Shown here piece after piece: positions 1-48,487 of a stretch of DNA of 48,487 nt; the stretch's first letter is position 1; each line of letters begins with the position of its first letter. This DNA is from Saprospiraceae bacterium (lineage in GTDB: Bacteria; Bacteroidota; Bacteroidia; Chitinophagales; Saprospiraceae). The stretch lies in NCBI GenBank assembly GCA_029263015.1, contig JAJCYI010000014.1, positions 1-48,487 on the forward strand, read 5' to 3'. Position numbers and translations under genes: made by a program. Under the pieces are notes generated by a model that was not told where the DNA came from, searched no databases, and was given only the letters and a program-made list of their open reading frames with translations.

Positions 1-119
1 CGTCATTTTTGAGTGAACTATTTTTTCGATAGACAAGGCAAAAAATCATTGCATAGCCCAGCTACGGAATTATTTTTTAACACAGTATATCGGAAAAAGA
101 GCTGCTCAAAAATGTGTCG
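1..119. repeat. Palindromic intergenic repeat, copy A
   Basis: The outer arms are self-complementary: the left arm contains CATTTTTGAG and later TTTTTTCGATA, and the right arm contains TATCGGAAAAAGAGC and CTCAAAAATG. At the exact centre (51-67) is the core GCATAGCCCAGCTACGG, flanked by AAAAAAT on the left and ATTTTTT on the right. The same core sits at the centre of three other palindromes in this window. The element lies just past the 3' end of the minus-strand gene ending at 148. It may extend left of the window. Confidence 0.7.
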
Positions 120-147
120 ATTATTTGGGTCAAGGTACTTAATAAAC

Positions 148-1035
148 TCAAAAAGAGAACCCGATGGATACTTGCAGCGAAAAGGTGCGGTCATCATCAT
201 TCCTCGTAATGAATTTGCCATTATCCTGGCTCACCAACGAGACATCAGCATTTTGTTTCGTGATGTCCATTAAGCCATAATTTAACCTGCCAGACACAAA
301 AAGCCCTCTGTTCAAATAAATAGAAATTCCAACGAATGTTCCAAAATCAAAGGTTTTGAACAAGTTGCCCCGATCTTCATCAAACTCATAATAAACGCCT
401 GCCGAACTTGGGATTTCTACCAAAGTGCCACTGCCGATCCGAACTGATTTGGGTGGGTTGGCAAAAACAGCCTCGCCCGGATCATCGTTTATGTAATTTC
501 CATCTATTTCGTAACTGATAGGGTCGGGGTCAGTACCAGCCCCATTAGCGGTTTTTCCGTTTGAATAAGACAATTCGCCAAAAACACTGGCTGACACTAA
601 AAAGCTAACATTAACGCCTGCATAGATTTCCAACCACTCTAATGGTTTGAAGTAACCCGAAACAGGAATGTCAAGATAGGAAGTAGTGGTATTTATTCTC
701 TGTTTGCGAGTGCCGGTAGTGGCAACTAAATTTCCAGTAGTGCTAGTTAAGTTAAGATAAGAGGGTCCCTCAAAATTGCGGCGTCCACCTTTCTGAATGA
801 AAACCAATTCACCTCGAAGACCCATTAGATCGGTCGCTTTCCAAGTGAAAATAGCACCAACGTGAAAGCCTTCGTTGCTGGTAAACTCTTCAAGTTCATT
901 GCCGTTGGCATCAGTTTCAGAGTCGCTTTTAAATGAATTGGAATTGAGGCCAGCTTTAAAACCATAACCAAATTCCTGAGCCATCAAGGAAGTGCCGAGG
1001 AAGATGAACAATAATATATGTAAGGTCTTTATCAT
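148..1035 (-). CDS. Outer-membrane beta-barrel protein (porin-family / PorT-like)
   Basis: A 295-residue protein with a signal peptide (MIKTLHILLF...SLMAQ), then FGYGFKAGLNSNSF, the usual opening strand of the small outer-membrane barrel domain found throughout Bacteroidota. Alternating hydrophobic and polar strands follow, and the protein ends in an aromatic residue (SLQVSIGFSF), typical of barrel insertion by the BAM machinery. I start it at the ATG at 1035 rather than the upstream in-frame ATG at 1074, because the 1035 start gives a clean signal peptide. It is monocistronic and divergent from asd. The substrate or role cannot be told from sequence; proteins of this type range from small porins to T9SS-associated barrels. 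Confidence 0.8.
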   Translation of the reverse strand: MIKTLHILLFIFLGTSLMAQEFGYGFKAGLNSNSFKSDSETDANGNELEEFTSNEGFHVGAIFTWKATDLMGLRGELVFIQKGGRRNFEGPSYLNLTSTTGNLVATTGTRKQRINTTTSYLDIPVSGYFKPLEWLEIYAGVNVSFLVSASVFGELSYSNGKTANGAGTDPDPISYEIDGNYINDDPGEAVFANPPKSVRIGSGTLVEIPSSAGVYYEFDEDRGNLFKTFDFGTFVGISIYLNRGLFVSGRLNYGLMDITKQNADVSLVSQDNGKFITRNDDDRTFSLQVSIGFSF

Positions 1036-1176
1036 TTTAGTTAGGAGTTTTTTTATAAAAAAAATCGGGCGCAAGATAAACCGTTTTTACGCAATAAAGG
1101 TAGGCTGGTTAGTGAGAATGGTTGGCCATGTTGTTCTATTAAAACAATTTTCCTGACGCTTTATTGACTCCCCATG

Positions 1177-1184
1177 TATCTTTG
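1177..1184 (+). promoter_or_regulatory. Promoter -7 element for asd
   Basis: TATCTTTG matches the Bacteroidota -7 consensus TAnnTTTG and is followed by GC. It lies about 45 bases before the asd ATG. The matching -33 TTTG is not clear at the expected spacing, so the call rests on the -7 box and position alone. Confidence 0.5.
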
Positions 1185-1229
1185 CAGGCTTCTTGAAAAC
1201 TGTTTAACACATAAGCAAAAGCACATAAA

Positions 1230-2246
1230 ATGAAAGTAGCAGTAGTAGGTGCCACCGGACTGGTTGGTACCGTTATGTTGAAAGTACTCGAAAAGCGGAA
1301 TTTCCCAGTAACAGAACTTATGCCAGTGGCTTCCCAGCGTTCAGTTGGCAAAGAGGTAACATTTAGAGGAAACACCTTTCAAGTGATTGGCTTGCAAGAT
1401 GCAGTGGATGCTTGTCCAGATGTGGCCATCTTTTCAGCCGGAGGTAGTGTGTCGCTGGCCTGGGCGCCCAAGTTTGCCAAGGTCGGCACGACTGTCATTG
1501 ACAATTCCTCAGCTTGGCGAATGGATCCAGGTAAAAAATTGATCGTTCCCGAAGTGAATGCTGATGCATTGGAGGAAAACGACAAAATCATCGCCAACCC
1601 CAACTGTTCGACCATACAGCTGGTGGCTGCCTTGAAACCTTTGCACAGTCGTTTCATCATAAAAAGGCTGGTGATTTCCACCTATCAATCCATTACAGGT
1701 ACTGGCGTAAAAGCCGTGCAACAATTCCATATAGAGCGGGACGGGAAAGTACCTTCCAAAGAAGAAATGGCCTATCACCACCCAATCAATGAAAATTGCA
1801 TTCCGCACTGCGATGTGTTTTTGGAAAATGACTACACCAAAGAGGAAATGAAATTGGTGCACGAAACCAAAAAAATATTCAACGATGACTCACTGGGAAT
1901 CACCGCCACTGCTGTACGAGTACCTGTTGACGGCGGGCACTCGGAGTCCGTCAACATTGAATTTGAAAAGCCTTTTGAGGTGGACGAAATAAAGAAGGAA
2001 TTGAATGAGGCGGTGGGGGTTGTCGTGCTGGATGATGTAGCCAACAACCAATATCCTATGCCCCTGATGGCCAAAAATAAAGACGAAGTATTTGTTGGCC
2101 GCATACGCAGGGACGAAAGTATCGAAAACGGCCTCAACCTGTGGATCGTCGCAGATAACCTTCGTAAGGGCGCTGCAACGAATGCAGTGCAGATTGCGGA
2201 GTATTTGGTGGAGAAGAAATGGATCGGAGAGGGGGTGATGGTATGA
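1230..2246 (+). CDS. asd: Aspartate-semialdehyde dehydrogenase
   Basis: A 338-residue enzyme of normal length. It reduces aspartyl phosphate to aspartate semialdehyde with NADPH in the cytoplasm, the branch point to lysine/diaminopimelate, threonine and methionine. The N-terminal Rossmann fold shows VGATGLVGTVMLKVL. The catalytic cysteine lies in ANPNCSTIQ (Cys126), and the later VPVDGGHSESV carries the active-site histidine. The ATG at 1230 directly begins the nucleotide-binding strand MKVAVVGATG, so the start is secure. It is preceded by a TATCTTTG promoter box and stands alone. The AT-rich restriction-modification island follows in the opposite direction. Confidence 0.95.
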   Translation: MKVAVVGATGLVGTVMLKVLEKRNFPVTELMPVASQRSVGKEVTFRGNTFQVIGLQDAVDACPDVAIFSAGGSVSLAWAPKFAKVGTTVIDNSSAWRMDPGKKLIVPEVNADALEENDKIIANPNCSTIQLVAALKPLHSRFIIKRLVISTYQSITGTGVKAVQQFHIERDGKVPSKEEMAYHHPINENCIPHCDVFLENDYTKEEMKLVHETKKIFNDDSLGITATAVRVPVDGGHSESVNIEFEKPFEVDEIKKELNEAVGVVVLDDVANNQYPMPLMAKNKDEVFVGRIRRDESIENGLNLWIVADNLRKGAATNAVQIAEYLVEKKWIGEGVMV

Positions 2247-2342
2247 TAAAATATCTTTTGAAGATATAACATATCGGGCCTTTTAGGGATTTGTGTTTAT
2301 TGGTCGAAACTTACTTTTTGTGATTTTTTAAATAAGATTTAT

Positions 2343-3038
2343 TCAAATTACATTTACCCAAAAATGAAATAACTCAATAGGCGTTTTTGAAATTCTTGCA
2401 TGAAGAGAATTACATTTTGACAAAATGGATTTATTTGATTCCAGCGAAGACAGTGCTTCATTCTCGTTCCATTCTAATTCAGTTGACTTTGCTTTTTCCT
2501 CATCAATCCAACTGTTGATCTTTTGATGCCAAAATGAAAAATCATTATTTTCCATAAATCCTACTATACATGCTTTTGCTAATTCTTTACCATGTTGTTC
2601 TCTTTTGAAACGACAAATACCACCAGTGTTGCCGGATACATATTGTTTATTATTCTTGTTATAGAGTCGTTTGCCTTCAATAGCAAAGATTCGTTCGCCT
2701 GTATGTTGTAAACAAATAGCCAAATCAATTTGTCGTCCCAAGCCTTTCTTCTTTTTTGGAGCAAACATTTCTTCTTGGTATTCATCATGGAATGATATTG
2801 CTCCACTCAAACTTGACCTTCCAATAATTCCCTGTAGCAATCGGGAAAAACTAAAATTATATTCTCTTTCTTGAATTGTAGTTTTTTGGTTTTTCAAATC
2901 AATTATCGAATTGCGGAAATCGTTATTAAACACCAACAAGCATTCCTCAGTTAATTTCACTAACATCTCAATCAACCTCGTTTTAGGGAGATCAGTAAAG
3001 GCAGGTTTAGAATTTGGGATATGTTGATTGCTTGTCAT
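2343..3038 (-). CDS. Putative PD-(D/E)XK restriction endonuclease
   Basis: A 231-residue protein without signal peptide or membrane segment. The centre reads GRQIDLAICL then IFAIEGKRL, giving Asp105, Glu121 and Lys123 spaced as in the PD-(D/E)XK nuclease core. It follows the methyltransferase gene by 12 bases on the same strand, so the two are almost certainly co-transcribed as a modification-restriction pair. Both are markedly more AT-rich than the flanking genes (in 3541-3600 I count 11 G/C of 60, against 29 of 60 in 1561-1620), which suggests horizontal acquisition. The nuclease call is inferred from the motif and context; the target site is unknown. Confidence 0.6.
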   Translation of the reverse strand: MTSNQHIPNSKPAFTDLPKTRLIEMLVKLTEECLLVFNNDFRNSIIDLKNQKTTIQEREYNFSFSRLLQGIIGRSSLSGAISFHDEYQEEMFAPKKKKGLGRQIDLAICLQHTGERIFAIEGKRLYNKNNKQYVSGNTGGICRFKREQHGKELAKACIVGFMENNDFSFWHQKINSWIDEEKAKSTELEWNENEALSSLESNKSILSKCNSLHARISKTPIELFHFWVNVI

Positions 3039-3050
3039 TTAAGGAAAACA

Positions 3051-5990
3051 TTAATGCCCTTCCTTGACTAAATCGGAAATTACCCAATCGGCATCTCGGA
3101 GTGCTATTGAATCAAGCCAGTATCGGAGTTGGTTTGGTTTAATGAAACAGACATAGTCTTTTTTATAAATTTTTAATATGCGAGAAAATCTTGCATGACC
3201 TTTATCAAGCGTCAATATTATTTGCAGCTTTTTTTCTGAAATTTCAGAGATGATATTATGCTTGCCTGTAAAAGTAATGTCAGGTTTATCGTCGTATCGG
3301 AAAGCAACGTACATAAAATTATTATTGTGGATGCTGCCTGCGTCGGCAAAACGGAATTTTAGATTTTTGTTTTGATAAATTACATTTAAGGCATTACAAA
3401 ATATAGAAGCATAATCTGTGAGATGATTTTTTAAGTTCTTTGAAGGTATTTGAAAAAATGCTTTACGTGATTCAGGTCGACGAATAAAATTTTGATAATG
3501 CTTTACAACATCATCAATAATAGCATCATCTATTTTACTAAGGTTTATTTTTTTATTAATTGGTTTATTAATTGGCAATTTTTTAATATCTTCTACAAGT
3601 AATACAGTATTTTTATAAATGAGTGTTTTAGGGCTTGTTGAAAAAATAAAAGCTCTATAAAGGTGGTTATTCGATTTTAAACTATTGAAAAGTTTATTAA
3701 TTAATTGTTCATCTTTTTTTGGAGCTGCAATGCCATAAATTCCATCTTTAAAACCAATATCAAAATTTGAGAAATAATGCATTGGGATAGAATGAATGTT
3801 TCCCACATTGAGCTTAATAACGATGTGGGGAGACTTATATATTCTCGTATCGCATATTTGAGAAAAACATTCAGCTTCTTCATTCTCAAAATCGAATCTT
3901 ACGACACCATTTTCAGTCAACCAGTTTGTTGGAAGAGTTGGCTTTCCAGAAATTTCTACACACATGTCCTCATCAGGGTCAGTACTCGCTCGATAGCCGA
4001 CTGAACTTGTCCAATCTTTATTGTCTTTTTCGATAAATTCAATTAAAGTTGGGTACAATTTCAATCTCTTTATTAAACCATATAATCTTCCTCCCCCTAA
4101 CAAATTACACTTCCAAACAAAGTCATCTTGCAAGGCCGCAACATAAGGTATCCAATGAAAATCATAAGTATCAATTTCAAAATAGCGCTTCAGGCTATTA
4201 GATGGTGTGCGCTTTATTACTAAGTGCAGAATATTTTTTGAGGGATTGGGTTGTTCTTTAGAAGCAAAGACAGCGAGCGTGTCTGGTTCTTTGTTTTCCC
4301 ATAACACATGGTTTCTTGCCAATAAAGTAAAATCTATAATTTGATGGACTCTATGTTTATTAAAGAAGCTTTTTCTAAAAGTATTCCCAGTAGAAGTATA
4401 AATAAAGGAGGACGATTTTAATAACAAGCATAGCAGCCCTTTTTCTTTAACTAGTTGCATTCCTACACTCAAGAAATACAAGGCTATTTGTTTCTGAGGA
4501 ATTTTTATATTAGAAATTTCTTTCCAATTTGGAAGGTTTTTGTGGGCTTGAACAAATGGAGGGTTTCCAATAACAAGATCAAATGTTGCCTTTCCTTTAT
4601 TATCTTTAAACCAATCAAAAAAATCAGCATGAACCAATTTATCTTTTAGTTCAGGAAAATGCAATTCTGAATATACCTCTGGTGGGGTAAGCATATCGCA
4701 AACAGCAAGACAAAGACTAAAGCGTGTCAATAATACTGCATTTTCATTGCTATCTATTCCTGTAATAGAATTGGATAAAATGCCCGTCAATTCTTTTGCA
4801 CCGGGCGCATCCCCTTTGTTATTCAATCTCCACCAATGGACAAGTCTTTTAAAAGCAAGTACCAAAAAAACGCCCGAACCACATGACGGATCGAGTACTT
4901 TATAATTGGTTTTATTTTTCCACGCGGTCAAAGGCATACTTTCATCTACCAAAAATGCGGCAAGATGGGGAGGAGTGTAAACCATGCCTTCTTCTTTTAC
5001 ACTTGTGTCAGTTGTGAAAAGTGCCTCATAAATACTGCTGACGACCTCCACAGGTAAGAAACGGAAAGAATATAAATCCCAAAGTGCTAATTGAGATTTT
5101 TCATCCATACTGGTTTTATAAAGCAAATTGACTAAATCCTTCGTTAGAACATTTTCAAGTTCCTTTTTTTCTTCTCCTTCCCATTCAAAAATTTGTCCAT
5201 TCAGATGGTCTTTTTTATTCAAATAATCAAAGACCTGAATAAATGTACCTTTTTCAAGAGATTCCTTGAAAGAGTTTGCTTGTGCAATTTTTTGAAAAAA
5301 ATCAGGCGGAAAAACTTGTTGCAATTTTCCGAATCGATCATATTCTTTTTTTTCCTCCAAAAAACGAATTAAGACACACTGAATTAGAAAGCGGTTCACC
5401 AATTCCTCTCGAAGTATTTTTGCCGTTAAAAACTTTTCCTGTACAGCTTTTAATTTAGCTAAGAGGGTTTTGTGTGCTGACTTATCGTGTCTGAAATGTT
5501 TTTCTTCTAAATGCCAGAACTCTCCTGAATCCAGTCTATAGGATGAAAATCGTTCTTGAATTTTTCCTGTAATTTCATGTGCTAATCCAATTAAATAGAC
5601 AGGGAAAAATTCGTCCCCATTTTGTTTTGGTTGGCAAGTTGTATTTATTATTCTTACTGCATCTTTGGAAAAAATAAAAGCAGCGGGTACTTCTGAACTC
5701 GACCAAATATTTTTTTGAATTTCACCTAAATCCTGATCTTTTGGGATAACACCTTTATCAGTAAAATCATAAATATAAACTTGTGGCTGAGAAGGGCGGT
5801 CATCAAAACGCCGAAAATAAACATAGTCAGCTTCTAAACGCTTGGCCTTTTCAAGTGCGAGCCATTCAGATATGGAGGAAAGGTCTTCAAAGTTAGGTTG
5901 GGATAGAGCACTGCTTGTTGAGCGGAGAAGTCCATTGGCATCATAGCCAAGCTTCTTTTTTGCCTGCTCAAACAAGGTATTGGTGCGCAT
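3051..5990 (-). CDS. N6-adenine class DNA methyltransferase of a restriction-modification system
   Basis: A 979-residue protein. The N-terminal half (1-300) is helical and unassigned. Residues 335-352 (GMVYTPPHLAAFLVDESM) form the motif X region seen in HsdM and type IIG enzymes, motif I is VLDPSCGSG (365-373), and motif IV is GNPPF (475-479). This order fits gamma-class adenine-N6 methylation. The C-terminal 400 residues contain no further obvious catalytic motif and may serve in target recognition. The length and single-chain build resemble Eco57I-type or other type II/IIG methylases more than a classical HsdM with a separate HsdS. It is first in a two-gene operon with the putative nuclease 12 bases downstream. 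A TATCTTTG box lies about 25 bases upstream. The AT-rich composition suggests transfer. Confidence 0.85.
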   Translation of the reverse strand: MRTNTLFEQAKKKLGYDANGLLRSTSSALSQPNFEDLSSISEWLALEKAKRLEADYVYFRRFDDRPSQPQVYIYDFTDKGVIPKDQDLGEIQKNIWSSSEVPAAFIFSKDAVRIINTTCQPKQNGDEFFPVYLIGLAHEITGKIQERFSSYRLDSGEFWHLEEKHFRHDKSAHKTLLAKLKAVQEKFLTAKILREELVNRFLIQCVLIRFLEEKKEYDRFGKLQQVFPPDFFQKIAQANSFKESLEKGTFIQVFDYLNKKDHLNGQIFEWEGEEKKELENVLTKDLVNLLYKTSMDEKSQLALWDLYSFRFLPVEVVSSIYEALFTTDTSVKEEGMVYTPPHLAAFLVDESMPLTAWKNKTNYKVLDPSCGSGVFLVLAFKRLVHWWRLNNKGDAPGAKELTGILSNSITGIDSNENAVLLTRFSLCLAVCDMLTPPEVYSELHFPELKDKLVHADFFDWFKDNKGKATFDLVIGNPPFVQAHKNLPNWKEISNIKIPQKQIALYFLSVGMQLVKEKGLLCLLLKSSSFIYTSTGNTFRKSFFNKHRVHQIIDFTLLARNHVLWENKEPDTLAVFASKEQPNPSKNILHLVIKRTPSNSLKRYFEIDTYDFHWIPYVAALQDDFVWKCNLLGGGRLYGLIKRLKLYPTLIEFIEKDNKDWTSSVGYRASTDPDEDMCVEISGKPTLPTNWLTENGVVRFDFENEEAECFSQICDTRIYKSPHIVIKLNVGNIHSIPMHYFSNFDIGFKDGIYGIAAPKKDEQLINKLFNSLKSNNHLYRAFIFSTSPKTLIYKNTVLLVEDIKKLPINKPINKKINLSKIDDAIIDDVVKHYQNFIRRPESRKAFFQIPSKNLKNHLTDYASIFCNALNVIYQNKNLKFRFADAGSIHNNNFMYVAFRYDDKPDITFTGKHNIISEISEKKLQIILTLDKGHARFSRILKIYKKDYVCFIKPNQLRYWLDSIALRDADWVISDLVKEGH

Positions 5991-6014
5991 CAGAGTAGTT
6001 TAATGGATTTGATA

Positions 6015-6022
6015 CAAAGATA
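6015..6022 (-). promoter_or_regulatory. Promoter -7 element of the restriction-modification operon
   Basis: Read on the minus strand the sequence is TATCTTTG, a full match to TAnnTTTG, 25 bases before the methyltransferase ATG. No strong -33 TTTG is visible at the usual distance. The upstream flank holds the small dyad TGTTTGAAACA, which could be part of a control site but is too short to call. Confidence 0.5.
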
Positions 6023-6079
6023 TAAACTGTTTGAAACAATATGTTTAAGCAGATACAATTATTTTTAAATAGCCTAAAA

Positions 6080-8827
6080 TTATCTCAGCAAAGTTAGATC
6101 TCCCTCAAACAAAACCACTACGCCATCAATAAATTCTATTTCAGCAAAATAGGCGAACACGGCCGGATCCATAAGCTTGCCCTTGAAAGAACCATCCCAG
6201 CCACTGGGTTCGTCATTCAGGTTTAGCTCGCGGCCATCAAAGACCATTTCACCCCAGCGGTCAAATACTTTTAAGGCCTTGATCGCACGGGCAGCAGGGC
6301 CAGCATAGGCAATGAAAAAATCATTTAACCCATCAACATTGGGGGAAAAAGCATTGGGGATGTAAACTGGTCGTTTCAAATCGACAAAAATAGTCAGGGA
6401 GTCTTCAGACACACATCCTGTGGAATCCACAATCGTGATGAGGTAAGTGGTCGTCTGCACAGGCATGGCGGTCGGGTCATCACAGTCAGGACAATCCAAC
6501 GTTTCTGATGGCACCCACGTAATAGTAACTGGCCGGAATGGCGGTACTATCTGTGCGTGGATGTTTGCCGTAAAACCAAGGTCAATGGTCTGGTCAGACC
6601 CTGCTTCCACAATCAAAGGAGGAGGTTCATTGACCAACCCTTCTATTGTATAAATGCAGTTCCTGCTGTCCCTCACAAAAGCAGTATAAAAACCTGAAAC
6701 AAGCCCTGTCAGATCAGGAGCATCTTGATAAGTTGTGCCATCAATGCTGTATTCATAAGGTGGAGTACCTCCAGTAGCATTTACGGTAATCACACCAGAG
6801 GCATCGCCAGCACATAAAACATCAATGATATTTAATGACAAACTAATAGAATCAGGTTCGATAATATCGGCAGAAGTGACAATGGTGCAGCCATTTTCAT
6901 CTGTCACAGTTACCGTATAGTTGCCAGCTTGGAGATTGTCGATAGTTTCCATTGTGCCCCCGTTGTCCCAAGTATAGGCGTAATTGCCAGCACCACCCAT
7001 TGCCGTAACGGTAATCATGCCGTCCCCCTCTCCGAAACAACTAATATCTTCAGGATCAATACTGACTTCAAGTGGTGGGAAATCTTCCAAAACAATGGTG
7101 AAAAAACCTTCGCAACCCTGGCCGTCCACCACCTGCACATTATAAGTACCCGCAGGGATACCAGTCAATTCATTATTGGTTGTTGGACCATTTCCAAAAT
7201 CAAAGGTCACAGGCGGGTTCGATATTTCAATAGAAATAGAGATACTCCCATCAGAGTCGCCATTACAAGTGGGCGGGCTTACAGGGTCAGTACCTGCTGC
7301 CAAACTCAAACCTTCGGGTACATCAAATGTAAATAGTTGGGTACAGCCATTGCTGCCCATTACTTCTACAATATATGCCCCGATTTCCAAATCTTCCAAT
7401 GTACTGTCAGCAGAGAATACGCCGGTTGCTCCCCAATCATAGGTATATGGTGCATCATTTCCTGTTGGGTGCAAAATAATGGCACCCGTTGCAATAGCTG
7501 GACCACAATAATCTGCAATGATTTCTGACGACACATTTGGTTCTTCTAAAATGATGTATTGCTGAATATCAGTAATAATGCAGCCTGATTCGCTGGTGAT
7601 GGTAAGCGACACGAACTTGGTGCCTGTCAAACTATATGACACCTCGTGAGGGCCAGGCCCTGTTGCAGTAGAAGGGTTGGCACCAATGCCAAAATTCCAT
7701 TGCCATGCAGAAATACCCTCCACTGATTGAGAAGCATCGGCGAAAGTGATGACCTCGCTTTGGCAAGCAGTCAAAGGTGGTTCGGAAGTAAAGTCGGCAG
7801 TTGGTCCTTGGAAAGTACCCGTGCCGCCAAATTCTATGGTAAACCCATTGCCCGTATTACTGAAATTGTTGATAATGAGCGCATAACTCACTCCTACTAT
7901 CATATTGATCGGAGCGACAAAATTATTGTTGCCGCCATTGCATCCAGGGAATTCGTCAGAATCAGTTTCGTCAGTTTGCAAGCCTGTCGGGCCAGTGCAA
8001 ATCTCCCAGGTCGAGAAAGGCTGGCTTACATTTTCTCCTGCGGCTTCACACCGTAACTTATTTTTATTTGAACAATCATCAACGCCATTCGGCAATTCAA
8101 AAAGGGCAAAATCAATATCATCGGAAGGGTTGGTCGGGGTGATCACAAAAGTCAGGGTGCCTGCTTCTTTGCATGTCCATCGGTACCAGGCAGAGGCGAA
8201 TTCTGTCTGGATACAAATATTTTGATCAAACTCATTGTTATCATTACCTGTGCCCACGAGGCTTTCCACGGTGAAAGAAGATTTATCACAAAGGATTACC
8301 CCAGTTGGGCAATCGCCGTCAGGATCGGCCACCGCATTAAAGTTATTCACACAAAGTTGAAAAGTGCCTGTGTCACCGTTGCGGCCATCCACCCTGATAT
8401 AATAAGTCTGCCCAATGGTCAATGGCCCCGCAAAAGTCTCCACGATGTTGTCACCAAAATTATCGGAAATACAAGCTTCAATAGTCAGACCTATGCTACA
8501 GTTCCCAGAATAAATAGCAAACTGTGGTTCGTCGAGGGTACCTCCTGGCCCTGTAGGCCCAGTCGTATTGCCAACAACGGTCACATTTAAAGTCGTTGCG
8601 ATGGCGACGAAAGAAAACCATACATCGTTATTTACCGAAGGGAAACATCCTGGTTGTAGAGCGCCGGAGGCACTTGCACCAATATTATCGAATTCGCCGG
8701 AAGCGGAGCAGTAGTTGCTCACATTGTCCAAAACAGTTGCAGTGGCGCATTCATCGGACTGGCTGTGTAGCGTGTTGGTTGCGAAAATAAAAGATAGGGC
8801 AAGTATGGCTGGGAAGTATTTCCTCAT
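6080..8827 (-). CDS. Large secreted surface protein with SprB repeats and T9SS type B C-terminal domain
   Basis: A 915-residue protein with an N-terminal signal peptide (MRKYFPAILALSFIFATNTLHS). Two pre-peptidase-like beta domains follow, then a PKD-type domain (ISAWQWNFG). A run of SprB-type repeats can be recognised by CFGEGDGMITVTAMGGAGNY and CAGDASGVITVNATGGTPPY, each with a conserved cysteine and the G-D/S-G-I-T/S-V pattern. The last 90 residues (VYIPNAFSPNVDGLNDFF, VFDRWGEMVFDG, GWDGSFKGK) are the gliding-motility-associated C-terminal domain, which directs type B export by the type IX system to the cell surface. A likely role is adhesion or gliding; the partner is unknown. It is monocistronic, with a TATTTTTG promoter box 50 bases upstream. 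Confidence 0.9.
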   Translation of the reverse strand: MRKYFPAILALSFIFATNTLHSQSDECATATVLDNVSNYCSASGEFDNIGASASGALQPGCFPSVNNDVWFSFVAIATTLNVTVVGNTTGPTGPGGTLDEPQFAIYSGNCSIGLTIEACISDNFGDNIVETFAGPLTIGQTYYIRVDGRNGDTGTFQLCVNNFNAVADPDGDCPTGVILCDKSSFTVESLVGTGNDNNEFDQNICIQTEFASAWYRWTCKEAGTLTFVITPTNPSDDIDFALFELPNGVDDCSNKNKLRCEAAGENVSQPFSTWEICTGPTGLQTDETDSDEFPGCNGGNNNFVAPINMIVGVSYALIINNFSNTGNGFTIEFGGTGTFQGPTADFTSEPPLTACQSEVITFADASQSVEGISAWQWNFGIGANPSTATGPGPHEVSYSLTGTKFVSLTITSESGCIITDIQQYIILEEPNVSSEIIADYCGPAIATGAIILHPTGNDAPYTYDWGATGVFSADSTLEDLEIGAYIVEVMGSNGCTQLFTFDVPEGLSLAAGTDPVSPPTCNGDSDGSISISIEISNPPVTFDFGNGPTTNNELTGIPAGTYNVQVVDGQGCEGFFTIVLEDFPPLEVSIDPEDISCFGEGDGMITVTAMGGAGNYAYTWDNGGTMETIDNLQAGNYTVTVTDENGCTIVTSADIIEPDSISLSLNIIDVLCAGDASGVITVNATGGTPPYEYSIDGTTYQDAPDLTGLVSGFYTAFVRDSRNCIYTIEGLVNEPPPLIVEAGSDQTIDLGFTANIHAQIVPPFRPVTITWVPSETLDCPDCDDPTAMPVQTTTYLITIVDSTGCVSEDSLTIFVDLKRPVYIPNAFSPNVDGLNDFFIAYAGPAARAIKALKVFDRWGEMVFDGRELNLNDEPSGWDGSFKGKLMDPAVFAYFAEIEFIDGVVVLFEGDLTLLR

Positions 8828-8876
8828 TGATCAAAGTTTTAGTTATGCATGCCGTCACTTGGGAAAAAAGTAGGCT

Positions 8877-8884
8877 CAAAAATA
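8877..8884 (-). promoter_or_regulatory. Promoter -7 element of the type B T9SS protein gene
   Basis: The minus-strand sequence TATTTTTG fits TAnnTTTG and lies 50 bases before the ATG at 8827. The -33 element is degenerate. Confidence 0.4.
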
Positions 8885-8994
8885 ACGGTTTGCTATCGGT
8901 AAAAGTACTGTTTTGCTGATTGAAAGCTGACAGATAGACGTTATAGCGCTGTTAAAGGGTTGGTATTTTGGAAGTATAGTAATGAAGTTGTTTG

Positions 8995-9153
8995 GGAACG
9001 ATGAAATAATAACGTTGTCAACGTTTGCTGATTCTTTTGTCTGTTCTGAACTTTAAAAAATAGTCAGGTAGCCCTGCTATGCTTCTATTTTTTAAAACTC
9101 AGAATAACCAAAATAACCTACCCAAACTTAACGTGTTATTATTTCATCGTTCC
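8995..9153. repeat. Palindromic intergenic repeat, copy B
   Basis: Perfect 19-base terminal inverted repeats: GGAACGATGAAATAATAAC at 8995-9013 and its exact complement at 9135-9153. Inner complementary segments TTTAAAAAATAG (about 9052-9063) and CTATTTTTTAAA flank a central core at 9068-9082. On the minus strand the core reads GCATAGCAGGGCTAC, the same as at the centre of copies A, C and D. The terminal arms are unlike those of the other copies. The right arm ends 14-15 bases before the -33 box of pssA. Together with the two promoters this accounts for the long gap 8828-9220. Confidence 0.8.
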
Positions 9154-9167
9154 TTAGCATTTTTATT

Positions 9168-9197
9168 TGAGTCTAAACAACTTCAATGTTACTTTTG
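9168..9197 (+). promoter_or_regulatory. Promoter of pssA
   Basis: A -33 TTTG is followed, after a 20-base spacer, by TACTTTTG (9190-9197), an excellent match to the Bacteroidota promoter. Transcription would begin near 9203, which excludes a translation start at 9167 and points to the ATG at 9221. Confidence 0.7.
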
Positions 9198-9220
9198 CCG
9201 CATTCGCTATGTATAGAAAA

Positions 9221-9946
9221 ATGAAAAAGCAAATTCCCAACATTATTACCCTCGTCAACCTCTTCTTTGGTTGTTGTGCCTTGGCATCTGTGTTGTACGG
9301 ACAGTTTTTGCAGGCTTTTTATTTTTTCTTGGCCAGTGGATTGGCAGATTATCTCGACGGCACATTCGCAAGGGCGTTGAAAGTGAAATCAGAGATTGGC
9401 AAGCAACTGGACTCGTTGGCCGATATGGTTTCCTTTGGGGTAGTGCCTGGTGCAGTATTGTATATGCTGTTGGTAAAAGGGCTCTCTGGGGAAAATGTAT
9501 TGCCCATTGAATTGACATTGGCTGCTTCCCCCGCGTTTTTGGTAACGCTTTTTTCAGCCATCCGCCTCGCCAATTTTAATATTGATACCCGACAGACTGA
9601 AAGTTTCATCGGGATGCCCACTCCATCTGTTGCCATGTTTACCATTGGACTGTTGCTGATTTATCAGTTTGATTCGTTCGGGTTAGCTCATTTGGTCTGC
9701 AATCCTGTTTTCATTTACCTTATCATTCCGGTACTCTGCTGGCTCATGGTAGCAAAGATTCCGATGTTTAGTCTTAAATTAAAAAACCTCAGTTGGTCTG
9801 GGAATGAGATTCAGTTTGTTTTTGCTGTTACTGCATTGACACTGGGTGTTATTCTCAGAGAAGCTGCCTTTTCCGCCATCATCATCGCTTATATATTTTT
9901 CACAATCATAGATAATATCAAGAATGGGTGGTCTGTAAATAGTTGA
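9221..9946 (+). CDS. pssA: CDP-diacylglycerol--serine O-phosphatidyltransferase
   Basis: An integral membrane enzyme that makes phosphatidylserine, the precursor of phosphatidylethanolamine, from CDP-diacylglycerol and serine. The CDP-alcohol phosphotransferase signature is complete: DYLDGTFARAL followed by KSEIGKQLDSLAD, i.e. DG-x2-AR-x8-G-x3-D-x3-D. Several hydrophobic helices follow to the C-terminus. I start it at MKKQIPNIITL (9221). The longer frames from 9167 or 9209 would place the start upstream of, or nearly on, the transcription start predicted from the promoter at 9168-9197. purS lies 52 bases downstream on the same strand, separated by a short low-complexity repeat. Confidence 0.92.
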   Translation: MKKQIPNIITLVNLFFGCCALASVLYGQFLQAFYFFLASGLADYLDGTFARALKVKSEIGKQLDSLADMVSFGVVPGAVLYMLLVKGLSGENVLPIELTLAASPAFLVTLFSAIRLANFNIDTRQTESFIGMPTPSVAMFTIGLLLIYQFDSFGLAHLVCNPVFIYLIIPVLCWLMVAKIPMFSLKLKNLSWSGNEIQFVFAVTALTLGVILREAAFSAIIIAYIFFTIIDNIKNGWSVNS

Positions 9947-9970
9947 TTGTATTTTCCAAACCACGAATCG

Positions 9971-9995
9971 CTAATCACGAATCACCAGTCACGAA
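9971..9995. repeat. Short repeat shared with 45368-45393
   Basis: CTAATCACGAATCACCAGTC and the following bases closely resemble the sequence at 45368 (CTAATCACGAATCTCCTGTC), with few mismatches. It sits between pssA and purS. It belongs to the low-complexity TAATCACGAATC word family seen in several gaps of this window. Confidence 0.5.
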
Positions 9996-9998
9996 AAA

Positions 9999-10256
9999 AT
10001 GAAATTCAAAGCTGAAATAGACATAATGCCACATAAGGAATTGCTCGATCCACAGGGCAAGACCGTTGCAAATAACATGCAGAACCTCCACGTAACGGGT
10101 GTCGAGGACATTCGCATCGGCAAACATATTTCCATGATCTTGGATGCCGAAAGTGAAGAGGAAGCAACTGCCACAGTGGACATGGCCTGTAAAAAATTGC
10201 TGGCCAACCTCATCATGGAAACGTATACTTTTGATATTGAAACGTTGAGTGTTTGA
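9999..10256 (+). CDS. purS: Phosphoribosylformylglycinamidine synthase subunit PurS
   Basis: An 85-residue cytoplasmic protein of the usual PurS size. PurS dimers bridge PurL and PurQ in the complex that converts FGAR to FGAM in purine synthesis. Typical family features are the opening strand MKFKAEIDIMPHKELLDPQG, the central VANNMQNLHVTGVEDIRIGK, and the C-terminal CKKLLANLIMETYTFDIE. No purL or purQ is adjacent, so the complex genes are split in this genome. The last codons run directly into the low-complexity region 10246-10360. The start at 9999 is the only sensible one. Confidence 0.92.
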   Translation: MKFKAEIDIMPHKELLDPQGKTVANNMQNLHVTGVEDIRIGKHISMILDAESEEEATATVDMACKKLLANLIMETYTFDIETLSV

Positions 10257-10360
10257 GTGTTTGAGAGCTTGAGTTCTTAAGTTTCTGAGAGTTTGAGCAA
10301 GGCTCTTTCTCAGAAACTCAGAAACTCAAAAACTCAAAAACTCAAAAACTCAGAAACTCA
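10246..10360. repeat. Low-complexity inverted and tandem repeat between purS and rsmI
   Basis: The left part is made of GAGTGTTTGAG / GAGTTTCTGAGAG-type words, and the right part (10312-10359) is six tandem 8-base units, AGAAACTC or AAAAACTC. The two halves are complementary. The strongest hairpin is 10281-10317, where GTTTCTGAG pairs with CTCAGAAAC. It could act as a transcription or RNA-stability element between the two genes. The 24 codons upstream of rsmI in the same frame are merely this repeat being read through. Confidence 0.7.
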
Positions 10361-10364
10361 CCCC

Positions 10365-11027
10365 ATGCTGTACCTCGTACCTACGCCCATCGGCAATTTG
10401 GAAGACCTGACTTTCCGAGCAGTCCGCATCTTGAAAGAGGTGGACAAGGTTTTTGCAGAAGATACCCGCGTCACTAGAAAACTGCTCGATCACTATGGTA
10501 TTGAAACGCCCCTAACTTCCTACCACGCATTCAACGAACATAAAATAGCGGAAAGGGTTGCTACCGACCTAGCCAACGGCGCCAACTTTGCCCTCGTGAC
10601 CGATGCAGGTACACCTGGTATTTCTGACCCTGGTTTTTTATTGGTTAGAGAATGCGTGCAAAAGGAAGTGAAGGTGGAATGCCTGCCTGGTGCAACTGCT
10701 TTTGTGCCTGCGCTTGCGGCTTCAGGGCTGCCCTCGGACAAATTTTATTTTGAAGGATTTTTACCTCATAAAAAAGGCCGCCGGACGAGGTTGAAATATT
10801 TAGCGGAATTACCCTGTACTTTTATTTTGTATGAATCGCCTCACCGCTTGGTAAAATGCTTGGAACAATTGGTCGAATATTGCGGAGCAGAACGGCGTGC
10901 CTGCGTGGCGAGAGAGTTGAGTAAATTGCACGAGGAAATCAAAACGGCCTCGCTGACAGCGTTGATCCAGCATTTCAAAGAAAAAAAAGTAAAAGGAGAA
11001 ATTGTAATGGTGGTATCGGGGCAGTGA
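10365..11027 (+). CDS. rsmI: 16S rRNA (cytidine-1402 2'-O)-methyltransferase
   Basis: A 220-residue cytoplasmic enzyme that 2'-O-methylates C1402 of 16S rRNA with SAM. It has the RsmI/tetrapyrrole methylase fold: LYLVPTPIGNLEDLTFRAV at the N-terminus, AEDTRVTRKLLDHYGI, the glycine-rich LVTDAGTPGISDPG, and FYFEGFLPHKKGRR. I use the ATG at 10365. The longer frame from 10293 only adds a lysine/serine-rich translation of the tandem repeat, which no family member needs. It is somewhat shorter than the E. coli enzyme, as is usual in Bacteroidota, ending in IVMVVSGQ. Confidence 0.93.
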   Translation: MLYLVPTPIGNLEDLTFRAVRILKEVDKVFAEDTRVTRKLLDHYGIETPLTSYHAFNEHKIAERVATDLANGANFALVTDAGTPGISDPGFLLVRECVQKEVKVECLPGATAFVPALAASGLPSDKFYFEGFLPHKKGRRTRLKYLAELPCTFILYESPHRLVKCLEQLVEYCGAERRACVARELSKLHEEIKTASLTALIQHFKEKKVKGEIVMVVSGQ

Positions 11028-11140
11028 GAAGTGAACAGTAGGGGGAACATCCTTATCTTGAAGCGTCACAAAAATTTTAAAAAAGAATATGTTGGCTCTG
11101 CTGACGGAGGACTGTGTCTAAATGCACTTAAAAGAAATCA

Positions 11141-11869
11141 ATGAAAAAATTATGCATCATGTCTTTCTTTGCACTGCTGTTTTCTTGTGGAAATGAAAAA
11201 GGTCAGCGAAACATTGAAGTTTATTATTTTCCATTGTCAGGACTTAAAGAAGGCAAAGTCTATGAATACCAGCCCGTTGGCAATGAGTATGACCCACCGA
11301 TGTATTGGCATTATAAATCAGTTACACAGGATGGCCGCGATTACCTGACAGGTAAGGCATACGGCCCTGGTTTTTCGCCTGACCAATTTATCAAGGAAGA
11401 AAAGGTTGACAATGGAATGATGCTCGTTGAATTTTTTATTTTTGAATCGCCTGATTCTTCTGAAAAAAAGATGTCGGTGCAGGCTAATATCGAAGCAGCC
11501 AATGTCTTTCCCTTTTTTGTAAAACAACCTGCCAACATACTGCTCACTTCCCTCAGCTGGGAACAGGCGGGACTCGATGGCGCTCGCATCAACCTGATAC
11601 GCAACCGACAATTTGATTGCGATACGACTGTCTTATTTCAGGGCAACCCTGTACCTGCAATAAAATTCAATACCATTGAGTTGGTTGAACACGATCAAGA
11701 AGGCAGGCTGCCACTTGAATTTAGTGGGGAGGAAATTTATGTAAAAGGTATTGGACTATTCAGCTTGAAAAAAAATATTACAGAAGGATATGAAATGGCA
11801 TACCAGCTCGCCAGCATTTATTCAATAGAAGAATTTGAGGAAAAATTTAAGACGAGGTTAGGCGATTGA
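11141..11869 (+). CDS. Hypothetical lipoprotein
   Basis: A 242-residue protein with a lipoprotein signal, MKKLCIMSFFALLFSCGNEK, the lipid-bearing cysteine being Cys16. The mature part is beta-rich (IEVYYFPLSGLKEGKVYEY, INLIRNRQFDCDTT, GEEIYVKGIGLFSL) and looks like a single globular domain on the periplasmic face of a membrane. I do not recognise the family. It lies 113 bases downstream of rsmI with no clear promoter, and is convergent with the protease gene ending at 11894. Confidence 0.75.
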   Translation: MKKLCIMSFFALLFSCGNEKGQRNIEVYYFPLSGLKEGKVYEYQPVGNEYDPPMYWHYKSVTQDGRDYLTGKAYGPGFSPDQFIKEEKVDNGMMLVEFFIFESPDSSEKKMSVQANIEAANVFPFFVKQPANILLTSLSWEQAGLDGARINLIRNRQFDCDTTVLFQGNPVPAIKFNTIELVEHDQEGRLPLEFSGEEIYVKGIGLFSLKKNITEGYEMAYQLASIYSIEEFEEKFKTRLGD

Positions 11870-11893
11870 CCTGAACTTGTTATTTCCTCTACC

Positions 11894-14380
11894 CTAAAAT
11901 CCACCCCCACACCCAATCGGCGATCCCGCTGGCAACGCAGGAGATTTTACTGGTTGATAATCTTTAGGGTGCTGCAGGAACATGCTGATTTCATTAATTA
12001 AAAAGACCAAATGAGCCTTCCGTTCTTCCACTTCTTCGTTTTTCAGTTCGCGGACAAAGTCGCGGACGAGCCGGTCAATTTCATACATGGCAAGAGCTAT
12101 CACTTGCTTGTTGCCACTCTTACTGGCAGCGAGGCGTATAAGATGTCTGACCACTAATTTTTCAACAATCCAAGCAATTTCTTCTTGATAAACGGTTTCC
12201 CTGTGGTTGAAAAAAGACCGGGTCAGCAATTGCTCAAAAACATAAATGACCGACATGATCCGATCGGGATCACTAGCCTTTTGTTCCAACAGGCGAGCCA
12301 TGCGTTCAGGGTTTAACAGGAAGCTGATAGCATTGTTTGCTGAACTTTCAGCCGCCGCCATTGGATCGAACACCAGACCTGTATAACTCTTGAAAGTCTC
12401 GTGATCGCGGCTATATCCCTTTGGTTGGGGGGGGATAATTTCGCGGATGTGTTTTGGAATTTCTAAATACCGGGTGTCGAGGGTTTCTAGTAGAGCAAGC
12501 ATGGCGTCTTGCTGTGCTTCATCTGATACTGGAGTCAATTTCCAATTATCGTTGGTTTCCGTTTCAAAACCTTTAACGGCATAGGTATAATTCACGCCTC
12601 CGATCATTTTCGAAACGGCCTCCACCTGAAAGCGGTGTGAGAGATAAAGTGGCACAAGGATTTTCTCCAGTTCAGCGACTGGGCGACCATTTGGTATCGT
12701 TTCCAGGTCAAAATTTTCCAGGGCAACCTTACGGACCTTTGCCATGCGCCGAAGCTCGTCAGCAGCTGATTTCCCGTTGTCCCAAAGATGGGCACTGGGA
12801 TGGGCACCACTGGCGGGCCGAGCATCGCTGTCGGAAATGTACAGAAACCCCATTTCCATGTTTTCCTCCAATATTTTATTCAAAGCAGTTTGTTCGTTTT
12901 CACTTTCGGAAAATTGGCTGTAACCATAGATAATCATTCGCTTGTCCCAGTCGCCGATCTTGTCATCATAGGCTTTTGAGAAATCTATCTCACCATTTTT
13001 GTCGAGTGTAATATAAGGATGAGGATAGTCCATTACGGAAGCTCGGTCATTATAACTTGCAGCAAAATTATGGGTCAGACCAAGTGTGTGCCCGATTTCG
13101 TGTGCAGCTAATTGGCGCAGGCGTGCAAGGGCCATTTCCAGTAAACGGGGGTCAGGATTGTCGCTGTTTTTATAAGCCGAAACAAGGCCCTGGGCGATCA
13201 AAAAATCCTGCCTGACGCGCAGTGAGCCGAGTGTCACCTTGCCTTTGATAATCTCTCCTGTACGCGGATCAGTTACGCCGCCGCCATACGACCAACCCCT
13301 TGTGGAACGGTGTACCCATTGCACGAGGTTGTACCTCACATCCATCGGGTCGGCATCGGCAGGGAGTTCTTTCACTTGAAAAGCATTGCGATACCCAGCT
13401 GCTTCAAATGCTTGATTCCACCAACTTGCTCCTTCCATCAGGGCAGATTTGATTGGTTCGGGAGCGCCGCGGTCTATGTAGTAAATGATCGGCTCAACAG
13501 GCTCACTGATTCTCGCAGTTGGGTCTTTTTTCTCCAATCGGTGACGTGTGATGAAACGCTTCACAATTGGCTGGTCGATTGGCGTAGCGTAATCAAAATA
13601 ACTCGTTTCATAATAGCCACACCTGGGGTCAAAAACACGTGGCTCGTAGTTGTTGTCGGGCAGCTCCACAAAAGAATGGTGCATGCGTACAGAGACAACA
13701 TCGGGTGTCGGCGCAACCGCCCTGATCCATGCGCCCTTGGCTTCGCCGACGAATGTGACCGTCGCTTCCAGTTCTGTGTTTTTTGGAAAATTTTTGGTCT
13801 GGGGCATATAAACCGCTGAACGGCTTTCCTCTAAACGGTACACACCTTGTTTCTTTTGTTTTAGGGTTTTCGCTACTCCGTGAGCATCTTGCAAAAGAAA
13901 TCTGGTGGCATCCACCAGTACGGTTCCTTTGTTTTCCGATGCAACTTCAAAACCCCATAAAACAGATTGTGCAAAAGCTTCTTCCACTGCTGCCCGTTCG
14001 TCAGCATTATCGCTGTTTGCCCGGTACTTATAATTGATTTGAGTAAGTAAAACCTTATTGCCGCTACGTGAAAATTTGACAACCCGTTCCCGCCCCAATT
14101 GTCCTCGGTCGAGGCCAATATCGTTGGAGCCGACTCCTGCCTGGAGGGAGTTGATGTACAGGAATTCTGTGTCAAATTTGTCTATTTCCAGCCATATCTT
14201 GCCCTTTTTATTATCCCAGTAGAAATTGAGAAAGCCTTCGTGCTTTTGCATACCTTTTGTTTTGGAGGCGATAGCATTGGACTGCGTATTGTTGGCTGGA
14301 GTAACAGTGGATGAAGAAGTGTTTTTAGTAGCATTGCAGCCCAGGAGGAGGAGCAACGTAATGATAGCAAGATGGCGCAT
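11894..14380 (-). CDS. Zinc-dependent metalloprotease lipoprotein (DUF5117/DUF4953 type)
   Basis: An 828-residue protein. The signal MRHLAIITLLLLLGCNATKN makes it a lipoprotein (Cys15). The catalytic centre is the metzincin motif HEIGHTLGLTH (427-437: zinc ligands His427, His431 and His437, general base Glu428). A Met-turn follows in SVMDYPHP (Met450). The N-terminal region KGMQKHEGFLNFYWDNKKGKI and the overall layout match the large Bacteroidota family annotated as zinc-dependent metalloprotease with DUF5118, DUF5117 and DUF4953 segments. It presumably degrades protein in the periplasm or at the cell surface; the substrate is not known. It ends with a short glycine-rich tail. It is divergent from the frameshifted T9SS gene. 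Confidence 0.85.
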   Translation of the reverse strand: MRHLAIITLLLLLGCNATKNTSSSTVTPANNTQSNAIASKTKGMQKHEGFLNFYWDNKKGKIWLEIDKFDTEFLYINSLQAGVGSNDIGLDRGQLGRERVVKFSRSGNKVLLTQINYKYRANSDNADERAAVEEAFAQSVLWGFEVASENKGTVLVDATRFLLQDAHGVAKTLKQKKQGVYRLEESRSAVYMPQTKNFPKNTELEATVTFVGEAKGAWIRAVAPTPDVVSVRMHHSFVELPDNNYEPRVFDPRCGYYETSYFDYATPIDQPIVKRFITRHRLEKKDPTARISEPVEPIIYYIDRGAPEPIKSALMEGASWWNQAFEAAGYRNAFQVKELPADADPMDVRYNLVQWVHRSTRGWSYGGGVTDPRTGEIIKGKVTLGSLRVRQDFLIAQGLVSAYKNSDNPDPRLLEMALARLRQLAAHEIGHTLGLTHNFAASYNDRASVMDYPHPYITLDKNGEIDFSKAYDDKIGDWDKRMIIYGYSQFSESENEQTALNKILEENMEMGFLYISDSDARPASGAHPSAHLWDNGKSAADELRRMAKVRKVALENFDLETIPNGRPVAELEKILVPLYLSHRFQVEAVSKMIGGVNYTYAVKGFETETNDNWKLTPVSDEAQQDAMLALLETLDTRYLEIPKHIREIIPPQPKGYSRDHETFKSYTGLVFDPMAAAESSANNAISFLLNPERMARLLEQKASDPDRIMSVIYVFEQLLTRSFFNHRETVYQEEIAWIVEKLVVRHLIRLAASKSGNKQVIALAMYEIDRLVRDFVRELKNEEVEERKAHLVFLINEISMFLQHPKDYQPVKSPALPAGSPIGCGGGF

Positions 14381-14590
14381 GATATTTAATTTTTGGCAAA
14401 AAAACGGAAATTCTGGGATATGTCAATTGGATTGCTGGCAGCTTCCGCACAGAAGTTCAAAAAAACATATCTTAGCAACTGCCAAGAATATAGCTTTACG
14501 ATTTGACAGACAGCCACTTAGTGTTCATAAAATGGACAATAAAAGGTTCGTTCGATGTTCTCTTGAATTACTTTGAAAACCAACCTCATC

Positions 14591-16194
14591 ATGAAAAAAC
14601 TCTTCCTGTTTTTATTCGTTTTCCTGTTTTCTAATTTCCTTTATTCGCAAAATGAACTGGCGCTTTATGGGGGCGTATGGGAAGGGGAGATTTTTAAAAA
14701 ACCATCGCAAGAATTGTTTTGCATAAATAATGGTAATTTGGTAGCTTTGGATGACGAGATTAATGTAACAGGTTCTTCTCCTATAAATCCTCCATGGATT
14801 AATGGCGCTTTTTTAGGACGTGATAGCTCCATTTTTATTTCTGGTGTTTTCCCTTCTGACATACTTTTTCCTACTCTTCAGAAATATGATAAGAACTGGA
14901 ATCTTATTGAAGAGATCCCAGTCTATGATATTGGGAGGATGGGGGGAGAATTAAGCGACGGCACTATTCTTTTGGCAGACAACATTGGCATGACTGCATT
15001 AGATGTATCTGGAAGCGTAATATGGACCGCTTGGGCGGGAGGCGAAATATCCGACTTTTATGTAACTGAGGAAGACACTATTGTTTCAATCTCAACAGCA
15101 GGGCTGTATTTGTTTTCGGATCAAGGTGATTTAATAAATGAATTTTCGGAATATAATTTTTCCCATACCGTATCGCTGGAAAATGGAAATTGGGCTGGAC
15201 AAAAGGAGATTCTTTGTTTTTGCTCTCACCTGTATTTGACAAACTTGCAGCCATCAGTATTCCCAATTTAGATTTTTTGGATATGGAAACAGATTTTGGG
15301 AGGATTGTTTTATTGGCCACAGATTCATCATTTCAGGTTTATGATCTGTCCCTAAATTTCATCAATAGTTTTAAGATAAGCAGTAATAATTTTTACAATC
15401 CTAACAATTTTGAATTGGTGGAAGATGGGCTAATTGTTTCTGGAGAGGGGATATTCAAAAAATTCCTTTGGGACGGTACCGATTTATATACAGAAATAAA
15501 TGATATTGGGGTTGTTAATGTTGATTTAGGGGATTATGTGGTTGAACCCTATATAGCTGTGTGGGCAGGCGTAAACAAAGATACGCTTGTGAGGCTCAGG
15601 TATTTAAATCCCGTTATTACGGTCCGAAACTATGGTGAAACTACCGTCGAGCAATTCTATATCTCTACTTTCTTTCCTATCGTATATGTCGGTCTTTATC
15701 AATTTTTAACGGCTTACAACGGCACGGTCAGTATACCTGTATCGGGAATTTCAATTCAGCCAGGAGAAGAGAAAGACATTACTTTGTTAAATTTAGATAT
15801 CTATTTTTATAATTATCCTAATGGAGAAATCTACAATCAATGCTTTACTGGTTCCCATCCTAATAACAGGATAGACGACGATTACACCAACAACACCCAT
15901 TGCTTTGATTTGGCCGTCTCAACTGATGAGGAAATAGAACCCGACCCAACCGTTTCAGTTTCCCCAAACCCCTCCAATGGGGTGTTGAAAATTGCTGTTG
16001 GTGATGTTCAGGCAAAAGAGGCTTCATGGGTTTTATACGACCAATTTGGAAGGAGGCAATTTGCCCTGCCCCTCAACACTTGGCAAAGTGAATATGTGGT
16101 TTCTTTGCCTCATTTACTGATAGGTATTTATTATTGGAAAGTACAGACTAAAGAAGGGCTGCTAAACAGCGGGAGATTGGTTATACAACATTGA
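14591..16194 (+). pseudogene. T9SS type A secreted protein, interrupted by a one-base frameshift
   Basis: Two overlapping frames make one protein. The first begins with the signal peptide MKKLFLFLFVFLFSNFLYSQ and runs to about residue 203 (...NGNWAGQK). The second continues GDSLFLLSPVFDKLAAISIP and ends with a type A sorting domain (VSVSPNPSNGVLKIAVGD ... GIYYWKVQTKEGLLNSGRLV). Adding a single A to the run of four at 15201-15204 restores a continuous frame NWAGQKGDSLFLL. The protein has a beta-propeller-like series of short strands and no recognised catalytic motif. It is either a real inactivating mutation, phase-variable slippage, or a sequencing error; the run is short for slippage. If intact it would be exported by the type IX system and anchored or released at the surface. 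Confidence 0.75.
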
Positions 16195-16229
16195 CTTTTC
16201 TTTTACAAAAGATCAAAAACCCAGTCAAT

Positions 16230-17354
16230 ATGGGAACAATAAATAAATTTTTCATACCCAAAGACTTAAAATACCTTTTCGCTTACATCGCTCCGTTCGC
16301 CGCATTCATTGCTGTACTTTGGCAAGGGGCTTGGTCATTTTCAGGTTTGATTGTAGCATTTATTCTGATTCCCCTGATTGAACAGTTAGCCACTGGCTCC
16401 ACAAAAAATTTATCCCTTGAAACAGAAGAACAAAAAACAGATTCTTCCTTCTTTGACCTGTTGCTTTATCTCAACCTACCTATATTATTTGGTTTACTCT
16501 GGTTCTATTTATCAACCGTAACCAGAGCAGAATTAACCATTTGGGAAACCGTCGGAGTAACGGTAAGCGTTGGCATTGTCGTCGGCACGATCAGCATCAA
16601 TGTGGCACATGAACTGGGTCACCGAAAAACAAAATTCGAGCAGCTGATGTCAAAGTTTTTGCTCACTACCGCACTTTACACACAGTTCAACATTGAGCAT
16701 AACCGCGGTCACCACCTCTGGGTTGCCACGGAGGAGGATCCTTCTTCTGCAAAAAAAGGTGAGCCTCTTTACGCTTTTTGGGCAAGATCGATCGCTGGTG
16801 TATACAAGAACGCTTGGCGGTTGGAAAACAAACGATTGAGAAAAATAGGAAAATTGCCTTTTTCTTTTTCCAACGAAATGATTTGGTTTCAATTGGCACA
16901 TGTTGCTTACCTCACGTTGGTTTGGTGGTTTTTTGGTTGGGCTGGAGTCGGTTTTGCGGTAGCAGTAGCAGCGGTCGGTATCCTCGAATTGGAATCGGTC
17001 AACTACATCGAGCACTATGGCCTGCGCCGCAAGCGTTTGGCTTCGGGCTATTATGAAAAGGTGTCGCCACGGCATTCTTGGAATTCCAACCACGAGATTG
17101 GCCGTATTTTTTTATATGAATTGACCCGGCATTCGGATCACCATTTCAAAGCCACCCGAAAATACCAGGTGCTGCGCCATTTTGATGAAAGTCCGCAACT
17201 CCCTTATGGCTACCCAGCTTCCATATTGATGGCGCTGGTGCCACCGCTTTGGTTTTCGGTGATGGACAAACGAGTGGACAGGATAATGAATGGAACTGAT
17301 TCTGAAATTGAGAAATTAGAAATTAGAAATTTTGGAACACTTAAGATTGATTAG
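16230..17354 (+). CDS. alkB: AlkB-type alkane 1-monooxygenase / membrane di-iron hydroxylase
   Basis: A 374-residue membrane protein carrying all four signatures of the AlkB family: HELGH (127-131), EHNRGHH (156-162), NYIEHYG (258-264) and RHSDHHF (300-306). These place the histidines that hold the di-iron centre for terminal hydroxylation of medium-chain alkanes using rubredoxin electrons. Hydrophobic helices occupy about 14-50, 74-120 and 218-255. I start at MGTINKFF (16230), because the frame from 16191 begins with TTG inside the preceding stop. No rubredoxin or reductase gene is nearby. The last 15 residues are encoded by a low-complexity AATTAGAA repeat, so the C-terminus may have been extended by that element. 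Actual substrate range is uncertain. Confidence 0.88.
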   Translation: MGTINKFFIPKDLKYLFAYIAPFAAFIAVLWQGAWSFSGLIVAFILIPLIEQLATGSTKNLSLETEEQKTDSSFFDLLLYLNLPILFGLLWFYLSTVTRAELTIWETVGVTVSVGIVVGTISINVAHELGHRKTKFEQLMSKFLLTTALYTQFNIEHNRGHHLWVATEEDPSSAKKGEPLYAFWARSIAGVYKNAWRLENKRLRKIGKLPFSFSNEMIWFQLAHVAYLTLVWWFFGWAGVGFAVAVAAVGILELESVNYIEHYGLRRKRLASGYYEKVSPRHSWNSNHEIGRIFLYELTRHSDHHFKATRKYQVLRHFDESPQLPYGYPASILMALVPPLWFSVMDKRVDRIMNGTDSEIEKLEIRNFGTLKID

Positions 17355-17386
17355 GTTGGCATATTTCCTAATTTCCTAATTTCCAA
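17304..17386. repeat. Low-complexity inverted repeat at the alkB-gldH junction
   Basis: The left arm GAAATTAGAAATTAG-type words (17304-17335) lie inside the 3' end of alkB. The right arm TTTCCTAATTTCCTAATTTC (17364-17386) follows its stop. The arms are nearly complementary and could form a long AT-rich hairpin between the two genes. Confidence 0.6.
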
Positions 17387-17405
17387 TACCCTGAAAAAAA
17401 TAATT

Positions 17406-17885
17406 ATGCTAAAATTGCTTTCCGTATTTACTTCCCTGTTTGCTTCCTGCCTTTTGCTCACTAGTTGTGGCGGTGATTTTATTTTTGAAGAAACAATAAA
17501 TACCAATGCTGGAAATTGGGCTTATGAAGATGTCCTACAATTTGATTTCACGATAGATGACACCTCAAAAAGATATGATCTGTTGCTCGAAGTAGAACAT
17601 GTCGGCGATTATGGCTATCAAAACCTTTATGTCCAATTCCACACCCAATTTCCTTCTGGCGAGAAAAAAACACAACTGGTCAGTTTGGAACTCGCCACTA
17701 AATCCGGCATATGGAATGGCCAATGCAGTGGTAATACTTGCACTGTGGGAATCCGGCTGCAAACCAACACTGTTTTTGAGGAAACTGGAGAACATAGCAT
17801 TTCAGTGGAGCAATATATGCGGAAAAGCCCGCTGTCGGGGGTAGTGGGGATGACCCTGCAAATCAGGCCATCAGATGTCAAATGA
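17406..17885 (+). CDS. gldH: Gliding motility lipoprotein GldH
   Basis: A 159-residue lipoprotein; the signal MLKLLSVFTSLFASCLLLTSC puts the lipidated cysteine at 21. The mature sequence follows the GldH pattern: N-terminal beta strands with WAYEDVLQFDFTIDD, a central GDYGYQNLYVQFHTQFPSG, a CSGNTC loop, and the closing EQYMRKSPLSGVVGMTLQI that is characteristic of the family. GldH is required for gliding in Flavobacterium johnsoniae and is commonly linked with the GldJ/T9SS machinery. No other gld gene is adjacent. A strong bidirectional terminator follows directly. Confidence 0.87.
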   Translation: MLKLLSVFTSLFASCLLLTSCGGDFIFEETINTNAGNWAYEDVLQFDFTIDDTSKRYDLLLEVEHVGDYGYQNLYVQFHTQFPSGEKKTQLVSLELATKSGIWNGQCSGNTCTVGIRLQTNTVFEETGEHSISVEQYMRKSPLSGVVGMTLQIRPSDVK

Positions 17886-17889
17886 TTTT

Positions 17890-17941
17890 TCCCCCCTTCC
17901 AAAAGGGTGGGAATTAAATTCCCACCCTTTTGGAAGGGGGG
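17890..17941. terminator. Bidirectional terminator between gldH and the M1 aminopeptidase
   Basis: A perfect long hairpin: CCCCCCTTCCAAAAGGGTGG... pairs with ...CCACCCTTTTGGAAGGGGGG around the small loop AATTAAATT. It sits between convergent gene ends (17885 and 17947), so it can stop transcription from both sides, although T-runs are short. Confidence 0.8.
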
Positions 17942-17946
17942 AAATA

Positions 17947-20583
17947 CTACGGCTTCGGCGAAGGATCAGGGAAATCAGCGTACATGTTTTTTACGCGTGC
18001 ATCCGTTTCCCAAGCTTTAATATCTTCCAGAATAGTCAAGATTGTAGCATCGCTTTCAACCAAAGCTTTCCTTTCCGTTTCTTCTGCATTTTCGATTTGT
18101 TCTAATAGAACAGCATGGAGGTCATTGACGCTTTTGGTGGCGAGGAATCGTAGCCAGAAAATTTTACCCTCGCTCATGGCTACTTCTTTTAAGCGCGCTG
18201 CCGTTTTGATCATCGTGACAGCATTGGCTTTTGTTGAAATTGTTGCATAGCTTTCAATAAAGCCATACTGGGCAAAACCACCTACTTTGTCAAACTTTTC
18301 TTCAAAATAAGGAATGTGCGCAGGGTCTTCGGTCTGGGCGTATAGGTCTGCCAAGGTAAGAATGATGCCCTCACTATCTTCACCTTCCAATTTTTTTGCA
18401 GCAATCAATGCCTTTTCTTTATCGAGGCTCAAGAGTGCCTGGAGGCCAGCGGACACAACTTTGATCGCCTTGTCATTTTCAACTGCCTTTAAGGCCGTTG
18501 GTGCATATTTCTCATCAATTGTGGAGGCCAATTTGGTCATGGCCGCTTCACGCACATTTGAGTGTGGATCAGAAGCAACCATTTTTTCAAGTACTAAGCT
18601 GGTGTTGTCATCCAATTTAACCTGGCCAATAGCAAACATTCTTATCAACCAAAAAGGATCGTTCAGGGCTTTTTTGAAAATTGGCTCCGCCTCGGCTGAA
18701 CCGCCTTCCCCCAGTCTTGCCAACGCTTGGATGCGGTGGATAAAATTAGTTGAATTTTCATATTGGGCAATGTATTCAATGTCGCTTTTGGCTTCGTCGA
18801 TTTTCGCCAGCAAAAGCCCCTCACCGTCAAACACCATCAGCTCAGGATCCTTTTCGCAAGGAAGCGAAAAAGTTTGCACACGCTGGTCGATCCGCACCTC
18901 GTGCCTGGTCATTTTTCCATCTACATAAATATCAATCGCTACTGGTAAAATGAAAATAGCAGGATTCTCATTTGGGTCTTGTATTTGCTCCACCGTAATG
19001 ATCGCAGCGTTTGTTTCTTCGTCATAATCGTAATCCACCAATAGGTCGGGATGTCCTTGGCTGTAAAACCACTGGTTAAAAAACCAATTCAAATCCATTC
19101 CTGTCACGTCCTCGAAAGCCAACCTAAGTTCATGTCCTTCTACATCAGATAAGGCATTGTCTTTTAGGTATTTATGCAAGCCAGCAAAAAAAGCGTCATC
19201 ACCAACGATGTACCGGAGCATGTGCAGGACAAGGCCGCCTTTGTTGTAACTGTGCGAGTCAAACATATCCTCTTTGTCATCATAACTAAAGTGCATCAAT
19301 GGGTGAACGCCCTGCTGCATAGCCTGCCCCATGTACCCTTGCACTTCCTGTAAACGGTGAAAATCTGCCTCGTCACGGCCATATTTATGTTCCAGCCAAA
19401 GGTACTCGCTGTAATTGGCGAACCCTTCGTTCAGGGTCAGGTTGGCCCAGCTTTCGCAGGTCACGTAATCACCGAACCAGTGGTGGAACATCTCATGTGC
19501 CACTACTTTTTCGTTTTGTAAATTGTCGATCAGCTCCCGATCGGTTGCTTGCATAAAATCCCCGAAAATGACACCAGTTGTGTTTTCCATCGCTCCAGAC
19601 ACATAATCCCTCACCACCACCTGTGAATATTTCTGCCAAGGGTATTTTAGATCGAGTTGTTCTGAAAACAAGGTCAACATTTCAGGCGTGTGCGGGAAAA
19701 TATCACGGGCGTATTCTTCAAATTCCGGCTCCACAAAATAATCGACTGAGATACCGTTCCAATCATCTTTCACCACTGCGTACTCACCAACAGCGATCAT
19801 AAAAAGGTAAGGGGCATGTGGCATGTCCATTTTCCAATAATCAGTCCTTGTGCCATCGCTGTTCTTTTTTGATGAAATGAGTAGGCCGTTGGAGAGTGTT
19901 TTGAAACGGTCTTCCACAGTCAGGTATATTTCTTCGGTGCAACGCTCGTTCGGCTTGTCAATGGTCGGGAACCAACGGGAGTTATTTTCTGTCTCGCCCT
20001 GTGTCCAAATCTGCTGTGGCTTGCCCGGTTCTTCATTCCGTGGGTTGATGAAAAACAGCCCCTTGTCGGAAGTGATCGCCTTGCTCCCACCCGATTGGCT
20101 CGGCGTGGCCGTGTAATCGAAAAAGAGTTTAAATTCCTCGTCGCGGTCAAATCTTTTACTCAAATCAATGGTAATCAATTGGCCGTCGTATTCATATCTC
20201 AGGGGTGAATCCGATCCTTCAAAAGTGATTTTATGAAACTCAAAACCTTTTGCATCGAGGGTTACTTTATCGGTGGCGTAGAAATAGGGTTTCAAGGTCA
20301 AAGTCGCTTTTCCAACCACTTGTTCGTTTTCCCAATCGAATCGTAAATCCAGTTTGGTGTGGAGCAGGTCATGTTCTCTTTTTTGGCTGGGACTGTACGC
20401 TGGGAGTTCATAGTTCTCAGGTTCTTCAGGAACGGTTGTTTCGGTCAACCCTTCCGGCCTGGGGGCGGTGACCACCATTGTGTCGAGGTCAACTTCGGCT
20501 GGCAGTAAAATAGGTTGATACGTCTTTTGGCTACAGCTCCAAAAAAGAGAAGTGGCCAACAATAAATAAAATATATTTTTCAT
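17947..20583 (-). CDS. M1-family metallo-aminopeptidase lipoprotein with HEAT-like C-terminus
   Basis: An 878-residue protein. The signal MKNIFYLLLATSLFWSCSQK indicates a lipoprotein. The exopeptidase motif GAMEN lies near residue 329, and the zinc site VVAHEMFHHWFGDYVT near 362 is followed by the third ligand in LNEGFANYSEYL, as in gluzincins. It should trim N-terminal residues from peptides in the periplasm. After the catalytic and beta domains, the last 250 residues are helical repeats (ARLGEGGSAEAEPIFKKAL, VREAAMTKLASTI) resembling HEAT/ERAP-like repeats. The ATG at 20583 is preferred to the TTG one codon upstream. Its promoter overlaps the terminator of the next gene upstream. Confidence 0.9.
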   Translation of the reverse strand: MKNIFYLLLATSLFWSCSQKTYQPILLPAEVDLDTMVVTAPRPEGLTETTVPEEPENYELPAYSPSQKREHDLLHTKLDLRFDWENEQVVGKATLTLKPYFYATDKVTLDAKGFEFHKITFEGSDSPLRYEYDGQLITIDLSKRFDRDEEFKLFFDYTATPSQSGGSKAITSDKGLFFINPRNEEPGKPQQIWTQGETENNSRWFPTIDKPNERCTEEIYLTVEDRFKTLSNGLLISSKKNSDGTRTDYWKMDMPHAPYLFMIAVGEYAVVKDDWNGISVDYFVEPEFEEYARDIFPHTPEMLTLFSEQLDLKYPWQKYSQVVVRDYVSGAMENTTGVIFGDFMQATDRELIDNLQNEKVVAHEMFHHWFGDYVTCESWANLTLNEGFANYSEYLWLEHKYGRDEADFHRLQEVQGYMGQAMQQGVHPLMHFSYDDKEDMFDSHSYNKGGLVLHMLRYIVGDDAFFAGLHKYLKDNALSDVEGHELRLAFEDVTGMDLNWFFNQWFYSQGHPDLLVDYDYDEETNAAIITVEQIQDPNENPAIFILPVAIDIYVDGKMTRHEVRIDQRVQTFSLPCEKDPELMVFDGEGLLLAKIDEAKSDIEYIAQYENSTNFIHRIQALARLGEGGSAEAEPIFKKALNDPFWLIRMFAIGQVKLDDNTSLVLEKMVASDPHSNVREAAMTKLASTIDEKYAPTALKAVENDKAIKVVSAGLQALLSLDKEKALIAAKKLEGEDSEGIILTLADLYAQTEDPAHIPYFEEKFDKVGGFAQYGFIESYATISTKANAVTMIKTAARLKEVAMSEGKIFWLRFLATKSVNDLHAVLLEQIENAEETERKALVESDATILTILEDIKAWETDARVKNMYADFPDPSPKP

Positions 20584-20648
20584 CAATTGAAATTTATAAG
20601 ATTATGGTTCTAAGGCATAGAAAGATGATACTTTCAGAAAAAGGGTTG

Positions 20649-20681
20649 CAAAGGTAAGATAAGGGGCATAGAAATAACAAA
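20649..20681 (-). promoter_or_regulatory. Promoter of the M1 aminopeptidase gene
   Basis: On the minus strand TTTG (20681-20678) is followed after 21 bases by TACCTTTG (20656-20649), a good fit to the Bacteroidota consensus. The TTTG lies at the foot of the terminator hairpin of the carboxypeptidase gene upstream. Confidence 0.65.
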
Positions 20682-20708
20682 GGGGCTTGTTCACAACAAG
20701 CCCTTTTG
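20678..20708 (-). terminator. Terminator of the M14 carboxypeptidase gene
   Basis: The hairpin AAAGGGGCTTGTT / AACAAGCCCTTT has loop CAC and lies 27 bases past the stop at 20735. On the minus strand it is followed by TTATTTC. Its trailing bases double as the -33 box of the next gene. Confidence 0.75.
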
Positions 20709-20734
20709 TTCAAAACCAAAATGTCCAACACCTT

Positions 20735-23266
20735 CTAATTCACCAAAAACAAGGCATTGCTGAACACCAGTTTCCCCTCCTCCCAAAATGACCGGAACAA
20801 TGGGTTGTCAATCAAATAAACTACTTTGCCACGGCCTTTGCTCTGCACTGCAAAAATCGCAGAGTTGTTCAGTTTCTTTTTAAGGTTTGAACCGATGAAT
20901 CCAAGCGATAGGTATTCTTCTTCCAGATAGGCGACATTCCATGTGTTTTTCAATAGATCAAACCGTGCTGGGCTTGTTTTCAACGAATAGTAATAATCCT
21001 TCAAACCAAATCCAAGCGGGTGAGAGTTGTCCATTTTAGCCCGAACGACAGCGCCAGGCATATTGTTGGTGACAGAAACCCGTACCCGGTCTTTGTAAAT
21101 GGCGGTGCGGTGGTCGAGGGCTATTTCTTCGGCTTCGGTCTTAGCAGCTTTCTCGTCTTCGTCCTTGGCATATTTCTTCAAGGCAAAACCATCTTTCCCA
21201 GCCAGCGAACGGTTGGCAGCACCGATGGCAATGATACGGCCTCCAGCGCTCGTCCATTTGCCAAGTTTTTCAAGCGCCTTTTCATTAAAATTGAATGAAC
21301 CTTCTGGCAAAACCAAGGTATTGTAATTATCCAAATCAAACCGGGAAAGTTGATCAGCATCAATAATGGTAGCGGGGTAATCAATATCTCGGTCAAAGTA
21401 AAACCAAACCTGCCCAAATTCATTGTTGAAAGTTTTCTCTCCAGACAAAACCAGCACTTCTGGCTTGGTGATGAGGCGCATGGCCGACGAACCAAAATCC
21501 TGTCCTTGTGTCGTGAACCCAGTTTCCACAGTCATCAGGTCTGCTCCATATTTGGCAGCAGCGGCCAATACCGTTTTATCAAAATCAGCATTTTTTCTAT
21601 TATCTGCTTTAGTGACAATCAGCGTACCGGCAGCGTGGGTTTTTCCTTCCACAGCAAACGGTGATTGCGCAGACCTTACCAGCAGGTCGTTTTTCAACAG
21701 CTCACCCAATAGTTTTGCACTTCGCATGGAATTCCAGTGGAACAAATAAGCATAAGGTGTTTTTTGGACAGCTTTCACCGCCTTATTTTCTGGAACAGAA
21801 TAACCTTGCGAGGATTCGATGGATTTGGTGGTCGCATAACCCTCTAACCCATGAGCATGCATCAACGACCATGCAGTGATGTCGTAGGTGAGTGAGTCTA
21901 TCAATTCATGTTCAGGTTCAAATAGCACTTGGGCCAGCAGACCTTTTGGCTGATTGGCACTGATGATAAGGTCACCCTCACTGATATTGATCTTACCTTC
22001 TTTGCCTGTAAAATAATCGAAGCCCGAAACCGAAGAACTCGTCTTTGTCGCAGTTCCATAATGGATGTCGTGCAGGTCGAGCAGGCTTGTTAGTGTAGTC
22101 AGCTTGTATGCGGGATTGGATGCTTTGACGATAAAGGTTTTGTACTTGCCAGGGGGATTGTTTTTCGAGTTCAAATAATAATCCTTAAAATTCTGTACCA
22201 AACGGCCAGCATTTTTCGAGGAAACTTCAACCGTTGAAAGTGAAGTGGTGGTATGGTGTGCTACTCGGTCGTAGAGTGTCAGGGTATCGCCGTTCGGCAT
22301 TTCGATGGCACGGCCAGCGCGGGAATGGCCACCCTGCTCATAAGTCATGCCGATGGCGCCGTTAAAACAAGGGTAGGTGTCTCCGTAACTTGGATAAAAC
22401 AGGTCGAAAACTTCTTTCGTGAAATACAGCCAACCGTTTTCATCAAAATAACCAGCGTGGTTCTTGCCAATCTCCACTTGAAAATCCGACTGCCATTGCG
22501 TCAAATATTTATGGTAAGGTTGTGCTGCTGGCGCAAAATAATATGGCGCATTATAATATTGTTCATGCAAATCGGCAACTACATGTGGTAACCAATCATT
22601 GTAAATCTTTATCCTATTCTGAGATTCTACCTGGGTTGCCCAAGCCCAGTCTCGGTTCAGGTCAAAGCAATAATGGTTGACCCGACCGCCTGGCCAAGGT
22701 TCGTTGTGCTCTCTTGCATGTGGTTCGGGGTCAGGCAGGTCGGGACTGGCTTGTCGATACCATGAGGTATAGCGGCTGTACCCATCAGGGTTCACGCTTG
22801 GCTCTATCAGCACCACTGTATTTTCCAACCAGCTACTTGTTTCAGCATTTGTTGGATTTGCGAGATCATATATCACCTGCATGGATGCTTCCGAGCCTGC
22901 TGCCTCATTGCCATGAACACTAAAACCTAACCACACAAAAGAGATTGGATTTGGGTCATTGGTTAGGCCGTTTTCAATGCCGGCATTTCGGAGGTTGTTC
23001 AGTCTTATCTCCTCAATGCGTTGCATGTTATCAGATGAGGAAATGATAGCCAATACCTGAGGACGCTCTTGGTTGGTGCGCCCAAATTCCTGCAATTGCA
23101 CCCGGTCGCTATTAGCAGCCACGTGCTGGAAATAGTTGACCAACATGACATGTTCTGTGAACTGCTCGCCGAGGTTGTGAGAGAGAAATTGGTTGGGGGA
23201 TTGGAGTTGGGCGTTCGCTGTGAGGGCGAATGCGAGGAAGTAGATCGAAATGATTATTTGTCGCAT
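20735..23266 (-). CDS. M14-family zinc carboxypeptidase, secreted
   Basis: An 843-residue protein with signal peptide MRQIIISIYFLAFALTANAQ. The M14 site is intact: HGNE (His118, Glu121), DLHEQ (His234) as third zinc ligand, and MTYEQGG with the catalytic Glu310; DLNRDW (about 202-207) and PDGYSRY mark the substrate pocket. The C-terminal part contains VLVLSGEKTFNNEFGQVWFY and GRIIAIGAANRSL, a flavodoxin or GATase-like segment common to this Bacteroidota group. It should remove C-terminal residues from exported peptides. The ATG at 23266 is chosen over a TTG at 23284. It lies 57 bases downstream of gcvT, without a clear promoter of its own. Confidence 0.88.
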   Translation of the reverse strand: MRQIIISIYFLAFALTANAQLQSPNQFLSHNLGEQFTEHVMLVNYFQHVAANSDRVQLQEFGRTNQERPQVLAIISSSDNMQRIEEIRLNNLRNAGIENGLTNDPNPISFVWLGFSVHGNEAAGSEASMQVIYDLANPTNAETSSWLENTVVLIEPSVNPDGYSRYTSWYRQASPDLPDPEPHAREHNEPWPGGRVNHYCFDLNRDWAWATQVESQNRIKIYNDWLPHVVADLHEQYYNAPYYFAPAAQPYHKYLTQWQSDFQVEIGKNHAGYFDENGWLYFTKEVFDLFYPSYGDTYPCFNGAIGMTYEQGGHSRAGRAIEMPNGDTLTLYDRVAHHTTTSLSTVEVSSKNAGRLVQNFKDYYLNSKNNPPGKYKTFIVKASNPAYKLTTLTSLLDLHDIHYGTATKTSSSVSGFDYFTGKEGKINISEGDLIISANQPKGLLAQVLFEPEHELIDSLTYDITAWSLMHAHGLEGYATTKSIESSQGYSVPENKAVKAVQKTPYAYLFHWNSMRSAKLLGELLKNDLLVRSAQSPFAVEGKTHAAGTLIVTKADNRKNADFDKTVLAAAAKYGADLMTVETGFTTQGQDFGSSAMRLITKPEVLVLSGEKTFNNEFGQVWFYFDRDIDYPATIIDADQLSRFDLDNYNTLVLPEGSFNFNEKALEKLGKWTSAGGRIIAIGAANRSLAGKDGFALKKYAKDEDEKAAKTEAEEIALDHRTAIYKDRVRVSVTNNMPGAVVRAKMDNSHPLGFGLKDYYYSLKTSPARFDLLKNTWNVAYLEEEYLSLGFIGSNLKKKLNNSAIFAVQSKGRGKVVYLIDNPLFRSFWEEGKLVFSNALFLVN

Positions 23267-23323
23267 GTTCTTTTTGAATTTCAAAAAATGAGATGGCTAT
23301 ATCAAGGTGACTATTTTACTTTT

Positions 23324-24430
23324 TCACCCTTTATAAAATGGCACTTTCGCCACCTTGGCCGCCAACCGCTTTTTCCCTGCTACAATGTTTATTTCCGTTC
23401 CCTCAGCAGCAAATGCTGTTTTTACGTAACCCATTCCAATAGGCTTGTCCAAAGAAGGGGACTGGGTGCCGGAAGTGACAATTCCGATTTCATTGCCATC
23501 CGTATCTTCGATCAGGTAATCATGTCGGGGTACGCGGCGATCCAACACCTCGAAACCGATCAGCTTGCTGGTAATGCCTTCTGCCCTTTGTTTTTGGAAA
23601 ATTTCGACAGAATTAAAGTCGCCTTTTTTGGTTTTGGTGATCCAGCCAAGCCCTGCCTCTATGGGCGATGTGGTGTCGCTGATGTCATTTCCGTAAAGGG
23701 CAAACCCCATTTCCAAACGGAGCGTATCGCGTGCACCTAAGCCAATAGGCTTAATGCCGTAATCTTTGCCTGCGGCAAAAACGGCTTCCCAAAGTTGCAA
23801 CAAATCTTTATTTTCAACATACAGCTCAAACCCTCCAGAACCAGTGTAGCCTGTTGCTGAGATCACTACATTATCAATGCCAGCGAAAGTACCTTTGGCG
23901 AAGGTGTAATATTTCATGCTAGCCAAATCCACATCGGTCAACGATTGTAGAGCTTCTGTAGCTTTTGGCCCTTGCACAGCAAGAAGTCCACAATTGTCAG
24001 AAATATTTATCATCTCTGTATCGAAGGTATTGTGCTGCGAAATCCAGTTCCAGTCCTTTTCAATATTGGATGCATTAACCACTAGCATGAAAGCCATTTC
24101 ACCTTCCGCACATTGGTCTTCCGGTAAACGGTACACAAGTAGATCGTCCACGACACCCCCATTATGATTGGGCAGACAGGAATATTGGGCGTCGCCAATA
24201 TTGAGTTTGGAGGCGTTGTTGGAAGTAACTTTTTGAATAAGGTCGAGGGCTTCTTTTCCGCGCACGATAAACTCGCCCATGTGGGATACATCGAACACTC
24301 CCACACCACTGCGCACGGTGTTGTGTTCTTCCCGTATTCCTTCATAAGAAATGGGCATATTGTATCCTGCAAACTCGGCCATTCTGGCATTCAGCGAAAT
24401 GTGCTTTTCGGTAAGTGGTGTTGATTTCAT
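23324..24430 (-). CDS. gcvT: Glycine cleavage system aminomethyltransferase (T protein)
   Basis: A 368-residue cytoplasmic enzyme of standard length. It transfers the methylene group from aminomethyl-lipoyl H protein to tetrahydrofolate, releasing ammonia. Typical segments are [68 protein letters not shown] and the C-terminal [20 protein letters not shown]. The gcvH and gcvP genes are not nearby. The 32-base gap to the upstream methyltransferase gene leaves no room for a glycine riboswitch. Confidence 0.95.
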
Positions 24431-24462
24431 ATCTGTATAAATATAATTTATTAAAATGTCTT

Positions 24463-25761
24463 TTAATTATTTTTGCTTGGCTGCAAGTTCAAAAATTTTT
24501 TCTTGTGCTTAAAATCGGATCTGGAATCTACATCCACAAATCCCGTTTTTATCAAATGGGCATTTAAGAAAGTGCGGTTTTTTAGAAAAAAATAGCAAGC
24601 CTTGTCTTCGGCTATATTCTTATCAAACCGGAGATACACTTTTTGGCCTTTTGTTTTTTTGTCCAAAAATTCAATGGCTTTTTTGTCGTATCTTCTTTTT
24701 GCTTTTATTCCCAAGAGTTGCAGAACCCTTCCATCGTTCAACTCGACCATTTCAGAACTGATTATTTTTTTAATCGAAAAATAAGTTTCCCGGCCTTCCT
24801 TTTTGGCATTGTTGATCTGTGAGCCAAATTGTTTTTTGCTAGGATCGATTTTTTTGTCGAGTTGTAGTGGGTCTTTAAAGATATAAGGCAGTTTGGATAT
24901 TTCTTTTTTAGGATCGAATTTCAGTTCATCCTTCAAAAATTCAAATTGCTCTTGGCTTTTCCCCATCTCCAGTTTTTCTTTTATTTTCGGGAAATAGAAT
25001 TCATTGATTTCGTAACCGATTGAATTCCGTTGGAGATTTTTAGCAGCCAACGAGGTCGTTCCGCTCCCCAAAAAGGGATCCAAAACGGTATCTCCCACAA
25101 AGGCGAACATCTTTATCAAGCGAGCGGGGAGTTCTTCTGGGAACATGGCAATATGTCCATCCTGCTTCGCGCCACTAAAATTCCAATGACCGGAAAAATA
25201 GGTGTTCCATTCTTCTTTGGTCATGGCGGACTTCGCTTTTAGTTCAGGATCTGGCTTTGGTGCTTTTCCATGTTTTTTGAAAAGCAGAATAAACTCGTAG
25301 TCCAATTTCAAAATGCCATTTCGGGGATTGGGATAACTGCCCATGATGGTGGCGCCACCTGTTGTATTAGTCGTGGTAATTTTCTGCCAAATAACCGCCC
25401 CCATGTAATCGAAGCCGACCGTTTCGCAAAATTTAATTATTTCCGTCCGGATGGGGATGACTTTATACCTCCCATAATAGACCGAGCGGGCAAATTGGTC
25501 GCCAATATTAACACAAAGCCGACAGCCTGGATGCAGCACGCGATGGCATTCTTTCCAAACCAAATTGAGGTCGTTAATGTAATTTTCGTAGCTGTCGTGA
25601 TAGCCAATTTGATCGTCCGTGCCATAATCTTTGAGTTGCCAATAAGGCGGGGAGGTTGCCACCAAATGTACTGACCCATCGGAAAGCAGGTTCATTTGTC
25701 GGCTGTCGCCGTGGATGATTTTATGGTTGGTTTGCAAATGCTGTCGGCTATTAAGTAACAA
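24463..25761 (-). CDS. DNA methyltransferase (N4-cytosine/N6-adenine) fused to a degenerate SNase-like domain
   Basis: A 432-residue protein. Motif IV TSPPYW (36-41) precedes motif [10 protein letters not shown] (228-236), the beta-class order; the SPPYW form is typical of N4-cytosine enzymes. A linker rich in Lys/Asp (260-325) leads to a C-terminal domain at 326-425. Its pattern ([50 protein letters not shown]) follows the staphylococcal-nuclease fold, but the equivalents of catalytic Arg35, Glu43 and Arg87 appear absent. The start is uncertain: the first in-frame ATG is inside the fold (residue 23), so TTG at 25761 is used. No nuclease gene is adjacent, so it looks like an orphan methylase in a cell-wall/peptidase gene string. 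Confidence 0.8.
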
Positions 25762-25780
25762 ATAGCGTTTTCGTAAAAAC

Positions 25781-27793
25781 CTATTTTTTCTCAGTGAATA
25801 CTATTTCATTGATCACATCACCCACTTGTATCTGTTGTACGACCTCCATGCCGCTTTCAACCTTGGCAAAAATGGTATAGTTGCCATCGAGGTGTGGAGT
25901 TGGGGAATGGGTGATGAAAAATTGATTGCTTTCGGTATGGTTTCCTGCTGATGCCATACCCACATAACCTTCTTCATCGTAATGGAGGTAGGGCAATTCT
26001 GATCGAATGGCATAATTTAGACTGCCATATCCATCGCCACGGGAACAGCCTCCTTGCACCACAAAATTGGGCACGACCCGGTGAAAGTTTTTTTCACTGT
26101 AATAGCCATCTTTCACTAACTCTATAAAATTAGCAACTGTACCAGGAGCATAGACAGGCAACAATTTTAGCGTAATATCGCCTTTGGTGGTTTTGATGAC
26201 CGCTCGTGTCCCTTCCTTTAAATCAGTGACTAATTTCCAAGGAATAGGGTGGGTGAATCGAGGCTGGCCAGGAAGTACTTGTGGCTCGCCATTAAAATAA
26301 TCAAGTGTTTTTTTAATTTCGTTATAAGTTTCTATTTCTTGTGGGAGGCGAAGCTTGCCGAGCGCATTTTCCAAAATGACAAGGCTGTCAAACGTCTCTT
26401 GAAAATTGAGCTTTGGATCGCGGAGTACTTCTGCTGCCACTGCCATCATGCCTACGTCGCCATTTTCAATAGCATCCCTAAAACAGTCACTCAGTTCTCT
26501 TTTAACACGTCGGCCTCCGCCGAAATAGGATCGGAAATTTGGCATCCGGGCAATGCTCGCCAGGGCTTCCACGCTCGCAGTCCGCACCGGTAGATACTCG
26601 GAAGGGAAAGCGGCATCTCTGATATAGCGATAATTCCATCCAAAATTAGCCATTGCCCGAAGGGCAGCTGCTTTCTCATAGGGGTTGGGCGAATTTTCGT
26701 AAAGGCGACGGAGTTCCCAATTCAGGTAGTTGCGGCTTTCTTCAAAAACGGCTGGCAAGTACTTCAAGGCAGCGCTGTAAAGCGGCATGGCCACTTCCCA
26801 ATGCCGCCCAGGAGCTTTTGCCATCTGCCAATAAACTGTTGCATCTTCTGGAATGCCAATTTGAATAAAAATCTCAGCGGCCATCTGCGCTATGGCTACA
26901 TCAGAATCCTCTATGGCCTGCAGGACAACAGGCTTGACCTTTTCGTAACTAAAATTGGTGAGGGCTCTCAAAATATTGACTTTGACCCTTGGGTCTTTCT
27001 CGATGTTAAACTGGTACAACAGTGCATTGGCCGCACGTTCGGACTTTGTTTTGCCTAATGCAATCACCAGTGCCATTCGGATGCGGGGGTCGTCCTCACG
27101 GGGTATAGCAAGTGCGATCTCGCCATCCTCGTCCTCGAGGTTGATTGTTGAGGCCCTGCTCAGGTAATTGGCTCCAATAAACCTGACGCTTCCAGGGTAT
27201 CTGCTTCCAGTGGCAAACCCTAACATTTTTTCGGTGCCTTCCGGTGTTGTTATTTCGCGGAGTGCATATCGGTACAAGCCCCAAGCCTGTCCTTCCAACA
27301 AGGTAGTGTCGTGGGTGGTGTAGGTGCTGATGGTTGCCAGTTTTTCTGCCAAATTAGGATTGCCGCATTTGCCGATTGCTTCCATGATAGCCGCATTGAA
27401 AAACCGGGAGACGCCCGAAGTATCTGTTCTGTCAAATGCTTTTAGCAGTGATTCTTCAGCCGACTGTTGTCCGATCTGCCCCAGTGAATACGCTGCGGAT
27501 ACCCGAACAGCATCAAACGGATCATAAAGCAATAGACGTAAACCGTCCACTGCGGAAGAGTCCTTTATAGAAGCAAAGGCGAGGGCTGAAAGGTAGCGGT
27601 AGGTGGCGTCGTGGTGTCTTAAATAAGGAATGAGGCTATCTGTTAAACCTCGGTCTTGTAAATCGTATAACTTTTGTATCCCTGGGTTGGTGAAGTCAAC
27701 ATACACATCGTGCAATCCTTCCTCTGTTGGCGGGACACATTGCGTCAAAAAAAATGCCGCTATGAGAAAAGATAGGATTTTAGGTTTGTTCAT
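25781..27793 (-). CDS. Lipoprotein with HEAT repeats and cyclophilin-type peptidyl-prolyl isomerase domain
   Basis: A 670-residue lipoprotein (MNKPKILSFLIAAFFLTQCV, Cys19). Residues from about 45 to 470 form HEAT-type helical pairs, for example AVRVSAAYSLGQIGQQSAEE and RMALVIALGKTKSERAANAL. The C-terminal 150 residues are a cyclophilin: GDITLKLLPVYAPGTVANFI, FHRVVPNFVVQGG, GMASAGNHTESNQFFITHSP and PHLDGNYTIFAKV. It is probably a periplasmic folding factor that docks clients or partners on the helical scaffold. It follows the penicillin-binding protein by 30 bases on the same strand, so a link with envelope assembly is plausible. Confidence 0.88.
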   Translation of the reverse strand: MNKPKILSFLIAAFFLTQCVPPTEEGLHDVYVDFTNPGIQKLYDLQDRGLTDSLIPYLRHHDATYRYLSALAFASIKDSSAVDGLRLLLYDPFDAVRVSAAYSLGQIGQQSAEESLLKAFDRTDTSGVSRFFNAAIMEAIGKCGNPNLAEKLATISTYTTHDTTLLEGQAWGLYRYALREITTPEGTEKMLGFATGSRYPGSVRFIGANYLSRASTINLEDEDGEIALAIPREDDPRIRMALVIALGKTKSERAANALLYQFNIEKDPRVKVNILRALTNFSYEKVKPVVLQAIEDSDVAIAQMAAEIFIQIGIPEDATVYWQMAKAPGRHWEVAMPLYSAALKYLPAVFEESRNYLNWELRRLYENSPNPYEKAAALRAMANFGWNYRYIRDAAFPSEYLPVRTASVEALASIARMPNFRSYFGGGRRVKRELSDCFRDAIENGDVGMMAVAAEVLRDPKLNFQETFDSLVILENALGKLRLPQEIETYNEIKKTLDYFNGEPQVLPGQPRFTHPIPWKLVTDLKEGTRAVIKTTKGDITLKLLPVYAPGTVANFIELVKDGYYSEKNFHRVVPNFVVQGGCSRGDGYGSLNYAIRSELPYLHYDEEGYVGMASAGNHTESNQFFITHSPTPHLDGNYTIFAKVESGMEVVQQIQVGDVINEIVFTEKK

Positions 27794-27823
27794 TTAAATG
27801 CTAAAAATGAAATTCGTTATTCG

Positions 27824-30337
27824 TTATTCTCCCCCAAATGGGTCTTCATAAAATGAAGTGTCCCGCTCAAACCCATCTTCGTATTCGTCTTCATCCAAGG
27901 TATTGTTGAGGAAATCGTTGCAATCAAGGCCGATGCTCAAGTCCCCTTTTGGTTTTGGGAAACGAGCTTTTGCATCATAATCAGCGTGCTCGTCATTTTC
28001 CAAGCGTAATATCAAATCTTTGCAAAATGGCCTGGCCATAGCAAAACCGGATCCATCACGGAGGGTGAGAAACCGGATCCAGCGGTCTTCGCCCCCGACC
28101 CAAGTGCCAACCACCAAGCTTGGCGTGACTCCCATGAACCAGCCGTCCACATAATCGTTGGTAGTGCCTGTTTTACCGCCTATTTCACTTTGAACCCCCA
28201 TATGGCCAGATGCATATTTCAACATTTCGACCATTACGTAATTGGGTTCTTCTTCTAATGCTTGGCGATCCTTTTTTTCAGAAGTATAAATCTCCACTCC
28301 GTTTTTATCCTCAATTCTCGTGATATAAGTCGGGCGGGTATAATAGCCATTATTGGCAAAAGTGGTATAGGCTCCTGTCATATCAAATACTGAGAGATCG
28401 GCAGCCCCTAAACAAATGGATGGCAGCGGCGGCACTTTTTCAGGGTCAACCCCCATGTTGGTCAATAGCTCGATCACTGGTTGAACGCTGCCCAGTTGTT
28501 GCATCAAGAATACAGAAACGGTATTGATTGATTTCCTCAAAGCATCCCGCAAGTGCATTTTTTCATTGGAATACTTCCCCGTGGAATTCCGGGGCGTCCA
28601 ATCATCCAACAGCCCAAAATTCCTATCATTGGCAAAAATAGTCCGTTGCATATCAGTCACTTCTAAGCACGGAGAGACTCCTTGTTGGGCAATGGCCGTT
28701 GCGTAAATAAACGGTTTGAAGGTAGAGCCTACTTGTCGATTGGAATGCGTGTGGTCGTATGCAAAATACTTATGGTTGATCCCTCCGATCCATGATTTAA
28801 CATAACCAGTTTTAGGATCAACGGCCAAAGAACCCATCTGCATGAACATGTGGTGATACTTGATAGAGTCCAATGGCGACATGACCGTGTCTTTCTCCAT
28901 TTGTTCATTGTGAGCGAAAACTTTCATTTTTACTGGTTCGTCAAAAACCTTGTCCACCACGTTTTTAAATTCGAGCCAACCTACTTTTAAGTCATTCCAG
29001 TTTTCACTTCTCATGGCACGGCGATACCGTGCCCGTCGTTCTCCATTGATGGATGTAGGAAATTTATCTTTTATCATCCAACTAATTGCATCGTCGGTCA
29101 GGCGAAGGCCATCTATTTCTTGCTCAAGTGTTGCTTTGGAATTGCCAATAAACCGATAACGCATCTCTTGGTAGCGCTCTGACGAACGAATCATCAGTTC
29201 AAGTTTACGCTTTCGGTAGGCTAATTCTGCTGGAGAAGTTTCAGAATCCTTGTACTCCCAGGGCGACATGCGTTTAGTCTTCCACCTTTTCCAAAACTTG
29301 TCCTGAAGATTGGCCATATGTGCTTCCATCGCATCTTCTGCATGTTTTTGGATCACGGGGTCGATGGTGGTGTAAATTCTCAGGCCATCTTGATAAATAT
29401 TATATGGTGAACCATCTGCCTTTTTGCGAGCATATTTTCCTTTTAGGATTTTCCTTTTCAGCTCTTGGGCAAGCTCCGAGCGGAAATATTGCGCCAACCC
29501 TTGCGTATGGGTTTTTCTTTTGAACCTTGTAATGTCTAATGGCAATTCATGCAGGGAATCATATTCAACTTGGTCCAAAATGCCATTTTTCTGCATTTGC
29601 TTCAGCACGACCGACCTCCTGTGGAGCGCCCTTTCAGAAAACCTTTTAGGGTTGTAAAGGGCAGGGTTCTTCAACATGCCCACCAACATGGCAGCTTCCT
29701 CAACGGTCAAATTTTCTTGGGATTTGGCAAAATACGTTTCCGAAGCGGCCTTGATGCCGTGGCTGTCATAAAGGAAAGAAAACTTGTTGAGGTACATTTT
29801 GATGATTTCCTCTTTGGTGTATTTGCGCTCCAACCGGACGGCAATGATCCACTCTTTTAGCTTTTGGATGAGTCGCTCCACGCCCGACCCGGGCTTGCCA
29901 GTAAAAAGCAGCTTTGCCAATTGTTGGGTAATGGTACTCGCTCCGCCCGCACTTTGGTTTCCGAGGATACCTGTTTTCACAATAGCCCTTGCGAGTGCCT
30001 TGAAATCAATACCACAGTGGTTGTAGTAGCGCACGTCTTCAGTGGCCACCAGCGCTTGCTCAATAAAAGGCGACAACTCATCAAACTCCACTGGTACTCT
30101 GTTTTCAATAAAATAACGACCAAGTACGGAACCATCAGCAGCGATAACTTCGGAAGCCAGTTCGCTTTTTGGATTTTCGAGTTCGGCTGTATCGGGGAGG
30201 TCGGAAAAAGATAAGACAACAAATACCAAAATCAAGGATAGGATGCCAAGCCCCATTATCCGCCACATCCATCGGACAATGTTCCAATAAAAAGGCATTC
30301 TATGCTCACGAAGCTGCTTTGGCGAGTAATCCGACAT
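27824..30337 (-). CDS. Class A penicillin-binding protein (PBP1A-type transglycosylase/transpeptidase)
   Basis: An 837-residue inner-membrane protein with a single N-terminal anchor (about 30-48, LGILSLILVFVVLSF). The GT51 glycosyltransferase domain shows ATEDVRYYNHCGIDFKALAR and GGASTITQQLAKLLF. The transpeptidase domain has STFK near residue 537, SIN in KSINTVSVFL, and KTGTTNDYVDGWF near 720. It polymerises and crosslinks peptidoglycan in the periplasm. The C-terminal tail is acidic. The promoter at 30422-30450 is clear, and palindromic repeat copy C lies immediately upstream of it. It is the first gene of a minus-strand run that includes the HEAT/cyclophilin lipoprotein. Confidence 0.95.
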   Translation of the reverse strand: MSDYSPKQLREHRMPFYWNIVRWMWRIMGLGILSLILVFVVLSFSDLPDTAELENPKSELASEVIAADGSVLGRYFIENRVPVEFDELSPFIEQALVATEDVRYYNHCGIDFKALARAIVKTGILGNQSAGGASTITQQLAKLLFTGKPGSGVERLIQKLKEWIIAVRLERKYTKEEIIKMYLNKFSFLYDSHGIKAASETYFAKSQENLTVEEAAMLVGMLKNPALYNPKRFSERALHRRSVVLKQMQKNGILDQVEYDSLHELPLDITRFKRKTHTQGLAQYFRSELAQELKRKILKGKYARKKADGSPYNIYQDGLRIYTTIDPVIQKHAEDAMEAHMANLQDKFWKRWKTKRMSPWEYKDSETSPAELAYRKRKLELMIRSSERYQEMRYRFIGNSKATLEQEIDGLRLTDDAISWMIKDKFPTSINGERRARYRRAMRSENWNDLKVGWLEFKNVVDKVFDEPVKMKVFAHNEQMEKDTVMSPLDSIKYHHMFMQMGSLAVDPKTGYVKSWIGGINHKYFAYDHTHSNRQVGSTFKPFIYATAIAQQGVSPCLEVTDMQRTIFANDRNFGLLDDWTPRNSTGKYSNEKMHLRDALRKSINTVSVFLMQQLGSVQPVIELLTNMGVDPEKVPPLPSICLGAADLSVFDMTGAYTTFANNGYYTRPTYITRIEDKNGVEIYTSEKKDRQALEEEPNYVMVEMLKYASGHMGVQSEIGGKTGTTNDYVDGWFMGVTPSLVVGTWVGGEDRWIRFLTLRDGSGFAMARPFCKDLILRLENDEHADYDAKARFPKPKGDLSIGLDCNDFLNNTLDEDEYEDGFERDTSFYEDPFGGE

Positions 30338-30421
30338 GCTGATGATTTAGAAGTTGCTATTGAACGACTGTCTCAATTTTTCTTTTCCAAGCCCTTGAGG
30401 GTCAGGAAATAAATAAGGTTG

Positions 30422-30450
30422 CAAATGTACAAAAGGTTGTTGGTTTCAAA
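30422..30450 (-). promoter_or_regulatory. Promoter of the penicillin-binding protein gene
   Basis: On the minus strand, TTTG (30450-30447), a 17-base spacer, then TACATTTG (30429-30422), which fits TTTG/TAnnTTTG. It begins 24 bases inside the end of the palindromic repeat at 30475-30635. Confidence 0.65.
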
Positions 30451-30474
30451 TGGCTCGCCTTTTTATCATTTACT

Positions 30475-30635
30475 AGACTTGTTCGTAAATAAGATTTTAG
30501 GATATGAGAATTAGGTTTTTTAGTCTGACGGCCTATTTTTATGAGCGCATAGCCGTAGCTACGGGCGAGAAAAAATAGAACGACAGACGGAAAAAGATTT
30601 TTTCATATTCAAAATTCTTATTTGCGAACAAGTCT
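30475..30635. repeat. Palindromic intergenic repeat, copy C
   Basis: Terminal arms AGACTTGTTCGTAAATAAGA (left) and the complement of AGACTTGTTCGCAAATAAGA (right) match at 19 of 20 positions. A further matching segment reads TTTTTAGTCTGACGG / GACAGACGGAAAAAG. The centre (30547-30564) is GCATAGCCGTAGCTACGG. The inner stem here is CTATTTTT on the left and AAAAAATAG on the right, the reverse of copies A, B and D, but still self-complementary. It explains most of the gap 30338-30756. Confidence 0.8.
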
Positions 30636-30756
30636 ACAATGTTTAATTTCAAATCAAATAAGTGAGAAGAACTTATTGGGCTTGAAATGGTTTGAAAATT
30701 GTTTGCAAGGTTTCGTAACGAATGAAAACCAAAATCATTTAATCAAATTATCCCTC

Positions 30757-30930
30757 ATGAACGGAAAAAGGATCATCGGTTTTATATTGCTGTTTGGCGC
30801 AGTCTTCGCATTCGGCAACAAGTTGGTTGCTGGGATGTCGGGTAATAGCAACAACGGTGTGTTACTGTATATTTTAGGAATATTCGGATTGCTTTTACTG
30901 CTCGGTATTAGGCGGGTATTGAGGAACTGA
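30757..30930 (+). CDS. Small membrane protein
   Basis: A 57-residue protein starting MNGKRIIGFILLFGAVFAFG and containing two hydrophobic helices (about 6-20 and 34-50) joined by a short polar loop, ending in the basic tail GIRRVLRN. The longer in-frame start at 30622 lies inside the palindromic repeat and is rejected. No family recognised. It is convergent with the esterase gene, 5 bases apart. The hydrophobic pattern and positive ends support a real small inner-membrane protein, but it is short. Confidence 0.5.
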   Translation: MNGKRIIGFILLFGAVFAFGNKLVAGMSGNSNNGVLLYILGIFGLLLLLGIRRVLRN

Positions 30931-30935
30931 ATTTT

Positions 30936-31595
30936 TTACAGCTCTTTTTCAAACCTAGTCAGCGCTTCCCTATCCACTTCATGTCTCCCTTCAAAAGGGA
31001 ATTCATTGAGCATCAACAAATTTTTCTCCGCAAAATCACGCTGCCACTCGATGCGTTTCTCAGTCACAAATTCGTCTTTGTTGCCGTAGGCAAAATGTAG
31101 CTTCTTCTCCGTGAAAAATGGCTGATATGGCGTAAAGTCCAAGTCGTCGGGTAGCTGTCCTGCCCAAAGGATCAGATGGTGGAAATGAGGGAAGTTTTGC
31201 ATGATCCAGCGGCAATGGGTTGCCGTTCCCTGGGAAAACCCGAGCAGGATTATTTCCACATCAGGAGCTAATTGCGGAAGATAAGAATCATACAATGTCT
31301 GCAAGAAATTGCAGTAATCGTCTATCTCGTCCAAGCGGTGTTCCTTGGTCATCCAAGAGGCCACTGGTTCACCAGTAAATGCGCCCCAATAAAATTTAGA
31401 CAAGCCCTCTGGCGCAACAACAAAGGTTTTTCCATCGTCCAGCCCCTCCAGGTTCTCAAACCTGCGGATGAATGTCCGGGCCAATTGCCCATAGCCATGG
31501 CAAACGATCCAAAATCGACGAACCTGCTCGGAAGGCTCTCCTAAGGTGTAATAGTGGGCGGTACGCTGGATAGGGATTTTATATGGCTGGATCAT
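30936..31595 (-). CDS. Alpha/beta hydrolase, phospholipase/carboxylesterase-like
   Basis: A 219-residue cytoplasmic protein. The nucleophile elbow is GFSQGTATHC (serine at about 120), and an early oxyanion region reads WIVCHGYGQLARTF. LILWAGQLPDDLDF follows the usual strand order of small esterases, and the last active-site histidine is probably in FPFEGRHEVD. It resembles YpfH/EstB-type carboxylesterases. The substrate is unknown. It lies 9 bases downstream of the double-FKBP lipoprotein gene and is probably translated from the same message. Confidence 0.8.
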   Translation of the reverse strand: MIQPYKIPIQRTAHYYTLGEPSEQVRRFWIVCHGYGQLARTFIRRFENLEGLDDGKTFVVAPEGLSKFYWGAFTGEPVASWMTKEHRLDEIDDYCNFLQTLYDSYLPQLAPDVEIILLGFSQGTATHCRWIMQNFPHFHHLILWAGQLPDDLDFTPYQPFFTEKKLHFAYGNKDEFVTEKRIEWQRDFAEKNLLMLNEFPFEGRHEVDREALTRFEKEL

Positions 31596-31604
31596 ATTGC
31601 AACA

Positions 31605-32471
31605 CTAAAAATCAACCAATTCCACATCGAAGATCAGCACGGAATTGGTTGGGATGCCAGCTGGTGGAGTGATTCCATAACCAAGCTTGGATGGCAAGAA
31701 TAAAATCCCATTCCCTCCTTTTTTAAACAATTGCATACCTTCTTGCCATCCAGGGATAACACCGTTCAATGGGAAAGTGGCAGCAGTGCCTGTGGTTTGG
31801 TCAAACACATCCCCGTTTAAGAAATACCCTTTATAATGTACCTCAACCATATCGTTAAGGTCAGGAAAATTGCCCGTTCCTTCCTCTTCAATGATGTACC
31901 GAAGGCCGCTGGAAGTAGTATCGGCATCAAGGCTGTTGTCGGCCAGGTAGGTTTCGATTTTATGAATGTCGAGACAAAGTTGTTTTGGAGCGATAGCCGT
32001 TTCGTCTGTGCAAACATCAGGCAGCTCAATGTCAAAAATCAATACTGAATTGGGTGGCACCTGGCCAGTGCCTGCGGCTCCAAATGCCAAAGCTGAGGGC
32101 AACAAGAGTTTCCCTTTTCCTCCTATCTCAAATAAAGGAATACCCTCTTGAAAACCATCAATGATTACAGACAGGTCAAAAATTTCAGGCCCATTGGATT
32201 GTCCAAAAGATGCTCCATCTGCATAAAATCCAATGAAGTTGACAATAGCGAGTTCGTCAGCGGCAGGATGGTCGCCAGTACCAGTTTCTTCAATAATATA
32301 ATGCAAGCCAGAAGGAGTGGCAAGTGCAGTAAGGTTGTTGTCTGTGAGGTAGTCTTGTATTATTTCAATGTCAACTTCGAGTTGTGCTTCGGGACTAAGG
32401 TCGTCATCGTCACCACAAGCCACGAACATGGTAAAGCCAAGCAATAAAAATGCAAATTGAAAATATTTCAT
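31605..32471 (-). CDS. Lipoprotein with two FKBP-type peptidyl-prolyl isomerase domains
   Basis: A 288-residue lipoprotein. The signal MKYFQFAFLLLGFTMFVAC is followed by an acidic stretch GDDDD, the usual export sequence for surface lipoproteins in Bacteroidota. Two FKBP units follow: the first with SGLHYIIEETGTGDHPA and PPNSVLIFDIELPDV, the second with SGLRYIIEEEGTGNFPD, GWQEGMQLFKKGGNGILFLP and PTNSVLIFDVELVDF. It likely assists folding of exported proteins. The start is the ATG at 32471; the ORF from 32507 would put residues in front of the signal peptide. A TAATTTTG box lies 47 bases upstream. Confidence 0.88.
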   Translation of the reverse strand: MKYFQFAFLLLGFTMFVACGDDDDLSPEAQLEVDIEIIQDYLTDNNLTALATPSGLHYIIEETGTGDHPAADELAIVNFIGFYADGASFGQSNGPEIFDLSVIIDGFQEGIPLFEIGGKGKLLLPSALAFGAAGTGQVPPNSVLIFDIELPDVCTDETAIAPKQLCLDIHKIETYLADNSLDADTTSSGLRYIIEEEGTGNFPDLNDMVEVHYKGYFLNGDVFDQTTGTAATFPLNGVIPGWQEGMQLFKKGGNGILFLPSKLGYGITPPAGIPTNSVLIFDVELVDF

Positions 32472-32824
32472 GATTAATTGTCTTTGTTCTAAGGTTTTGT
32501 TTGTCAAATTTGAAGTGCAAAATTAGGTAAATCTATAATTCATGGAGAGGTAGGACTCTCCCAATAGTCCAGTAAACGACCGAAAGAGGCAAACGCTTCC
32601 TTGTAAAAGATTACCACCGAAAACAATAGGATGGATCGATTTTCTTGTTTATTCAAAATTATTTTTTGGAAATTGGTACTGAAATAGAACAGGATTTCAA
32701 AATACTAAGGTCGCTGCCAAAAGCACTTTGACAAAGACAACTACATGCAGTGTAATGCGTTCTTTGGTAGCCCCAAAATAAACCAACCAATAATCAGAGC
32801 TGCACGTAAACGATCATTTGAAAT
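32472..32824. other. Intergenic region between divergent FKBP lipoprotein and nadE genes
   Basis: A gap of 353 bases. It holds one convincing promoter box for the minus-strand gene (TAATTTTG at 32525-32518, minus strand; -33 degenerate). I see no clear consensus promoter for nadE, no palindromic repeat, no tRNA and no credible small gene. Confidence 0.5.
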
Positions 32825-34462
32825 ATGAAAATTGCCCTAGCCCAACTCAATTTTTTTGTCGGTGACTTTGACGGGAACCTAGACAAGATGCTTAAAGCTG
32901 TCGATGAAGCCAAACAGCAAGGGGCCGACCTTGTGTGTTTTCCTGAACTGGCTACCTGCGGCTACCCGCCCCGTGACTTCCTCGAATTTGACGACTTCAT
33001 TCGGCAGGCTGAAAAATCGGTTGGCAAACTTGCCGAAGCTGCAGTGGACATTGCCATAGCAGTAGGGTCGCCCAGCCGAAATCCTGTGGTTGAAGGAAAA
33101 GATCTTTTTAATTCCGTGTATTTTTTAGCAGATGGGCAAGTAAAACACGTGCAGCATAAGGCCTTGCTCCCGACCTACGACGTGTTCGATGAATACCGCT
33201 ATTTTGAACCGGCCAGCGAATTCAACATTGTTGAATACAAAGGCAAAAGGATTGCCCTCAGCATTTGTGAAGACCTTTGGAACCTGGGAAATGAAAACCC
33301 GCTCTACACCATCGTTCCGATGGATGAAATGATGCCCCACAAGCCTGATCTCATCCTCAATCTTTCAGCGTCTCCTTTCACTCATTCCCATGCAAAAGAA
33401 CGCCTTCACGTATTGGCGGCAAATGTGCAGCGCTACGGCCTCCCCATGTTTTATGTAAATCAGGTCGGCTCACAGACCGAAATCATTTTTGATGGGGGAT
33501 CAATCGTTTTTTCACCAAAAGGAACCGTTTATGAAGAGATGCCCTATTGGGTCGAAATGGTAAAGACATTTGACTTAGATGATGTAATTGAGGATAAGCA
33601 AACCGTTTTGCAATCAAAAGAAAAAATCCCGCTTATTCATGATGCACTCGTCTTGGGCATTAAAGACTATTTTGGAAAACTGGGTTTCAAACAAGCCATC
33701 CTCGGACTTTCTGGTGGCATTGATTCAGCGGTGGTGGCCGTTTTGGCCGCCAGGGCCTTGGGAGAAGATAACGTGCGTGGGTTGCTGATGCCTTCCCAAT
33801 TTTCTTCTGACCATTCGGTAAATGATGCCCGTCAACTGGCAGTCAACCTCGGCATGCAATATGACATTCTGCCGATTGAGCCGATGTACAACAGTTTTAT
33901 GGATGTCCTCAAACCTCATTTTTGGGGAAATCCATTCAATGTAGCGGAAGAGAATATTCAGGCTCGGGCGAGGGGGCTTTTACTCATGGGCGTTTCCAAT
34001 AAATTTGGGAATATCCTGCTCAACACAACCAACAAAAGTGAAATGGCTGTTGGCTACGGTACCCTTTACGGCGACCTTTGCGGAGGACTTTCCGTTCTGG
34101 CCGATGTCTATAAAACAGAGGTGTATGAATTGGCGGAATACATCAACAAGGATAGCGAGGTCATCCCTGAAAACATCATCACAAAACCTCCATCTGCCGA
34201 GCTGCGCCCAAATCAAAAGGACAGCGACAGTCTGCCTCCATACGATGTGCTCGATGCAATATTGTACCAGTATATCGAAAGACAACAAGGGCCGAATGAA
34301 ATTATTGCAATGGGTTTTGACGAAAGAATAGTGCGCCGAGCCTTGCGTTTGGTAAACATGAATGAGTTCAAGCGGTACCAATCTGCACCGGTACTCAGGG
34401 TTTCGCCAAAAGCATTTGGGATGGGAAGGAGGATGCCAATAGTCGGGAAATACCTGTCGTGA
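32825..34462 (+). CDS. nadE: Glutamine-dependent NAD+ synthase
   Basis: A 545-residue cytoplasmic enzyme with two domains. Residues 1-270 are a nitrilase-type glutaminase with triad Glu41 (CFPELATCGYPP), Lys112 (QHKALLPTYDVF) and Cys148 (LSICEDLW). Residues from about 285 onward are the NAD synthase domain with the ATP-pyrophosphatase loop SGGIDSAVVAVLA near 298, and later NTTNKSEMAVGYGTLYGD and KPPSAELRPNQKDSDSLPPY. It amidates nicotinate adenine dinucleotide using glutamine-derived ammonia, the last step of NAD synthesis. The start at 32825 begins directly with MKIALAQLNF. It is monocistronic. Confidence 0.96.
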   Translation: MKIALAQLNFFVGDFDGNLDKMLKAVDEAKQQGADLVCFPELATCGYPPRDFLEFDDFIRQAEKSVGKLAEAAVDIAIAVGSPSRNPVVEGKDLFNSVYFLADGQVKHVQHKALLPTYDVFDEYRYFEPASEFNIVEYKGKRIALSICEDLWNLGNENPLYTIVPMDEMMPHKPDLILNLSASPFTHSHAKERLHVLAANVQRYGLPMFYVNQVGSQTEIIFDGGSIVFSPKGTVYEEMPYWVEMVKTFDLDDVIEDKQTVLQSKEKIPLIHDALVLGIKDYFGKLGFKQAILGLSGGIDSAVVAVLAARALGEDNVRGLLMPSQFSSDHSVNDARQLAVNLGMQYDILPIEPMYNSFMDVLKPHFWGNPFNVAEENIQARARGLLLMGVSNKFGNILLNTTNKSEMAVGYGTLYGDLCGGLSVLADVYKTEVYELAEYINKDSEVIPENIITKPPSAELRPNQKDSDSLPPYDVLDAILYQYIERQQGPNEIIAMGFDERIVRRALRLVNMNEFKRYQSAPVLRVSPKAFGMGRRMPIVGKYLS

Positions 34463-34645
34463 CAGGAAGGTTGGGTTTGGGGCAGTAGAGATGAAGCGGT
34501 CTTCATAATGGCTGAATTTTTGTTCGATGAAATGGAACTCCGGCATCCCAGTTACTTCCCCTACGTTTCTGGCCCCATCTGAATTGAGCTACGTTTGTTA
34601 TATAAAATTATAATACTTAAAGTCGTCACTATCAGCACATATTTC

Positions 34646-34653
34646 TATTTTTG
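34646..34653 (+). promoter_or_regulatory. Possible promoter -7 box for the DUF5916 gene
   Basis: TATTTTTG matches TAnnTTTG but ends only five bases before the ATG at 34659. If used, the transcript would be leaderless. No clear -33 is seen, so this may be chance. Confidence 0.35.
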
Positions 34654-34658
34654 CCCGC

Positions 34659-36890
34659 ATGAAAATAACTCTTTTGGTATTGCTTTTTTTGTTCGTGATC
34701 AACCCGTTTGCCAGTATTTCCCAAACGGCTATTTTTGTTAAAAATGACAGAGGTACAACAGAGGTGCCATTTGCCAAAGCAGCCAAAACAGCAACCAAGA
34801 TCATTATTGATGGCAATATTGACGAGCAGGCTTGGTTCGAAGGGGTTTCTGCAAATAACTTTTGGCAAATGTTCCCCACAGATAGTGTGATGGCCGAATT
34901 TCAAACGGAGATTTTTTTCACCTATGACGATGAAAATTTTTATGTGGCGGCCAAGTGTTATGCTAGGAGCGACCAATACGTTGTGCCTTCACTCCGCCGG
35001 GATTTCAGGGCAGGGGGAAGCGATAACCTAACTTTCCTTTTTGATACTTTCAACGACCAGACCAACGCCTTTTTTTTTGGTGCAAACCCTGCCGGGGTAT
35101 TGCGTGAAGGGCTTATTTCAAATGGGGGCTCTGGTCGGGAAGACTTTTCAGAGTCGTGGGACAACCGGTGGGAAGGCGAATCTAAAATCCATGATGGCTA
35201 CTGGGCCTGTGAAATGGCTATTCCATTTAAAACCATCCGCTTCCAAGAGGGAAGTATGAAATGGCGGTTTAATGCTTACCGCTTCGATACCCAATTAAAC
35301 GAAAGATCCACTTGGTTCAGGATTCCGCAAAACCAGTTTATTACCAACCTTGCTTTTATGGGTAATCTGAACTGGGAAAACCCCTTGCAAAAACCAGGAA
35401 AAAACTTGGTTGTGATTCCTTATGTTTCGGCTGACCTAAGCCGTGATTTTGAGACTGATGCAACAAACTATTCTGGCAATTTCAGTATCGGTGGTGATGC
35501 AAAAGTGGCCATCACTTCAGGCCTCAACCTTGACCTGACGGTCAATCCTGATTTTTCGCAAGTGGAGGTGGACAGACAGGTGACCAACCTTCAGCGGTTC
35601 GAGGTATTCTTTCCTGAGCGGCGACAGTTTTTTCTTGAAAATGCTGACCTGTTTGGCAGTTTTGGCGATACTCGAATCAATCCGTTTTTCTCAAGGCGAA
35701 TAGGCGTGGCGGAAGATACTTCCACCGACCTTACCATACAGAACCCGATCTATTTTGGCGCTCGCTTAAGTGGCAAGCTCAATGAAAACTGGCGCCTCGG
35801 TCTGCTAAACATGCAGACTGCAGACGATGAAGAGAACGACCTCCCCAGTTTCAACTATATAGTTGCGGCATTGCAGCGCAAGGTGTTTGCCCGATCTAAC
35901 ATCGGGGCTATTTTTGTGAACAAGCAAACTTTTAGCGATAGGGATAGTGAAACGTACAATCGCTACAACCGGATCGTCGGACTTGATTACAATCTCGGTA
36001 CCATAGATAATACATGGTCTGGAAAAACATATTTTCATAAGGCCATTACGCCCGAAGATGTTGACAAAAAATTCGCACATGGCGCCGAACTTGACTACCG
36101 GGTGCGGCAGTTTTCAATCAGGTGGAAGCATTCATGGGTAGGTGATGGATACAACCCAGAAGTGGGTTTTGTGCCAAGAAAAGATTTTTTTCAAATGAGA
36201 CCGGAAGCTCGTCTTTTCTTTTATCCAAATAATGACAAAGTCGTGCAGCACGGACCAGTCGTGCAGGCATTCTGGCTTTACACGCCAGGCTATGGAAACA
36301 CCGATCATGAAGTGAGGTTCAGGTGGGAGGTCAGGATGCGGGACAACACAAACATCGAAGCAGAAATCAAAAACGAATACACCTTCCTATTTGACGATTT
36401 CGATCCGACAAGAAAAGAGGATTATTATCTTCCTGCCGGCACCAGTTATTCCTATACCAATTTTTCGTTGCGGTACAGCTCCAACCGAACCAAGCCATTT
36501 TCATTTAGGATTGAACCAAGGTTTGGCGAATTCTTCAATGGGAATAGGATTGGAGTCAGAGGTGATTTTACTTATCGATTTCAGCCTTTTGGAAATATAG
36601 CGCTTAACTATAATGTAAATCGCATCAGCCTCGCTGAACCATTTGAGACCGCCTACCTATACTTGGTAGGCCCCCGCATCGACCTTACTTTTACCAAAAA
36701 ACTATTCTTGACAACGTTTGTTCAGTACAATAGCCAAATTGATAACCTGAACATCAATGCTCGTTTTCAGTGGCGGTTCAAGCCAGTTTCAGATTTTTTT
36801 ATTGTCTATACAGACAACTATTTCCCCGAAGATTTTTCAGTGAAAAATAGGGCCATCGTTGCCAAGTTCACTTATTGGTTGAACATGTGA
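34659..36890 (+). CDS. DUF5916 outer-membrane protein with CBM9-like N-terminal domain
   Basis: A 743-residue protein with signal peptide MKITLLVLLFLFVINPFASISQ. Residues 40-240 resemble the CBM9-like sugar-binding fold (IIIDGNIDEQAWFEG, FFTYDDENFYVAAKCYA, GYWACEMAIPFKTIRFQEG). The rest is a long run of amphipathic strands with aromatic girdles (VEVDRQVTNLQRFEVFFPER, WRLGLLNMQTADDEENDL, FRIEPRFGEFFNGNRIGVRG), as expected of an outer-membrane barrel. This is the DUF5916 architecture common in Bacteroidota and often found near peptidases. The function is not established. The family is sometimes called carbohydrate binding, but that has not been shown for the barrel part. Confidence 0.85.
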   Translation: MKITLLVLLFLFVINPFASISQTAIFVKNDRGTTEVPFAKAAKTATKIIIDGNIDEQAWFEGVSANNFWQMFPTDSVMAEFQTEIFFTYDDENFYVAAKCYARSDQYVVPSLRRDFRAGGSDNLTFLFDTFNDQTNAFFFGANPAGVLREGLISNGGSGREDFSESWDNRWEGESKIHDGYWACEMAIPFKTIRFQEGSMKWRFNAYRFDTQLNERSTWFRIPQNQFITNLAFMGNLNWENPLQKPGKNLVVIPYVSADLSRDFETDATNYSGNFSIGGDAKVAITSGLNLDLTVNPDFSQVEVDRQVTNLQRFEVFFPERRQFFLENADLFGSFGDTRINPFFSRRIGVAEDTSTDLTIQNPIYFGARLSGKLNENWRLGLLNMQTADDEENDLPSFNYIVAALQRKVFARSNIGAIFVNKQTFSDRDSETYNRYNRIVGLDYNLGTIDNTWSGKTYFHKAITPEDVDKKFAHGAELDYRVRQFSIRWKHSWVGDGYNPEVGFVPRKDFFQMRPEARLFFYPNNDKVVQHGPVVQAFWLYTPGYGNTDHEVRFRWEVRMRDNTNIEAEIKNEYTFLFDDFDPTRKEDYYLPAGTSYSYTNFSLRYSSNRTKPFSFRIEPRFGEFFNGNRIGVRGDFTYRFQPFGNIALNYNVNRISLAEPFETAYLYLVGPRIDLTFTKKLFLTTFVQYNSQIDNLNINARFQWRFKPVSDFFIVYTDNYFPEDFSVKNRAIVAKFTYWLNM

Positions 36891-37027
36891 GGTGCGTTGG
36901 AATAATCAGGAGGTACAACCATTCATTACCTCTCAGGTCGTCCCTTTGAATTGTCATACAATTTTAATTTTTCACCATAATACATTGTGGCATCCTGAAG
37001 AAACAGTGCTCAAGTCAAAATAACTAT

Positions 37028-37035
37028 TAACTTTG
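37028..37035 (+). promoter_or_regulatory. Promoter -7 element of the desaturase gene
   Basis: TAACTTTG followed by CG fits TAnnTTTG. It lies about 105 bases before the ATG, giving an AT-rich leader of some 100 bases in which I see no strong structure. Confidence 0.4.
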
Positions 37036-37140
37036 CGCGATGTAATTCACTGAACTATAGAAAAACAATAATTCTAACCCCGAATATTCATTTGCCGGAC
37101 AAGCGTTCCGCTATTTTTTTAATTTAATTTTTTGTAAATT

Positions 37141-38193
37141 ATGTCGCAATACAAGTATTCAGCAGAAGAGATCAAAGAGGCCTTGGGTAATTGGCCTACA
37201 ATGATGAAAGAATATTCTCAAGCAAACACAGGGAAAGCTGTTAAAGCTATCCTGACTTCTTATTTGCCATTTATCGGTGTGTGGATTTTGATGTATTTCA
37301 GTTTGGAGGTTAGTTATTTGCTTACGCTGGGATTGGCATTTCTCAATGCCTTTTTCATGGTCCGCATATTTATCATACAGCATGACTGTGGCCACCGTTC
37401 TTATTTTAAATCTCAAAAGTGGAATCGCATTATTGGGGTTATGTGCAGTTTTTTTAGCACCATCCCGTTCCGTTATTGGGCTAGAGTACATGACTTTCAC
37501 CATGGCCACTGTGGACAGTTGGAAACCAGGGATATCGGGGATATTGACACCCTCACATCAGACGAATTTAGGGCATTGTCCTCCAAAGGCCGCTTGAAAT
37601 ACCGCATTTACCGCTTGCCGATTATCACTTTCGTAATTGGCCCAATCCTTTACTTTTTGGTCAACAACCGTTTGCCATTGGTACGCTTTAAGCAATGGCA
37701 AGGCATGATCCGGGCGCAAACCTGGAACAATATTGCCATTGTTGGTGCAATCGCATTTTTTAGTTGGCTGATCGGGTGGAAAGTGTTCCTCTCCATCCAG
37801 ATTCCGATCGTTATATTTTTCTTCATCATTGCTATTTGGTTTTTCTACGTGCAGCATCAGCACGAACATTCCTATAAAACATGGAAAGCAGATTGGGATT
37901 ACCTGTTGGCGGCAATCAAAGGAAGTACGCTATATAAATTGCCAAGGGTCGTACATTGGATGACTGGCTATATTGGTTATCATCATATCCACCACCTGAA
38001 TTCAGGCATCCCAAGTTACAATCTGGCAAAGTGTTCAAAAGAAAACCCATTGCTCAACCGTTTTGTCACCAAAGTCACTTTTTGGGAAAGCCTTTCTTAC
38101 ATGCGCCACAAATTGTGGGACGAAGCAGAGCAACGGATGATCACATTTTCTGAATTTTACAGGAAGGAGCGGCAGTTGAAAATGTCTGCATAG
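37141..38193 (+). CDS. Membrane fatty acid desaturase
   Basis: A 350-residue membrane protein. The three histidine boxes of the di-iron desaturases are present: HDCGH (81-85), HDFHH (117-121) and HHIHH (281-285). Hydrophobic helices lie at about 33-76, 95-108, 160-177 and 195-237. It should introduce a double bond into acyl chains of membrane lipids, perhaps for cold adaptation. It could alternatively be an omega-type or carotenoid-related member; the sequence alone does not settle regiospecificity. It is preceded by a TAACTTTG promoter box and followed by a strong hairpin terminator, so it is monocistronic. Confidence 0.88.
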   Translation: MSQYKYSAEEIKEALGNWPTMMKEYSQANTGKAVKAILTSYLPFIGVWILMYFSLEVSYLLTLGLAFLNAFFMVRIFIIQHDCGHRSYFKSQKWNRIIGVMCSFFSTIPFRYWARVHDFHHGHCGQLETRDIGDIDTLTSDEFRALSSKGRLKYRIYRLPIITFVIGPILYFLVNNRLPLVRFKQWQGMIRAQTWNNIAIVGAIAFFSWLIGWKVFLSIQIPIVIFFFIIAIWFFYVQHQHEHSYKTWKADWDYLLAAIKGSTLYKLPRVVHWMTGYIGYHHIHHLNSGIPSYNLAKCSKENPLLNRFVTKVTFWESLSYMRHKLWDEAEQRMITFSEFYRKERQLKMSA

Positions 38194-38241
38194 GCGACAA
38201 CCCCATAGCCTCACTTCTTGAAAAATACCGCATTGAAAAAT

Positions 38242-38274
38242 ACTCGCTACACCTGTCCTCAAGGTGTAGCGAGT
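38242..38274 (+). terminator. Intrinsic terminator after the desaturase gene
   Basis: The hairpin ACTCGCTACACCT / AGGTGTAGCGAGT has a 7-base loop and is followed by TCTGTTTT. It lies 48 bases past the desaturase stop and 14 bases before the acylphosphatase start. Confidence 0.8.
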
Positions 38275-38288
38275 TCTGTTTTACAGAA

Positions 38289-38561
38289 ATGATGAAACAT
38301 TGTGAAATAAGAATAACAGGTAGGGTACAAGGCGTTTGGTATCGAGGCTCTATGGAGAAACAAGCACGGGGACTCGGCTTGCGTGGGTTTGTCAGGAATG
38401 AACCAGATGGTCATGTGTATGCAGAAGTAGAAGGGGAAGAAAGTGCAATCAACCAGTTGGCGGAATGGTGTAAAAAAGGCCCCGAATTAGCGATAGTAAA
38501 AAGAGTGGAAGTGGTGGAGGGGGAACTGAAAATTTTTAAGACCTTTGAGATCATTAGATAG
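38289..38561 (+). CDS. acyP: Acylphosphatase
   Basis: A 90-residue cytoplasmic enzyme of normal size that hydrolyses acyl phosphates. The signature ITGRVQGVWYRGSMEKQA holds the catalytic arginine (in YRGS), and the catalytic asparagine is in GFVRNEPDGHVYAEVEG. It begins 14 bases past the terminator of the desaturase gene. Two adjacent in-frame ATGs (38289 and 38292) are possible starts; the first is given. The next gene starts 34 bases downstream and may be co-transcribed. Confidence 0.95.
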   Translation: MMKHCEIRITGRVQGVWYRGSMEKQARGLGLRGFVRNEPDGHVYAEVEGEESAINQLAEWCKKGPELAIVKRVEVVEGELKIFKTFEIIR

Positions 38562-38595
38562 ACAATACCAAAAGGATTACCTCTATTAAAAGAAT

Positions 38596-39183
38596 ATGAA
38601 ACAGCTTCTAATATTTATTATTTTCTCAATGGCCTTTTGCCAGGGGTTGACAGCACAATGCGACATTGCCATAAATACCCTCGATGATTTTGATTCTACC
38701 CGTCTGGTGGCTTCCCAGCCTATGAACATTGGTTTCATGATCGTTTCGGGTAACGTAACGGAAGACCTGGAAGGGGAAGAGTACGTGGAAGAAGCAAAGG
38801 CTATTTTTAGTTATTCAGACGAAAAAAAGATAAGAGCGTTTTTCCTTTCAATCGCGGTGGCCGAAAGAAAATTTCACATGATAAACGAGGGGTTCAATGT
38901 GCTGCTGAAATTCAAGAATGGACAGATCTTCACTCTTTTGAATGCCCCCGAAAACGGAGAGTTTAACAGGGATGTGTTGATGTGGAATTATCTGCATACC
39001 TGCGTGATACCACTGGAAGTTTTTCATATGTTGAAGGGCGGCCTGCTTGAAAAAATCAGGATCAACTATAAGAATTATAAAAAGACAATTGAGCTGGAAG
39101 AAGGTCAGCAAAAGGTATTGCAGGAAGCGGTTAGGTGTGTGGAGCTGCAACTCAAGATCGACTTCAACGGTATCAAGCCATAG
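38596..39183 (+). CDS. Hypothetical secreted protein
   Basis: A 195-residue protein with signal peptide MKQLLIFIIFSMAFCQGLTA ending at AQ. The mature region has alternating strands and helices (FNVLLKFKNGQIFTLLNAPE, VIPLEVFHMLKGGLLEKIRI) and no recognised catalytic motif or sorting domain, so it is probably periplasmic. The family is not recognised. It follows acylphosphatase closely and precedes the promoter of the rimP operon. Confidence 0.65.
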   Translation: MKQLLIFIIFSMAFCQGLTAQCDIAINTLDDFDSTRLVASQPMNIGFMIVSGNVTEDLEGEEYVEEAKAIFSYSDEKKIRAFFLSIAVAERKFHMINEGFNVLLKFKNGQIFTLLNAPENGEFNRDVLMWNYLHTCVIPLEVFHMLKGGLLEKIRINYKNYKKTIELEEGQQKVLQEAVRCVELQLKIDFNGIKP

Positions 39184-39280
39184 TAGATAGTTTCTCAGGA
39201 TCCCTTTCCATGAAACTGGTTTTGGCCTCCAAATACCTGAAAATAAATGGTTTCGGCGTATTTCTTTACCTGATAAGTTA

Positions 39281-39311
39281 TTTGCAATTAAGCCTAAAGT
39301 GTTTACCTTTG
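39281..39311 (+). promoter_or_regulatory. Promoter of the rimP-nusA-infB operon
   Basis: TTTG at 39281-39284, a spacer of exactly 19 bases, then TACCTTTG at 39304-39311: an ideal Bacteroidota promoter. Transcription would begin near 39318. Confidence 0.8.
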
Positions 39312-39336
39312 CGCCGCTTAATGAGGTAACCAATGG

Positions 39337-39360
39337 AAGAGGGAACAAAAGTTCCCTCTT
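39337..39360 (+). promoter_or_regulatory. Terminator-like hairpin in the rimP leader
   Basis: A perfect 10-base stem, AAGAGGGAAC / GTTCCCTCTT, has loop AAAA and is followed by TTAATTTAT. It lies between the promoter and the TTG start of rimP, about 14 bases from the start codon. It could be an attenuator of the operon or could affect access of ribosomes to the TTG start. Confidence 0.65.
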
Positions 39361-39373
39361 TTAATTTATAGAC

Positions 39374-39865
39374 TTGGAAGTATTTTTTATCGAAGAAAAG
39401 ATCAATCACTTGCTTGCTGCAAAATTTCAAGAAGAAGATTTTGCAGATTGTTTTCTTGTTGGGCTCGAACTGCACAAGGGTAATAAGTTAGAGGTCTTTA
39501 TCGACAGCGACAGCAGGTTATCCTTGGCCAAATGCCAAAAGGTCAGCCGTTATCTGGAAAGTTACATTGATGAAGAGAACTGGCTTGGCGAAAAATACAC
39601 ACTTGAGGTTTCTTCCCCTGGCCTGTCCAAGCCTTTGAAATTGAAGCGCCAATACAAAAAGAACATTGGCCGCCAACTGGATGTCACTTTGAATGATGGA
39701 ACTGGGAAAATTGGCGAATTGAAATCAGTTTCAGAATCGTCTATTACCTTGGAGGAACAAGTGGTGGTAAAAGATGGCAAAAAGAAAAAGAGAATGGTGA
39801 TCCAAGCCGAATTGCCATTTGATGAAATAAAAAAAACTTTAGTGGTTATAAGTTTTAAAAAATGA
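39374..39865 (+). CDS. rimP: Ribosome maturation factor RimP
   Basis: A 163-residue cytoplasmic protein that helps mature the 30S subunit. Family features are FADCFLVGLELHKGNKLEVFIDSD, LAKCQKVSRYLESYIDEENW, YTLEVSSPGLSKPLKLKRQY and a C-terminal SH3-like half (LDVTLNDGTGKIGELKSVSE). It starts with TTG at 39374, since no ATG fits the N-terminus. It is the first gene of the rimP-nusA-infB operon, an arrangement conserved across bacteria. A terminator-like hairpin precedes the start. Confidence 0.9.
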   Translation: MEVFFIEEKINHLLAAKFQEEDFADCFLVGLELHKGNKLEVFIDSDSRLSLAKCQKVSRYLESYIDEENWLGEKYTLEVSSPGLSKPLKLKRQYKKNIGRQLDVTLNDGTGKIGELKSVSESSITLEEQVVVKDGKKKKRMVIQAELPFDEIKKTLVVISFKK

Positions 39866-39918
39866 CTTGGTAAAGGATAGGATTTCAATTAAATCTATTG
39901 TTTACTAAATTCATTTGG

Positions 39919-39970
39919 CTTGCCCACAAATAAGAGTATTGCTTATTCTCAAACCTTATTTAAGAACAAG
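39919..39970. repeat. Imperfect dyad between rimP and nusA
   Basis: CTTGCCCACAAATAAG (39919-39934) and CTTATTTAAGAACAAG (39955-39970) are complementary at 12 of 16 positions. The second arm read in reverse, CTTGTTCTTAAATAAG, closely matches the end of palindromic repeat C (CTTGTTCGTAAATAAG). It may be a shortened relative lacking the core. Confidence 0.5.
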
Positions 39971-39993
39971 TTTAATATTCATCATTAATAAAA

Positions 39994-41232
39994 ATGATAA
40001 GTTTAGTTGATACTTTTTCGGATTTTAAATCCAGCAAGAACATTGACCGGCCAACAATGGTGCGGGTGTTAGAAGATGTATTTCGTACCCTTATAAAGAA
40101 GAAATTTGGCTCCGACGATAATTTCAATGTGATTGTAAACACTCAACAAGGTGACCTTGAGTTATGGCGGGTACGTGAAATTGTGCCAGATGGCGAGGTG
40201 ACTGACGACCGCAGTCAAATTTCTGTTTCAGAAGCGATTTCCATTGATGACAGTTATGAAATCGGGGAGGAGTGTTATGAACAATTGTTCCTGGAAGACT
40301 TTGGACGAAGGGCCATCCAAGCTGCACGGCAGACTCTTATTTCCAGGATCATGGAATTGGAGAAAGATGATATATTCAAGCAATATGTTGAGCGCGTAGG
40401 CGACTTGGTGACAGGGGAAGTCGGCCAGATAATAAAGCGGGAATTCCTTATCGTGGATGATGCTACTGGACACGAATTGTTAATGCCAAAAGGTGAAACC
40501 ATCAGGGGGGATTTTTTCCGAAAAGGGGATATAGTGAGGGGCATCATCAAGCGGGTAGAAATGAAAAACAATACCCCAGTGGTAATCATGTCACGCACCG
40601 ATAATGAGTTCTTGGAAAAATTGATGGAGAAGGAAGTGCCCGAAATTGAAGATGGCATCATCGCCATTAAACGCATTGTAAGGTTGCCAGGCGAAAGGGC
40701 GAAAGTAGCCGTTGAATCTTACGACGAGAGGGTTGATCCGGTTGGTGCTTGCGTTGGCATGAAAGGTTCGCGTATCCACGGGATTGTCCGCGAATTGCGG
40801 AATGAGAATATCGACATTATCAATTTCACTACCAATGAAAGCCTATTCATCCAACGTTCCCTGACCCCTGCAAAGGTGTCTACCATTGAACTGGATGCTG
40901 ACAAAAAACGGGCTTCAGTTTATCTTGAACCTGACCAGGTATCATTAGCCATTGGAAAAGGTGGTACTAATATCAAACTGGCCAGTAAGTTGACCGAATA
41001 TGAGATAGATGTATATCGCAATACTGATGAGCAAGAGATCGACGATGTTGATCTGGAAGAATTTTCTGATGAAATTGAAGCTTGGATCATCACCGAACTC
41101 AAACGGATCGGATGTGATACAGCAAAGAGTGTTTTGGATCTCAATAAAGATGAACTATTGCGAAGGACTGAATTGGAAGAAGAAACAATTGAGGAGTTAT
41201 TGAAAGTCCTTTCGGCGGAATTTGACGATTAG
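39994..41232 (+). CDS. nusA: Transcription termination/antitermination factor NusA
   Basis: A 412-residue cytoplasmic protein that binds RNA polymerase and modulates pausing, termination and antitermination. It has the N-terminal polymerase-binding domain (MISLVDTFSDFKSSKNIDR), an S1 domain (VGDLVTGEVGQIIKREFLIV), KH1 (VDPVGACVGMKGSRIHGIV) and KH2 (VSLAIGKGGTNIKLASKL). An acidic C-terminus carries a short helix-hairpin segment (VLDLNKDELLRRTELEEETI). Length is typical for the phylum. It sits between rimP and infB. The 128-base gap after rimP holds an imperfect dyad. Confidence 0.96.
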   Translation: MISLVDTFSDFKSSKNIDRPTMVRVLEDVFRTLIKKKFGSDDNFNVIVNTQQGDLELWRVREIVPDGEVTDDRSQISVSEAISIDDSYEIGEECYEQLFLEDFGRRAIQAARQTLISRIMELEKDDIFKQYVERVGDLVTGEVGQIIKREFLIVDDATGHELLMPKGETIRGDFFRKGDIVRGIIKRVEMKNNTPVVIMSRTDNEFLEKLMEKEVPEIEDGIIAIKRIVRLPGERAKVAVESYDERVDPVGACVGMKGSRIHGIVRELRNENIDIINFTTNESLFIQRSLTPAKVSTIELDADKKRASVYLEPDQVSLAIGKGGTNIKLASKLTEYEIDVYRNTDEQEIDDVDLEEFSDEIEAWIITELKRIGCDTAKSVLDLNKDELLRRTELEEETIEELLKVLSAEFDD

Positions 41233-41319
41233 AATCAATTAAAAATTTAGAGGCGGGTCTTTGATCCATCAATACTTTTTCAATATCGACCGTATTTTTA
41301 TTTTATTATATTTTTTTTA

Positions 41320-44250
41320 ATGAGTAAACGCTTAGTTAAGGTAGCGCAAGAATTAAACGTCGGGACTTCCACAGTCGTGGAGTTCCTGAACGACAATGGG
41401 TTTGAAATTGACAACAAACCTACGTCAAAGATTACGGACGAAATGGAAAATATGCTGGTGCAGCAATATTCCAAGTCCATTGCCATCAAAGAACAAGCAG
41501 ACTCTATGATGATTGGCCTTCGTCCGTCCATAAAGCAGGAATCTTCTGCAAAAGAAGAGGATGTATCCGTATTGGATCCACCACCACTTCCCCCTCCTCC
41601 CCCGCCACCGCCACCTGTGGAAAAAATTCCAGTTCCAGTTCCAGTAATACCTGAGGAAGAACCGAAACCTGAGCCTGTTATGGAAGTAAAAGAGGAAAAA
41701 CCAAAGGGCAAGGAGACCAAATTAGGATTAAAAATTAAAGGAAAAATAGAGCTGGACAAAAAAGGTATGCCCGTCAAAGAGAAGAAGTCAAAAGAAGTTG
41801 AAGTCAAAGAAGAAGTGCCCGCCGAAGTACCTGTTCCTGATGAAGCCATCAGCGATGCTGAGCCTCCGCAAGAAGTAGCTGAACCCAAAAAAGAAGAATC
41901 CAAAAAAGCTGAACCCAAAAAAGAGGGCGAAGTTGCTCCAACTGAAAAACCCGCGCAATCAGACAGTAAAGCCGATGTTGCTACTGACGAAATCGCAGAG
42001 AACAAAATGGTCCGTGCCGCAACTCCTGAGCTTAGGGGGTTGAAGATTCTAGGTAAAATTGATATTCATAAGAAAAAACCGGTTAAGAAAAAAGAGAAGG
42101 AACAGAAAGGAAAACCGGGCGGGGTTAAAAAGACAGAACAGTCGCGTGAAAAAGCTCAAGGAAAAGAAGATGCCTCAAAAGGAAAACCAGTAGCTTCATC
42201 CGATAACTCTGACCGTAACAAGCGGAGGCGCACACGCCGCAAAGTTACCGTGGACAACAGAAGTCAGGGAGATAGTAGTGGAAGAAGAGGAGGAGCAGCG
42301 AGCAGTGGCAATCGTCGGAGAGGAGGCAAAGAGGTCTCGCAAAAAGAAGTTGGCGAACAGATCAAAAAAACCATGGCCAGCCTTTCTGGAGCTGGAAGGA
42401 AAAAACGCCAAAAAATGCGCCGCGATACTCGCGAGCGTCTCCGCGAAAAGCAGGAGTTGATGGAAATGGAGGGCACTACTGACAAGTTGTTGGTTACAGA
42501 GTTTGTGACAGTTCAGGAATTGGCGAATATGATGGACATCGCAGCAGCAGAAGTCATTACTACCTGCATGGGCCTCGGTGTATTTGTTTCCATCAACCAA
42601 CGACTGGATGCTGAATTGATAGAACTTGTCGCAAGCGAATACGATCATGAAGTCGAATTTATCAGCATTGAAGAACAAACAGATAGCGAGCTCGAAGAAG
42701 AGGATGCCGTAGAAGATATGGAGCCAAGGGCGCCTATCGTTACGGTGATGGGGCACGTTGACCACGGTAAAACTTCATTGCTCGATTATATAAGGGAAGC
42801 AAGTGTGGCCTCGGGTGAAGCTGGTGGGATTACCCAGCACATCGGAGCTTATGAAGTAGAAGTGAATGGTAAAAAAATCACCTTCCTTGATACACCTGGT
42901 CACGAAGCATTTACTGCCATGCGTGCCCGGGGTACGAAGGTGACCGATATAGCTATCATTGTTGTGGCTGCTGACGACAACGTGATGCCACAAACCAAAG
43001 AAGCGATCAGCCATGCCCAAGCGGCAGAAGTACCAATGGTATTTGCCATCAACAAAATTGACAAGGATGGAGCTGATCCCAATAGGATCAAACAAGAATT
43101 GGCCTCCATGAACATTCTTCTTGAAGATTGGGGCGGCAAGTTCTTATCTCATGACATCTCTGCCAAGACAGGTGAGGGGGTCATTGAACTGCTGGAAAAA
43201 ATACAGTTGGTCTCAGAACTTGGAGATTTCAAAGCCAACCCAGATCGTTCTGGCCAAGGTACGGTTCTCGAAGCCTCTTTGGACAAAGGCAAAGGTTATG
43301 TCACAAATATACTTGTACAAAGGGGGACCTTGAAAATAGGAGACGCTATGGTAGCTGGAGAATTTTCCGGAAAGGTAAAAGCCATGTTCAATGAACGGGC
43401 CGAACGGGTAAAGGAAGTAGGGCCTTCTGCTCCGGTTTCCATACTTGGCCTTAGTGGTGCTCCACAAGCTGGCGAACGATTCAAAATTATGGAAAGTGAA
43501 TCTGAAGCACGCCAATTAGCCAACAAACGGGCTCAAATCAACCGGGAACAGACCAACCGGGCCACCAAGCGGATCAGCCTCGATGAAATTGGCCGTCGTC
43601 TTGCCTTGGGTACATTTAAGGAACTGAATCTCATCGTTAAAGGTGATGTGGATGGTTCTGTGGAAGCCCTCTCAGATTCATTGATTAAACTGTCGCTTGA
43701 AAGAGTCCAAGTGAATGTTATTCACCGCGCAGTCGGACAGATCGCTGAGTCAGATATTTTGCTTGCTTCAGCTTCCGATGCCATAATCATTGGTTTTCAA
43801 GTAAGGCCATCCTTGGGAGCAAGAAAATTAGCCGAGCGAGAAGGTGTCGAGATAAAGATGTACTCCATCATTTACGAAGTCATCGAAGAAATTAAATTGG
43901 CCATTGAAGGCTTGCTCGAGCCGACCAAGGAAGAGAAGATTATTTGCAATGTGGAAATACAGGAGGTTTACAAAATCAGCCGCGTTGGTACCGTTGCTGG
44001 GTGTAAAGTGCAAGATGGCAAAATCCATCGGAATAGCAAGATCAGGATTATCCGTGAAGGTATTGTGATCTATCCTACTAAGGAGGGCGTCTCTGCCGAA
44101 CTTGCTTCTTTGAAACGTTTCAAAGAGGACGCAAAAGAAGTGCAGAAAGGAATGGAATGTGGTTTGACCATCAAAAATTTCAACGACCTGAAAGCAGGCG
44201 ATATAGTCGAAGGATATGAAATCGTAGAAGTGAAACAAAAATACGGTTGA
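41320..44250 (+). CDS. infB: Translation initiation factor IF-2
   Basis: A 976-residue GTPase that brings initiator tRNA to the 30S subunit. It begins with an IF2N domain ([20 protein letters not shown]). A long charged linker (75-390) follows, including a run of nine prolines at 91-99 and many Lys/Glu repeats, then the second IF2N. The GTPase motifs are GHVDHGKT (478-485), [12 protein letters not shown] and SAKTGEG, followed by the C-terminal beta-barrels and the fMet-tRNA-binding domain. The linker is variable in this family and is not expected to be needed for catalysis. A strong terminator ends the operon. Confidence 0.96.
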
Positions 44251-44273
44251 TAAGATATAGGTCAGTTGTTCTG

Positions 44274-44315
44274 AAAAAAACCTCCTGTAGTTTAATACTT
44301 ACAGGAGGTTTTTTT
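44274..44315 (+). terminator. Terminator of the rimP-nusA-infB operon
   Basis: AAAAAAACCTCCTGTA pairs with TACAGGAGGTTTTTTT around a 10-base loop, ending in a run of T. It lies 24 bases past the infB stop. Confidence 0.9.
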
Positions 44316-44330
44316 ATTTTGCGCAATGAG

Positions 44331-44369
44331 GATCGTTCAAATAATGACGAACTTATTATTTGAACGATC
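44331..44369. promoter_or_regulatory. Perfect 15-base dyad upstream of the TIM-barrel isomerase gene
   Basis: GATCGTTCAAATAAT (44331-44345) and its exact complement ATTATTTGAACGATC (44355-44369) are separated by 9 bases. It lies 18 bases before the ATG at 44388 and just after the infB terminator. It could be an operator or a leader hairpin. Confidence 0.55.
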
Positions 44370-44387
44370 TTATATAAAAACAAACCC

Positions 44388-45308
44388 ATGCAAAGAAGAT
44401 CATTCTTGAAGAATGGATTGACCACATCCACCGCACTTGCGTTTGGCAGTGGGTCAACTATTGCAAAGAACACACTTCCTATGTCCAACAAGCACGAATT
44501 CAAACTAAAATATGCGCCTCATCTTGGCATGTTCGAAAAAAGCGCTGGGAGCGATCCAATAGATCAACTGAATTTCATGGCCGATAATGGATTTGAGGCT
44601 TTTGAGGACAATGGCATGAAAGGCAGAGAACTTTCCCTTCAGGAAAAAATGGCTGCTACCATGGCCAGCCGTGGAATACAAATGGGCGTTTTTGTCGCGC
44701 ATGAAATCTATTGGCGAGAGCCGAACCTCGCTAGCGGGAAGGTAGATTGGCGTGAAGAATTCCTGAACGATATTAAGTCTTCGGTAGAAGTTGCCAAGCG
44801 GGTAAATGCCAACTGGATGACTGTTGTGCCTGGGCATGTTGATTTTCGGCAGGATATGGGCTACCAGACTGCCAACGTCGTGGAATCGTTGAAACAGGCC
44901 TGTGGAATCCTCGAACCTCATAATCTCGTCATGGTACTTGAGCCTCTGAATTTCAGAGATCACCCTGGCCTATTTCTCACAAAATCCGCTCAGGCATATT
45001 CGATCTGTAAAGCGGTGAACAGTCCCGCTTGCAAAATCCTATTCGATATTTACCATCAGCAAATCCAGGAAGGCAACTTGATCCCAAATATTGAAAAATC
45101 ATGGAATGAAATCGCCTATTTCCAAGTAGGCGATAATCCTGGTCGAAATGAACCTACCTCTGGTGAAATCAACTATAAAAATGTTTTTAAATACATTCAT
45201 GAGAATGGTTTCAACGGGGTAGTTGGCATGGAGCATGGCAATTCCAAAAAAGGAAAGGAAGGAGAAATGGCAGTGATTAATGCTTATTTGGAAGTGGATG
45301 GGTTTTGA
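44388..45308 (+). CDS. Exported hydroxypyruvate-isomerase-like TIM-barrel protein
   Basis: A 306-residue protein. The N-terminus MQRRSFLKNGLTTSTALAFG is a twin-arginine signal, so the folded protein is probably exported. The body matches the Hyi branch of the xylose-isomerase-like TIM barrels: NFMADNGFEAFEDNGMKGR, the metal-ligand glutamate in MVLEPLNFRDHPG, ILFDIYHQQIQEGNLIPNI and the closing glutamate in VVGMEHGNSKKGKEGE. Hydroxypyruvate isomerase or a related sugar epimerase activity is plausible but unproven. It has its own region with a perfect dyad 18 bases upstream. Its start follows the infB terminator. Confidence 0.82.
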   Translation: MQRRSFLKNGLTTSTALAFGSGSTIAKNTLPMSNKHEFKLKYAPHLGMFEKSAGSDPIDQLNFMADNGFEAFEDNGMKGRELSLQEKMAATMASRGIQMGVFVAHEIYWREPNLASGKVDWREEFLNDIKSSVEVAKRVNANWMTVVPGHVDFRQDMGYQTANVVESLKQACGILEPHNLVMVLEPLNFRDHPGLFLTKSAQAYSICKAVNSPACKILFDIYHQQIQEGNLIPNIEKSWNEIAYFQVGDNPGRNEPTSGEINYKNVFKYIHENGFNGVVGMEHGNSKKGKEGEMAVINAYLEVDGF

Positions 45309-45312
45309 GAAA

Positions 45313-45393
45313 TCGTGATTGGTGACCCGTGATTGATTAAGGAGCTGAATTTCCTTAGCACTAGTCACTAATCACGAATCTCCTGTCACTGAA
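45313..45393. repeat. Low-complexity inverted repeat between convergent genes
   Basis: The left words CGTGATTGGTGAC and CGTGATTGATTAAGG face the right words GTCACTAATCACG, forming a hairpin between the isomerase stop (45308) and the hydrolase stop (45386). The right part (45368-45393) resembles 9971-9995. It could serve as a bidirectional terminator. Confidence 0.55.
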
Positions 45394-46231
45394 GCTTCTC
45401 TTTCAAAAAAGCCAACACCAATGCATTGGCCTCCTGTGCTGCAGTTTCATTATATCGGGGGCTGCTCGGATTGGCAAAAGCATGTGCTGCCTCAAACCAG
45501 TGAACATCAAGGTTTTTGCCAGTAGCTTTTGACAATGCCTCAAATTTGCCGATCACACTTTCATTGATCCAGTCATCCTTTTTGGCAAAGATGCCCAGCA
45601 CGTCGGCCTTGAGAGGAACTAGTTCATTTGCTTTCTCAACGGGCATTCCATAATACATTACACATCCTGCCCCTCTGTCTGTAGATAGGATACTGCTCCG
45701 CAATGACCATCCACCGCCAAAACACCAACCAACTGTTGCCACCTTGGCGTCAGCTCCAGCTATGGCTAATGCGCCGTTGATAATGGCTTCACAACGTTCT
45801 GGTTTTACAGCTTGCATGAACTTCCCAGCTTCATCAGGATTGTCTGTCACGTTACCATCGTATAGGTCGAGTGCCATGACGTTGACATCCGCAAGTTCTC
45901 CGAACAAGCGTTCGGCTTCCTGCTTGATGTGATCGTTCAAGCCCCACCATTCGTGGATCACTATCAAATATTTGTCGGAAGGGGCTTCGGTGACGAGGGT
46001 ATATGCTTTTCCAGTTTTGCCGTCAGGAGTAGAAAACTCTTTCATCTCGCCTTTGCCCTCAAAGCCAATATCTGCTGGCTTTTCGTGCATATCTTTAAAG
46101 TCCTCATCTTTCGTGAACTTCGCCATGCTGTCACTTTCTTCAGAAGTAGCGTCGTTGGATGAATTGTTGGAACAATTGGTGAAACTGAATATGGCCAAAA
46201 AAGCCAATGGAAGTAATAGTTTGTTCGACAT
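45386..46231 (-). CDS. Dienelactone-hydrolase-family lipoprotein
   Basis: A 281-residue protein with lipoprotein signal MSNKLLLPLAFLAIFSFTNC (Cys20) and a serine/asparagine-rich linker. The catalytic triad of the family is visible: Cys170 in GWCFGGGWSL, Asp220 in AKKDDWINE and His250 in WFEAAHAFANP; the supporting glutamate is in VIHEWWGLNDHI. The cysteine nucleophile sets it apart from serine esterases. The true substrate is unknown; many family members act on esters unrelated to dienelactone. The stop overlaps a low-complexity repeat, and another such stretch precedes the start. Confidence 0.85.
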   Translation of the reverse strand: MSNKLLLPLAFLAIFSFTNCSNNSSNDATSEESDSMAKFTKDEDFKDMHEKPADIGFEGKGEMKEFSTPDGKTGKAYTLVTEAPSDKYLIVIHEWWGLNDHIKQEAERLFGELADVNVMALDLYDGNVTDNPDEAGKFMQAVKPERCEAIINGALAIAGADAKVATVGWCFGGGWSLRSSILSTDRGAGCVMYYGMPVEKANELVPLKADVLGIFAKKDDWINESVIGKFEALSKATGKNLDVHWFEAAHAFANPSSPRYNETAAQEANALVLAFLKEKLQ

Positions 46232-46300
46232 GATGTTAGATTTAGTGAATAGTCCAGTTAGTGATTAGTTCTTAGTGAATGGTGATTAGGGGCTGAAGAG
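46232..46300. repeat. Low-complexity GTGATTAGTGAAT words between two minus-strand genes
   Basis: Repeated TTAGTGAATAG, TTAGTGATTAG and TTAGTGAATGG units fill the gap between the hydrolase start and the methyltransferase stop. They are the complementary strand of the TCACTAATCAC words seen at 9971 and 45368. Confidence 0.5.
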
Positions 46301-46320
46301 CATGGTATTTCGCAGCCAGC

Positions 46321-47049
46321 CTATTTTTCAGCGGTAACGATGTATTGATAATCCAATGCACAATCATCGGAGGTAATGTTGCTGAAACCAGCTTGGTAAA
46401 GTTCACCTTCTACTTTGTACAATTCCATTCTGGCAGTTTGCTTTGGCATTTGAATGGGAATCCGTTTTTTCTTGAAATCAACAATGATAAGTTGGCCGCC
46501 TTCCGGCAAAACATCCCAAAGATGTTTCAAATAATCGACCCGATTCCTAATATATATAAAGGTATTGACGATAAGGATGATATCTGCTTCGCCGGGTTTG
46601 AGTTTGGAATCGGTGGGTGTCACGAGTCGGGTTTCTAGGCGGTTCTGGTATTCGGGTTTCAATTCGATTAGCTTCACGCTATCCATAAAAGCGATGAAAC
46701 GTGGGTCGAGTTCAAGCGCTATGACCTTTTTTGCATGTTGCGCTAGGCGACGGGAGAAGAACCCCGAACCAGCACCCAGATCGGCAACGACCTTATTGCT
46801 GAGGTCGCCCATTTTGTCAATAACTTGACTCGGCCTTTGCCAAATATCCCTGCCTGGCGGGTCGTATTGATCCAACAGTTTTTCGAGGGTAGCAGAGCCA
46901 TTTTCCTTGGTAGGTGATTGGTTTTTGGAAGTGTCGGCAGAAGGGGGTTCCGTATCCGTATGCGTTACGGAAGGGTCATTGCTGCATCCCATAAATAAAA
47001 CTAAGTAGAACACAATGAGGCTATATGTCAGCGAGTGGTGGATTTTCAT
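46321..47049 (-). CDS. SAM-type methyltransferase with a lipoprotein signal
   Basis: A 242-residue protein. It opens MKIHHSLTYSLIVFYLVLFM followed by GCSNDPS, a good lipoprotein signal (Cys22), then a Ser/Thr/Pro-rich linker. The catalytic-looking domain has VADLGAGSGFFSRRLAQ (motif I), VIALELDPRFIAF (motif II acidic residue) and EADIILIVNTFIYI (motif IV region), a class I SAM fold. An exported SAM-dependent enzyme is odd, because SAM is cytoplasmic. The longer start at 47142 would hide the signal sequence, but the hydrophobic stretch would remain. The start at 47049 is preferred. The substrate is unknown. Confidence 0.78.
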   Translation of the reverse strand: MKIHHSLTYSLIVFYLVLFMGCSNDPSVTHTDTEPPSADTSKNQSPTKENGSATLEKLLDQYDPPGRDIWQRPSQVIDKMGDLSNKVVADLGAGSGFFSRRLAQHAKKVIALELDPRFIAFMDSVKLIELKPEYQNRLETRLVTPTDSKLKPGEADIILIVNTFIYIRNRVDYLKHLWDVLPEGGQLIIVDFKKKRIPIQMPKQTARMELYKVEGELYQAGFSNITSDDCALDYQYIVTAEK

Positions 47050-47226
47050 TTTGATTGTTTGCATTTTTAATTTTGCCAGCGGGCAAATCGGCGCTATTCC
47101 TGTTCTCTTCTTATCGGGCGCTAAGATAAATGAAAATCCCATTCGTTTGATTGGAGGCTTGCAGATGTTTTTTGCATTTTATTTGTCCAAAAGTGGCGCT
47201 TCTCGAAGAAGCATCGCTTTTTAAAG

Positions 47227-48315
47227 TCACTCCTCCTCCATTAGCACACGGTTTTCGTTCATCACTTTAACTTGATGGGAAATGGATTCTTCGTGAACGG
47301 CACGCAGAACAATCTCGACGAAGCGTTTGCTGAGGTCTTTTTCTTTGCCCAATTTTACAGAATGTTCAAGAATTTCATTCCACCTGCTTGGCTGTAGAAT
47401 GGCAATATTGTTTTTCTTTTTGTATTCGCCAATTTGCTCTGCCATCTTCATGCGTTTCCCAAACAAGTCTATTAGATGCAAGTCTATTTCATCAATCTGA
47501 TGACGAAGGAAATCAATCGTTTTCAGGAAAGCAGCATTCCCCGAAGTCTGTTCCCTCACGACCAATTCCTTTATCATAACCCCAAAACGGTGCGGGGTGA
47601 TTTGTTGTGCAGCATCACTCCAGGCATTGTCTGGAGTTGGGTGTACTTCGGTCATCAGGCCATCGTAATTGAGATCGAGGGCTCGCTGTGCGACACCCTG
47701 TAATAAATCCCTGCGGCCACAAATATGGCTGTTGTCGCAGATGATCTGCAATTTCGGGAATTGCCGTTTCAACTCGATAGGCAACTGCCAGAGCGGCAGA
47801 TTGCGGTATTTGGTTTCACCATGAGAAGAAAAGCCTCGGTGGATAGCGCCGATGCGGGTAATGCCAGCTTTGTATATCCGTTCTATGGCGCCGATCCAAA
47901 GTTTCAAGTCAGCATTTACAGGGTTTTTTATTAAAACAGGTACGTCCAACCCTTGAAGTGCATCAGCAACCTCTTGTACCGAAAAAGGGTTCACCGTGGT
48001 GCGGGCACCTATCCAGAATACGTCGATGCCGTGTTTCATTGCATCAAAAACATGTTGGGTATTGGCAACCTCGGTAGTTACGCTCATGCCCGTTTCTTGC
48101 TTTACCTTTTGCAGCCATTTCAGGCCAGGTGCTCCTACTCCTTCAAATGCACCTGGGCGGGTTCGAGGTTTCCAGATGCCTGCTCGAAACAAGTCTATAC
48201 CAACCTCTTTTAGGCCACGGGCGGTCTCCAATACTTGCTCCTCCGTTTCAGCACTACATGGCCCAGCGATGAGGATGGGGCGTTCTTTTTTTTCAAAAAC
48301 GGGTAGAAATTGCAT
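47227..48315 (-). CDS. Bifunctional 3-deoxy-7-phosphoheptulonate synthase / chorismate mutase
   Basis: A 362-residue cytoplasmic enzyme. Residues 1-260 are the KDPS-like (AroAIbeta) DAHP synthase: RPILIAGPCSAETEEQV, FRAGIWKPRTRPGAFEG, FWIGARTTVNPFSVQEV, PVLIKNPVNADLKLWIGAIE and GLMTEVHPTPDNAWSDA. The C-terminal 90 residues are an AroQ-type chorismate mutase (LRHQIDEIDLHLIDLFGKRM, IGEYKKKNNIAILQPSRW). It catalyses the first step of the shikimate pathway and the step to prephenate, with the mutase probably also acting as feedback sensor. This domain order is normal in Bacteroidota. The ATG at 48315 is used; the longer frame from 48369 starts inside the palindromic repeat. Confidence 0.93.
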   Translation of the reverse strand: MQFLPVFEKKERPILIAGPCSAETEEQVLETARGLKEVGIDLFRAGIWKPRTRPGAFEGVGAPGLKWLQKVKQETGMSVTTEVANTQHVFDAMKHGIDVFWIGARTTVNPFSVQEVADALQGLDVPVLIKNPVNADLKLWIGAIERIYKAGITRIGAIHRGFSSHGETKYRNLPLWQLPIELKRQFPKLQIICDNSHICGRRDLLQGVAQRALDLNYDGLMTEVHPTPDNAWSDAAQQITPHRFGVMIKELVVREQTSGNAAFLKTIDFLRHQIDEIDLHLIDLFGKRMKMAEQIGEYKKKNNIAILQPSRWNEILEHSVKLGKEKDLSKRFVEIVLRAVHEESISHQVKVMNENRVLMEEE

Positions 48316-48334
48316 GGTGTATGATTTTAAGTGC

Positions 48335-48487
48335 CACGTAGTGATAAATTCGGTAAAATTTTTAAGCAAGATTTTTTCGATAGTTTTCCTTAAAAAATAC
48401 TTGCATAGCTGTGTCCTACGGAAGTATTTTTTAAGAAAAAATAGCGGAAAAAGATGTTTTAAAAATTACCGAATTAATCAGTACGTG
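48335..48487. repeat. Palindromic intergenic repeat, copy D
   Basis: The left arm CACGTAGTGATAAATTCGGT and right arm ending AAATTACCGAATTAATCAGT, then ACGTG, are complementary with few mismatches. Inside, TTTTTTCGATAG faces ATAGCGGAAAAAG, and TTAAAAAATACTT faces AAGTATTTTTTAA. The centre (48403-48421) is GCATAGCTGTGTCCTACGG. It sits 20 bases upstream of the DAHP synthase ATG and runs to the window edge. Confidence 0.75.

Follow-up and report, generated by a model that had tools for sequence, protein, structure and literature searches.

The window analysed here, a stretch of 48,487 nucleotides that makes up the entire contig C14 of a Saprospiraceae bacterium, contains four long quasi-palindromes with a common GCATAGC..GCTACGG centre and arms that are unrelated between copies yet self-complementary. 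They raise the question of what preserves pairing where sequence is not preserved, and of what kind of element carries it. The common centre is real: the pattern GCATAGC-N1..8-CTACGG matched three times in the window and not once in 100 shuffles, and the fourth element (B) carries a variant of it on the minus strand (Table 1). The self-complementarity holds as well, as three of the four elements fold far better than their dinucleotide shuffles; the weak value of element A is explained by the loss of its left arm at the contig end. Elements A and D sit at opposite ends of the contig and are incomplete because the repeat breaks the assembly. The extent originally predicted for B is unchanged, whereas that of A stopped too early on its right side and those of C and D were revised. 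In element C the inner arms are T-rich on the left and A-rich on the right, a swap that recurs in other families.

Table 1. Elements, cores and flanking duplications in the window. R1 is the covariance model used for scoring; fold z is relative to 100 dinucleotide shuffles.
Feature	Position	Strand	Ends or core	R1 match	Fold z	Remarks
Element A	1 (cut)-139	+	TAAGTACCTTGAC (ends of subfamily)	8-111, 95.6 bits	-2.8	TA at 140-141; full copies of subfamily: L065, L094
Core of A	51-67	+	GCATAGCCCAGCTACGG			core pattern match
Element B	8995-9153	-	GGAACGATG	9126-9022, 36.5 bits	-10.4	flanks TTG / TTA, at best a decayed 3-bp duplication
Core of B	9068-9082	-	GCATAGCAGGGCTAC			variant, read 9082-9068
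TA left of C	30474-30475					target-site duplication
Element C	30476-30634	+	GACTTGTTCGTAAATAAG	63.1 bits	-12.2	subfamily copies: L028, L062, L066, L067
Core of C	30547-30564	+	GCATAGCCGTAGCTACGG			core pattern match
TA right of C	30635-30636					target-site duplication
Element D	48330-48487 (right end cut by contig end)	+	AGTGCCACGTAGTG	68.3 bits	-9.3	TA at 48328-48329; full copy of subfamily: L089
Core of D	48403-48421	+	GCATAGCTGTGTCCTACGG			core pattern match

The inner ~100 nt of the elements form a single hairpin module (TTTTTTC .. AAGGC .. GCATAGC-loop-GCTACGG .. AACG .. GGAAAAAG). Compensatory changes on both sides were found in 23 of its 27 pairs (A1; 5 of the 50 family representatives, with a nested insert or a truncation, were left out); the four invariant core pairs are uninformative, since the search pattern required the core. 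Pairing reached 89.0%, against 66.0% when shuffled, and the covariation score was 0.583, against 0.174 when shuffled and at most 0.268 when slid. Pairing is thus kept where sequence is not, as had been proposed. The core strand folds better than its complement in 49 of 50 families. Divergence between families likewise favours G-U over A-C mismatches (270 versus 98, counts that are not fully independent as the families share ancestry). The excess is found in the outer arms (161 versus 65; 39 families above parity and 5 below) but not in the innermost stem (25 versus 28), and the A-C count of the motif region is 5. The pairing is polar to one strand, so that it is a folded RNA or a single DNA strand that matters.

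The original prediction also held that the elements are not MITEs, and this view is not supported. The elements are ~160 bp long and lack a transposase gene. Each of the four copies in the window represents a different subfamily with distinct ends, and as only one member of each was seen, the ends looked unconserved; members of the subfamilies within the own genome share their ends. Paired ends are present in 168 of 175 elements, and the arms measure 72-74 nt in 54 of 75 end groups, which are distinct 8-mers; some of these represent one end read in a shifted register, and there are thus fewer than 75 true families. The target-site duplications that were sought fall into two classes, TA and 3 bp (mostly TNA), among the 118 of 155 elements that carried one of 19 end motifs chosen after the end groups had been viewed. 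TA occurs on both sides in 27 of the 28 elements of its class; shuffled flanks give an almost equal count, and since TA is its own reverse complement the duplication is inseparable from the terminal dinucleotide of the inverted repeat. A 3-bp direct repeat flanks 78 of the 88 elements of the other class, and is clear relative to shuffled flanks in the TACGA (43 of 45, versus 18.7 expected), TACCA and GAAGTTG families.

The ends of some families match elements of the own genome of the IS630 (L392 and L394) and ISAzo13 (L396) types, and an IS5-type element of the own genome (L409) matches elements of the relatives G042 and G068. The best match over 20 nt of end was 16-18 for the better end of these four, with null maxima of 13-15; the other end of L392 scored 14, inside its null of 15. 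Against movement by such transposases, no PF13358, PF01609 or PF07592 match was found in the element-rich genome G028, nor a PF13358 match in the likewise element-rich genomes G312, G340, G277, G073, G042 and G062. The IS630 element of G218 (8 copies, ends of four inspected) did not match the element ends.

The elements are numerous and widely distributed. The own genome contains 101 exact cores, versus 3 for the reversed pattern, and a genome scan with the covariance model extended the four predicted copies to at least 150 (150 of 150 scored candidates pass, out of 4426 candidates overall). Related elements were found in Saprospiraceae, Flavobacteriales and Bacteroidales; of the 111 named loci, 100 were searched further (all except L234, L238 and L263-L271). 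A GC-rich form was seen in G293. Long pairing arms accompany 164 of 191 core sites, versus 1 of 120 in viral contigs, where the core is almost solely a chance match. The 27 low-scoring core sites include a few real, lopsided copies, namely L064 and L107 in the own genome and probably L059, L158 and L160. Two element queries gave no blastn match in plasmids, and the joined flanks of element C, used as the one putative empty site, had no bridging match in 13 other genomes of the genus. No Rfam model scored above its cut-off on any element examined. Models of plant microRNAs responded to the long stems, with scores that did not reach the respective cut-offs.

Comparison of modules and ends suggests that the two are exchangeable, as modules up to 85% alike occur between unrelated ends, with the switch located at matching points in both arms. 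There are 14 pairs of end groups with like modules and unlike ends, derived from a handful of families; between L185 and L227, for example, similarity is 0.85 in the module and 0.38 in the ends. A second comparison separates recent from old change. Among recent copies the fold is barely favoured (G-U 53 versus A-C 42), and the ratio differs from that between families (Fisher 0.0016; outer arms 0.009). The weak recent preference, set against the strong one between families, points to selection at the level of the element. The retention of one hairpin between the ends of quite different transposases suggests that selection acts on the hairpin itself as the element spreads. In addition, 31 changes among recent copies kept pairing by altering both sides; these may reflect selection on, or arm correction in, single copies, or clusters that mix subfamilies.

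Taken together, the elements are probably MITEs of ~160 bp composed of two separable parts, transposase-specific ends and a conserved hairpin module that aids their spread. In each arm, the outermost ~30-45 nt would serve as terminal inverted repeats for one DDE transposase family, with movers of the IS630/Tc1-mariner type giving TA duplications and those of the ISAzo13/IS5 type giving duplications of 3 bp, mostly TNA. The inner ~100 nt, common to families with unrelated ends, would fold on one strand, and ends and module may be swapped by recombination or by arm-to-arm copying via the conserved T/A tracts. As to how the hairpin helps, we infer that the module works as a single strand in folded form, most probably RNA, and that, whichever transposase moves the element, it could either boost the spread of that element or render insertions more tolerable to the host. 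More tentatively, and with somewhat less than an even chance in our view, the hairpin module may be the actual unit of selection, a nucleic acid with a strand-specific fold, parasitising many unrelated transposase systems by exchange of ends across much of Bacteroidota.

A simpler reading would be an ordinary MITE superfamily, in which the ends of one ancestor drifted along with their transposases, the centre was kept for no special reason and the pairing is a by-product of inverted-repeat correction. The constant arm length agrees with this, as do the both-sided changes among recent copies, the existence of intermediate ends (TAAGTAGG, TAAGTACC), the weak correlation between module and end similarity (rho 0.26) and an end similarity that is slightly above shuffled overall (mean 0.48 versus 0.44). 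Correction of one arm by the other, however, should produce Watson-Crick pairs and no preference for a strand, in conflict with the G-U excess between families and the better folding of the core strand, and the switches between like modules and unrelated ends look abrupt. We therefore regard this reading as rather unlikely, albeit the most serious of the alternatives.

Covariation and strand polarity are also typical of structured RNA, and only one of 153 elements is located within an ORF of at least 450 nt (15 elements too close to a locus end were left out), as would suit a regulatory or stabilising hairpin that functions for the host and is merely carried by MITEs. Yet the elements have no preferred orientation relative to neighbouring genes (28 versus 22, for elements with ORFs on both sides within 700 nt under a simple longest-ORF rule) or to replication in G312 (19 of 36), a preference that an RNA acting in host mRNAs might be expected to have; with recent copies barely preferring fold-keeping mutations and no Rfam match over its cut-off, this explanation is improbable. 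Least credible of all, and already largely refuted, is movement in the manner of REP/BIME, with a RAYT/Y1 transposase mobilising the hairpin as DNA in single-stranded form, although a strand-polar, intergenic, high-copy hairpin would fit it. The suggested Y1 link found no support: Y1 genes occur in 8 of 9 element-bearing genomes, yet 5 of the 7 genomes that lack an exact core match have them too, and no Y1 match was found in G316, which has elements. Moreover, some ends match DDE elements, and Y1 enzymes are not known to make 3-bp target duplications such as those seen here.

MITEs are usually recognised by their ends, and their middles are dispensable. Here it is the middle that is conserved across distant Bacteroidota while the ends differ, to the point of giving target duplications of unequal length. 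Should the hairpin drive spread, it would represent a cis-acting aid of a general kind, either to transposition or to tolerance by the host, that could not be attributed to any single transposase; the natural families, of which there are many, offer ready-made variants for testing its role. The element also explains why draft assemblies break at such sites, as on this contig.

No description of this element family was found in a search of open-licence papers, and the nearest known systems each agree in part. RUP, Correia and Nezha are bacterial MITEs derived from IS630/Tc1-mariner, and the present elements resemble such MITEs in size (100-200 bp), lack of a transposase gene, many intergenic copies, TA at the ends and, in some families, inverted-repeat ends matching a resident IS630. 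Those MITEs have a single set of conserved ends, whereas here the interior is conserved, the ends vary and some have 3-bp duplications. RUP and Nezha are named in PMC3733652. High-copy intergenic palindromes are shared with the REP/BIME elements and their RAYT (PMC3733652; see also PMC2817692). REP elements are given as 20-40 bp in PMC3733652 and are Y1-linked; the elements studied here differ in being ~160 bp, with DDE-type duplications and no Y1 link. Membership of REP/RAYT was rejected, as the elements are not 20-40 bp units tagged at one end with GTAG or CGTC. The Flavo-1 RNA motif (RF01705) is likewise a repeated structured hairpin of Bacteroidota (PMC2864571, PMC9723704, PMC9029176); PMC9723704 reports that it matches transcribed regions in both the sense and the antisense orientation. 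Identity with Flavo-1 was rejected: its best score on an element was 23.3 bits, with a cut-off of 42, and nothing in the window exceeded that cut-off. Flavo-1 matched 143 times in G073 and not at all in G000, G028, G068, G042, G027 and G058 (150 candidates scored each), and the one R1 match at 12 Flavo-1 loci lies at a different place. Finally, MITECca01 of Cardinium, as described in PMC9769881, is also a MITE of a Bacteroidota genome and was likewise matched to an IS resident there, but it measures ~240 bp, derives from an IS982-family element and belongs to one lineage, whereas the present elements are ~160 bp long and occur in several lineages.

The four quasi-palindromes centred on GCATAGC..GCTACGG that the original prediction described in the window, which is the entire contig C14 (JAJCYI010000014.1) of a 6.95 Mb genome in 245 contigs, were borne out by reading of the sequence and by matches to R1, a covariance model of the inner hairpin of ~100 nt (the module). 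The truncation of elements A and D results from assembly breaks within the repeat, and many further contigs of this genome also start or stop in an element copy. Two other inverted repeats lie in the same window, the perfect one of which is possibly a two-way terminator.

Quasi-palindromic elements and other inverted repeats in the window
Feature	Position	Strand	Flanks or description
Element A	1 (cut)-139		TA flank on the one side present
Element B	8995-9153	minus	TTG and TTA
Element C	30476-30634		TA flank on both sides
Element D	48330-48487 (cut)		TA flank on the one side present
Imperfect inverted repeat	10246-10360		56 nt, built of TGAGTTT-like units
Perfect inverted repeat	17888-17944		28 bp, 1-nt loop, between two convergent ORFs

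In its own genome the core pattern (GCATAGC-loop-GCTACGG) occurs 101 times versus 3 times for the reversed pattern. R1, made from 45 of the 50 family representatives, yields at least 150 copies there, with all of the 150 scored candidates (out of 4426) passing; B, C and D are outside these listed copies, yet match R1 in the window. The core is matched in 49 of 120 relatives, with a clear excess over a control pattern in some only (e.g. G028 with 38 matches, G068 with 27, G058 with 20, G073 with 17, G042 with 12 and G010 with 10). At least 111 core stretches are found on named genome contigs, and among the matches listed 79 of the 80 titled stretches belong to Bacteroidota (Saprospiraceae MAGs, Aquimarina, Flavobacterium, Sinomicrobium, Arenibacter, Seonamhaeicola, Marinifilum and others), the remaining one being a Bacillota contig with unpaired arms (score 6). 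The arm pairing score is 15 or higher at 164 of 191 core sites and 12 or lower at the other 27, a few of which are genuine but lopsided copies. Among viral contigs, a control with a near-identical pattern in which the core is expected to be accidental, 1 of 120 sites reached 14 or more, scoring 17. Across the phylum at least 10 of 296 sampled genomes, the own genome included, contain matches, a lower bound, since the filters were strict and 13 candidates were taken for each genome; fuller searches with 150 candidates scored per genome gave 36 matches in G312, 50 in G218, 15 in G340 and 8 in G316. The GC-rich genome G293 of the same phylum (loci L464 and L471) has the same architecture, with AAGGC, GCGTAGC-loop-GCTACGG and AACG, ends like AGTGCTGCRTCA and two weak R1 matches.

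Paired ends (outer terminal inverted repeats) were found in 168 of 175 elements and fall into 75 distinct end 8-mers, including some identical ends in shifted register; the arms measure 72-74 nt in 54 of these 75 end groups. The inner part can be aligned over the whole set and consists, with little variation in spacing, of TTTTTTC, in many cases AAGGC, the core, AACG and GGAAAAAG. The core varies together with its partner, reading, for example, GCATAGC/GCTATGG in G312, AATAGC/GCTATT in G316 and GCGTAGC/GCTACGG in G293. RNAalifold predicted 27 pairs, 23 of which show both-sided changes, the other four being located in the core and fixed by the search pattern. Paired cells amount to 89.0%, versus 66.0 after shuffling, and the covariation score is 0.583, versus 0.174 shuffled and at most 0.268 slid, although such scores are inflated by shared ancestry. 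Several elements (L077 and other own-genome copies, L085, L095, L185) carry at differing positions a short GC-rich palindrome, CCTGCCTACCGGCAGGCAGG or a variant, which resembles a second mobile repeat nested inside them.

The pairing has a strand polarity. On the core strand of the 50 families, 270 G-U pairs were counted versus 98 A-C mismatches (161 versus 65 in the outer arms, 84 versus 5 in the motif region), whereas the innermost stem is unbiased (25 versus 28). By family, G-U pairs in the outer arms are in excess in 39, fewer in 5 and equal in 6. The core strand has the lower predicted RNA energy, by 15.0 kcal/mol on average, in 49 of 50 families, a count that DNA parameters reproduce. 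Since the bias appears with both parameter sets, the predicted fold is compatible with RNA as well as with single-stranded DNA.

What the hairpin may do can be approached from its surroundings and from recent copies. By a mechanical rule, 1 of 153 elements lies inside an ORF of at least 450 nt, and the 93 elements with flanking ORFs on both sides are in tandem sense (28), tandem antisense (22), convergent (25) and divergent (18) arrangements. In G312, where the origin was guessed from the skew at 20 samples, 19 of 36 elements have the leading-strand sense. Among recent copies (11 clusters, 102 of 205 copies) one-sided transitions gave 53 G-U and 42 A-C, next to 107 other breaks and 31 both-sided changes that keep a Watson-Crick pair. 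Between families the G-U:A-C ratio is a different one (Fisher 0.0016, or 0.009 for the outer arms alone), and therefore single copies seem to be held folded weakly, if at all, after insertion, while lasting lineages seem to be kept folded. The 31 paired changes nevertheless speak against complete neutrality. In our reading, selection acts mainly on the spread of the element rather than on a host function; the hairpin may aid spread by joining the ends, by nuclease escape or, as RNA, by rendering insertions harmless.

Judged by sequence, module and ends look exchangeable. In 14 pairs of end groups, which come from a handful of families, the modules are at least 72% alike and the ends do not exceed the 90th percentile of shuffled ends. 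For instance, the modules of L185 and L227 are 85% alike with an end similarity of 0.38, and by eye both arms switch 32-34 nt from the core. Over all 2775 pairs the correlation between module and end similarity is weak (rho 0.26); mean end similarity is slightly higher than shuffled (0.48 versus 0.44), and thus gradual divergence also contributes.

The elements divide into two duplication classes, TA and 3-bp, as read from the 118 of 155 elements that carry one of 19 end motifs, picked after the ends had been seen. The TA class (families AGTAG, AGTACCT, AGTGCCAC, GACTTGTT and GGGTTGTT, named by end motif) has 27 of 28 elements flanked by TA at each end and a 3-bp repeat in none; TA, being self-complementary, could instead be the tip of the inverted repeat. 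The 3-bp class (GTAAAA, GTAAAG, GTGAAG, GAGACTG, GAGCATG, GAGCCTG, GAAGTTG, TACCA, TACGA, GGAGCG) has a 3-bp direct repeat, chiefly TTA, TAA, TCA or TGA, in 78 of 88 elements. Shuffled flanks would give the repeat in 18.7 of the 45 elements of its largest family, TACGA, where 43 have it, and in 5.2 of the 19 elements of TACCA, where 13 have it. The GACCTT family has TA in one of two elements and a 3-bp repeat in neither.

A TA target is in keeping with IS630, as TNA is with some elements of the IS5 type. The ends of the own-genome IS630-type transposases L392 and L394 and of ISAzo13 L396 resemble own-genome element ends, and those of the own-genome IS5-type L409 resemble elements of G042 and G068. 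The better end of each scores 16-18 in its best 20-nt match, compared with 13-15 for the null maxima; L392 scores 14 at its weaker end, inside its null of 15. A DDE_3 transposase of G316 with ends TAATACCATTTAGA is like element ends in other genomes and unlike those G316 elements whose ends were read. At L394 a Y1-like ORF (2767-3237) adjoins the IS630 element, whose ends resemble those of element D, and about the position of this ORF the contig has a weak Y1 match of 21.6 bits, below the cut-off. Transposases of the sought families are absent from many element-bearing genomes, where, we infer, MITEs have outlived them.

As to known systems, the literature searched contained no paper that we recognised as describing this family. 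The suggested link to RAYT/Y1 is not supported, as Y1 does not track the elements when the presence of both is compared over genomes, and by the same comparison the elements do not belong to the RAYT-linked REPs. Flavo-1 (RF01705) is ruled out by model scoring and locus comparison. In G073 (e.g. L444-L455), Flavo-1 matches 143 among 150 scored candidates, and it therefore behaves there as a dispersed repeat. In the features tested the elements are MITEs, except that no empty site could be shown; MITEs are a type of element that often outlasts its transposase. The elements differ from familiar MITEs in that here the middles are conserved and the ends variable.
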